Assembly: GCA_013607665.1 (NCBI GenBank)
Contig: VCAX01000004.1
Coordinates: 1-43,636 of the forward strand
DNA: 43,636 nucleotides
DNA from: Campylobacterota bacterium
Lineage (GTDB): Bacteria; Campylobacterota; Campylobacteria; Campylobacterales; Sulfurimonadaceae
Direction: 5' to 3'
Below the pieces are notes generated by a model. It searched no databases, was not told the DNA's origin, and saw only the letters and a program-made list of their open reading frames with translations. The position numbers were made by a program, and so were the translations under genes. This document shows positions 1 to 43,636 of this stretch, piece by piece (the first letter of the stretch is position 1; each line of letters begins with the position of its first letter).

Positions 1-32
1 ATTATAGCATAAATAAAAAGGCGTGATAAAAG

Positions 33-58
33 AACTAACTCCCATGAGGGAATTAGTT
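33..58 (-). terminator. Rho-independent-type terminator of the porin gene
   Basis: An inverted repeat lies just past the porin stop codon. Outer arms AACTAA (33-38) and TTAGTT (53-58) and inner arms TCCC and GGGA surround an ATGA loop, with one mismatch between the two arm pairs. On the minus strand it is followed by CTTTTATC, a short T-rich run, which fits termination of the porin transcript. Confidence 0.75.
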
Positions 59-80
59 ATACTTCGAGTTAGAGGTTAGA

Positions 81-1391
81 CTAGAAGTTTAGTGTTAGGT
101 ATGCTTGAATCGTGTTATAAGCATCGCCTTTTTCAGTTGCAGATTTTTGATTTTGATCATCAGCTTTTGCGTAAATATATACTAAAGTTGTATTCAATGG
201 ACCAAAGTCTTTACCCGCAGTTACAGTAAATTCGCTCATATCAGCACGTTCAGCAGTTCCACCATTTTTATCTGAATTAGTTTGTGTATAGTATGCACCT
301 AAGTCAACGCCAGCAGCATTACCTTCAACTGCTACATTAATAGCGGAAGTGTCAGCACGTGTTACATAACCATAGTTCCACCATGCTTCTGTATAAAGTT
401 TTGATTGTGCACTACGAGCTTTCCCAGTACTATCTTCAAGTGTAGCTAAGTTAAAGCCTGCACCCATACCAACATCGCTCTCTTTGCCTGTTTGAGAATA
501 TGCAACTTTTATTGTAGCAACATCTTTCATCTCATAACCTAACATTAATGCAAATACATCATTATCAACAGAACCTATTCCTGCACCTTTTAAGTCATAT
601 GTATTTTTAGTGTATTGAGCACCAGCCAAAATACCTTCTATATTTGCATCAGCTTGTAACCAAAATGCATCAAGATGAGAAACTTCAACGCCTGTAAAAG
701 CAGGATCACTTAGTAATATTGCTGCGTCAATACTTGTTTGTGCACCGTAATACCAACCTTGTATGTTTGCTGGCTTAATAGATGTATTTACAACACCTAC
801 TGCATATGCACCATCGTAGAATGAAGTGAATGGACTATTCGCTTGTGTAACACCACCACCTAGTACTGCAGCTGCGTTACCTTGTCCAACATATGCACCT
901 ACTAATGTTATATCTGGGATATCTTGATTAAGAACTACAGCAGCATCGAAAGTATTTTCAACTAAAGACCATGTTTCAGTAAATACTAAAGGGGTATCTA
1001 ATGGCATACGACCAACTTTAACAGTTGTTTTACCAAGAGTTGCTGCCAACCATGCTTCATTGATTAGATAAGTATCTTCAACTCCACCAGTCCATGTACT
1101 TGATACTAAGTTATTATATAAACCAAGTGTAGTAAGGACTGTACCCTTTACACCAGCAGAAATATTTTTAGTTAAATCAGCAGTAACATTTAAAGAAACA
1201 GCAGCTTCACCTTGTGCTCTATCTTTATTAAATAAGCTATCACTATCATTTTTAACACCTGCATCATCATATGTCACATCATTCGTTTGATAAAATAGCT
1301 TAGCATCACCACTAACTTTAACATTATCAATAGCAAACGCACTCGAACCTACTAGTAGCGCTGCTACTAAACTCATTTTTGTAAATTTCAT
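81..1391 (-). CDS. Opr/OprD-like outer-membrane porin
   Basis: This encodes a 436-residue protein that probably forms a beta-barrel diffusion channel in the outer membrane. A clear Sec signal peptide (MKFTKMSLVAALLVGSSAFA) would be cleaved after Ala20. The mature part starts with a VKVSGDAKLFYQ strand, is rich in alternating Gly/aromatic beta-strand segments, and ends in Phe (LTLNF), the usual recognition signal of BAM-assembled proteins. Length and composition fit the Opr-family porins common in Campylobacterota; substrate specificity cannot be read from the sequence. The gene stands alone, with a -10 TATACT at 1425-1430, an AAGGAG ribosome site directly before the ATG and a terminator after the stop, as expected for a strongly expressed monocistronic gene. 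Confidence 0.85.
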   Translation of the reverse strand: MKFTKMSLVAALLVGSSAFAIDNVKVSGDAKLFYQTNDVTYDDAGVKNDSDSLFNKDRAQGEAAVSLNVTADLTKNISAGVKGTVLTTLGLYNNLVSSTWTGGVEDTYLINEAWLAATLGKTTVKVGRMPLDTPLVFTETWSLVENTFDAAVVLNQDIPDITLVGAYVGQGNAAAVLGGGVTQANSPFTSFYDGAYAVGVVNTSIKPANIQGWYYGAQTSIDAAILLSDPAFTGVEVSHLDAFWLQADANIEGILAGAQYTKNTYDLKGAGIGSVDNDVFALMLGYEMKDVATIKVAYSQTGKESDVGMGAGFNLATLEDSTGKARSAQSKLYTEAWWNYGYVTRADTSAINVAVEGNAAGVDLGAYYTQTNSDKNGGTAERADMSEFTVTAGKDFGPLNTTLVYIYAKADDQNQKSATEKGDAYNTIQAYLTLNF

Positions 1392-1424
1392 ATATTCTCC
1401 TTGTCTTTTACAAATTTCATAGGC

Positions 1425-1430
1425 AGTATA
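1425..1430 (-). promoter_or_regulatory. -10 element of the porin promoter
   Basis: On the minus strand the sequence reads GTTATACTGCC, with TATACT as -10 box. It lies about 34 bases before the porin ATG, leaving a leader of about 27 bases that contains AAGGAG. No convincing -35 box is seen, which is usual for sigma70 promoters in this phylum. Confidence 0.6.
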
Positions 1431-1483
1431 ACATAACCTTTTCTTAACTTTACATAAAACAGGGCTTATTTTTCATTTTTCGC

Positions 1484-1489
1484 TATAAT
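1484..1489 (+). promoter_or_regulatory. -10 element giving a leaderless lipoprotein mRNA
   Basis: A perfect TATAAT is followed by only six bases before the ATG at 1496. Since transcription normally starts about seven bases after the -10 box, the predicted first base of the mRNA is the A of the start codon. No Shine-Dalgarno sequence is present, which agrees with a leaderless message. Confidence 0.6.
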
Positions 1490-1495
1490 TTCCAT

Positions 1496-1933
1496 ATGAA
1501 ACAACTAAATGTAATATTACCACTAATAATAACAGCTTTTTTATGTAATAGCTGTGCTTCGTCATCGCAAAATGTCGCACCGTCACAGAACAGTGCTCTT
1601 AACAGCATAAGTAAATCAAATGCTTCAACTAAAAAAGAGGGAGCTATGCAACACTCACTTGGCACTTGGCTGCACGATGATTGGGAGCCGACTGTCAGTA
1701 AAGACAAAGAGATTCAACAGAAGTATATGCGCAAAGAAAAAACAGCAGAAAGCAAATCTTCTAAAACTTCAGTCGAAGAGACTCAAGAGTCACACTTTGT
1801 TGATAAAGAGGATAGAAATTTTACACTGCAAGAGTATGTTGACAAGGCAAGTGCTTATATGAGAGCAAAACCAAATGACTACAACAACTCAAACGTTCAT
1901 AAACTAGAAAGTATGCCGGTCATTGGAAAGTAG
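1496..1933 (+). CDS. small predicted lipoprotein, function unknown
   Basis: This is a 145-residue protein with a hydrophobic N-terminus (residues 4-16) followed by LCNSCASS. That resembles a lipobox with Cys20 as the lipidated residue, although Cys rather than Ala/Ser at -3 makes it atypical. The rest is hydrophilic, Ser/Lys/Glu rich and without a recognised domain, so probably a periplasm-facing lipoprotein. A segment around residues 50-60 (HSLGTWLHDDWEP) is the most ordered-looking part. I do not recognise the family. The gene faces away from the porin, has its own promoter with almost no leader, and ends in a strong terminator shared with the convergent fabI. Confidence 0.7.
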   Translation: MKQLNVILPLIITAFLCNSCASSSQNVAPSQNSALNSISKSNASTKKEGAMQHSLGTWLHDDWEPTVSKDKEIQQKYMRKEKTAESKSSKTSVEETQESHFVDKEDRNFTLQEYVDKASAYMRAKPNDYNNSNVHKLESMPVIGK

Positions 1934-1949
1934 CGTAACGCTACTTTTT
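1927..1949. terminator. bidirectional terminator between the lipoprotein gene and fabI
   Basis: A perfect 9-base stem (AAAGTAGCG, 1927-1935; CGCTACTTT, 1939-1947) has a TAA loop and continues into TT on the plus strand and runs of A before it. The lipoprotein stop codon TAG lies inside the left arm. It can serve both convergent genes. Confidence 0.8.
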
Positions 1950-1956
1950 GCTATTG

Positions 1957-2870
<914 letters not shown>

Positions 2871-2913
2871 CATTATGTTTTCCTCAGCGGGAAGCTCTCG
2901 CACTTTGTGCTCT

Positions 2914-3621
2914 TTAGTTGTTACTTTCAATTTCATCAGCATATTGTATCATCGTGCAAAAATGCTCTGCATACAAAGCGGCACTTCCTACAAGTACACC
3001 ATCGACATTTTTGACACTGAGCACATCTTTGATGTTGTTCACTTTTACACTGCCGCCATAGAGCAGCGGTGCAGATGATTTTTTCTTCAACTCTGCGTGA
3101 ATATCTTCAATGTCTTCAAGGGTTGGTGTAAGTCCCGTACCTATTGCCCAGACAGGTTCATACGCAATGATAAGATTTTCATACTCTGTATCTATACCCG
3201 CATATTGCGCTGCAATATACTCCATCATCTCCGCTTTGCCTGCCTCACGCTTGGCTTTTGGCTCACCAACACAGTAGACTATCTTAAAGCCTTGGCTCTT
3301 AAAATAACGAAATTTTTGCGCAATGAACTCTTGAGATTCACCTAAAACATGGCGTCTTTCACTATGCCCTATGAGTATGATTTTTATGCCAAACTCATCA
3401 AGCTGTTCTAAGCCTATCTCCCCTGTAAATGCACCCTTTTGCGTGGGGTAAGCATTTTGAGTACCTACTTCTACTTTTGTATCAAAGCTGTCAAGAGATG
3501 ATATCGCAGGAAAGACCAAAACATCTTGCTTACTTGCAAGTGCACATCTGTTCACTTCTTCTATGTATGAAGCAGTCTCATGCCGTGTCAGGTTTGTCTT
3601 TAAGTTCGCTGCAATAATCAT
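2914..3621 (-). CDS. tpiA: triosephosphate isomerase
   Basis: This interconverts dihydroxyacetone phosphate and glyceraldehyde-3-phosphate. Catalytic residues are all visible: Asn6 and Lys8 in AANLKTN, His86 in IGHSERR and Glu155 in AYEPVWAIGTG. The phosphate-binding YGGSVK loop is also present. At 235 residues it is shorter than the usual 250, as is typical for the Campylobacterota enzymes. The ATG is preceded by GGAGAGAAG. It lies eight bases after pgk in the gapA-pgk-tpiA operon. Confidence 0.95.
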   Translation of the reverse strand: MIIAANLKTNLTRHETASYIEEVNRCALASKQDVLVFPAISSLDSFDTKVEVGTQNAYPTQKGAFTGEIGLEQLDEFGIKIILIGHSERRHVLGESQEFIAQKFRYFKSQGFKIVYCVGEPKAKREAGKAEMMEYIAAQYAGIDTEYENLIIAYEPVWAIGTGLTPTLEDIEDIHAELKKKSSAPLLYGGSVKVNNIKDVLSVKNVDGVLVGSAALYAEHFCTMIQYADEIESNN

Positions 3622-3629
3622 CTTCTCTC

Positions 3630-4838
3630 CTATGCTTCTTCGTCAATTTTTACCATAAGTGGAGCAACACCTGGAAGTGTTTTACCCTCTAACAACTCTA
3701 ACGATGCACCACCGCCTGTTGAGATAAAACTCATTTCATCATCAACACCTACACGTTGCACAAGGTCAGCTGTATCTCCACCGCCGACAACCGTTGTCGC
3801 ATAGCTGTCTGCTACAAAATGGGCTATCTTTGAAGAGCCACGGGCAAATTTTTCCATCTCATAGACGCCCATTGGACCATTCCAAAGGACTGTCTGAACA
3901 TCATTGAGACCTTCACGGTAAAGTCTTACCGTAGCAGGTCCGATGTCGAGTCCCATCCAGCCATTTGGTATCTCTTGAGCCGTTACGATCTTGCTCACTG
4001 CATCTTCTGCGAACTTATCTGCAGCCACAACATCTACCGGAAGGTAAAACTTCACGCCAAGTGCTTTTGCCTGATCCATAATGTTTTGCGCTTCATCTAA
4101 AAGTTCATCTTCTACAAGTGAAGCTCCAATGTCATAACCCATTTGTTTTAAAAATGTAAAAGCCATACCACCACCAATAAATATCTTATCTACTTTTGGA
4201 AGCAGATTTACAAGAGCTTCTAATTTTCCAGATACTTTACTTCCACCGACAATTGCCGCAAAAGGACGGACAGGATTGTTAATGAGTTTTCCAAAGAAAT
4301 TTATCTCTCTCTCAAGCAAAAAGCCTGCTGCTTTATGTTCATTGTCAAAGAATTTTGTAATACCGTGCACAGAAGCATGGGCACGATGGCTTACGCCAAA
4401 GGCATCATTGACGTAAAATTCTGCCATGGAAGCGAGCTTGTGTGAGAGCTCTTCATCGTCTTTTGTCTCACCTGCTTCAAAACGAAGATTTTCCAGAAGA
4501 AGTACTTCATGACGCGGCAGTTCATGCGCAAGCTTAAGTGTTGCATCATCAACAACACCTGGTGCAAGTTCTACATGACGCTTTAAAAGCTGTTGTAGTC
4601 TTCTTGCAACCGGAGCGAGTGAATACTTTTCAACTACCTCTCCTTTTGGACGACCCAGATGCGATGCCAAGATAACAGCACAATCCATGTCTAAACAATA
4701 GTTAATCGTTGCAATAGCAGAACGGATACGTCTGTCATCGGAAATATTTCCAAATTCATCCATGGGAACATTGAAATCACAACGGATAAATACTTTTTTA
4801 TCTTTAAGGTCTAACTTTTTTAAGTGTAGTAGTTCCAA
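3630..4838 (-). CDS. pgk: phosphoglycerate kinase
   Basis: This 402-residue enzyme transfers phosphate between 1,3-bisphosphoglycerate and ADP. The N-terminal [41 protein letters not shown] and C-terminal [14 protein letters not shown] motifs mark both lobes of the kinase. Length is near the usual 390-400. There is no ATG near the conserved N-terminus; the start is TTG, with AGGAA seven bases upstream. It is ten bases downstream of gapA, so the two are almost certainly co-transcribed. Confidence 0.95.
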
Positions 4839-4848
4839 GTTTGTATTC

Positions 4849-5850
4849 CTATTTTGAGATGTGTAGAGCCATGTCTATAAGACGCATTGAGTATCCCCAC
4901 TCATTATCGTACCATGCCATTACTTTCACCATGTCTCCACCAATGACTTGCGTGAGATCTTCTGCGACAATAGAGCTGTACTCACAACCGACAAAATCCT
5001 GTGAAACACGCATCTCTTTATCAACCAGTAAAAGACCGCTGAGTCTTCCTGCTGCTGCTTCGTTAAATGCAGCATTAACTTCCTCTTTTGTCGTCCCTTT
5101 TTTGACAACGACATTCAAATCAACCATAGAGACATCCGGAGTAGGTACACGAACGGACTGACCGTGAAGTTTTCCCTCAAGTTGTGGCAATACAAGACTG
5201 ATAGCCTTTGCTGCACCTGTCGTTGTTGGAATCATATTGATAGCACCTGCACGGGCACGACGTTTGTCTTTGTTGTGTTTTACATCAAGAATATTTTGAT
5301 CGTTCGTATAGGAGTGAATCGTAGTCATCAGTCCTTTTTCAATGCCAAAAGCATCGTCAAGAACACGCGCAACAGGACCAAGACAGTTTGTTGTACAAGA
5401 AGCATTGGAGACAATTTTTTGTCCATCGTATTTCTCTTCATTGACACCCATTATAAATGTTGGTGTGATTTTATCTTTTGCCGGAGCCGAGAAGAGAACT
5501 TTCTCTACACCATTGTCAATATGAACTTGTGCAGACTCTTGCGTGAGAAATACACCCGTACACTCTAAAACCATATCTGCACCACAGCCTGCAAAGTCCA
5601 AGTTTTTAGGGTCTCTGTCAGAGAATACTCTGATTTTCTCGCCATCTATACTGATGTAATTTTCATCTACCTGCTCTACTTCACTCTGAAATGTTCCGTG
5701 AACTGAATCGTTTTTAAGCAGATAAAGCATCATATCCATGCTAGCCATATCATTGATAGCTACGATCTCAACATCATCTCGCTTTGCTGCAATACGAGCA
5801 ACACAACGACCTATTCTACCAAATCCGTTTATTGCAATTTTGAGTGCCAT
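4849..5850 (-). CDS. gapA: type I glyceraldehyde-3-phosphate dehydrogenase
   Basis: This oxidises glyceraldehyde-3-phosphate to 1,3-bisphosphoglycerate, or runs in reverse during gluconeogenesis. The protein has 333 residues with the Rossmann motif INGFGRIGR (8-16), the active-site [12 protein letters not shown] with nucleophile Cys152, and His179 in [10 protein letters not shown]. It is the first gene of the gapA-pgk-tpiA-fabI run. AGGAT precedes the ATG and a GATAAAAT -10-like box lies upstream in the short divergent gap with nadD. In an autotroph the enzyme would work mainly in the gluconeogenic direction; that is inference. Confidence 0.96.
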
Positions 5851-5897
5851 TCTATATCCTAATAGTAAAAAATTCAGTAATTTTATCCAAAATTAGT

Positions 5898-5903
5898 TAT
5901 AAT
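5898..5903 (+). promoter_or_regulatory. -10 element of nadD, near-leaderless start
   Basis: TATAAT is separated from the nadD ATG by nine bases (TTCGG followed by T/A only, through 5912), so the predicted transcript begins two or three bases before the start codon. No Shine-Dalgarno sequence exists in the interval. Confidence 0.6.
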
Positions 5904-5912
5904 TCGGTTTAA

Positions 5913-6461
5913 ATGAAGACTATAGCACTCTATGGCGGCTCTTTTGACCCGCCACACCTCGGTCATGAGGCAGTTGTAAAGGCTTTAGAAAAGTTAGACT
6001 TTCTAGATGAGATTATCATCATGCCAACTTTTCTCAATCCGTTTAAAGAAAACTTTACTGCCCCTGCAGAGTTGCGACTGCAATGGCTTAGAGAGATTTT
6101 TTCAGATTATAAAAAAGTACATGTAAGTGCTTTTGAAGTAGAAAAAAAGAGAAAAGTACCTGCCATAGAAACGGTAGAGGAGTTGTTACAAAGCTATGAC
6201 AAAATTTATTTTGTCATAGGTGCCGACAATCTTACAAGTTTACAAAAATGGCATAGGTATAGTGAACTTGCAAAACTTGTCACTTTTATAGTAGCGACTC
6301 GTGATGATGTGAAGATACCACAGCATTTTTTTAAGCTCGATGTCGAGGCAGCTATCTCCTCTTCAGAGTTACGTCAAAATATGGATAGAACAAAATTGCC
6401 GCACAAGTGTGCAGAAGAAATTATGAAATATTATACGGAACATAATGAAAAACAGAATTGA
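5913..6461 (+). CDS. nadD: nicotinate-nucleotide adenylyltransferase
   Basis: This adenylates nicotinic acid mononucleotide to deamido-NAD in NAD synthesis. The 182-residue protein opens with YGGSFDPPHLGHE, which carries the nucleotidyltransferase HxGH motif (His15, His18). The second ATP-binding motif appears near residue 150 as AISSSELRQ, the family's ISSTxIR. Length is slightly below the usual 190-210. It starts with almost no leader and overlaps rsfS by 17 bases, so translation of the pair is probably coupled; nadD-rsfS pairing is common in bacteria. Confidence 0.92.
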   Translation: MKTIALYGGSFDPPHLGHEAVVKALEKLDFLDEIIIMPTFLNPFKENFTAPAELRLQWLREIFSDYKKVHVSAFEVEKKRKVPAIETVEELLQSYDKIYFVIGADNLTSLQKWHRYSELAKLVTFIVATRDDVKIPQHFFKLDVEAAISSSELRQNMDRTKLPHKCAEEIMKYYTEHNEKQN

Positions 6462-6765
6462 AAAAATTACCCAAACTTTAGACAAGAACAAAGCAGAAGC
6501 AATAGAGGTCTTTGACCTGCGTGAGAAAAATTACTTTGTAGATTATGCTATCATTGCCTCATCTCTTGGTCAAAAACACACCACTGCTCTTTTAGACCAT
6601 CTTAAAAAAGCACTCAAACCAGAAGAAAACTTTAACAATGTCGATGAAAGTGGTGACTGGGTCGTTGTTGATTTAGGAGACATTCTTATTCATATCATGA
6701 CACCTGAATATAGAGTCAAATATGATATGGAAACATTTCTAAGCGAGCTTGGCACAGAACACTAA
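6445..6765 (+). CDS. rsfS: ribosome silencing factor RsfS (Iojap)
   Basis: This 106-residue protein of the Iojap/DUF143 family binds ribosomal protein L14 and prevents subunit joining when growth slows. Characteristic segments are [20 protein letters not shown], with the FIxATG-like strand altered to IIASSL, and the C-terminal [19 protein letters not shown], followed by YDMETFL. It overlaps the end of nadD by 17 bases and its own last four bases overlap the end of the convergent transglycosylase gene. Confidence 0.9.
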
Positions 6766-8189
6766 GGAGTTTTTTTCTCCATATTTGAGTTCTGCTCTTT
6801 CTCATATTTATCCAAAATATCCTTATAGTTGTAGATTGCATCGAAATACCTTACAGGTTCTGCCCCACGTGCATATCCATACTTGAGACTTCTATAGTAT
6901 TTTTTCTGAGACAGGAGCGGCAGTACAATCTTCAAGTCACTCCAAATATTTGGATTAAGCCCTAAGCGTGTTGCCAGTTTTTGTGCGTCTTTTATATGTC
7001 CCATACCTATATTATAAGCCGCTAAAGCATACTTGAGACGGTTTTCTCCCTCAACTCCTTTTGGAACAAATTTCATCATTTGATTGAGATGACGTGTTCC
7101 TCCGATAATACTTTGTTTAGGATCGAGTCTGTTCTTAACACCGAGCATCTTCGCTGTCGTTTTTGTCAGCATCATCAATCCGCGAACACCGGTAAAACTC
7201 TTTGCTCTTGGATTCCAATGGGACTCCTGATAAGAGACAGAAGCAAGAAGTGTCCAAGGGATGCCAAAGCGTGTACCCGCTTCTTTGAAATACTTTTTGT
7301 AACGAGGCAGACGAGATTTTAGTCTTTTATAGAACATTTTTGTATTGTAGTAGTCAAAAAAGAGTACATAGGAGTAGTAATGATCTTTAAGCTGCGTCAC
7401 TTTTCCTTGTTGATTAAAATCATTGAGCCATGTATACATATCTGCTTCAAGTTTTTTAGCATTTTTTTGCAGCAGCCAAGCCAACTGCTCTCTGCCACTT
7501 ATGGAAAAGGCCAGTGCTATTTCAGGAAAAAACTTCAAATTAAGCGCATAGATGTTAGAGTCTGCGACAGTACAGTCTATTTGATGCTTACCAACCATCT
7601 CTAAAAGTTCTTCTGTTGAGTAATCCGAACTCGTTGTGAAATTGATATCAAAACCATCTTCTTTGAGCCGTTGAAGCGTTTCACTGTAACTTGTATCATC
7701 TCCAACCATAATCTTTAGCCCTGCTAAATCTTCTACATCTCTTGGAAATTTTGCACTTCCAAGCATGCCTCGATTACAAATGACCTGCTCTTGTACTTCA
7801 AAGTATGAAGGACCGAAATGATACAGTTTCTCTCTGCTGGGTGTTTTGGCTAAAGAAGCCGATGTAATATGAACATTTGGATTCTTACTTAAATGCAGTG
7901 CCTCTTTGACCGTATGTGCCGGTGTGATATTAAGATCTACGCCCAAATGATCCGCATAGGCTTTTAAAAGATCACATTCAAACCCCTGTGGCCCTTCATT
8001 TCCTATATAGTAAGTCGAGGGGGCATTAAGCAGTACAACATTAAGCTTTTTGTCTTTTTTAATTTTATCGAGTAAAGATGGCTTTCCAATACGCTTACCA
8101 GGCATATATGAACTATGGCTCAACCAGCCAAATACAAAAAAGGAAAAGGCAAAAAAGACAACTACACCAACATACAGGAACTTATTCAT
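6762..8189 (-). CDS. membrane-bound lytic murein transglycosylase, MltF-like
   Basis: The 475-residue protein has an N-terminal membrane anchor or signal (residues 4-26). A solute-binding-protein family 3 domain follows (about 45-265, [16 protein letters not shown] to the lysine-rich linker). The C-terminal SLT domain (about 300-440) shows the catalytic Glu in SYQESHWNP, then GVRGLMMLT and [10 protein letters not shown]. This order is that of MltF, which cleaves peptidoglycan glycan strands and forms 1,6-anhydromuramyl ends in the periplasm. It is the last gene of a minus-strand run behind the response regulator and histidine kinase, so it may share their transcript. E. coli MltF is similar in domain order; the substrate of the SBP-like domain is not readable. 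Confidence 0.88.
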
Positions 8190-8213
8190 TCAGCTAGTTT
8201 ACACTAGAGTTGC

Positions 8214-9491
8214 TTATGCAAATATGAAGCGGTTGATACCATTTTCATACTCATGTGCCAAAACCTGCCCATGGGCTTTGAGTATAGAATCCACAAGGTA
8301 AAGGCCCAATCCAAAACTGTTCTTAGAAGGATTCTCTTTCGTAAAAGGCTCTATATAGTACTGCAGAGGATGTTTTAAACACTCCCCTTTGTTCTCAAAA
8401 CAGAGCTCTCCCGCTTCATTGACTACAATAGTGATATGCGCATCTGTTGCATACTTCATTGCATTGTCTATCATATTTTTAATAGCGGTTGTATAGAGCC
8501 GGTAATTTGCCTGTATCTTATAATCTGTCGGAACTTTCACAGTTACACTTGAGCGCTCTACCATCGCCATATCAATAGCACCATCAATGATATCTACAAG
8601 TCTATACTCTGAAAAATCTTTTTTATCCTCAAGACTTGTTACCTCTTCTATCATCGCAAACTCATTGACAAGCGTTTCGAGCCTTTTAAAGATAGAACTA
8701 AAACGCTCACGCTGTTTAGGTGATTCCAGCATCTGTGTTGCAATGGTGCCTTTAGCAATAGGCGTTTTGAGCTCATGCATCAGATTACGTAAAAAGAGTG
8801 TACGCGATTCTAAAATGTTGTTTATCTTCTGCCGCGCTTTTTCAAGTTCATTGGCCACTAAGCCTATCTCATCTTCTGAACGCGTTTTAAAGGAGATATT
8901 CATATTTCCTTTTCCATAGGCTGCTATCTTTTTACGCAGACGAATAAGTGGGCGCAGTTTTTGCAGCACAAGGACAAAAGAGAGACTTATAATGATAAAA
9001 ATAGTTGCATAGGTATAGAGAATTGTCAGATAGCTATACGGCTTGAGTTCATCATCTTTAATGAGAATATCACCACTTGGTGTCTCTATATGAAAATAGA
9101 TAGTTCCTTTGAATTGCAGCATCGTAGCACGAAGATTTGTAACGGTATTTTTTGTGTACATCCCTTTTTCACTGATCATCAGTGAGGTATTGAAGCTCTT
9201 AAAACCTTTACGCTTTAAGATTTTTCCACGACTGAGTATCTCATGTCTTTTTTCTTTATCTTGAATGACTTCAAGGTTATATACTGCCAGATTGGCCGCT
9301 AGCATAATGTCAGAACTTTGACGCTGCTGATGTTCTCTGTAAATTTGTGTGATTACTGTATATTTTGTAAAAATATGGTCAATGTACTGCTCATGATTGA
9401 GCTTGTAAAATTCCCAAAAGATCGCACTTACACTCACTAAAGAGACAGTAAGTGCAAAAAGTACCGTTATGAGTACTGCGTGATGTTTCAT
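8214..9491 (-). CDS. sensor histidine kinase, ArsS-like
   Basis: The 425-residue protein has two membrane segments (about 7-27 and 155-177) enclosing a periplasmic domain of about 125 residues. A HAMP linker follows (180-228), then HisKA with phospho-acceptor His239 in NLMHELKTPIAKG, and a HATPase domain with the N box NMIDNAMKYA and G box NSFGLGLYLVDSIL. Overall form resembles the ArsS family of acid- or metal-responsive kinases in Helicobacter and relatives. It lies 13 bases after the response regulator, its likely partner. The signal sensed is unknown; adjacency to feoAB and a murein hydrolase is suggestive only. Confidence 0.88.
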   Translation of the reverse strand: MKHHAVLITVLFALTVSLVSVSAIFWEFYKLNHEQYIDHIFTKYTVITQIYREHQQRQSSDIMLAANLAVYNLEVIQDKEKRHEILSRGKILKRKGFKSFNTSLMISEKGMYTKNTVTNLRATMLQFKGTIYFHIETPSGDILIKDDELKPYSYLTILYTYATIFIIISLSFVLVLQKLRPLIRLRKKIAAYGKGNMNISFKTRSEDEIGLVANELEKARQKINNILESRTLFLRNLMHELKTPIAKGTIATQMLESPKQRERFSSIFKRLETLVNEFAMIEEVTSLEDKKDFSEYRLVDIIDGAIDMAMVERSSVTVKVPTDYKIQANYRLYTTAIKNMIDNAMKYATDAHITIVVNEAGELCFENKGECLKHPLQYYIEPFTKENPSKNSFGLGLYLVDSILKAHGQVLAHEYENGINRFIFA

Positions 9492-9504
9492 TACTGTTTT
9501 ATGT

Positions 9505-10167
9505 CTATTTTAAAAGTTTATAGCCGACACCGCGTACCGACTCTATAAGCGACTTGTCTCCGAGTTTGTTTCGAATACGTCCAACCATAACATCGATACT
9601 TTTGTTTGAAGAGTCTTCATTAATCGCATTTACATTATGAATGAGATCTTCGCGTGAAACAACAAGTCCCTGTTTTGCAATCATATATGAGAGTATGCCA
9701 AATTCTGCATTTGTAAGGTCGATATTGCGTCCTTTATAGCTGATCGTCATCGTTGATTTGTCACATTTAAAGTCACTCTTGTTCTCAGCTTTTTCTTCAC
9801 TCTTGGCTTCATAGCGACGAAGAACAGAGTGAATGCGGGCTTCCAGTTCACGCGGATCATAAGGCTTTGGCAGATAGTCATCAGCTCCAAGTTCAAGAGC
9901 TTTGATCTTGTCTGTCACATCTGAGCGTGCGCTCGAGATGATAATAGGAATATCCTGACGCTCACGAATCGCTTCACATACTTCAAGCCCATCCATTCCC
10001 GGCAGCGTCAAGTCCAAAATAACAAGATCAAATGGCTCGAGTTTTAAAATACTCACAGCCTTAAAAGGATCATCTTCTGTAATCACTTCAAAGTCGAACT
10101 GTTCAAGGTACTCTGTCAGTATTTCAGCAAGTTCTAAATCATCTTCGATCATCAATATTTTTTGCAT
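9505..10167 (-). CDS. OmpR/PhoB-family response regulator
   Basis: This 220-residue DNA-binding regulator has a receiver domain with acidic pair Glu8/Asp9/Asp10, phosphorylation site Asp52 in VILDLTLPGMDG and Lys101 in YLPKPYDPRE. A C-terminal winged helix follows (about 130-220, ending in the typical RGVGYKLLK). It is the first gene of the two-component pair, 46 bases after feoB, and is probably phosphorylated by the adjacent kinase. The family resemblance is to ArsR of Helicobacter pylori. Confidence 0.92.
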   Translation of the reverse strand: MQKILMIEDDLELAEILTEYLEQFDFEVITEDDPFKAVSILKLEPFDLVILDLTLPGMDGLEVCEAIRERQDIPIIISSARSDVTDKIKALELGADDYLPKPYDPRELEARIHSVLRRYEAKSEEKAENKSDFKCDKSTMTISYKGRNIDLTNAEFGILSYMIAKQGLVVSREDLIHNVNAINEDSSNKSIDVMVGRIRNKLGDKSLIESVRGVGYKLLK

Positions 10168-10213
10168 TTTCTTTTCCTTTGGCTCATTTTAACAAATATC
10201 AACTAATAATAAG

Positions 10214-12361
10214 TTAACTAAATACCAGTGCAATGCGATATGCGATAAAAGCAAGAACATATGCAACGATAGAGGTAAAAATAAAAAGATATACTGCATA
10301 CTTCCAACTGCCTGCCTCTTTTGCAAAAACCGTCGTGGCAGCCAAACACGGCAGATAGGTCATCACTACGACAATAAATGCAACGGCAGAAGCAAAAAGA
10401 ATATGCTTACGGATATTATCGGCTAAAGATTCAGAAGTCTCTGTAACATCACCACCCATGGAGTAAAGCACACCCAAAGTTGAAACCACGACCTCTTTAG
10501 CAGCCAATCCCGTTTGCAGTGCCACATTCATTTTCCAGTCAAAGCCAAGCGGTGCAAAAATCGGCTCTGTCAGTTTTCCAATACGTCCAAGGTAACTCTG
10601 TGCAAGTTCCTCTTCTTCAAGCTTGTTCTCTAACATAATTTTTTGCTGCTCATTTGCAGCTTGTTCTATCTTTGTGGTGTATGTTTTCTCTAGCTCTATA
10701 TTGTGAGGATAATTACTTAAAAACCAGACAAGCATTGCGGCACCGGCAATGAAAGTACCCGCTTTTTTGAGGTATATTATAGTCTGCGTGAGCACTGTAT
10801 GCCAAATAAGTTTGAAAGACGGCAGACGATATTTCGGCATCTCCATAACAAAAGGTTCATCAACGCCTTTAAAGGCTGTCATCTTCAATACTTTTGCCAT
10901 AATCAAACCTAAAATAGCACCACTGACATAGATCGCAAAAAGAACATTCCCTGCCATTGCTTCTCCAAAAAATGCTCCGGCAAAAAGAACATATACAGGC
11001 AGTCTCGCTCCACAGGACATAAAACCGATGATAAAAAGTGTCAGCAATCTGTCTCTGTCATTTTTTAAGATTCTAGCACTCATATAAGCTGGAATAGAAC
11101 ATCCAAAACCAGTTACGAGTGGAATAAAACTCTGCCCATGCAAGCCAAACTTATGGAAGAATCCATCAAGTAAAAAGGCGACCCGACTCATATATCCGGT
11201 TGTCTCAAGCAGAGCGATTCCTATAAATAGAATAATGATATTTGGCGTAAAAAGAACAACCGCACCCACACCGCCAATAATTCCATCCACTACCAAAGAG
11301 CGGACATCATCATTACCAATCGTTGGTGCTATCGTATCATCCAGCCATGTAAAAAAGCCGTCTATCCACTCCATTGGAATATTGCCAACAGTAAAAGTTA
11401 ACTGAAAGAGTCCCCACATAAAAAACAAAAAGATAGGAATACCAAAGAGAGGGTGAATCAAAATATTATCAATCTTCTCTGTTAATGTTTTTTGCTCTTT
11501 GCTCCCCTCTTTATATGTTACAACCTCAGTGACAATCCCACGATTAAATGCTGCATACTCTTCTGCAAAAGCCTCTTTAATATCATCGGTGTCATGATGA
11601 AGCTCAATATGGCGAGAGGCTTCTATGAGAATAGGCTGTAGCTCTGTCCAGAGCGGTTCATCATGAAGCTTTTCATAGGTTTTTTTATTGTTTTTGAGTA
11701 GATTTATCGCAATATTTCTATAAGAGTTCGTTGCTTGAAATTTATGTTTTTGCAAATACGAGGCAATAACATCTATCTCCTCTTCAACCGCTTCACTAAA
11801 GATGAGTTTTGGCTCTTTTTTAGGCTCTTTATAGGTCTGCACTACTGCATTTATAAGATCTTCAATACCTGTCTTTGCCGCAGCAGAGACCTTCACGCAA
11901 GTTACACCAAGCAGCTCTGACATATATGCAGCATCAATTTCAATACCCTCTTTCTCTGCTTCATCGCTCATATTCAGTGCAATGACCATCTTTTTGCTCA
12001 TTGTCAAAAGTTCAGAAGTCAACTGTAAGTTCTTCTCTAAATTGGTTGAATCCACAACATTGATGATAATGTCATAATCCTCTGCACACAGATAGTCATG
12101 CGTTACACGCTCTTCAATCGTATAGTCTGTAAAGGCATAGGTTCCCGGAAGATCAACGACCGTAAAATGATAATCCTTATAATCAAAGAGCACCTCTGTT
12201 TTATCAACCGTAACACCTGAAAAGTTTCCAACATGCAGATGCGCATTGCTCACTGAATTTATCAGCATACTTTTGCCGACATTTGGCTGCCCGACCAAAG
12301 CGACCTTAACATGATTGGCTATAATTGGACAGGCTTTTTGATCTAGTGGTGTACCATTCAT
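10214..12361 (-). CDS. feoB: ferrous iron transport protein B
   Basis: This inner-membrane Fe(II) transporter has 715 residues. The N-terminal G domain shows G1 GQPNVGKS (24-31), G3 DLPGTY and G4 NMSD. Its C-terminal half has two Gate-type blocks with many membrane helices, including LVTGFGCSIPAYMSARIL and a second conserved Cys segment MSCGARLPVYVLFAG. These Cys-containing stretches line the proposed iron path. It overlaps feoA by four bases (ATGA), so the two are translationally coupled. Expression is expected to be Fur-repressed through the site upstream of feoA. Confidence 0.96.
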   Translation of the reverse strand: MNGTPLDQKACPIIANHVKVALVGQPNVGKSMLINSVSNAHLHVGNFSGVTVDKTEVLFDYKDYHFTVVDLPGTYAFTDYTIEERVTHDYLCAEDYDIIINVVDSTNLEKNLQLTSELLTMSKKMVIALNMSDEAEKEGIEIDAAYMSELLGVTCVKVSAAAKTGIEDLINAVVQTYKEPKKEPKLIFSEAVEEEIDVIASYLQKHKFQATNSYRNIAINLLKNNKKTYEKLHDEPLWTELQPILIEASRHIELHHDTDDIKEAFAEEYAAFNRGIVTEVVTYKEGSKEQKTLTEKIDNILIHPLFGIPIFLFFMWGLFQLTFTVGNIPMEWIDGFFTWLDDTIAPTIGNDDVRSLVVDGIIGGVGAVVLFTPNIIILFIGIALLETTGYMSRVAFLLDGFFHKFGLHGQSFIPLVTGFGCSIPAYMSARILKNDRDRLLTLFIIGFMSCGARLPVYVLFAGAFFGEAMAGNVLFAIYVSGAILGLIMAKVLKMTAFKGVDEPFVMEMPKYRLPSFKLIWHTVLTQTIIYLKKAGTFIAGAAMLVWFLSNYPHNIELEKTYTTKIEQAANEQQKIMLENKLEEEELAQSYLGRIGKLTEPIFAPLGFDWKMNVALQTGLAAKEVVVSTLGVLYSMGGDVTETSESLADNIRKHILFASAVAFIVVVMTYLPCLAATTVFAKEAGSWKYAVYLFIFTSIVAYVLAFIAYRIALVFS

Positions 12362-12585
12362 ACTTCTTCTACCTCTATAAGTTGTGCTTCTTCTGCACGC
12401 AGAGCTATTCTCATTTTTCCTACTTTTACTTCTATGGTCTTTTTTCTTGGAGCGTGTTCTAACACAAGTAACTCTGCGCCCTTCATAACTCCAAAAGAGA
12501 TAAGGCGCTGTTTTAAATTGTGATCTGCATTAATTTTTGCAACCTTAGCCTTGCATCCCTTGTGACAATCCAATAAATTATTCAT
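12358..12585 (-). CDS. feoA: ferrous iron transport protein A
   Basis: This 75-residue SH3-like cytoplasmic protein is needed for FeoB activity. The conserved pattern is visible: KAKVAKINADHNLKQRLISFG, then GVMKGAELLVLEHAP and a C-terminal IALRAEEAQLIEVEE strand. It is first in the feoAB operon, about 90 bases downstream of a Fur-like palindrome. Confidence 0.93.
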   Translation of the reverse strand: MNNLLDCHKGCKAKVAKINADHNLKQRLISFGVMKGAELLVLEHAPRKKTIEVKVGKMRIALRAEEAQLIEVEEV

Positions 12586-12675
12586 TCTCTACTCTCTTTT
12601 TAAAAATTATATTTTGCTCAATTATTTTATAATTATAGAATACTCTTTATCAACTTACATACCACTTAATGATTA

Positions 12676-12690
12676 TGATAACACTTATCA
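12676..12690. promoter_or_regulatory. Fur-box-like palindrome upstream of feoAB
   Basis: TGATAACACTTATCA is an inverted repeat with perfect 6-base arms (TGATAA, TTATCA) and matches the Fur 7-1-7 consensus TGATAATnATTATCA at 12 of 14 defined positions. It lies between divergent feoA and pssA. AT-rich -10 candidates for feoA lie closer to the gene, so the site is placed to control feoA and perhaps also pssA. Confidence 0.7.
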
Positions 12691-12758
12691 TATTTAAAAA
12701 TTACTCTGTTAAGTATCAATTTGTTATAATTTCACTTATTAAAAAAGGATACTCATTT

Positions 12759-13316
12759 ATGAAATTTTTATGGACACCCGCTTCACATTTTAATCTTGCC
12801 AATATGTTCACTTTTGTCAACATCACAGCCGGTCTTTTAGCCACCTACTTTATTACACAGAACAACTTCACACTTGCTATCATTCTTGCGTGGATCGGCG
12901 GGGCTTTTGATATTTTTGATGGAAAAATTGCCAGAAAGTACAAACTCTCCAATGAGTTCGGCGTACAGCTTGACAGCTTTGCAGACTTTTTGAGTTTTGT
13001 ACTTGTCCCTGTCTTTTTGATTTTTCAAGCCTCTTATGCGCCAGCACTTCATGGATTTGGGCTTTTACTTGCAGCTGTTGTGAGTATCTACTATGTTATC
13101 TCAGGATTGCGTCGTTTGATACAGTTTAACATCAATGCCGATGCAGGAGAGGTTGAGAACTATTTTACCGGTGTACCGACACCGCTTGGAGCGATTCTTC
13201 TGTGGCTTGTTTATCTTCTCAATGCTTATGAAGTCCTGCCGGCTTACGGGGTTATGCTTCTTATGCTTGCAATCGGATGGAGTCTTAACTCTACCATTAA
13301 AGTAAGACACCCTTAG
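12759..13316 (+). CDS. pssA: CDP-diacylglycerol-serine O-phosphatidyltransferase
   Basis: This makes phosphatidylserine, the precursor of phosphatidylethanolamine, in the inner membrane. The CDP-alcohol phosphotransferase signature DG(x2)AR(x8)G(x3)D(x3)D is complete: DGKIARKYKLSNEFGVQLDS followed by FAD. About five or six membrane helices are evident. The start at the ATG at 12759 is chosen because AAGGA lies ten bases upstream and the protein then begins MKFLWTPASHFNLANMFT; an in-frame upstream extension of 30 codons has no ribosome site. At 185 residues it is shorter than the 230-250 seen in some relatives. It ends inside a terminator shared with the convergent doxX-like gene. Confidence 0.9.
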   Translation: MKFLWTPASHFNLANMFTFVNITAGLLATYFITQNNFTLAIILAWIGGAFDIFDGKIARKYKLSNEFGVQLDSFADFLSFVLVPVFLIFQASYAPALHGFGLLLAAVVSIYYVISGLRRLIQFNINADAGEVENYFTGVPTPLGAILLWLVYLLNAYEVLPAYGVMLLMLAIGWSLNSTIKVRHP

Positions 13317-13325
13317 TCTTACTTT
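13299..13325. terminator. bidirectional terminator spanning both stop codons of pssA and the DoxX gene
   Basis: A perfect 10-base stem AAAGTAAGAC (13299-13308) and GTCTTACTTT (13316-13325) encloses a 7-base loop. The pssA stop codon (13314-13316) and the DoxX-family stop codon (13319-13321) both lie within the hairpin. Confidence 0.75.
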
Positions 13326-13705
13326 GAATTAACCGCGTATTTGCCACTGCCAAGTAAAATCACTAAGATACTCATAATAAAAAAGAGCAAAGGCGTCTCC
13401 CATGCCAAGCCTCCATATTTGGAGAGCGTCAGAGAAAATCCATACGCTGCATAGATTGCAACAAACATATTAAACGCTAAAACAGCTGCAGCTACGCGTG
13501 CATAAAGTCCTAAAATAATAAAAATTGGAGCAATCAACTCGCCAATATAGACACCATAGGCAAGAAAAGCCGGTAATCCATCTGCTGTAATCATGGCCGT
13601 CACACCATCAATACCGTAAATAAGTTTATGAATGCCATGAAACAAAATCAAAACACCCAATGAAATCCGTAATAGCAACTTTGCAATATCAGGTTGATGT
13701 AACAT
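13319..13705 (-). CDS. DoxX family membrane protein
   Basis: The 128-residue integral membrane protein has four predicted helices. The DoxX-type N-terminus is ALLRISLGVLILFHGIHKL-like (LLLRISLGVLILFHGIHKL), followed by GVYIGELIAPIFIILGLYAR. Members are linked to thiol or sulfur redox chemistry or oxidative stress in some bacteria, but the role here is unknown. It lies ten bases after a small unknown gene and at the end of the rmuC run. Confidence 0.85.
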   Translation of the reverse strand: MLHQPDIAKLLLRISLGVLILFHGIHKLIYGIDGVTAMITADGLPAFLAYGVYIGELIAPIFIILGLYARVAAAVLAFNMFVAIYAAYGFSLTLSKYGGLAWETPLLFFIMSILVILLGSGKYAVNSK

Positions 13706-13715
13706 CTTTACTCCT

Positions 13716-13904
13716 CTATTTTTTCATTCTAAATTTACAGCTGCCCACTGTAATTGTCTTGCCGGTTTTTATGGCTTCTTTAATGTATGCAAGCGTGCCC
13801 TCTGCTCCAATTTCCCCTACCTCTTCTGCAATCATTTTAAGCAGATCGCTCTCCTGCGTGAGGGTGTAGAGCTTTTCATAACTGTACTTAGTCTCTATCT
13901 TCAT
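13716..13904 (-). CDS. small conserved-looking protein, function unknown
   Basis: This 62-residue soluble protein starts MKIETKYSYEKLYTL, is predominantly helical and ends in basic residues (GSCKFRMKK). An ATG at 13904 is preferred over two in-frame ATGs upstream because AGAGGA is spaced about six bases before it. It overlaps the end of rmuC by 17 bases and is ten bases before the DoxX gene, so it belongs to that transcript. I do not recognise the family; coding status rests on position, ribosome site and ordinary codon use. Confidence 0.6.
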   Translation of the reverse strand: MKIETKYSYEKLYTLTQESDLLKMIAEEVGEIGAEGTLAYIKEAIKTGKTITVGSCKFRMKK

Positions 13905-15183
13905 CTGCATCCTCTTCACTTTTAACAGGGAGTGATTTTTTCGGTTTTATTCCCAACTCTACAATATTCTGTGCCCTTTTTATAACATTGCCTTTTCCAC
14001 TCTGCAAGCGATTGAAAGCTCTGTCGTAAGAGTCCTGTGCCCGCTGCAGATGTGTTCCTATCTTTTGAAGCTCTTCAACAAAGCCGACAAGTTTTTCAAG
14101 CATTCCTTCTGCCTCTTTGGCTATTTTTTTGGCATGCTCTTCTTGGCGCTGTGTTCGCCATATATGCTCAATGGTTCTGAGTGTAACTAAAAGTGTCGAA
14201 GGTGATACCACCAATATATTGTTCTCATAAGCCCGTTTGAAAAACTCGCCATCTTGTTCAAGTGCGAGTAAAAATGCCCCCTCAATCGGCATAAAAAGAA
14301 GTACAAAATCCAGTGTATTGACCCCTTCGAGTCTTTCATATTTCTTCGCTGAAAGCTCTTTTATATGCGATGATATACTTGCAATATGCTCTTTTAGATA
14401 TTTTGCTTTGAGACTCGGATCCTCTTCATTGACAAAACGCTCATAAGCTGCAAGGGAAACTTTAGAGTCAACAATTATGTCACGCTCTTGCGGCATATGA
14501 ATAACAACATCAGGACGATAGCTTTTGCCCTCTTCGGACTTGAGCGTTGCCTGCAACTCATACTCTACACTCTCACGCAGCCCGGACTGCTCTAAAATAT
14601 TCTCAAGAACCAACTCACCCCAATTTCCCTGCGTTTTGTTTTCACCTTTGAGCGCTTTTGTGAGATTGAGTGCTTCTTGTGCAAGCTGCTCATTCATCGC
14701 TTTGAGATGCTGCAGCTCATTTTTTAAAAGATGTCTCTCTTTTAGTTCCACCTCAAACTGCTCACGCGAGGCTTTTGAAAAGTTGCTTATCTGTTCACGA
14801 AAAGGCTTGAGTAGGAGTTCCAGTTGTTCTTTATTGAGTGAGGAGAACTGTTTTGATTTATCTTCAAATATCTGGTTTGATAGGTTTTTAAACTCGCGTG
14901 AGAGTTCATCTTTGGCATCTTTTAAGAGTTTCAGTTTCTCCTGTGATGATGCAATCTCTTGCTCGTACTTACTCTGCAGTACGGCATTTTCAATGGAGAG
15001 TGCACTGTTTGCATCTTCTAAAACACTGTTTTCATTTTGAGCGGCAACAATTTTCTCCTGCATCTCTTGTGCATATGTTTGCAGCTGTCTGTGTTGTTCT
15101 TTTATCCTAAAATATAAAAAGAGTATTACTAAAAAGAGCAGACTACTCACAGCAGATACTATTATATATATATTCAATTCCAT
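13888..15183 (-). CDS. rmuC: DNA recombination protein RmuC
   Basis: The 431-residue protein has an N-terminal membrane helix (about 4-24) and a long coiled coil (about 28-190). The RmuC nuclease-like domain follows (about 175-390) with QGNWGELVLENILEQSGLRE, YRPDVVIHMP, IIVDSKVSLAAYERF and LLFMPIEGAFLLAL. RmuC limits inversions and rearrangements at short inverted repeats and is relevant to recombination. A -10 TATAAT at 15208-15213 and GAGGAA before the ATG indicate a dedicated promoter. Confidence 0.92.
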   Translation of the reverse strand: MELNIYIIVSAVSSLLFLVILFLYFRIKEQHRQLQTYAQEMQEKIVAAQNENSVLEDANSALSIENAVLQSKYEQEIASSQEKLKLLKDAKDELSREFKNLSNQIFEDKSKQFSSLNKEQLELLLKPFREQISNFSKASREQFEVELKERHLLKNELQHLKAMNEQLAQEALNLTKALKGENKTQGNWGELVLENILEQSGLRESVEYELQATLKSEEGKSYRPDVVIHMPQERDIIVDSKVSLAAYERFVNEEDPSLKAKYLKEHIASISSHIKELSAKKYERLEGVNTLDFVLLFMPIEGAFLLALEQDGEFFKRAYENNILVVSPSTLLVTLRTIEHIWRTQRQEEHAKKIAKEAEGMLEKLVGFVEELQKIGTHLQRAQDSYDRAFNRLQSGKGNVIKRAQNIVELGIKPKKSLPVKSEEDADEDRD

Positions 15184-15207
15184 TAAAGTTCCTCAATTAT
15201 TTCTTTT

Positions 15208-15213
15208 ATTATA
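15208..15213 (-). promoter_or_regulatory. -10 element of rmuC
   Basis: The minus strand reads GGAGTATAATAAAAG. TATAAT is 24 bases from the rmuC ATG, giving a leader of about 17 bases with GAGGAA. Confidence 0.5.
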
Positions 15214-15331
15214 CTCCTTAAAACTATAATAGAACTAAAAATATGACAATATGAAATGCTTTAAAGTAGCATTATTAGCTTAACTAATTTAATATATTTA
15301 TAGATTTAATAAAAACTTAGCAAATTTTAGA

Positions 15332-15439
15332 TATAGTTCCATCATTATTTTAAGGGGAAGATGCCCTGATAGACTTGAAGATTTGAATTTTAGTGAAACT
15401 TGCGTCATCTCCTTATGTATACAACAAGGCTAACAGCCT
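15332..15439 (+). promoter_or_regulatory. candidate promoter and structured leader of the DEAD-box helicase gene
   Basis: The 272-bp gap 15184-15455 holds no gene. On the plus strand a TATAGT (15332-15337) would start a leader of about 110 bases. The leader contains complementary blocks AGATG near 15359 and CATCT near 15408, and a perfect 5-base hairpin AGGCT-AAC-AGCCT (15427-15439) six bases before the AAAGGA ribosome site. Long structured leaders are known for cold-inducible RNA helicase genes such as deaD of E. coli; whether this one is regulatory is inference. Confidence 0.4.
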
Positions 15440-15455
15440 ATTATAAAGGACCTTG

Positions 15456-16988
15456 ATGCAAGAAAATGCACAAACAGAAACAACACACAATGAAGAACCG
15501 GTAATCACTTTTGATTCACTTGGTTTAAAACCCGAAATTCTTAAAAGTATTAAATTCGCAGGATTCACTGCTCCCTCTCCTATTCAGACACAGGCTATTC
15601 CTATTGTTCTACAAGGCCGAGATATGGTCGGACAAGCACATACTGGTACAGGAAAAACTGCTGCCTTCTCGCTACCGGCACTTAACAACATGAAACTCAA
15701 TGGTTCTGTTGAACTTTTAGTCATTACGCCAACACGTGAGCTTGCCACACAAGTAAGTGATGAGATCTTCAAATATGGAAGAAATCTCGGTGTAAAAACT
15801 GTAACTGTCTATGGAGGAAGCTCATACAAACGCCAACTTGATCTTATCGGTCGTGGCGCTTCTGTCGTTGTTGCAACACCGGGAAGAATGCTTGATATTC
15901 TTAAAAAGGGAATGCTTAATGACTTCGCACCAAGCATGGTCGTACTTGATGAAGCCGATGAGATGCTTGATATGGGATTTTTGGATGATATCAATGAGAT
16001 ATTTTCTTACCTGCCGACAAACCGTCAGACACTGCTTTTCTCTGCAACAATGCCACAGCCTATCAAAACTTTGGCAAGCAGAATTCTACAAGACCCTGAG
16101 TTTGTCTCCATCACAAAAGGAGAGACAACAAACTCTGACATTGAACAGTTGTACTATGTAATCGACGAGCATGAGCGTGATGATGCGATCATCCGTTTAA
16201 TGGATGCAGAAGAGACAGATAAAACAGTCGTATTTTGTAGAACGAAGTCAGAAGTTGACAGACTCTCAAATGTACTCTCAAATGCCGGTTATCTTGCAAA
16301 TGGTCTCCATGGAGATATGGAACAGCGCCAACGTGAGACAGTGATTAAGGGTTTCAAAAACAACTCTGTTAAAGTACTGGTTGCAACCGATGTTGCAGCA
16401 CGTGGTATTCATGTCAACAATATTTCGCATGTATTTAACTACCATATTCCTTTCGATCCTGAATCTTATGTACATAGAATCGGACGTACAGGACGTGCAG
16501 GAACAAAAGGAAAAGCTATTACATTGCTTACACCCTTAGAGTTCAAAGAGCTACAGCGTATCAAACAAAAAGTCGGTACATCTATGGCACATGCCTTTGT
16601 TCCGAGCAAGAATGACCTGCGTGAGAGTACAGTAGAGAACATTGTAAAAAATATCGAAAATCAAAAAATTTACGATGAAGCGCATAAAGTTCTTGACAGA
16701 CTCAAAGAGGACATTGATGAAGAGACGATTATGTTCAAACTCATCTCAATGATTCTTGACAAGCAAGACATCAAAGGACCAAGCAACATCGGTATTCCTG
16801 CTGATAAACTTGAAGCAATCTTAGCACGTGCAGGTAAAAGAAATGGCTCTCGTGGCCGTGGTGGAAGTAGAGGCCGTGGCGGATACAGAGGAAACAGAAG
16901 CCGTTCTGGAGGATCTAGTCGTGACAGAAACCGCTCAGGTGGTGGATATAGAGGTAACAGAAGCGCATCAAATAGACATAGAGACTAA
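15456..16988 (+). CDS. DEAD-box ATP-dependent RNA helicase
   Basis: This 510-residue helicase unwinds RNA during ribosome assembly or mRNA turnover. All motifs are present: Q motif (FAGFTAPSPIQTQAIP), I AHTGTGKT, Ia PTRELATQ, Ib TPGRMLD, II DEAD, III SAT, then ARGIH and HRIGRTGRAG in the second RecA domain. The C-terminal tail (about 465-510) is an RGG/RGR-rich RNA-binding region. The ATG at 15456 is chosen over the adjacent TTG because AAAGGA lies five bases before it. It resembles DeaD/CsdA or RhlE types; the exact subfamily is not certain. Confidence 0.93.
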   Translation: MQENAQTETTHNEEPVITFDSLGLKPEILKSIKFAGFTAPSPIQTQAIPIVLQGRDMVGQAHTGTGKTAAFSLPALNNMKLNGSVELLVITPTRELATQVSDEIFKYGRNLGVKTVTVYGGSSYKRQLDLIGRGASVVVATPGRMLDILKKGMLNDFAPSMVVLDEADEMLDMGFLDDINEIFSYLPTNRQTLLFSATMPQPIKTLASRILQDPEFVSITKGETTNSDIEQLYYVIDEHERDDAIIRLMDAEETDKTVVFCRTKSEVDRLSNVLSNAGYLANGLHGDMEQRQRETVIKGFKNNSVKVLVATDVAARGIHVNNISHVFNYHIPFDPESYVHRIGRTGRAGTKGKAITLLTPLEFKELQRIKQKVGTSMAHAFVPSKNDLRESTVENIVKNIENQKIYDEAHKVLDRLKEDIDEETIMFKLISMILDKQDIKGPSNIGIPADKLEAILARAGKRNGSRGRGGSRGRGGYRGNRSRSGGSSRDRNRSGGGYRGNRSASNRHRD

Positions 16989-17002
16989 AAGTTAAATTTT
17001 GC

Positions 17003-17038
17003 TATAATTAAACCTATCACAAAAAAAGGTTTAATTAT
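17003..17038 (+). promoter_or_regulatory. promoter and 12-base inverted repeat covering the HIT-gene ribosome site
   Basis: TATAAT (17003-17008) with an upstream TG forms an extended -10 box. It overlaps the left arm of a perfect inverted repeat, ATAATTAAACCT (17004-17015) and AGGTTTAATTAT (17027-17038). The right arm contains the AGG of the Shine-Dalgarno sequence and the AT of the start codon. A transcript reading through from the helicase gene would fold this hairpin and hide the ribosome site, whereas one starting at this promoter would lack most of the left arm. Confidence 0.6.
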
Positions 17039-17471
17039 GCATAATACTATCATATATGAAGACCCCGCAATTTCCATAGAAAAAGAAGAGAGTGAAATAC
17101 CTTGGCTCAAAATCTTCACAAAAGCCCCCTACAGAGAACTTACCGACATGCCAAAAGAGCTAAGAGACAAAGTATGGGATGTTTACTATATCATTGAAGA
17201 AGAGATGCGTGCGTACTATAAACCAAAAAAGATAAATATGGCCTCATTTGCGAATATGCTGCCTCGTGTTCACATTCATGTTATGGCACGCTTTGAGAAT
17301 GACAGTTATTTTCCAAATCCCATGTGGGGAGAAAAACTACGAGATGCTGAGCTGAATCTCCCTGATGAAAAAGAGTTCCATAAAATTTTACATGCAAAAC
17401 TTGCACACTATTTTACAAGCTTACAAACTGAAAGAAGGTCAGGCATCCCTGATAGGAGAAAAAGGTGCTAA
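17037..17471 (+). CDS. HIT-family (histidine triad) protein
   Basis: The 144-residue protein has the HIT core [20 protein letters not shown]. In the usual HxHxHxx triad the first His is Arg here, while the middle His, the nucleophile in characterised members, and the last are kept. It is expected to hydrolyse or transfer nucleotides from small substrates, but the true substrate is unknown. The C-terminal 11 codons overlap the end of fabH on the opposite strand by 33 bases. It has its own promoter, with a hairpin masking its ribosome site in read-through RNA. Confidence 0.82.
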
Positions 17472-18443
17472 AGCCGATCCCCATGTAAGTCCACCACCAA
17501 AAGCATCAAGCAGCATAAGCTCACCTGCTTTGAGTTTTCCCGCTTCATAGAGATCATTTATAGCCATTGGGATTGAAGCACCGGAAGTATTCCCATATTT
17601 CGCAACTGTCAATACTACCTGATTCTCACGCATTTTCAAGGCATCACCTACAGCTTTGATAATACGATAATTTGCCTGATGTGGAATAAAGTGTGTTACA
17701 TCTTCGCTTTTAATGTTGTTTTGTTCTAAAATCTCTTTAACATCATTTGTAAGTGTACGTACCGCAACTTTAAAAGTTTCGTTGCCTTTCATCTGCATAA
17801 AACAGCCTGCAGCTTCGTTCTCAAGTTCATCATGAGCAGAGCCACTTCCACCGTTTGGTGTCATGAGAAGATCTGCATATTCACCATCTGCACCGGTATG
17901 GACATCAATGATCGCTTCTTCTTTGTTTTGTGTTGCAGAGATAACTGCTGCACCGGCACCATCACCAAATAAAATACAAGTACCTCGATCACTGTAGTCT
18001 GTAATTGCAGAGAGCTTTTCAGCACCAATGATGAGTACGTTCTTTTTCATACCAGACTCAATGAAAGCTTTTGCAACTGAGAGTGCATAGACAAAACCTG
18101 TACACGCTGCTGAAATATCAAAAGCTGTCACACCTTTGATGCCGAGTTTAGTCGCAATAATCGTTGCAGTTGAAGGCATACAAAAATAATCAGGAGAGAT
18201 CGTTGCACAAACAAGCATATCAATCTCTTCTAGTGCAATACCACTTCTCTCTATTGCCAAAGAAGCCGCTTTTACACCCATGTCAGAAGTAAATTCCTCT
18301 TTCGCTGCAATATGACGCTCTTTAATGCCCGTTCTCTTTGTGATCCATTCATCGGAAGTATCTACCATTTTAGAGAGATCTTCATTTGTCAATATCTTTT
18401 GTGGAACGTACGCACCAATAGAACGAAAAGCAGCATATGCCAT
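17439..18443 (-). CDS. fabH: 3-oxoacyl-[acyl-carrier-protein] synthase III
   Basis: This condenses acetyl-CoA with malonyl-ACP to initiate fatty-acid synthesis. The 334-residue protein shows the catalytic triad: Cys114 in AACTGFVYA, His255 in IPHQANYR and Asn285 in KYGNTSGAS. The C-terminus [13 protein letters not shown] is typical, followed by six extra residues that fall in the overlap with the HIT gene. It begins one base after the plsX stop codon, as in many plsX-fabH operons. Confidence 0.96.
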
Positions 18444-18444
18444 A

Positions 18445-19443
18445 TTAAACTTCCTTATCTTTTAGTTCTGCGAGTCTTGCTGTAATATGTTCATTTACCC
18501 CTGTATCTACATAAGAGATAGCTTGAAAAATAGCATTTTTTACCGCTTTCGCATTACTTTTACCGTGTGAGACAATCGCACACCCTTTTATTCCAATGAG
18601 TGGCGCGCCACCCACTTCTGCATAGTCAATCTCTTTTTTGAGTAATTTAAACACTTTACGCATCAACAGAGCACCTGTAATACGAATAGGAGATTTTTTA
18701 ATATAGTCTTTGATTAAAATGGAAATAGTCGAAGCAACACCTTCACTTGTTTTTAGGACAAGATTCCCTATAAAACCGTCACATGTGATGACATCGCAGC
18801 TTCCATTGAAGATATCTCCACCTTCAACATTTCCTTTAAAACCTTTATAGCCTTCTAAAAGTTTAAAGGCAGCTTTTGTAACTTCATTCCCTTTGGAGTC
18901 TTCTTCTCCGTTTGCAAGCAGTCCGATAGAAGGCTCTTTTATGCCAAGTACATCTTCTGCATAGCAACCGCCCATAACAGCAAACTCTGCTAAATGCTCC
19001 GGTTTAGAGTCAACATTTGCGCCAACATCCAAAACAACAGAGCGACGCCCCATTTTTGTCGGCATCAAGGTTACAAGTGCAGGACGAGAAACACCCTTAA
19101 GACGGCCAAGGCGCAGTGTGGCAAGTGTCATTGTCGCACCACTGTGACCAGCACTGACAACGCCATCTGCTTCACCGTTTCGAACAAGTTCCATCGCTTT
19201 ATAGATAGTGCTCTCTTTACGTTTTACAGCATCAGTTGCCGCATCGCTCATTGCAATCACATCTTGGGCTTCAATGATTAAAATCTTATCTCTATAACGT
19301 TTTGGTAACAGAGGTAAAATTTCTGATTTTTTTCCTACTAATATAGGAATGAAGTCTTTTTTCTTAAGTGCTTGAAGTGTTCCCTTGACAATTGGTTCGG
19401 GACCAAAGTCCCCACCCATTGCATCGATTGCAATTTTTACCAT
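18445..19443 (-). CDS. plsX: phosphate acyltransferase PlsX
   Basis: This makes acyl-phosphate from acyl-ACP for phospholipid synthesis at the membrane surface. The 332-residue protein starts [15 protein letters not shown], continues with [19 protein letters not shown], and has [17 protein letters not shown] and [17 protein letters not shown] near the C-terminus, all hallmarks of the family. It is four bases after rpmF and one base before fabH, so the three are an operon. Confidence 0.95.
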
Positions 19444-19447
19444 TTAA

Positions 19448-19597
19448 TTATTTATACTCACCAGTAGTCGGGTTGATGTGGTGTGATAATCTGTATGTTC
19501 CATCTTTATCTTTAACTGGACGTGCTAAAGAAATCTTATAGTGTGTTCTTCGTTTTGCTGAACGTGAGTGAGATACTCTTCTCTTAGGTACTGCCAT
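19448..19597 (-). CDS. rpmF: 50S ribosomal protein L32
   Basis: This 49-residue ribosomal protein is encoded in the gap between plsX and yceD. It begins [19 protein letters not shown], the standard L32 start, and ends GEYK. It is too short for a usual length cut-off. Unlike zinc-binding L32 forms it has no Cys residues. It lies four bases before plsX. The AAAGGA ribosome site is immediately downstream of the shared leader element at 19609-19692. The rpmF-plsX-fabH order links ribosome and lipid synthesis in many bacteria. Confidence 0.95.
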
Positions 19598-19608
19598 AGT
19601 AATGTTTT

Positions 19609-19692
19609 CCTTTAATTTTATTTTATAAAATGAAAGGGAATCCTTCCATCTTATTAGTCCGCAAAAGGAACAAAGTCCCTTTTACTTCGCTC
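19609..19692 (-). repeat. shared structured leader element, copy B (upstream of rpmF-plsX-fabH)
   Basis: This is the second copy of the element found at 2788-2870. The A/U-only hairpin is conserved exactly in its arms (ATTTTAT 19615-19621; ATAAAAT 19625-19631) while the loop differs (TTT here, TTC there). The AAAAGG/CCTTTT hairpin is also kept (19663-19668 and 19678-19683). It ends 12 bases before the rpmF start, so the hairpins surround the ribosome site region. Confidence 0.7.
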
Positions 19693-19715
19693 ACGCCGCT
19701 GAGGCGACTAAAGCT

Positions 19716-19733
19716 TTGCCTCTAATGAGGCAA
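19716..19733 (-). terminator. hairpin downstream of yceD, weak terminator or attenuator
   Basis: A perfect 7-base stem TTGCCTC/GAGGCAA with a 4-base loop lies 10 bases after the yceD stop codon. It is followed on the minus strand by AGCTTTAG, only a weak T run. A second hairpin CGCC/GGCG (19694-19706) follows. It may end ndk-yceD transcription or attenuate read-through into rpmF. Confidence 0.4.
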
Positions 19734-19743
19734 GATTGTTGAT

Positions 19744-20097
19744 CTAGTTTTTACAATTATCACAAGCGTGATAATCGCTTCTGATAAGCTCAATCTCAGA
19801 GTGTAACAACTCATCAATATCTGCATTACCATCAAAAGATTCGACTACATCGAGTTCGATGCTGCCGTCATCTTCATATAAACCATCAGAGATGAAAAAC
19901 GCAATATCTTCATCAACTGCAAGTTTAAATTCTTCTGCACAAATATCACAAGACTTAAGAAGAGAACTTTCAAGTTTTGCTTTGAGCAAAATTAATTTGC
20001 CCTCATGATACTCCAAATAACCTTTAAAAGTTATTTCATCAGATTTTAACTCAAAATTCAATGGTGTCTTTGTTACTTTTCTAAGCATCACCTTCAT
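19744..20097 (-). CDS. YceD/DUF177 family protein
   Basis: This 117-residue protein of the YceD (DUF177) family is usually encoded beside rpmF and implicated in 23S rRNA accumulation. The diagnostic CxxC segment is SCDICAEEFKLAVDEDIAFFI, and a late acidic stretch DIDELLHSEIELI and a second CDNC pair close the protein. It lies 146 bases before rpmF and ten after ndk. The exact role is not known. Confidence 0.85.
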   Translation of the reverse strand: MKVMLRKVTKTPLNFELKSDEITFKGYLEYHEGKLILLKAKLESSLLKSCDICAEEFKLAVDEDIAFFISDGLYEDDGSIELDVVESFDGNADIDELLHSEIELIRSDYHACDNCKN

Positions 20098-20107
20098 AGG
20101 GGATTAC

Positions 20108-20521
20108 TTATGAAATTTCTCTCTCTGAGAAAAAGAATGCAATCTCGATAGCAGCGTTTTCTAAAGAGTCACTTCCATGAACTGCATTTGCATCTATATT
20201 TTCAGCGAAGTCTGCACGGATTGTACCTGGCTCTGCTTCTTTAGGGTTAGTAGCACCCATTAAATCACGGTTCTTTTGCATTGCATTTTCACCTTCTAAA
20301 ACTGAAACGACAACAGGACCGCTAATCATGAAATCAACAAGATCGTTGAAAAAAGGTCTCTCTGCATGAACTGCATAAAATGCTTCTGCATCTGCACGTG
20401 AAAGTTGGATCTTTCTTGTCGCTGCAATTCTAAGACCATTGCTTTCAAAACGATCTAAAATTTTGCCTATAACACCTTTTGCAACTGCATCTGGCTTGAT
20501 TATTGATAGTGTACGTTCCAT
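20108..20521 (-). CDS. ndk: nucleoside diphosphate kinase
   Basis: This balances nucleoside triphosphate pools by ping-pong phosphate transfer. The 137-residue protein begins [16 protein letters not shown] and has the catalytic His115 in [15 protein letters not shown] at 20521 is taken as start because GGAG lies just upstream; an adjacent in-frame TTG is less likely. It leads the ndk-yceD pair; the 150-bp gap before it (20525-20674) holds the ferredoxin terminator and AT-rich sequence. Confidence 0.96.
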
Positions 20522-20638
20522 CAAATCTCCTCTGAAAATATAAAATTAGAGTGGGATTATACCTAAAAAAAGTATTTTTTAGTTTAAAAAGTAGAAATTT
20601 ATGATTATTAAGAAATGAAAGTGTAAATTTTGCAGAAA

Positions 20639-20663
20639 ATAAAGTACCAAAAAGGTACTTTAT
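20639..20663 (-). terminator. terminator of the ferredoxin gene
   Basis: A perfect 10-base stem ATAAAGTACC (20639-20648) and GGTACTTTAT (20654-20663) has an A5 loop. It is followed on the minus strand by ATTTTCTG and lies 11 bases past the ferredoxin stop codon. Confidence 0.75.
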
Positions 20664-20674
20664 ACAAAACGAGA

Positions 20675-20959
20675 CTATTCTACAACAGGCTCGTGGCTTG
20701 AACGTTGCTCGTCAGTGATATCTTCACGATGCTCTGGGCTTTCACCTACAGCATCCCAAACGATACATCCTTCAGTTGGACATGCAGTAGCACATGCAGG
20801 CTCGTCATGATGACCAACACACTCTACACATTTGTCGCCATATACATAGTAAATTTCTTCACCTGTTGGATTATCGTCTTCATCAACGATAGCTTCTACC
20901 GGACACTCGTCAATACAAGCACCACAGTTAATACATGTATCTGTAATTAATACTGCCAT
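20675..20959 (-). CDS. 2[4Fe-4S] ferredoxin, YfhL-like
   Basis: This 94-residue low-potential electron carrier has two cluster motifs, CINCGACIDECP near residues 9-20 and the extended CVECVGHHDEPACATACP near 44-61. The longer second motif is typical of the YfhL/Alvin-type ferredoxins found in many Campylobacterota. An acidic, disordered C-terminus follows. It would serve oxidoreductases or Fe-S enzymes in the cytoplasm. The start is supported by GGAGAAG. It has its own terminator and follows metK. Confidence 0.92.
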   Translation of the reverse strand: MAVLITDTCINCGACIDECPVEAIVDEDDNPTGEEIYYVYGDKCVECVGHHDEPACATACPTEGCIVWDAVGESPEHREDITDEQRSSHEPVVE

Positions 20960-20995
20960 TTTCTTCTCCTAATTTTTATTAAAAGTAACTATACA

Positions 20996-21030
20996 ATGAA
21001 GAATTTTAAATGTAGCTAAAAGTTCTTCAT
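20996..21030 (-). terminator. inverted repeat between metK and the ferredoxin gene
   Basis: Arms ATGAAGAA (20996-21003) and TTCTTCAT (21023-21030) pair perfectly and extend by TTTT/AAAA with one bulged base. It lies in the 114-bp gap after metK and before the ferredoxin. Its position fits a metK terminator, though no T run follows; it could instead act in the ferredoxin leader. Confidence 0.4.
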
Positions 21031-21073
21031 TATCCTTAAAAATGCACATTGTGTTACATTTCACTATTGATGA

Positions 21074-22234
21074 TTAAAGGCCTAAATAGCTCTTTATTTC
21101 GTCAGCTTTATCTGTTCTTTCCCATGTAAAACTCTCTTCACTACGTCCAAAGTGGCCATATGCCGCAGTTTTTCTATATATTGGGCGTAAAAGGTCAAGT
21201 GATTTGATGATACCTGCCGGTGAAAGGTCAAACAGCTCTTTCACACAGGCTTCAATCTTGGACTCTTCTACTTTTCCCGTACCATGCGTATCAACCATAA
21301 TAGATACAGGCTGTACAACACCGATGGCATAGGCCACTTGGATCGTCGCCCGCTCACATGCCCCACTCGCTACAAGGTTTTTCGCTACCCAGCGCGCAGC
21401 ATATGCAGCGGAACGATCAACCTTGGTCGGATCTTTTCCGGAGAATGCTCCTCCACCATGTGGACAGCTTCCTCCATAAGTATCAACTATGATCTTACGT
21501 CCTGTAAGACCGGCATCGCCTTGTGGTCCGCCAATGACAAACTTTCCTGTAGGGTTGATGTGAAAGATTGTATCTTCACGCATCATTTCAGCAGGAATAA
21601 CTTTGTTAATTACCTCAGTAATCACATCTTTGTGTATCTGCTCTTGCGCAATACCTTCATGGTGTTGTGTAGAGATAACAACCGTTTCAACAGAAACCGG
21701 TTTATCATCCACATACTTCACACTAATCTGCGCTTTTCCATCAGGTCGAAGATAAGGAATAATTCCCTCTTTTCTTACCTCAGCCAAACGCTGCGTGAGG
21801 CGGTGTGCCAAATGAATAGGAAGCGGCATCAGAACATCTGTCTCCCTGCACGCATACCCGAACATCAAACCTTGGTCTCCGGCACCCGTTTCCCCTCCGG
21901 CTTGGTCAACACCCTGATTGATATCAGGTGATTGTTCACCAATTCCATTTAAAACTGCCGCAGAACGGTAGTCGAACCCATATGTTGCATCCGTATATCC
22001 AATACTTTGGATAACTTCTCTTGCAATCTCTTGCATTGGCGCGTACGCCGTAGTCTTCAGTTCGCCTGCAATTACACAAAAACCATTAGATACGAGAGTT
22101 TCACACGCTACTCTCGCATTTTTATCATTTTCAATAATATAATCCAGAATCGCATCACTGATCTGATCTGCCATCTTATCAGGGTGCCCTTCTGTTACAG
22201 ACTCTGAAGTAAATATGTATTCTTTTTGTGACAT
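21074..22234 (-). CDS. metK: S-adenosylmethionine synthetase
   Basis: This forms S-adenosylmethionine from methionine and ATP. The 386-residue protein carries [20 protein letters not shown] at the N-terminus, [10 protein letters not shown] with methionine/ATP contacts, the P-loop-like [19 protein letters not shown] and the C-terminal [15 protein letters not shown] ribosome site precedes the ATG. It is divergent from the peroxiredoxin gene across a 185-bp AT-rich gap. Confidence 0.96.
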
Positions 22235-22337
22235 CTTTTACTCCCGTCATCGATTTTCTTTATTGAAATACAAAGTCAGACTTTATAAATCGTCGCAATT
22301 ATATCTAAAAACATAAAAATTTCCTTTAATCTATATC

Positions 22338-22360
22338 AGTTCTTCTTTCTATTCAGAACT
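22338..22360. promoter_or_regulatory. inverted repeat in the metK-peroxiredoxin intergenic region
   Basis: AGTTCT (22338-22343) and AGAACT (22355-22360) form a 6-base inverted repeat spaced by 11 bases. It lies about 60 bases before the peroxiredoxin start, between divergent metK and peroxiredoxin genes. It could be an operator for the peroxide-defence gene, but it does not match the PerR consensus. Confidence 0.3.
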
Positions 22361-22419
22361 TTATTAATATAATTTAGATAAAATCTCTCTATAAAATTTA
22401 ATATTACAAGGACATATAT

Positions 22420-23016
22420 ATGTTAGTAACAAACCCCGCTCCAGATTTTACAGCTACTGCAGTTTTAGCAGACGGTTCAATCGTAGAAGATTTCAAATTA
22501 AGTGAAAATTATGGCGAAAAAGGTACAGTTGTATTTTTCTATCCATTAGACTTTACTTTTGTTTGTCCATCAGAGATCATCGCATTCTCACACAGATACG
22601 ATGAGTTCCAAAAACGTGGTGTAAATGTTGTAGGTGTTTCTGTAGATTCACAATTCTCACACTTCGCATGGAGAGAGACTCCGGTAGAAAAAGGTGGAAT
22701 CGGACGTATCAACTTCCCACTTGTTGCAGACCTTACTAAAAACATCGCACGTGATTATGATGTACTTCTTAACGATGCTGTTGCACTTCGTGGTTCATTT
22801 TTGATCGATGACAAAGGAATCGTACGTCATGCAGTAATCAATGATCTTCCACTTGGACGTAATGTTGATGAAATGTTAAGAATGATCGATGCACAACAAT
22901 TCACTGATGAGTATGGTGAAGTTTGTCCTGCCGGTTGGCAAAAAGGTGATGAAGGTATGAAAGCAGATGCCCAAGGTGTTGCTGAGTACTTAGCAAAACA
23001 CGAATCTGAGTTATAA
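22420..23016 (+). CDS. 2-Cys peroxiredoxin (Prx1/AhpC-type)
   Basis: This 198-residue cytoplasmic peroxidase reduces hydrogen and organic peroxides. The peroxidatic Cys49 sits in DFTFVCPSEI and the resolving Cys169 in GEVCPAGW, the typical 2-Cys Prx1 arrangement, with the conserved REAW-like FAWRETP. AAGGA lies eight bases before the ATG. The reductant is not evident in this window. It sits alone with a 10-base hairpin after its stop. Confidence 0.95.
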   Translation: MLVTNPAPDFTATAVLADGSIVEDFKLSENYGEKGTVVFFYPLDFTFVCPSEIIAFSHRYDEFQKRGVNVVGVSVDSQFSHFAWRETPVEKGGIGRINFPLVADLTKNIARDYDVLLNDAVALRGSFLIDDKGIVRHAVINDLPLGRNVDEMLRMIDAQQFTDEYGEVCPAGWQKGDEGMKADAQGVAEYLAKHESEL

Positions 23017-23027
23017 GAACTCTTTTC

Positions 23028-23052
23028 GTAGATGAGCACTTTGCTCATCTAC
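23028..23052. terminator. hairpin between convergent peroxiredoxin and lipoprotein genes
   Basis: A perfect 10-base stem GTAGATGAGC (23028-23037) and GCTCATCTAC (23043-23052) with a 5-base loop overlaps the lipoprotein stop codon. No strong T run follows on either strand, so it may act as a weak bidirectional terminator or an mRNA 3-prime-end stabiliser. Confidence 0.55.
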
Positions 23053-23201
23053 TCTCTGTCTAACTTATCTAAAGCTTTCTCACTGTCGTTGTTCGAACGC
23101 ATATACTCTTTATCTGAAACTCCCTGATTTTTTGTTGCACAAGCACTGAGTCCCAACACTACACACAACGCGAAAATAACACTTTTTTTATAAACAAACA
23201 A
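23049..23201 (-). CDS. 50-residue predicted lipoprotein
   Basis: A signal peptide FVYKKSVIFALCVVLGLSAC leads to the lipobox LSAC with Cys21; the mature chain of 30 residues is charged (DKEYMRSNNDSEKALDKLDR). The TTG at 23201 is chosen as start because GGGAGGAA lies six bases upstream; longer in-frame starts would put non-signal residues before the hydrophobic region. It overlaps the 3-prime end of the disrupted PAS/GGDEF gene by 14 bases, so is probably translated from the same message. The function is unknown. Confidence 0.65.
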   Translation of the reverse strand: MFVYKKSVIFALCVVLGLSACATKNQGVSDKEYMRSNNDSEKALDKLDRE

Positions 23202-24778
23202 CTCTGTTCCTCCCCTCTTCTTTAGCTCGATACAGTGCATCATCTGCTCTTGCAAAAAGTAAGCTTTTTGTATCGTCTTGTTTGTATGATGCCACACCGA
23301 TGCTTGCAGTCACTTTATATTTTGCATCTATTGTATTGTTTTCAATCAATTGCCGTAGTTTTTCAGCTTTTTTCAAAGCTCTCTCTTCTGAAGTCGCATG
23401 TAAAATAACAACAAACTCTTCTCCACCCCCAACGCCCTATTTTATCTATTTTACGGACACTTTTACGTAAAGTTTTTGCTATCTCTTTTAAAACAATATC
23501 ACCTACATAGTGTCCATAGGTATCATTTATTTTTTTAAAATAGTCAATATCAATCATCAATACAGAAAATGGTACTCCATGACGCTCGGCAATGGAGAGA
23601 TGGTACTCTATCTCTTTTTCTATCACATATCGATTTAAAATTTTTGTCAAGGAATCTACCATGGCCAAATTTCGCAAACGTGTTTTTGTTTTCACATGAT
23701 AACTAATGTCTTTAGAGGTAGCAACGAAACTCTCTATCTTGCCTTCTTGGTCAAAAACAGGAGTGATTCTCGTATCGAGATAGACGAGTCTTCCTTTTTT
23801 TGTTCTGTTAATGATAATGTTCTTATATTTTTTGCCAGACAGTATGCTATTCCAAAGCCGTTTATAAAAACGTCTATCATGCTTGCCGGACTTGAAGACA
23901 CTTGTCTTTTTTCCAAGCAGTTCCTCTTTAGAATAACCCATCTTTTTCATAAGCCTTTTATTGACATGAATCATTCTTCCTTCTCTATCTGTCATCAATA
24001 ACAGATCATCTGTCTGTTCAAGTGCCTGTGCCAAGCGTTTGGTTTTTTGCTCTTGTGCAACAATACTTGTGATATCAATGACACTTGCAAGGGCCCTGTA
24101 CCTTCCTTTATATTGAATCGTTTTTACACACAGGCGGACAAATACCTTCCTGTTGTCTTTTCTTAGAATCTGTGCATCAAGATAGCTAGTTGTAAAACTC
24201 TCACCAGAGAGACGCTTTTGTAAATTATGTATGTGTTCTTCTTTGTTTTGTAGGTGCAGTAGGTCTATTGGAGTAATATTTTGCAACTCTTCAAGAGTGT
24301 AACCAAGCATATTCTCCAGTACCTGATTCACATAAAGAAACTTATTATCAAAAATACATATTCCAACATAAGGTGCTTCGCTGATAAGATCTAACTGATA
24401 CTGCAAATCTTCGATCTCAAGCTCTTTTTCTCTCTCAATATTTTTATAGTAGAGTATCAAGTCACCGTTAAAAAGGCTCTTTACACTCCCTTTATGCCAG
24501 CGGCAGAGATTATCATGAATATAGCAGGGAATATTGAACTCAAGCATCTCAGAAGAATTCTGAGCTTCACGCAAGATGGTCAAAAAATCTGATTCTTCTA
24601 TGTCTTGAAGCAGCTCAAGAATATCTTTTCCAATAATTGATTTTTTAGGCAGACCTATAGCATGCAGTGCAGCGTCGTTTGCATCAACAACAGTGAAACT
24701 GTCATCGATAAAACGACAAATAAAGACATCAGAAGGAATGTCATTTATCGAGATATCAGCGTTTCTTAAATTTTTCAT
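23188..24778 (-). pseudogene. PAS-PAS-PAS-GGDEF diguanylate cyclase, broken by a one-base frameshift
   Basis: The reading frame from 24778 encodes three PAS-like domains (about residues 10-110, 125-235 and 245-365) and the start of a GGDEF domain with VDSLTKILNR and RKID, an intact I-site RxxD. At a run of five G on the minus strand (23426-23430) the frame changes: before it the protein reads KIGRWG, and after it the next frame gives GGEEFVVILHATSEERAL and continues to ADDALYRAKEEGR at 23188. Removing one G restores RWGGEEF and a 529-residue protein. As sequenced, the product stops shortly after the lesion and lacks the catalytic loop. A sequencing error, slippage or true loss are all possible. 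Confidence 0.85.
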
Positions 24779-24822
24779 TGAAGAGCATTCTACTCTCTTG
24801 AAACTATAAATATTCTTAAATG

Positions 24823-25707
24823 TTATTTTCTACTAACTAGAACGCCTCCGAAAATTATAAGCCCAATGCCGGCAAAAGTCATCATATCAGGAAATGTATC
24901 GCCTAAGAGTGTTCCAAATCCGATTGCAAACGGAATGTTAGTGTAGCTAATCACTCCCACAATACTGAGGTTTTTCGCTGAGTAGGCTTTGGTAAGCAGC
25001 CACTGAGAGAGTGTGGAGATAAGAGCCATGAGTCCTATAAGCAGCCAAACACTCATTTTTTCTGGAAGAATAAACTCCGGAAATAAAAATGCCAAAGCCT
25101 GCGGAGCGCTAATGAAAGAAGCAAGAAGAAACAGGAGTGCCGGCATCAGTGTACCAATGCCTACAAAAGAGAGGACAATGACCCGAGAGTCATAAATATC
25201 TTTTATCTTTTTTATTGTCGTGTAGGCTGCTGCTGCAAAGAATCCACCAAGTATGCCAAGGAAATGCGCATAGGAAAACGTAAGTCCAAAGGGTTTTACA
25301 ATGAAGACCACTCCCGCAAAACCAATGAAAAGTGCAAACAGTGTCCGCACTTCCAGACGCTCACGCAGCAGAAAAAAAGCGAGTATAGTCACAAAGAAAG
25401 GGGAAGTTTTATTGAGTGTTATCGCTTCTCCCAAGGGAATAACAGTGATCGTATAGAAAAAAAGTATCATTGCCATAAAACCAAAGAGTCCCCGAGTAAA
25501 AAGCAGATGTATCTTGCCGCCTGTCAATTTTGGCGGGGTATGCTTCAGTGCATATAAAATCAGAAAAACACCAATGAGATTTCTAAAAAAGACGATCTCC
25601 AAAGCGGAAATATCTTCAGAAAGTATCTTGGTAATTGCCCCGTTAAAAGCAGAAATGAGTGCAGAGCCAAGCATAAAAAGAATGCCGCTGTCCGTTTTTT
25701 TCAGCAT
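24823..25707 (-). CDS. EamA/DMT-family transporter
   Basis: The 294-residue protein has ten hydrophobic segments in two EamA repeats (about 8-138 and 148-290). Motifs such as SALISAFNGAITKILSE and VFFRNLIGVFLILYAL in the first repeat and SYTNIPFAIGFG in the second fit drug/metabolite exporters. The substrate cannot be predicted. Its start overlaps the end of the PIF1-like helicase gene by seven bases, so they share a transcript. Confidence 0.88.
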   Translation of the reverse strand: MLKKTDSGILFMLGSALISAFNGAITKILSEDISALEIVFFRNLIGVFLILYALKHTPPKLTGGKIHLLFTRGLFGFMAMILFFYTITVIPLGEAITLNKTSPFFVTILAFFLLRERLEVRTLFALFIGFAGVVFIVKPFGLTFSYAHFLGILGGFFAAAAYTTIKKIKDIYDSRVIVLSFVGIGTLMPALLFLLASFISAPQALAFLFPEFILPEKMSVWLLIGLMALISTLSQWLLTKAYSAKNLSIVGVISYTNIPFAIGFGTLLGDTFPDMMTFAGIGLIIFGGVLVSRK

Positions 25708-26969
25708 TTGCTGCCTTTTTTTACAAACTCCATCGCCTTTGGATTGACAAAGGCAAGCTCATACCACTGTCTGTTGGGAGCAATGAGTGTCAGTCGTTTT
25801 GGATTGCAGGCTCGTGAGAGTGCCACATAAAACTGCGAAGAGGCAAAGATCTCCTGTGTATCAATAATGAGATCTTCAATGCTCATCCCCTGTGATTTGT
25901 GAATGGTAATGGCAAAAGCAAGTTTTATGGGGTATTGATAGACGCGAAAAATCTCCTCTTCTTGGAGCTCTTTTTTCCCCTCTACTATCTTTTCCTTCCA
26001 AAGCGACTTACTTTGTGCCACCTGTTCAAGCTTTACAATTTTGCCATCACTCTTTTGCACATAGACATACTCAGCATCAATATTGACGATCTCACCCCGC
26101 TCTCCATTAAAATAGTTCCATGCATTGCGTGAGAAGAGTACCGGTGCACCAATTTTAAGCTCCAACTCTCGCTCTATACGGGCATCCTCCATAAAACGCT
26201 CTATCTCTTTGTCACTCACGCTTTTACTCTGTTTGATGATCTGTGCCTCTTTTATAACTAATTCGTTCTCTATATGCGCAAGTTGCTCCCTGTTGTGGCG
26301 TGCGGCGGAGTTGTTCTTTGCAAACAAAAAGGTAAATTGACTAAAATCACTCGGCAGTAGTTTTATAAAGCGATTGAGTGCATTATGCACTGCTTCATCT
26401 ATCCTGCCAAAGCGAACTTGGTGCAGCAGTTCGATAAACTCTTTATCATCCGTTCGGTGTACATGCCTCAACTCTATCGTCTCAAATGCAAAACTTTGCC
26501 AAGCCGCAGATTCAAAAGCATAATGTACTACAGCAGACCTACACACAACAGGAGGCAGCTGCAAAAAATCACCCACAAGCAAAAAAACACCTTTATATTC
26601 CGCTTGCTCAAGCCGCAGTGCTATCATTTCAAAGAGTTTATCGCTTACCATCGATATCTCATCGATGACAATCAAATCCATAGCAGCAATAAGTTTTTTT
26701 ATCTTCTTTTTTATCCCTAACTTGCCGTTTCGCTCAAGTTCATTGATATCCGCTGCAATGCCAAGGTCAAAAAAGCTGTGCAGTGTCTGTCCTGCTATAA
26801 GCGTTGCAGCCATACCTGTTGAAGCAAGCTTGGCTGCTTTTTTTGCTTCTGCTTCATATGCCTCGATAACAGCACGGGTAGTAGTGGTCTTGCCAACACC
26901 TGCACCACCGGTTAAAAAAACATTGAAGCCGTTTTGTAATTTTTCCAAAAGAAAATCTGTAGAATTCAT
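25701..26969 (-). CDS. PIF1-like superfamily 1B DNA helicase
   Basis: This 422-residue helicase has Walker A GGAGVGKTTTT (20-30), motif Ia (STGMAATLIAGQTLHSFF), Walker B IDEISMVS, motif III GDFLQLPPV, and the C-terminal motifs AFAITIHKSQGMSIEDLIID and FYVALSRAC. The order is that of PIF1/RecD-type 5-prime-to-3-prime helicases. Its likely role is replication or recombination. The ATG has no Shine-Dalgarno sequence, and the -10 TATAGT lies 11 bases before it, so the mRNA leader is about five bases. Confidence 0.9.
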   Translation of the reverse strand: MNSTDFLLEKLQNGFNVFLTGGAGVGKTTTTRAVIEAYEAEAKKAAKLASTGMAATLIAGQTLHSFFDLGIAADINELERNGKLGIKKKIKKLIAAMDLIVIDEISMVSDKLFEMIALRLEQAEYKGVFLLVGDFLQLPPVVCRSAVVHYAFESAAWQSFAFETIELRHVHRTDDKEFIELLHQVRFGRIDEAVHNALNRFIKLLPSDFSQFTFLFAKNNSAARHNREQLAHIENELVIKEAQIIKQSKSVSDKEIERFMEDARIERELELKIGAPVLFSRNAWNYFNGERGEIVNIDAEYVYVQKSDGKIVKLEQVAQSKSLWKEKIVEGKKELQEEEIFRVYQYPIKLAFAITIHKSQGMSIEDLIIDTQEIFASSQFYVALSRACNPKRLTLIAPNRQWYELAFVNPKAMEFVKKGSKC

Positions 26970-26980
26970 AAACGAATATT

Positions 26981-26988
26981 ACTATAAT
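26981..26988. promoter_or_regulatory. overlapping divergent -10 elements
   Basis: ACTATAAT reads TATAAT on the plus strand (26983-26988), serving the REC-REC-GGDEF gene, and TATAGT on the minus strand (26981-26986), serving the helicase gene. Transcription in both directions would compete for the same bases. Confidence 0.45.
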
Positions 26989-27037
26989 TTTAGATGAATA
27001 TCGTTATACTACGTGTAATATTTTTTGGAGACAATGA

Positions 27038-28294
27038 ATGCAAGATAAGATTTTAATCGTCGAAGACAATAAAACACTGGCAAAACTCATAGCGAAAAAG
27101 ATACAGCATGCTTTAGAGATGGAGGTCGACGTTGCCTACACACTGGCTGAAGCAAAACTCTTTTTAGCAGGCAACAACTACTTCATCACACTGCTGGACA
27201 TCAATCTTCCAGATGCACCAAACGGAGAAGTCGTTGAGTATGCCCTTTCGAAAAAAAATCACGTTATCGTCTTAAGTGCAAACATTGACAAAGATTTTCG
27301 TAAAAAAATGCTGCAAAAAAACATTATCGACTATGTAAACAAAGGCGGCACCGGCGATATCAACTACATCATTCAAAGCATTGATCGCCTGCGTAAAAAC
27401 CAAAAGCACAAAGTCCTCGTCGTCGATGACTCTCTTGTCTTTCGCAAGCAGATGCAAAATATGCTTAAAAACCTTTTCTTTGAGGTCATTACCGTAGCAC
27501 ACGGAGAAGAAGCGCTTGGGATGCTGCAGGCAAAACCCGACATCTCTCTTGTTTTGACAGATTATAATATGCCTGTGATGAACGGGCTTAATCTCACCTA
27601 TGAGATCCGCCAAACATACTCTAAAGATGAGCTTTGTATTTTGGCACTTTCAGGCAATGAAGACAGTGAAATAAGTGCGCTTTTTTTAAAACATGGTGCA
27701 AATGATTACATTAAAAAGCCCTTTTCAAAAGAGGAGTTTTCCTGCCGTGTCAACAACTCTATAGAAGCACTTGAAAACATTCAAACGATTATGAACTATG
27801 CCAACCGCGATTATCTCACAGGACTTTACAATCGAAGATATTTTTATAGTACTATGAACGAATATCTTGAAGAGATAAAAGAGAGCGGTGAGAAATTTGC
27901 AGTGGCAATGATAGATATCGATCATTTTAAAAATATCAATGACAGCTATGGACACGACATAGGTGACAGGGTCATCGTAACGCTCTCAGATATTTTAAGA
28001 AGTTCCACAAGTCCCCGTGATGTTGTCTCACGTTTTGGAGGCGAAGAGTTCTGCATCGTTTTAAAGAACATCAATCGTTACAGTGCCGAGGATATTCTAG
28101 AGAGAATCCATGCAGAGGTTGCAAACTACTCGCTTGCTATTGATAAAGAGAGAATCATTAACTTTACAATCTCCATAGGTGCTGTATTGTATCAAGATGG
28201 TGAGACACTTGATGACGCCATTAATGAAGCGGATATGCTGCTGTATAAAGCAAAGAATGGGGGTAGAAACAAACTTATCTTCTCTGCCAACTAA
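27038..28294 (+). CDS. REC-REC-GGDEF response regulator (diguanylate cyclase)
   Basis: The 418-residue protein has two receiver domains (about 3-118 and 125-245) and a GGDEF domain (about 258-416). The first receiver has LIVEDN and the Asp of LLDINLPD; the second has VVDDS, the Asp of LTDYNMP and YIKKPFS. The catalytic loop is RFGGEEFCIVL, preceded by SPRD where the inhibitory RxxD would lie, so feedback inhibition may be absent. It should make cyclic di-GMP on phosphorylation. TTGGAG is seven bases before the chosen ATG. Its last four bases overlap the convergent DUF2201 gene. Confidence 0.92.
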   Translation: MQDKILIVEDNKTLAKLIAKKIQHALEMEVDVAYTLAEAKLFLAGNNYFITLLDINLPDAPNGEVVEYALSKKNHVIVLSANIDKDFRKKMLQKNIIDYVNKGGTGDINYIIQSIDRLRKNQKHKVLVVDDSLVFRKQMQNMLKNLFFEVITVAHGEEALGMLQAKPDISLVLTDYNMPVMNGLNLTYEIRQTYSKDELCILALSGNEDSEISALFLKHGANDYIKKPFSKEEFSCRVNNSIEALENIQTIMNYANRDYLTGLYNRRYFYSTMNEYLEEIKESGEKFAVAMIDIDHFKNINDSYGHDIGDRVIVTLSDILRSSTSPRDVVSRFGGEEFCIVLKNINRYSAEDILERIHAEVANYSLAIDKERIINFTISIGAVLYQDGETLDDAINEADMLLYKAKNGGRNKLIFSAN

Positions 28295-29425
28295 CGCAAA
28301 AGTATAGACTCGCCAAATGGAGTTGACGCTATTTTTGGCGTAACCCACTTCACGCTATAGAGTGGCGCTTCTTTTGGAAAGATGCCTTCTAAGTCTGTAA
28401 AATAGAGCAGTAGTTTTACACTGTCGAGCTCTTTTTCAATGAACTCAAAAACAGAACGAAAATCAGTTCCACCCACACCCTTTACCGTAACATCAAGGGC
28501 TTCCCCGCTCACAAAGCTTACGTGAGAATGGATTCTTCTCATCACAAACAAGAATGTCTATAATATAATTTTGTACCTGCTGCATCAAAAAGTTCACTTC
28601 ACTAAGAAATGCACTCAACAAAACTTCATCAACAGAACCTGAAGAGTCTATAGCAATGACCAAGCGAAATGTTTGTGACTGACTTGAAGGCAAATAGACA
28701 CCTTCATACAGAAGTTTCTTAGCGGGCGGCATCATCACATAATCATCATAAAAGTACTGTTCAAGCGCCTCACGCAATTCACTCCGCCAGTCCACTTTTG
28801 AAAAACCTTCCAGAGTAAAAAAACGCTCAATAGCCAGAGGTGCTTCACCATTTTGCACTTGTGCTTCTAAAAGTGAAATGGCCTCCTCAGCCAAAAGCTG
28901 CTCCTGGAGTAACTCCTCTTGCAGCTGCTCACTTGATGGCTGCTCTTTTGGCTCAGATTTTTCATTCTGCTCTACATCATCGGCACTATCCGCTTCATAC
29001 TCCAGATCTTCATCCTCACGCAGTATGTCATCTTTGAGCGCAGCATAGATCTCCTCTGCATACATACCGGAAAATCGTTTCCTGTACTGTGCACCATAAG
29101 GCATTTGCAGGCCATTTGCCAAAAGCATATCGTTAATGGCGATATCCGTCGCCATCTGCCAGAGCCAGCCACTTCTGTTGTTCTTACGATTTTCATGCGA
29201 GAGTACTTGATGCATCGCGCCGTTTGCTAGTATGAACTCTATCTCCTGCGTCTCTAACTCACTGAGATACACCTCACGGTACTCCAGCTTCTTTCCATCA
29301 CTCTTAAAGCTCTCTATATCATCATTGACAACAAGTTCCAATTTGGAGGCCAAAGTTCCAAAAAAATAGGGATACTCCACTAAAAGTTTCGCTTTTGCCT
29401 GAGAGATCTTTTCTTCTGTTGTCAT
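28291..29425 (-). pseudogene. DUF2201/VWA-like putative metallopeptidase, broken by a one-base frameshift
   Basis: The first frame (from 29425) has the DUF2201 N-terminal region with GAMHQVLSHENR (a possible metal site), WQMATDIAIND, an acidic linker (about 150-200), and the VWA-like start VIAIDSSGSVDEVLL, ending shortly after DILVCDEK. The other frame continues IHSHVSFVSGEALDVTVKG and GGTDFRSVFEFIE to 28291. Deleting one base near 28531-28541 joins them into a 377-residue protein of normal form. Such proteins often occur with a MoxR-type AAA ATPase, which is absent here. It may be a genuine pseudogene or a sequencing error. Confidence 0.8.
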
Positions 29426-29432
29426 AGAGTAC

Positions 29433-29768
29433 TTACGTTATGCCAAAAGGTATGCAAAAAACAAATGCCATATCCAAAGCCGCTTTTGCACTAGAGCCTA
29501 TGCTTGTCTGATGCAGCAGCTCTAGAGCAATAGCCGGCTCTTTGAGCATAAAATGCTCTTTTACTAAAATAATATTCTCTTTGATGCTCTCTAGTGTCTC
29601 CCCTGTTACAGCTTTGGCTGCAGGTGCCTCTCCATAAGCAAAACTTCCATCATCACATAGCACCTTCACGCGAATAAATGCCACATCTTTGACCTCACGC
29701 AAGGCAGTAATAAAAGGTGTTTTAAGTGCGATTTTCTCTTGCGTGAGAGAAATATTTTGTATTTTCAT
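29433..29768 (-). pseudogene. truncated dipeptide epimerase (enolase superfamily), N-terminal domain only
   Basis: The 111-residue product matches the N-terminal capping domain of L-Ala-D/L-Glu epimerases: FITALREVKDVAFIRVKV, FAYGEAPAAKAVTGETLES and SSAKAALDMAF. It then ends within eight unrelated residues. The catalytic barrel of about 240 residues, with its Lys and metal ligands, is missing, and the DUF2201 gene begins eight bases after the stop. A deletion is therefore likely. It overlaps the upstream membrane protein gene by four bases, which suggests it was once a normal operon member. Confidence 0.8.
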
Positions 29769-30157
29769 GAAAATGCCATATAGATAAAAAACGGGTAGAG
29801 TAAAATACCTATATAAGGCATATAAGGGCCGATGGGTGTAAAAAGTGAGACTGTAAACTCTTCACTGAGCTCTTTGTCGATAAAGACCTTTTTAATAAGC
29901 AGGATTTTTGTAATAATGTCGGCTGATTTAAAAAGCAGCAGTGTCACGGCATAGGGATTATAGTTCGTTTCAAAAACAAACCAGACAGCAAAATAAAAAG
30001 TCGGATGCATAATCAAAAACAGAAATATACTTTTATGGTACTGCTCATACATGCGTGCAAGCATCCCCATTATCGTCTCTGCCTTTTGCCACTGCACCTC
30101 ATAAAACTCCAACACTATGTATAAAACAATATAAATAAAAATCGTATTTTCTAACAT
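29765..30157 (-). CDS. small integral membrane protein, function unknown
   Basis: The 130-residue protein has hydrophobic segments near 4-20, 42-62, 68-85 and 108-128, so three or four membrane helices. Aromatic-rich sequence (FEVQWQKAETI-like EFYEVQWQKAETI, PTFYFAVWFVFE) and a charged loop IKKVFIDKELSEE are seen. I do not recognise the family. It lies seven bases after the DUF819 gene and overlaps the epimerase remnant by four bases, so is part of that operon. Confidence 0.75.
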   Translation of the reverse strand: MLENTIFIYIVLYIVLEFYEVQWQKAETIMGMLARMYEQYHKSIFLFLIMHPTFYFAVWFVFETNYNPYAVTLLLFKSADIITKILLIKKVFIDKELSEEFTVSLFTPIGPYMPYIGILLYPFFIYMAFS

Positions 30158-30164
30158 TGAGTAC

Positions 30165-31295
30165 CTATCCTGCCATTTTCACTAAAATCTCGCCTACAAA
30201 AAGCCCGCCGAAAGTCCCTATAAGATAGCCCATGATTGCCATAAGTACACCGACACTGACAAGTTTTTTATCGTATACCGCTGCCAAGATCGGTGCTGAG
30301 GCGACACCGCCGATATTTGCCAGTGAAGCCACAGCAATGCTAAAGAGATCAAGCTTAAAAAGTTTTGCACCAACTGCCATGAACGCTGCGTGAAGCAGTA
30401 AAATGACAAAACCCGCTACCACATAAATACCAAGTCCGCTGAAATTTTCTATGACCGCTTTTGAGCCAATGAGCGCTATGAGAATATAGAGCATCGTCGT
30501 TGCCACTTCATTGGAACCGTTTAGCTCACGCAGTCGTGTAAAAGAACCAAACACCCCTAGCAGTGTGGCAATGATGACAATGCTTGTCGTTTTATTTAAG
30601 ATCACTACATAGTTCGCTAAAAGCTGCGAAAGCAGTGATGCTTCCAGTGCTAAAGCAATAAGCAGCCAGTAGCGTTTTGCTCCCATTGCACAGGCACAGC
30701 CTATCTCACTCAAGTAGGCAAGATTTTGCTCGCTTTTTGTAAAACGGTTGAAAATCTTTGCAAAAGGGACTAAAAAAAGCAGCAACATAACCCACAGCGT
30801 ATAGTTGACGCTATCGACTACAAGTGCATAGGCAAAGGCATCTTCGCTCACACCAAGTGCGCTTCCGACTGCCACCATATTCGCCGTTCTGCCCATCCAG
30901 CTGCCTGCCAATGCACCAAAAGCCGCTGCCATATCTTTGTTGAAATGAAAGAGCAGTGCCACAACTATAAAAGAAAATGCTATCGAACTCACGGCAAAAA
31001 TATACGCAAGCAGCAGTTTTTTTCCCAGTTTTAAAAAATGTCGAAAATCAATCTCCAAGAGCATCAAAAAGAGCATAGCAGGCAGTAAGTTCGCTTTTGT
31101 CTGGCTATAAACATTGTTGATTGCTTCATTATAATGAAAAACACCCAAAGATGCCAGCAACATCATAAAAGCATAGATCATCACTACCGCAGGAAGGTAC
31201 TCAAAAACACGCATCTTCGTTCGTGTTGCCAAGAGATGAAAAAATGTCACACTCAAAGCGATGACAAAAAGATAGCCCAAAGGAGTAGTTATCAA
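30165..31295 (-). CDS. DUF819 family membrane protein
   Basis: This 376-residue protein has about ten membrane segments. It shows the family's pattern of AALAGSWMGRTANMVAVGSALG in the middle and ASLANIGGVASAPILAAVYDKKLVSVGVLMAIMGYLIG-like segments near the C-terminus. DUF819 proteins are uncharacterised but sit in the wider family of carboxylate or sodium-dependent transporters and are often found beside dipeptide epimerases, as here. The start is TTG with AAAGG ten bases upstream; this is the least certain part. It is divergent from the DUF4139 gene. Confidence 0.85.
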   Translation of the reverse strand: MITTPLGYLFVIALSVTFFHLLATRTKMRVFEYLPAVVMIYAFMMLLASLGVFHYNEAINNVYSQTKANLLPAMLFLMLLEIDFRHFLKLGKKLLLAYIFAVSSIAFSFIVVALLFHFNKDMAAAFGALAGSWMGRTANMVAVGSALGVSEDAFAYALVVDSVNYTLWVMLLLFLVPFAKIFNRFTKSEQNLAYLSEIGCACAMGAKRYWLLIALALEASLLSQLLANYVVILNKTTSIVIIATLLGVFGSFTRLRELNGSNEVATTMLYILIALIGSKAVIENFSGLGIYVVAGFVILLLHAAFMAVGAKLFKLDLFSIAVASLANIGGVASAPILAAVYDKKLVSVGVLMAIMGYLIGTFGGLFVGEILVKMAG

Positions 31296-31350
31296 CTTCT
31301 TGTTGCCTTTTATTTTTTTTACAAGTGTATCATATTTTCAAAGGATTTTT

Positions 31351-32490
31351 ATGAAACGAATTATTTTACTCTCAAGCCTTGTCCTCACGCAGACTCTTTT
31401 TGCAACAACGTTGACAATTTATAACTCAAATATTGCACTCATTCAAGAATCACAAACATTTTCTATCAAACAAAACAACAGTGATTTGATACTGGAGAAT
31501 TTACCAGACACACTGCTTGACAACTCTGTAGATGTTTCACTCCCTGATTCTGCTACACTTGAGTGGCAAACATACAGACCAAAAAGATATAAACAACATG
31601 AAAAAGAGACAATAAACAGCAGACTAACATTGCATGTAAAGAGCACAAAAGAGCTCAAAGCAGATCTCGATATCTCTTACCTTGCAAAAAATATCAGCTT
31701 TACAACAGACTATGTACTCAACATAGATAAAAACAGAGCTCAGTTTAGTGCATATGTAGATATTCAAAACAACTCAGGAAAAGATTTTAAAAATGCCTCC
31801 ATCAACCTTATAGCAGGCACTCTCAACAGAGCCTATAACCATCCCCAACCTGTTATGTACAGGGCAATGGTAGCAGATGAAGCCCTGCCGAGTCACAAAG
31901 CGGTTGCCGGGTATCATAAATATTCCCTGCCTATGAAACTTGATCTCAATAGTTATGAAAAACAACGAGTCAAATTCTTTGATACAAAGGAAATTGCTCT
32001 TACAAGCAGCTACATTGCAACTATAAACAATCCACTCTACCTTATGGGAGAGCGTTCAAGTAGTGTAAAGAGAGAGCTGCATCTCGAAGCACTCAAGCAT
32101 GAACTACCTGCAGGGCTTGTACGTATCTATACAACAGATAAAAAAGAGAAACTGCTCCTAGGAGAGGCAGGCATTGTAAATAGTCCTAAAAACAGCCCGC
32201 TTACCCTAAGTGTCGGTCAGGATTTTGACACTAAAGTCACGCAAAAAATTCTCTCACGCAACGATACAAATACGCAGTTCGATGCAACGGTACTCTATAG
32301 CATCATCAACAACTCTAATGAAGACAAAATTGTGACACTTCACATCCCTTTTAACAAAAAAAGCGGCTCACACATCAACTCGAAACTCAAATATACTTAT
32401 ACTAAGGGAAATTTGGTTACATTTACACTCAAAGTCAAAGCAAACTCCCAACGGAGTTTTGATGTCAATTTTAAAAGTTCAAGAAGATAA
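31351..32490 (+). CDS. DUF4139 domain secreted protein
   Basis: The 379-residue protein starts with a signal peptide (KRIILLSSLVLTQTLFA, cleavage near residue 18). The mature part begins TTLTIYNSNIALIQESQTF and contains the pattern LILENLPDTLLDNSVDV typical of DUF4139 proteins, followed by beta-rich sequence to a C-terminal NSQRSFDVNF strand. The ATG at 31351 with AAAGGA upstream is chosen; an in-frame extension of 17 codons lacks a ribosome site. It is probably periplasmic or outer-membrane associated. The function is unknown in the family. Confidence 0.85.
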   Translation: MKRIILLSSLVLTQTLFATTLTIYNSNIALIQESQTFSIKQNNSDLILENLPDTLLDNSVDVSLPDSATLEWQTYRPKRYKQHEKETINSRLTLHVKSTKELKADLDISYLAKNISFTTDYVLNIDKNRAQFSAYVDIQNNSGKDFKNASINLIAGTLNRAYNHPQPVMYRAMVADEALPSHKAVAGYHKYSLPMKLDLNSYEKQRVKFFDTKEIALTSSYIATINNPLYLMGERSSSVKRELHLEALKHELPAGLVRIYTTDKKEKLLLGEAGIVNSPKNSPLTLSVGQDFDTKVTQKILSRNDTNTQFDATVLYSIINNSNEDKIVTLHIPFNKKSGSHINSKLKYTYTKGNLVTFTLKVKANSQRSFDVNFKSSRR

Positions 32491-32505
32491 AGGGAAAAAT
32501 GCTGC

Positions 32506-33249
32506 ATGGCAAAATATATAATTTTAGATACTGAAACAACAGGAACAGATGAGGCAGACAGAGTCATTCAGCTCGGTTATATGGTGGTGCTAGGCGCTAA
32601 AGAGACAGAGGTGCATAATGAGTTTTGTTCTGCCGATGTGCCTATAAATTTTGCAGCAATGGAGGTGCATGGCATTACCCCTGAGATGCTCGATGGCAAA
32701 CCAAAATGTACAGAGACGACAGCTTATAAACGCCTGCTTGAGCTCAACACACCTGAGAACTACATGATCATACACAATGCCCCTTTTGATCTAAAAATGC
32801 TTGAGAAAGAGGGTTTTGATGTACAGATGAAAGTTATTGACACACTTCGCGTGACAAAACACATCTTTGAAGAGGAAGATGCGCACCGGCTCCAATATTT
32901 TCGTTATAAGATGGAACTGTACAAAGAGGAACAAAAAGAGGCCGATGCACTTGGCATAGAGGTAAAAGCGCATGATGCCATTGGGGATGTTTTAGTGCTC
33001 AAACTCTTTTTAAGCAGACTTCGCAAAGCTGTAGAAGCAAAATTTCCGGGAGAAAATCCTGTAGAGAAGATGGTGGATTTGACCAATACGCCTATTTTGG
33101 TAAAGACCTTTCGTTTTGGAAAGTACAGAGGAAAATCTTTAGAGGAAGTCGCACATGAAGATGCCGGTTATCTGCGCTGGATGCTAGGCAATATGGAAAA
33201 TCTCGATGACGATATGCGTTACTCTATCAACTACTACCTAGAAAGCTGA
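32506..33249 (+). CDS. DEDDh 3'-5' exonuclease (DnaQ-like)
   Basis: The 247-residue protein has Exo I IILDTETTGT, Exo II HNAPFDLKML and Exo III HDAIGDVLVL, the full DEDDh set, in about 1-170. A C-terminal module (about 205-247) reads FRFGKYRGKSLEEVAHEDAG, then YLRWML, as found after exonuclease domains such as ExoX. It would remove 3-prime bases of DNA in repair or proofreading. It is 15 bases after the DUF4139 gene and its end overlaps the NhaC-type gene by 12 bases. Confidence 0.88.
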   Translation: MAKYIILDTETTGTDEADRVIQLGYMVVLGAKETEVHNEFCSADVPINFAAMEVHGITPEMLDGKPKCTETTAYKRLLELNTPENYMIIHNAPFDLKMLEKEGFDVQMKVIDTLRVTKHIFEEEDAHRLQYFRYKMELYKEEQKEADALGIEVKAHDAIGDVLVLKLFLSRLRKAVEAKFPGENPVEKMVDLTNTPILVKTFRFGKYRGKSLEEVAHEDAGYLRWMLGNMENLDDDMRYSINYYLES

Positions 33250-34608
33250 AAAAAACACAAAAAAGACAAAGGCTATAGCACCGCTTATAAGGGCATAAGG
33301 AAGCTGCGTTTTTACATGCTCTATCACTTCACAATCCGATGCCAGCGATGAGATGATGGTTGTATCGGAGATGGGTGAACAGTGATCCCCAAAAACGCCG
33401 CCACTGATAACTGCACCCATGGCAAGTGCCACATTCGCATCGAGTCCCACCGCCATCGGCACCGCTATTGGAATCATGATCGAAAATGTTCCCCAGCTTG
33501 TTCCCGTTGAAAAAGAGATAATACTGCTAAGTAAAAATATAACACCTGCCAAAAGATAAACAGAGAGGTTATCATTTGCCAAAGAAGCGAGATAGAGTCC
33601 TGTTTTTAGCTCACTCGTTACCTTGCCAATAGCAAAGGCAAAGAACAAAATCATCGCAATACCAAAAAGTTTTTTTGCCCCTCTTAAAGCTGACATCATA
33701 TAGCTTTTAGGGCTCATATTGCCTCTTGCAACATAGAGCAGATACATCACCGCAAGTGTTGTGAGCATCGTATAGAAAATAGAGCTTGAGCCACTCCCTT
33801 TGAGTATATTTCCATCACCTGTAATGGCTAAAAACACAAAAACCGAAGCTATCATAACGGCTATTGGCAGCAGCATATAGTGCATTGGTGCTTTGCGTGA
33901 GAGATGCAGCTGTGTATGTACCTTTGAAGCTTTTGCGTGTTTCATTGGCCCTAGCTCAATGTTGAACCATACTGCCAAAAAAGTTACAACTGAAGCCGAG
34001 ATGGAGTAAAAATTAAAAAAAACACTCTTTACAAGCCAGTCAACACTTTCACCGCGAATAAGTCCAGAGTCAATCTGCGTAGCGATGAGTCCTAAAAGCA
34101 AAGCGCCCCAGCCATTGAGCACCAAAAGCGAACTTACAGGTGCCGATGTAGAGTCACAAACATAAGCAAGCTTTGCGTGAGGCACCCCCTCTCTGTCACA
34201 CAGCGATCGCCCGACAGCACCCGCTATGAGTGAAGTAATGGAAGATTCAATAAAAATAACAACACCGATGATATAGCTCACCATCAAAGCCGAACGCTGG
34301 GATTTTACAAGTTTTGATTTCTCTGTCATGTATGCAACAAAGCCGTTGATGCCGCCACTCTTTTCAAGCAGTTCCATTACGCTGCCAACCAAAATGGCAA
34401 AGGCAAGTGTTTTGAGTATCCACCCTTCACTCAGCAGAGAGACAAAGAGTGCCAGCGTTTCATCTAAACTTGCAAAAAAAGAGAAGTCTTGAAGAATAAA
34501 AACACCTAGAACAATACCGCCAAACAAAGAGAGCAAAACATTACGAGAGTATAGGGCAAGTACAATTGCCGCTAGTGACGGCAAAAGAGAGAGGGCTGAG
34601 AGTTCTAT
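33238..34608 (-). CDS. NhaC-family Na+/H+ antiporter, with an ATA start likely
   Basis: This inner-membrane carrier of about 456 residues has 11-12 hydrophobic segments. The family signatures are FIESSITSLIAGAVGR, AYVCDSTSAPVSSL, SFSTGTSWGTFSIMIPIA and GVFGDHCSPISDTTIISS. An in-frame TTG at 34584 would start within the conserved N-terminus (MPSLAAIVLALYS) and has no ribosome site. A Shine-Dalgarno AGGAGA at 34614-34619 lies five bases before an in-frame ATA (34606-34608) giving IELSALSLLPSLAAI. The ATA start is thus suggested. It lies nine bases after the acetyltransferase stop. The substrate may be Na+/H+ or organic cations. Confidence 0.85.
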   Translation of the reverse strand: MELSALSLLPSLAAIVLALYSRNVLLSLFGGIVLGVFILQDFSFFASLDETLALFVSLLSEGWILKTLAFAILVGSVMELLEKSGGINGFVAYMTEKSKLVKSQRSALMVSYIIGVVIFIESSITSLIAGAVGRSLCDREGVPHAKLAYVCDSTSAPVSSLLVLNGWGALLLGLIATQIDSGLIRGESVDWLVKSVFFNFYSISASVVTFLAVWFNIELGPMKHAKASKVHTQLHLSRKAPMHYMLLPIAVMIASVFVFLAITGDGNILKGSGSSSIFYTMLTTLAVMYLLYVARGNMSPKSYMMSALRGAKKLFGIAMILFFAFAIGKVTSELKTGLYLASLANDNLSVYLLAGVIFLLSSIISFSTGTSWGTFSIMIPIAVPMAVGLDANVALAMGAVISGGVFGDHCSPISDTTIISSLASDCEVIEHVKTQLPYALISGAIAFVFFVFFSAF

Positions 34609-34617
34609 GAGACTCTC

Positions 34618-35241
34618 CTAAAATGTAAATGAGAGGAGTTTTAGCCCATTGCGTCCAAAAGTCTCTTTGTATGCTTCACACTCTTTTTCATCCACAACGA
34701 CAAAGCCAAGTTTTTCATATAACAATTCCGCTTCAAGCGAGCCGATCTCGATGATGGTCTGTGCAACACTATAGCCTTTTAATCGCGCTGTAAGTAGAGA
34801 TTTCTGCATGAGTGCTTTTAAAACACCGACATCAATGAAGCCTTCAAGCTCTTCCATAAAATCAAACATTAATGCCGTTCTGCTTACATCTAAATGACAA
34901 GAATTTACTACCTCAAGTGTAGCTGTAATGTCATCCCTGCAACCGACCTCTTCAAGTGCCTTCATAAAAACTTCATTTGTCGCTTTTCTTGGTTCATACG
35001 AGCAGAGTGATCCTACCTTTTGATCATCCATCTCTGCAATGAAAAAGTTTTTATAATGGCAATGGCTTTTTGCTTCTGTCTGTGCAAGCTTTTGGAGTTT
35101 CTCTAAAAGCTCTGTATCATTCTTTGTTTCAAATAGTAAATCGAAAAGCCCGACTTTTTTTCCAGCTCGTGAGCTTTGCAACATCATTTGTACTAAAAAA
35201 GGCGTGTCTTCAACCTTTGCTTGTCTTATTGTAATACTCAT
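34618..35241 (-). CDS. GNAT-family acetyltransferase
   Basis: The 207-residue protein has GNAT-type form: ITIRQAKVEDTPFLVQM at the N-terminus, FFIAEMDDQKVGSLCSYE as the beta-4/5 core, and ELLYEKLGFVVVDEKECEAY near the C-terminus. The acetyl-CoA loop is not a clear RxxGxG, with YSVAQTIIEIGSLEAE in its place. The acceptor is unknown. Its TAG stop overlaps the AGGAG ribosome site of the downstream NhaC gene, so the two are translationally linked. It diverges from the L,D-transpeptidase gene. Confidence 0.8.
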   Translation of the reverse strand: MSITIRQAKVEDTPFLVQMMLQSSRAGKKVGLFDLLFETKNDTELLEKLQKLAQTEAKSHCHYKNFFIAEMDDQKVGSLCSYEPRKATNEVFMKALEEVGCRDDITATLEVVNSCHLDVSRTALMFDFMEELEGFIDVGVLKALMQKSLLTARLKGYSVAQTIIEIGSLEAELLYEKLGFVVVDEKECEAYKETFGRNGLKLLSFTF

Positions 35242-35305
35242 AATATTTTGCCTTTTTGCCCAATTCTCTAAGGTCAGTCATATAATAGTAATAGTACCAT
35301 ACTTT

Positions 35306-35983
35306 ATGATAAAAAGTTTCTTAATTATACTAAGTTTTTCAACATTGTTATTTGCTTCTGAGCAAATTGTTCTAGTTGTAGCAGATGATTTTAACGCATC
35401 TCACGCAAAACTGGCGTGTTATGAAGGTAAAAAGCAGATCTGCAAAGATATCGATGTCAATCTTGGGAAAAATGGTTTGGGATGGGGAATCGGCATGAAG
35501 AATATTCCTCACGCAGCAAATGAACCCTACAAACAGGAGGGCGACAAAAAAGCACCCGCCGGTATCTTTAAACTCAGCGATGCTTTTGGCTATGCAATAA
35601 GAGTCAATACAAAACTTCCTTATCTCCACGCAACAAAAGAGACAATCTGTGTAGATGATAGCAACTCCCCCTTTTACAACCAGATCATTCAGGCCAATGG
35701 AGATGAAAAGAGTTTTGAACATATGCGTCGCAAAGATGAACAATACAGACTAGGCATTGTTGTCGCACACAATCCTCACGCAGAGGCACAAAAAGGTTCG
35801 TGTATCTTTATGCACATTCAAAAAGCACCCCATGCGCCGACGGTAGGATGTACCTCAATGGCTAAAAAAGATTTACGAAAGATTATAGATTGGCTAGATA
35901 AAAAGAAAAATCCTATTTTGATTCAGATTCCTAAAAAATATATAAAAGAGGTAGAAAAGCTCTATCCTCAGATAAAACAGTAA
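35306..35983 (+). CDS. L,D-transpeptidase (YkuD) family protein
   Basis: The 225-residue protein has a signal peptide (IKSFLIILSFSTLLFAS) and a YkuD-type domain with VVADDFNASHAKLACYEG, GIFKLSDAFGYA and the catalytic region FMHIQKAPHAPTVGCTSM carrying the His and nucleophile Cys. Such enzymes form or edit peptidoglycan crosslinks in the periplasm. ATG at 35306 is chosen since TATAAT at 35281-35286 predicts an mRNA start near 35293, excluding the upstream in-frame extension of 34 codons. No Shine-Dalgarno is seen in the short leader. Three copies of the octamer CTCACGCA lie in this one gene. Confidence 0.85.
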   Translation: MIKSFLIILSFSTLLFASEQIVLVVADDFNASHAKLACYEGKKQICKDIDVNLGKNGLGWGIGMKNIPHAANEPYKQEGDKKAPAGIFKLSDAFGYAIRVNTKLPYLHATKETICVDDSNSPFYNQIIQANGDEKSFEHMRRKDEQYRLGIVVAHNPHAEAQKGSCIFMHIQKAPHAPTVGCTSMAKKDLRKIIDWLDKKKNPILIQIPKKYIKEVEKLYPQIKQ

Positions 35984-35990
35984 AAGAGAG

Positions 35991-37586
35991 TTACTCCTCC
36001 TCTTTTACCATTCTCTCTTTAGCTTCAATGCCCATTAATGAAAGTCCGGTTTTGATGCTCAGTGCTACAACGAGCATCAGTTTAAGCAGTTTTTCTTCAT
36101 CAGGTGTACCGATCATTTGTACATCATAGTAGAACTTATGCAGAGATGCCGCAAGTGATTTAAGGTAATCCGTAAGCTTTTGCACCTGTCGCGTATTAAA
36201 GGCATCTTCTACGACTTCAGGAAGTAAAAGCGCATCAAAAAGCAGTGAGTCAGCCTGCTCACTCAAACCTTTGAGCTCTGCAGCTAAAATCTCCGCTTCA
36301 CTCAACTCACTTTTACTCAGAAGTGTTTTAATTCTCGCATGCGCATATTGAATATAAAAAATTGGGTTGGAGCTGTCTTGCTTTTTAAACTCTGCAAGGT
36401 CAAACTCTAATGCCGTGTCACTCTTTTTACTTGCAAAGATAAAACGCAATGCATCCGCACTTATCTCTTCAACGATATCACTCATTAAGATGACATTACC
36501 CGCACGCTTACTCATTTTGTAAGGCTCACCATCTTTTAAGAGACTTACCATTTGCGAGAGCAATACCTCTAACTTGTTAGAATCATATCCAAGATACTCT
36601 ATAGCCGCTTTTACACGAGCGATATAGCCGTGATGGTCTGCACCCCAGATATTGATGTAGTGATCATACCCGCGTTCAAATTTTTGATTGTGGTAGACTA
36701 TATCACCGGCAAGATAGGTAGGACGGCCATCTTCACGAACAACGACTCTGTCTTTCTCATCCCCTTTTGCCTCAGATGCTATCCAGATTTTGCCATCTTT
36801 TTCATAAACACCCTCGCCCATCTTTTGCATGACTCTGTCCCAGTCATCATAAAGCGTCGATTCGTAAACAAAAGTATCAAAATGAATGTTCGTATCTGCC
36901 AAGTCTTTGACGATGATCTTCATCACTTCATCTTTTGCCCACATTGCAAGCTCACGCTGCCGTGACGCATCATGAAAGATTTCAGCTCCGAATTTCTCCA
37001 TCGCATCGCGTAAGAGTGCATCGAGATACTCACCTCTGTAGTACGATTCCGGATACTCTACTGTTTCATCTAAAAGATTTTCACGTCCATGAAGCTGAAT
37101 GGAAAGTCCAAGCAGATCGATCTGATTTCCCGCATCATTGACATAATATTCTGCTGTAATATCATAGCCGAGATGTTTTGCCAAACGATAGAGTGTATCA
37201 CCATAAACTGCACCCCTTGCATGACCGATATGCAGCGGTCCTGTTGGGTTTGCACTGACAAACTCTAAAAGTATCTTTTGATTTTTTTCTTGTTTGCCAA
37301 ATTGTGACGGATTATCAAGTGCCCACGATACATACTCTGTTAAAAACGCTTCACTGAGACGAAAGTTCAAATAACCTTTTACAGCCTCTACACTTGAAAA
37401 TTCTTCAGAGTCGTTAAATGATGAAGCTAGTTCATCTGCTATGATCATTGGAGATTTTTTTAACTCTTTTGCCAAAGAGAAGGCAATAGGTGTGGCAAAG
37501 TGCCCAAAAGAGCGGTCTCGAGGCTTTTCTAATACAACTTCACGACCAAGTTTTTCGCGCAAAAGCGCCGATACTCTTTGTTTCAA
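35991..37586 (-). CDS. argS: arginyl-tRNA synthetase
   Basis: This class I synthetase charges tRNA-Arg. The 531-residue protein has an N-terminal additional domain (RDRSFGHFATPIAFSLAKEL), the HIGH motif as PTGPLHIGHARGAVYGD, the KMSKS-like PYKMSKRAGNVI and the C-terminal DALR anticodon-binding region (about 415-531). The start is TTG, five bases after the tatA stop, without a clear Shine-Dalgarno sequence, so translation is probably coupled to tatA. The length is slightly short for the family (550-580). Confidence 0.95.
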   Translation of the reverse strand: MKQRVSALLREKLGREVVLEKPRDRSFGHFATPIAFSLAKELKKSPMIIADELASSFNDSEEFSSVEAVKGYLNFRLSEAFLTEYVSWALDNPSQFGKQEKNQKILLEFVSANPTGPLHIGHARGAVYGDTLYRLAKHLGYDITAEYYVNDAGNQIDLLGLSIQLHGRENLLDETVEYPESYYRGEYLDALLRDAMEKFGAEIFHDASRQRELAMWAKDEVMKIIVKDLADTNIHFDTFVYESTLYDDWDRVMQKMGEGVYEKDGKIWIASEAKGDEKDRVVVREDGRPTYLAGDIVYHNQKFERGYDHYINIWGADHHGYIARVKAAIEYLGYDSNKLEVLLSQMVSLLKDGEPYKMSKRAGNVILMSDIVEEISADALRFIFASKKSDTALEFDLAEFKKQDSSNPIFYIQYAHARIKTLLSKSELSEAEILAAELKGLSEQADSLLFDALLLPEVVEDAFNTRQVQKLTDYLKSLAASLHKFYYDVQMIGTPDEEKLLKLMLVVALSIKTGLSLMGIEAKERMVKEEE

Positions 37587-37591
37587 GGGGC

Positions 37592-37822
37592 TTACGCTTG
37601 TGTAGTAGTTTTTGGAGTCTCTTCGCTTGAAGCAACCTCTTCACTTTTTTCAACTTTTTTAGGCGCTTCTACTTCTACCTCATCCACTTCTTTCATCTCT
37701 TGCTTGAAGTTTTTGATCCCTTTTCCAAGACCTTTTGCTAAATCTGGTATCTTTTTCGCACCAAAGAGCAATACAATGATTCCAAAGATGAGTAGTAACT
37801 CTGTTCCACCAGGCATTCCCAT
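37592..37822 (-). CDS. tatA: twin-arginine translocase subunit TatA
   Basis: The 76-residue protein has a short N-terminal membrane helix (about 6-22: [20 protein letters not shown]) and an amphipathic helix [20 protein letters not shown], then an acidic tail. This is the TatA pattern, the pore-forming part of the folded-protein exporter. AAGGA precedes the ATG and a TATAAT promoter lies 30 bases upstream. It is 5 bases from argS. Confidence 0.93.
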
Positions 37823-37851
37823 AGTTATTCCTTTTATAATGTAAGTGCGAT

Positions 37852-37857
37852 ATTATA
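37852..37857 (-). promoter_or_regulatory. -10 element of tatA-argS
   Basis: The minus strand reads GTTTGCTATAATATCG, an extended TG-TATAAT -10 box. It is in the 54-bp gap between gmk and tatA, so tatA-argS can be transcribed apart from gmk. The leader would be about 22 bases. Confidence 0.6.
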
Positions 37858-37876
37858 GCAAACTTTTTTGTTTTTT

Positions 37877-38497
37877 TTATAAATCTTCCCACTGATTGAC
37901 AAATGCATTTATTTCATCATTTGATTTTTTAAAGCGTGCCGTTGTTGCGATAATTCGCAACTTTTTCGCAGCCTCTTCAAGATCATCATTTATCAGCAGA
38001 TATTCATATTCAGAAACACGCTGAATCTCTTTACGTGCCATCTTAATACGGCGTTCTATCACTTCTTCTTCATCGGTTGAGCGATTTTGTAATCGCCGTT
38101 TGAGCTCTGAGAGTGTCGGCGGTGTAATGAAAACAGATGTAGCAATATCACCTAGACGGCTGTTTATTGCACCGTTTCCCTGTACATCAATATCAAAAAT
38201 AACCAGCTTACCCTGTGAGAGTGCCTCTTTGACAGGTCGAAGTGATGTGCCATAATAATTTCCATGTACAACTGCATACTCTAAAAACTGATCCTCTTCT
38301 ATCTCTCTTTTAAACTCTTCTTTATCGACAAAATGATAATCAACCCCATCGACTTCCCCTTTTCGCATAGGACGAGTTGTTGTAGATATGGAGAAGTAAC
38401 ACTCTCCTATATCATCGATGATTTTATGAATCAGAGAACTCTTTCCTGCGCCGCTTGGGCCTGAAAGTACCAATACGGCACTATTCATCTTACTCAT
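37877..38497 (-). CDS. gmk: guanylate kinase
   Basis: This phosphorylates GMP to GDP. The 206-residue protein has the P-loop LSGPSGAGKSSL (12-23), the GMP-binding FSISTTTRPMRKGEVDGVDYHF and YGTSLRPVKE, and the lid ENRS-like RLQNRSTDEEEVIERRI. Its ATG overlaps the TGA of the preceding acidic protein gene (ATGA). A second in-frame ATG three codons later is possible. Confidence 0.95.
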   Translation of the reverse strand: MSKMNSAVLVLSGPSGAGKSSLIHKIIDDIGECYFSISTTTRPMRKGEVDGVDYHFVDKEEFKREIEEDQFLEYAVVHGNYYGTSLRPVKEALSQGKLVIFDIDVQGNGAINSRLGDIATSVFITPPTLSELKRRLQNRSTDEEEVIERRIKMARKEIQRVSEYEYLLINDDLEEAAKKLRIIATTARFKKSNDEINAFVNQWEDL

Positions 38498-40002
38498 GAC
38501 TGCTCACCTAGTTCTATATTTATAGTAATCTTCATCCCTTTCATAGAGGCTGCTACATCTTTGTCATCCAAAGCTTTTAAAAGTTTTTTCAAAGCAGCTA
38601 CCCCCTCTACGTTCTCCGACGCTTGCTCTTTTGATGCTGCTTCTTCCTCAGCCTCTTCAAGTAACTCTTCAACATCTTCAGGTGTGACCTCTTCCTCTGT
38701 TTGGAGTTCTTCTTCATCAAGTTCTTCACCAAGTGCAAGTTTGAGATCTTTTGAGCTGAGTTTATCAAGTGAATCTATCTCAGAAGCGGCAATTTCAAGG
38801 AGTGTTTCATCATCGAGTTCACTCTCAAGATCCTCTTCACTCAACTCTTCTACCGCCTCTTGAATCTGCTGCTCAAGTTCAGCGATATCAGGCTCCTCTT
38901 CCAGCTCTTCTTTTGATTCTTCCTCTACTTCGTCAAACGCTTCAACAGACTCAGAACGCTCTTCTGCTATATCACTCTCAAGCTCTACTGCATCGCTCTC
39001 AGTTTCTTCTTCAGGCTCATTTTCAGACTCTTCTTCTTCAAGCATTTCTTCCTCAGCTGTTTCCTCTGCTAGTTCTTCTTCTGCTTCATCTAACGCTTCA
39101 ACAGCTTCTGGAGTGACTTCCTCTTCTGTTTCAAGTACATCTTCTGCAATCTCTTCTTCTAAAGAATCACTTATATCACTTTCTTCTTCGTGAATATCTT
39201 CTAGTTCTTCATTCTCTTGACTATCTTCCATCTCTTCATCAAGTGTCAACAGCTCTTCATCATCTTCAGAAATATCAGCATCTGCCTCATCTTCTAAGTC
39301 AAGTGCCATAGCAAAATCAAGTGTTTCATCTTCTGTCACTTCTTTTTCATCTGTTTCTTCTGTTTCATCAAGAAGATCTTTTACCTTTTGTGCCTCTTCA
39401 TCATCGAGTACACTTTCATTCAGACTCTCTACATTTAATGCTTCATCATCTATCAGCGTCTCATCCAAATCTTCATCATCAAGAATTAAGGTATCATCAC
39501 TGCCTTGCACATCAAGTTCAAATTCATCTATATCAAGATTTACCTCTTCATCCAAAGAGACCTCTTCAAGATCATCTAGTTCCTCTACTTCGGCTATATC
39601 GTCAACAGCTTCATTGCTCTCTTCTATCTCTTGTGCCAACTCCTCTTCTACACTCTGAGAGCTTGGTGCTACGTCCCCTTTTTCGATCTCTTTGTCAAAC
39701 ATCGCAAACAGCTCTACAAGATCTGTCGGTAAAAACGGTTTTTTCAATGTGGAGTCAAAAGCTGTCGCTTCTTGGGCATCTCTTGCACAGATATGCAGAC
39801 TCTTTGTAAAGTTCACTTTCGATTGTAGTGCCTCTAAAACTTCATCCCCGCCTATAGAGTCATCTACTACTACAAGATCATACGAAGTCCCTACAATATC
39901 TTCAATATTTGTCACTATATCCAATTCATCAGAAGTTTTCTGAGCACTTAATGTCACTAACTTGTTTACAACCGGATTATCATTTAAAAGTAGTATCTTC
40001 AC
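38494..40002 (-). CDS. receiver-like domain with a very long acidic tail, function unknown
   Basis: The 502-residue protein starts with GTG, with AAGGAA six bases upstream. Residues 1-105 look like a response-regulator receiver: KILLLNDNPVVNKLV, VVVDD with Asp47/48 at the phosphorylation position, and LKKPFLPTDLVELF with Lys88. Asn7-Asp8 replaces the usual acidic pair. Residues about 110-470 are almost wholly Glu/Asp/Ser/Leu/Ala with repeated EEVTPE blocks. A short C-terminal segment (GVAALKKLLKALDDKDVAAS, then KGMKITINIEL) is amphipathic. It may be a scaffold or a polyanion that binds basic partners; I do not recognise it. The gene overlaps gmk by four bases. Confidence 0.75.
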   Translation of the reverse strand: MKILLLNDNPVVNKLVTLSAQKTSDELDIVTNIEDIVGTSYDLVVVDDSIGGDEVLEALQSKVNFTKSLHICARDAQEATAFDSTLKKPFLPTDLVELFAMFDKEIEKGDVAPSSQSVEEELAQEIEESNEAVDDIAEVEELDDLEEVSLDEEVNLDIDEFELDVQGSDDTLILDDEDLDETLIDDEALNVESLNESVLDDEEAQKVKDLLDETEETDEKEVTEDETLDFAMALDLEDEADADISEDDEELLTLDEEMEDSQENEELEDIHEEESDISDSLEEEIAEDVLETEEEVTPEAVEALDEAEEELAEETAEEEMLEEEESENEPEEETESDAVELESDIAEERSESVEAFDEVEEESKEELEEEPDIAELEQQIQEAVEELSEEDLESELDDETLLEIAASEIDSLDKLSSKDLKLALGEELDEEELQTEEEVTPEDVEELLEEAEEEAASKEQASENVEGVAALKKLLKALDDKDVAASMKGMKITINIELGEQS

Positions 40003-40053
40003 GCATGTTCCTTGAAAGAGATTGTCAATTTGCTCTTATTGTACCTAAAAAAA

Positions 40054-40818
40054 CTAAAAAAGCATTTCTAAAGCATTAAAAGCTTCTTGAACCTCTCCTT
40101 TTAAAATAAGCATTATTGCCGTCAATGTTGCGATGAGTACGGCAAAGGAAACCATAATTTTAATTGGAAATCCAATTACCAAAAGGTTAAACTGAGGCAT
40201 TGTCTTCATCAGCATTCCAAATATTACATCTGCGAGCCAAGAAAGTGCAATAATTGGAAAGGCTATGATAAAACCAACCAAGAACATATTCGCAGCTGCG
40301 TGCATCAGATAATGAAATATATCTTCACTCATTAAAAAGCCGCCAAGCGGCACTGTTTTAAGGCTATGGTCTATAAAAAGCAGCATCCAGTGGTGCAGAT
40401 TTAAAGCAAAAAGTACCATAAATGCCAAAAGTGATAAAAACTGTGAAATAATCGGCATAGAGATCCCCGACTGCGGATCAATGGCACTTGCCATTGAAAA
40501 ACCCATCATAAACGATATCTGTCCACCTGCAAAAGTGATAACATTATATGCAAGCTGCAATGCTACACCCACTATGAGTCCCAGCATAAACTCACTCAAT
40601 ATCGCAATAATTATCGCCGGAACAGTGAGTGCTATATCTACAGAGGGCATGGAGGTATAAAAAACAACTGCAAAAAAGAATGCCATTGTCGCTTTTATAT
40701 TCATGGGAATGTTATTGTGAGAAAAGATAGGTACCGCAATGAAGAGTCCGGCAAAACGAAAAAAAAGCAGTAAGAACCCGACAACATTTGCTTCGTTAAA
40801 TATCTGTGCGAGTTCCAT
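40054..40818 (-). CDS. fliR: flagellar biosynthesis protein FliR
   Basis: The 254-residue inner-membrane protein is part of the flagellar type III export gate (FliPQR). It shows FFRFAGLFIAVPIFSHNNIPMNIK at the N-terminus, the conserved GFSMASAIDPQSG and the C-terminal MPQFNLLVIGFPIKIMVSF. Six membrane helices are visible. It is four bases after the LolD-like ATPase gene; the 51-bp gap to the acidic protein gene is ordinary. This indicates a flagellated organism. Confidence 0.95.
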   Translation of the reverse strand: MELAQIFNEANVVGFLLLFFRFAGLFIAVPIFSHNNIPMNIKATMAFFFAVVFYTSMPSVDIALTVPAIIIAILSEFMLGLIVGVALQLAYNVITFAGGQISFMMGFSMASAIDPQSGISMPIISQFLSLLAFMVLFALNLHHWMLLFIDHSLKTVPLGGFLMSEDIFHYLMHAAANMFLVGFIIAFPIIALSWLADVIFGMLMKTMPQFNLLVIGFPIKIMVSFAVLIATLTAIMLILKGEVQEAFNALEMLF

Positions 40819-40822
40819 AATC

Positions 40823-41467
40823 TTATTGTACCTCTATCAACTCTTTGTTCTCAAGACGATAGATCTTATCGCACATATGGGCAAGTGTTTCATCATGTGT
40901 GACAAGGACCATACCTGCCTCATTTGCCTGTAAATATTCAAAAAAAAGCTCCATCACTTCATGTGCTGTGGCAGTATCTAGGTTTCCTGTCGGCTCATCC
41001 GCAAAAATGATACTTGGTTTTTTTGTCAACACTCTTGCAATAGAGACACGCTGCTGCTGTCCACCGGAGAGCTCTGTCACTTTTTGATGAATACAATGCG
41101 CAATGTCCAAACGCTTCAAAAGCGCTTCATCTATCTTCTCTTGTGCCAATATCTCAGATACTTCAAGATTCTCATACGCAGTGAAACCTTTAAAAAGATA
41201 GTGTGACTGGAAAACAAGTCCAAGTTCATTACGGCGCAGCAGTGAAAGTTTTTTAGGCTTCATAGCCAGAACATCCTCACCAAGCAGTGTAACTTCACCA
41301 CTATCCGGTTTTAAAAGAGTCGAGAGCAGATGTAAAAGTGTAGACTTTCCACTTCCGCTTATACCGATAATGGCAATGCTCTCTTTGGTATTGAGTTTTA
41401 GCGAGACATCAGAAAAAAGTTCATAATCAAAAGAGTGCGATAAATTTTTAGCGGATAATAGATTCAT
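40823..41467 (-). CDS. ABC transporter ATP-binding protein, LolD-like
   Basis: This 214-residue ATPase has Walker A GISGSGKSTLL, the Q loop FQSHYLFKGFTAYENL, signature LSGGQQQRVSIARVL, Walker B IIFADEPTGNLD and switch VTHDE. The form is that of LolD/MacB-type ATPases driving lipoprotein release or efflux. No partner permease is adjacent. The ATG at 41467 is preferred over an upstream TTG six codons before, although neither has a good ribosome site. Confidence 0.88.
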   Translation of the reverse strand: MNLLSAKNLSHSFDYELFSDVSLKLNTKESIAIIGISGSGKSTLLHLLSTLLKPDSGEVTLLGEDVLAMKPKKLSLLRRNELGLVFQSHYLFKGFTAYENLEVSEILAQEKIDEALLKRLDIAHCIHQKVTELSGGQQQRVSIARVLTKKPSIIFADEPTGNLDTATAHEVMELFFEYLQANEAGMVLVTHDETLAHMCDKIYRLENKELIEVQ

Positions 41468-41540
41468 AAAAAAGATTATAATCAAATCTAGCTTATTGTA
41501 AGTTTGTTTTGGGGATATTTAAAGAGTAATTTTATAGGGG

Positions 41541-41567
41541 ATGAGTTAAGCCAAAGGCTTAGCTCAT
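41541..41567 (-). terminator. hairpin at the end of tsf
   Basis: ATGAGTTAAGCC (41541-41552) and GGCTTAGCTCAT (41556-41567) pair with one internal mismatch and an AAA loop. The tsf stop codon is inside the right arm. It is followed on the minus strand by CCCCTATAAAATT, with no proper T run, so it may act as a weak terminator or a 3-prime-end stabiliser. Confidence 0.55.
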
Positions 41568-42611
41568 TTGTGCTGCAACTTCTGCTGCGAAGTCGTCTTC
41601 TTTTTTCTCAAGTCCTTCACCAACTTCAAAGCGAACGAACTCAGTGATCTCAGCTGTACCACCGCATGCTTTTGCTGCTTTTTCAACTGCTTGTGCAACA
41701 GTTAATTTATCATCTAAAACATATTGTTGGTCAAGAAGCGCTTGCTCTTGGTCAAGAAGTGTATTGTCTAAGATAAATCTTGCGATTTTACCAGGAATGA
41801 TTTTGTCTAAAATCTTCTCTGGTTTACCCTCAGCAAGAAGTTCCTCTTTGATCTTTGCTTCTGCAGCTGCCATTACTTCATCAGTAAGTTGCATCATAGA
41901 AACGTATTCTGGAACATTTTTAAGAGGTTTTCCAAGACGTGCAAGCTCTTCGTTCTCTTTTTTGAGTGCTTCAATACGACCTTTTGTTTCACCTTCAACA
42001 TACTCAGGATCGAAATCTTTGTAGCTGAGTGTTGTTGGTTTCATTGCTGAAGCGTGCATTGCAATTTGCTTGAGAGTATCTCTCATGCACTCTGCAGTCT
42101 TCTCAGAATCACATTTCGCTTTTACGATAACTGCAATACGATTGTTTGAGTGAATGTATCCATTCATAGCTTCAGTAGGTTCTGCTTTCATTACTGCAAA
42201 ACGGCGAACTTCAATTTTTTCACCGATTTTTGTTACAGACTCTACAAATTTTTCATTGTATGCAGATGCGCTAAGTGCTTCCACATCAGCCGGTTCGTTG
42301 TTGTAGATCTCTTCTACCGTATCTTTTACAAGATTTTGGAAACCTTCATTTTGTGCAACGAAGTCAGTCTCAGAGTTTACTTCAACAACAGCCGCTTTTG
42401 AAAAGTCATCTGCCATTTTATAACCAACAAGACCTTCTGCTGCAACACGGTCAGCTTTTTTAGCTGCTTTAGCGATACCACGTTCTTTTAAAAGCTCTTT
42501 TGCTTTGTCCATATCTCCGTCAGCTTCAACTAAAACTTTTTTACAATCCATCATTGGTGCGTCAGTCGCTTGACGCAACTCTTTTACCATTGCTGCTGTA
42601 ATTGCTGCCAT
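41559..42611 (-). CDS. tsf: translation elongation factor Ts
   Basis: This guanine-nucleotide exchange factor for EF-Tu has 350 residues. The N-terminal UBA-like region [32 protein letters not shown] contains the family signature; [18 protein letters not shown] is the TDFVA motif, and [19 protein letters not shown] lies near the C-terminus. It is longer than E. coli EF-Ts (283) but in the range of Campylobacterota enzymes. It begins one base after rpsB, as in nearly all bacteria. Confidence 0.96.
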
Positions 42612-42612
42612 C

Positions 42613-43395
42613 TTATGCTTCCTCTGTAGTAGTTTCTTCAGTTGCTGGAGCTTCTGTAGCTGCTGCTTCTTCAGTAGCTACTTCTTCAGTCTGCTCAACT
42701 TCTTCACCTTGACCATCACGAAGCGCTTTCCCTTCATTGATAGCAGCTGTCATTTCACGACAGAAAAGTTGGATAGAACGGATAGCATCATCATTACCAG
42801 GGATTGGGTAAGTGATAAGGTCAGGGTCACAGTTAGTATCAAGTGGAGCTACAACAGGGATACCAAGACGACGTGCTTCTAAAACTGCAGTGTGCTCTTT
42901 AACCGCATCTACGATGAAAAGCATATCTGGAAGTTTTTTCATATCACGGATACCATCGAAATACATTTCAAGTTTGTCTTTCTTTCTTGAAAGCATCAAT
43001 GCTTCTTTTTTAGTTAAAAGATCGATTTGACCATTTTCTTGCATTTCAGTGATAACATCAAGTTTACGAATAGACTTTTGAATAGTTGGGAAGTTAGTAA
43101 GCATACCACCTAACCATCTGTTGTCTACATATGGCATACCACATGCGATTGCTGCTTCACGGACAGAGTTGCGCGCTTGTTTTTTTGTACCAACGAAAAG
43201 GATAGTTTGTCCTTCTGCAGCTGCATCAACAACGATTTGATATGTGTTACGGAAGTAACGCAATGTTTTTTGTAAATCGATAATATAGATATTTTTACGA
43301 ACACCGAAAATGAATTTTTTCATTTTTGGGTTCCAACGACGAGTTTGGTGTCCGAAGTGTACACCACATTCCAATAGGTCTTTCATAGTTACCAT
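42613..43395 (-). CDS. rpsB: 30S ribosomal protein S2
   Basis: The 260-residue ribosomal protein has the S2 signature [20 protein letters not shown], then [11 protein letters not shown], then [13 protein letters not shown]. The C-terminal 35 residues are an extra Glu/Ala/Thr-rich low-complexity tail, probably unstructured. It is the first gene of the rpsB-tsf operon. AAGGA lies just before the ATG, and a structured leader of about 160 bases precedes it. Confidence 0.96.
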
Positions 43396-43561
43396 AAGAG
43401 GTCCTTAAAAGGCGTCATAATGCGCCAGAAATTTCACCGGTTGGCTTTGGGAATGTCAGACATGGACTCTCTAAAAAGAGAGTTGCACCGGTTTTTTGAC
43501 ATAACCTGTTAATGTTTTCAACTGCAATAAAACTGCAATAAAACAGAAGAAAAATCCGCGA
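43396..43561 (-). promoter_or_regulatory. structured leader of rpsB-tsf
   Basis: Between the promoter and rpsB several elements lie in order: a GGCG/CGCC hairpin (43411-43426), CACCGGTT at 43435-43442, a perfect 7-base hairpin ACTCTCT/AGAGAGT (43466-43472; 43477-43483), and a second CACCGGTT at 43486-43493. The ACCGGT cores are self-complementary and can pair with each other, enclosing the hairpin. Such a layout suggests r-protein autoregulation, by analogy with rpsB leaders in other bacteria; the structure itself is unrecognised. Confidence 0.5.
43521..43542 (-). repeat. tandem 11-bp repeat
   Basis: ACTGCAATAAA occurs twice in direct tandem (43521-43531 and 43532-43542) just downstream of the rpsB -10 box. 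It lies in the leader; the meaning is unknown. Confidence 0.6.
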
Positions 43562-43567
43562 ATTATA
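43562..43567 (-). promoter_or_regulatory. -10 element of rpsB-tsf
   Basis: The minus strand reads TAGTATAATTCGCGG, with TATAAT as -10 box, about 165 bases before the rpsB ATG. Upstream sequence is AT-rich; no good -35 is seen. The rest of the window (43568-43636) is AT-rich and shows no gene. Confidence 0.6.
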
Positions 43568-43636
43568 CTAGAACTATATTTAAACTTTGCTTTTTTAGTT
43601 TCTACTAATGATATAAATAAGTTATCTATATATAAT

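Follow-up and report, generated by a model that had tools for sequence, protein, structure and literature searches.

The window, the whole stretch of DNA analysed here (43,636 nucleotides), has a G+C content of 39.5% and contains 23 exact copies of the octamer TGCGTGAG, 11 on the plus strand and 12 on the minus strand, between positions 4949 and 35782 (Table 1). Our recount is identical to that of the earlier note, whose placement of the DNA in Campylobacterota was also borne out. Dinucleotide shuffling of the window (100 shuffles) yielded a mean of 1.16 copies and a maximum of 5, confirming the claimed over-representation, whereas the claimed expectation of less than one copy was slightly too low. 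When the octamers of the window were ranked by over-representation with a third-order Markov model, TGCGTGAG came first, with 23 copies observed and 1.32 expected. Open reading frames (ORFs) of at least 100 amino acids (aa) contain 22 of the 23 copies, and the word is read in several frames, as LRE, MRE, LTQ, PHA, SHA, FSRN, LSRN or LSRK. Synonymous-codon shuffling of the 43 ORFs of the window (500 shuffles) left a mean of 1.61 copies and a maximum of 7, compared with the 22 observed. The TGCGTGAG-free end of the window (35782–43636) carries housekeeping genes, as judged from their translations.

Table 1. Copies of TGCGTGAG in the window, all of them exact matches.
Copy	Position	Strand	Remark
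1	4949..4956	+	
2	5540..5547	+	
3	6518..6525	+	
4	10785..10792	+	
5	13855..13862	+	sole copy lying between ORFs (minimum 100 aa)
6	14572..14579	-	
7	16618..16625	+	
8	17625..17632	-	
9	21792..21799	+	
10	25360..25367	-	
11	26126..26133	+	
12	28769..28776	-	
13	29015..29022	-	
14	29694..29701	-	
15	29740..29747	+	inverted relative to copy 14, 46 bases apart, within an ORF
16	30525..30532	-	
17	31384..31391	-	
18	32253..32260	-	
19	33894..33901	+	
20	34174..34181	+	
21	35400..35407	-	
22	35508..35515	-	
23	35775..35782	-	

The genome containing the window, that of a marine sulfur bacterium (hereafter G000; 1.53 Mb), has 688 copies of TGCGTGAG, compared with 23 of the reversed word, used as a control. 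These are divided into 331 forward and 357 reverse copies (11 and 12 for the reversed word), extending the near strand balance described for the window to the whole genome. Detailed statistics come from a 388-kb sample (25% of the genome), in which 185 copies were observed against a Markov expectation of 13.0 (observed/expected ratio (O/E), 14.3); the excess over chance on which the initial claim turned is thus present genome-wide. In the 376 ORFs of this sample, 100 synonymous-codon shuffles left a mean of 13.8 copies (s.d. 3.5, maximum 23), compared with 179 observed, and these 179 coding copies correspond to 32 different peptide readings. As synonymous-codon shuffling destroys the abundance of the word, selection on TGCGTGAG acts on DNA and not on protein, as had been proposed from the different codon frames of the window copies. 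The consensus proposed earlier, YTGCGTGAG, was recovered with a following R, position −1 being C or T at 166 of the 185 sites. Among single-change variants of the octamer, only those at positions 1, 7 and 8 show clear enrichment (T1>C, 8.1-fold; T1>G, 3.6-fold; A7>G, 4.7-fold; G8>A, 4.0-fold; G8>C, 4.6-fold), whereas all 15 single changes within the core GCGTG range from 0.4-fold to 2.2-fold. TGCGTGAG is a short, non-palindromic word, the ends of which allow change and the core of which does not.

The sites in G000 are mostly coding, with 102 antisense and 78 sense copies in genes; one orientation is likewise described as somewhat commoner in genes for the Pasteurellaceae USS (PMC2346458, PMC12616744). 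Along successive fifths of genes, the 179 coding copies are distributed as 26, 38, 36, 45 and 34, with no clear gene-end bias. The raw density is 0.20 per kb in noncoding DNA and 0.50 per kb in coding DNA, a scarcity that arises mostly because noncoding DNA has a lower G+C content (O/E, 10.1 and 16.1, respectively). Intergenic enrichment, which is common in uptake sequences without defining them, is absent from the G000 sample, as are inverted pairs at terminators; just two inverted pairs of sites lie less than 80 bases apart in this sample, both in coding DNA. Spacing is random (coefficient of variation (CV), 1.01) and the longest gaps (those above 6.5 kb were listed) fit it, so the idea that TGCGTGAG-free deserts mark foreign DNA was rejected. 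The word occurs at 0.588 per kb in ORFs with an orthologue in the other samples and at 0.442 per kb in ORFs without one, a class that includes unsampled core genes.

Comparison with related genomes, as suggested in the earlier note, revealed that the word is confined to few of them. Seven of the 60 genomes counted from the genus, most probably Sulfurimonas, contain 621–962 copies of TGCGTGAG, among them G062 (962) and G088 (757), both 100% complete, and the remaining 53 contain 75 or fewer; no genome among 365 from other genera of the class exceeds 283 copies (control, 111). In aligned orthologous genes of genomes using the word (users; here, five genomes and the record L022), TGCGTGAG is identical in 74 of 132 directed comparisons, compared with 16.3% for background octamers of equal G+C content. 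In 209 such comparisons with groups B, C and E, whose genomes have a different word, it is never identical. Counted as distinct sites, 34 of 47 are retained in at least one other user, and 0 of 74, 0 of 31 and 0 of 28 in the other groups. With G000 as the query, the word is kept in 13 of 18 comparisons with four users, which amounts to 6 of 7 distinct sites, and in 2 of 193 with other members of the genus, L022 being counted as a user. As judged from these alignments, conservation of TGCGTGAG at orthologous positions is limited to genomes that have it as their word.

Several relatives use different words at similar density. CTGCGTTT is abundant in G015 (1822 copies; reversed-word control, 116), G013 (1367; 42), G009 (409; 71), G022 (406; 22), G010 (361; 8), G028 (214; 7) and G003 (146; 10), TGGCGTTT in G009 (636; 24), G018 (316; 14), G015 (254; 91) and G028 (194; 11), and GCATGTGG in G035 (477; 24) and G034 (137; 62). 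G013 and G015, both rich in CTGCGTTT, are distant species. Further words possibly exist, and many genomes of the genus have no such word apparent. The octamer tables exclude G033, the sample of which consists entirely of N, and the word list omits G020 and G004, in which the words sit inside longer repeats. CTGCGTTT is less strongly conserved within its group (18 of 70, compared with 15.2% background), and the small samples for TGGCGTTT and GCATGTGG give 2 of 7 and 0 of 5, respectively.

Strand balance had been taken to favour an uptake sequence over a polar signal, an argument that is weak alone because a polar signal would also balance in whole-chromosome counts; the strands of neighbouring sites provide the relevant test. 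In five user genomes, adjacent TGCGTGAG sites lie on the same strand in 122 of 253 pairs (131 on different strands), adjacent genes do so in 362 of 485 pairs, and the ORFs contain 129 sense and 150 antisense copies. TGCGTGAG has no local polarity and is independent of gene direction. The neighbour strands speak against a KOPS-like segregation signal for FtsK, to which the over-representation and the octameric form would be suited; such a signal, like any other guide to orientation, is extremely improbable. Codon usage, peptide motifs or the copying of a mobile repeat can likewise be dismissed almost entirely: 64 of the 179 coding copies are read as Leu-Arg-Glu, but the abundance does not survive synonymous-codon shuffling, in the window or in the sample, and the antisense copies fall in all three frames (41, 31 and 30). 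Moreover, the flanks have almost no consensus past two bases, and the sites are therefore not copies of an element.

The choice between an uptake sequence and a Chi-like sequence, as framed in the earlier note, was apt, and the results favour uptake. The Chi-type alternative, in which TGCGTGAG would turn an AddAB helicase–nuclease acting at double-strand breaks from degrading DNA to promoting recombination, draws on the presence in G000 of an AddAB-like pair encoded by overlapping genes (919 and 781 aa), comprising a RecB-like helicase that scores above the NCBIfam cut-off and, with an AddB match below the cut-off, a PD-(D/E)XK protein. PF12705 matched all 18 genomes searched (frames of 644–801 aa in 17, and in G021 only a 917-aa frame). 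RecC was found in none of the 18 genomes searched, out of 37 of the genus, in line with AddAB, and a RecBCD-type Chi was rejected on that ground. Like Chi sequences (PMC5959072), TGCGTGAG is an over-represented word of octamer size, its sites are mostly coding, its core GCGTG is similar to GCGCGTG, the Chi of Lactococcus (PMC5959072, Table 3), and Chi of Pseudomonas syringae is reported, from whole-genome strand counts, to lack orientation bias (PMC5959072). However, the nuclease is found equally in genomes with TGCGTGAG, with another word or with none, yet the word changes within the genus. The strand concordance of neighbouring sites is far under the 0.625 expected from an Escherichia coli-like bias of 75% (p ~3e-6), and GCGCGTG itself occurs exactly only 25 times in the 388-kb sample, compared with 185 copies of TGCGTGAG. 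We thus consider a Chi function improbable; were it correct, this would be the first Chi known to us that changes within a genus. It is also unlikely that TGCGTGAG is the site of a lineage-specific DNA methyltransferase, serving as a self mark in methylation-dependent uptake or another process, or a HIP1-like iterated word. Campylobacter jejuni, of the same phylum, discriminates its own from foreign DNA during uptake by a CtsM-methylated motif (PMC8468864); its mark is a methylated short motif, whereas the putative mark in Sulfurimonas is an unusually abundant octamer. A methyl mark would also fit the lineage-specific, strand-neutral and mostly coding distribution of TGCGTGAG. Against it, genomes usually avoid restriction–modification sites instead of accumulating them. 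HIP1 of cyanobacteria is, like TGCGTGAG, an iterated octamer in coding DNA, with an unproven role, but it is a palindrome, whereas TGCGTGAG differs from its reverse complement and is confined to part of one genus.

We therefore favour, with a probability of roughly 0.6, the interpretation of TGCGTGAG (YTGCGTGAGR, with the core GCGTG) as a DNA uptake sequence that has dialects within the genus, because the words differ among close relatives, the sites lack local polarity and conservation is restricted to genomes sharing the word. As such, TGCGTGAG would be a non-polar, genome-wide mark for DNA of the cell's own lineage. It may be recognized by a pilin that binds DNA at the cell surface as part of the type IV pilus/ComEC transformation machinery, DNA of the same lineage would be preferentially taken up through it, and repeated uptake and recombination would maintain its abundance. 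Within Sulfurimonas, the word would differ by lineage, as TGCGTGAG, CTGCGTTT, TGGCGTTT, GCATGTGG and possibly others, in the manner of the Neisseriaceae dialects, and the three other words probably have the same function as TGCGTGAG.

The Neisseriaceae DUS is a short, non-palindromic word present in hundreds to thousands of copies, with dialects in related species, and shares with the Sulfurimonas words a conserved core, variable edges, dialects and the existence of genomes without it (PMC3630211). Unlike the DUS, the Sulfurimonas words belong to another phylum, vary inside a single genus and lack a core common to all of them; where the DUS has a ComP-type receptor, they have a candidate pilin; and TGCGTGAG has neither intergenic enrichment nor inverted terminator pairs. 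The Pasteurellaceae USS is similar to TGCGTGAG in word length and density and unrelated in sequence; the TGCGTGAG core differs from it in lacking flanking A/T tracts, and TGCGTGAG in lacking a clear gene-end bias.

To our knowledge, the uptake sequences studied in depth are those of two bacterial families whose members mostly live in association with hosts. The literature searched, which included few subscription journals and no preprints, yielded no earlier description of an uptake sequence in Campylobacterota, Epsilonproteobacteria or Sulfurimonas. Papers on competence and DNA uptake in Sulfurimonas, judged by title and the opening of the abstract, did not treat it, and among the listed papers that matched the octamer itself the titles pointed to other subjects. 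We suggest tentatively, at slightly less than even odds, that the uptake languages of Campylobacterota arose independently of those of Neisseriaceae and Pasteurellaceae, that they appear, change word and vanish within one genus, and that eight letters sort close free-living relatives into gene-exchange groups. If true, they would form a third, independent set of uptake sequences, in a genus of free-living bacteria that contains users alongside apparent non-users and has several words. Such a set would offer replicate natural experiments on the origin of uptake sequences, by receptor-driven accumulation or by selection for kin DNA, and could reveal the pace at which receptor and word change together.

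Competence genes are widespread in the genus. DprA matches were found in 33 of the 37 genomes searched (two in G000), the four without a match being G003, G013, G022 and G032, a ComEC domain in 34 and N-methyl pilins in 36 (three in G000). ComEC, DprA and pilins occur about as often where a strong word is missing and therefore do not explain its presence. G013 has no DprA match and 1367 copies of CTGCGTTT, in a genome assembly that is 91% complete. The comEC gene of G000 is broken into pieces across two frames and contains one internal TGA, a state that may be due to an assembly error or to real loss. The comEC tree omits G000 (longest piece 248 aa, for a cut of 250 aa), and also G003, G004, G014, G032 and G033, for which no full comEC sequence was available.

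The pilin that may read TGCGTGAG is encoded by a gene that directly precedes priA in all 11 loci read, PriA being named in two of them. This pilin is conserved, with 46–63% identity to that of G000 in ten other genomes. The C. jejuni competence gene cj0683 likewise lies upstream of priA, and Cj0683 is reported as unique to Campylobacter (PMC10046745), which limits the parallel to gene position. Among the 29 genomes with a match, the closest to the G000 pilin is that of the non-user G030 (65%, full length), followed by those of G026, G022, G088, G007, G028 and G062; four of these six genomes are users (G026, G088, G007 and G062) and two are not (G022 and G028). The match in the user G021 reaches just 48%, and that in the user G019 is a cut-off piece. 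The priA-adjacent pilin is thus a receptor candidate whose similarity does not sort cleanly by word; NCBIfam and Protein Data Bank (PDB) matches of these pilins cover mostly the pilin N-terminal region.

The octamer TGCGTGAG is a real, genome-wide and lineage-specific DNA word under maintenance, and congeners of its host carry other words. A recount of the window reproduced exactly the 23 copies claimed in the earlier note (11 on the plus strand and 12 on the minus strand), compared with a mean of 1.16 and a maximum of 5 in shuffled sequences, and a third-order model ranked TGCGTGAG as the most over-represented octamer of the window. The whole assembly (G000; 1.53 Mb in 141 contigs, 88% complete) contains 331 + 357 copies, compared with 11 + 12 copies of the same word read backwards, which served as the control. 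The resulting density, one copy per 2.2 kb, is close to that of known uptake sequences. A literature search found no earlier description of such a word.

TGCGTGAG acts at the level of DNA. In a 388-kb sample of G000 (25% of the genome, window included), 180 of the 185 sites lie inside open reading frames (ORFs) of at least 80 residues, 78 in the sense and 102 in the antisense orientation. The antisense sites are spread over all three frames (41, 31 and 30), and 75 of the 78 sense sites are read as ?TG-CGT-GAG, in line with the stop codon in one of the other frames and the cysteine that the third requires. Synonymous-codon shuffling of 376 ORFs left 13.8 copies (s.d. 3.5, maximum 23) of the 179 observed, and the coding copies are read as 32 different peptides, bearing out the earlier proposal that selection acts on DNA rather than on protein. 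Noncoding sites have a lower density per kilobase than coding sites, although their enrichment against composition is almost equal (observed/expected 10.1, from four sites only, versus 16.1). The main flanking signal is a pyrimidine before the word (166/185) and a purine after it (131/185). Among single-change variants, only those at positions 1, 7 and 8 are clearly enriched, and the 15 single changes in the core occur at 0.4x to 2.2x. Spacing in the sample is random (coefficient of variation 1.01), with only two inverted pairs less than 80 bases apart, both intragenic.

The MetK protein of the window is 89–91% identical to Sulfurimonas records and 91% to one metagenome-assembled genome (MAG) labelled Helicobacteraceae, and we therefore infer the genus to be Sulfurimonas. 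Among 60 genomes of the genus, G000 included, seven carry hundreds of copies (users; see the table), and none of the remaining 53 exceeds 75, which is of similar order to the controls. Of 365 genomes that belong to the class but not to the genus, G218 had the most copies, 283 (control 111). One named record, Sulfurimonas sp. NS-812 (L022), has 6 copies in 14 kb.

TGCGTGAG is maintained in the genomes that use it. We aligned its sites to orthologous codons in five user genomes and L022, counting each pair in both directions. Of 132 directed comparisons between users, 74 showed an identical octamer, versus 16.3% for G+C-matched background octamers, whereas none of 209 comparisons with genomes that have other words did so (138, 37 and 34 by group). 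Counted as distinct sites, 34 of 47 were retained in at least one other user, versus 0/74, 0/31 and 0/28 in the three other groups. With G000 as the sole query, 13 of 18 comparisons with four users were identical (seven distinct sites, six retained at least once), versus 2 of 193 with other members of the genus (78 distinct sites). The same test gave a weaker signal for CTGCGTTT (18/70 versus a 15.2% background), and 2/7 and 0/5 for other word groups, numbers too small to interpret.

An octamer survey covered samples of 36 genus genomes (8–388 kb each; the 37th, G033, reads N and was left out). At a cut-off of z ≥ 10, chosen after the table was seen, 19 samples had an octamer, lying within longer repeats in two (G020 and G004), and the remaining 17 (15–83 kb) had none. 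Whole-genome counts in 37 genomes confirmed three further words, CTGCGTTT, TGGCGTTT and GCATGTGG, and GC(G/A)T is common to several of the words. Among named records, L024 and L028 each hold 13 copies of CTGCGTTT in 21 kb, and L077 holds 13 copies of GCATGTGG in 18 kb.

Words over-represented in genomes (G numbers) of the genus, with whole-genome copies and, in brackets, reversed-word controls
Word	z ≥ 10 in samples	Genome copies (control)
TGCGTGAG	G000, G007, G019, G021, G026	G000 688; G007 767; G019 621; G021 948; G026 785; G062 962; G088 757
CTGCGTTT	G010, G013, G015	G015 1822 (116); G013 1367 (42); G009 409 (71); G022 406 (22); G010 361 (8); G028 214 (7); G003 146 (10)
CTGCATTT (grouped with CTGCGTTT)	G003	
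T(G/C)GCGTTT	G009, G018	
TGGCGTTT		G009 636 (24); G018 316 (14); G015 254 (91); G028 194 (11)
Words containing GCATGT	G034, G035	
GCATGTGG		G035 477 (24); G034 137 (62)
Palindrome TACATGTA or extensions	G006, G011, G031, G032	

The samples of G006, G011, G016, G031, G032 and G004 and records L023, L033 and L037 show a strong excess of the palindrome TACATGTA, also extended to CTACATGTAG or TTACATGTAA; this word may represent a separate system, for example a HIP1-like one. The G015 sample (L159, L160, L210–L212) has two strong unrelated words, CTGCGTTT (63) and GCTCATGT (36), in 91 kb, and that of G020 (L101, L157, L158) has a dispersed longer repeat around TTACGGGGCGAAT, with 15 copies in 41 kb. 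In Helicobacter loci (L065, L069, L073; also L067, L068, L074), AGATTCTA reaches very high density: an H. bilis locus holds 34 copies within 13.7 kb, and 21-kb loci of H. cinaedi and of a Helicobacteraceae MAG from sheep colon hold 30 and 37, respectively. These copies are on both strands, mainly within ORFs and with little flanking consensus; judged by title, none of the matches listed was a paper on such a word.

Word labels are clustered in a comEC tree that comprises 31 genomes other than G000 (13 changes versus a shuffled mean of 18.5; none of 200 shuffles gave so few). For its four TGCGTGAG genomes the tree is consistent with a single origin, with weak support (43/65), and the CTGCGTTT group, including G022 and G028, requires three changes.

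Judged by its features, TGCGTGAG would work like a DNA uptake sequence with dialects, a reading that fits most of the observations and to which we assign a probability of roughly 0.6. The earlier note also considered a Chi-like signal. Since G000 encodes an AddAB-like pair (919 and 781 residues; the AddB match is below the curated cut-off), PF12705 matches occur in all 18 genomes searched (in G021 only within a 917-residue frame) and RecC was found in none of the 18, a Chi sequence for AddAB is conceivable. However, the word varies inside one genus, whereas the nuclease occurs equally in genomes that use different words and in those with no strong word. TGCGTGAG also lacks local polarity: in five user genomes, 122 of 253 pairs of adjacent sites lie on the same strand (for adjacent genes, 362 of 485), which is far below the concordance of about 0.625 expected from a 75% bias as in Escherichia coli Chi (p about 3e-6). 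This is not decisive, because PMC5959072 reports a Pseudomonas Chi without orientation bias. We consider a Chi role unlikely, and a role as a methyl mark or HIP1-like element is similarly doubtful.

ComEC domains were found in 34, N-methyl pilins in 36 and DprA in 33 of 37 genus genomes. DprA had no match in G003, G013, G022 and G032; for G013, a strong CTGCGTTT user (91% complete), this either argues against a simple link or reflects assembly gaps. The comEC of G000 is in three pieces in two frames, with an internal TGA (L193, 7242–8495). The window ORFs at 23363–24778 and 29433–29768, read from their translations as PAS/GGDEF and enolase-superfamily-like proteins, also look cut or frame-shifted, and an assembly (indel) error is therefore as likely as real decay or loss of comEC.

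In many genomes the coordinates place pilin genes some 8 kb away from comEC, and one pilin gene immediately precedes a priA-matching gene in all 11 loci read (a family search identified PriA in two). According to PMC10046745, the Campylobacter jejuni competence gene cj0683 is placed before priA and Cj0683 is unique to Campylobacter; the parallel is thus positional, a hint that this place may belong to DNA uptake. The N-terminal half of the pilin is conserved and its C-terminal half variable, as a receptor might look. Matches to the G000 pilin rank as G030 (non-user, 65%), G026 (user), G022 (not), G088 (user), G007 (user), G028 (not) and G062 (user), with 48% in the user G021 and, in the user G019, no more than a fragment next to the end of a contig. 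As the pilin does not sort cleanly by word, we claim no receptor. The corresponding pilins of G013 (L175) and G015 (L159), CTGCGTTT users distant on the comEC tree, have similar C-terminal halves, and their counterpart in G022 (L235), the sister of G013 there, is different, as is the number of CTGCGTTT copies (406, versus 1367 in G013); this pattern is suggestive of a receptor–word link that other genomes do not fit.
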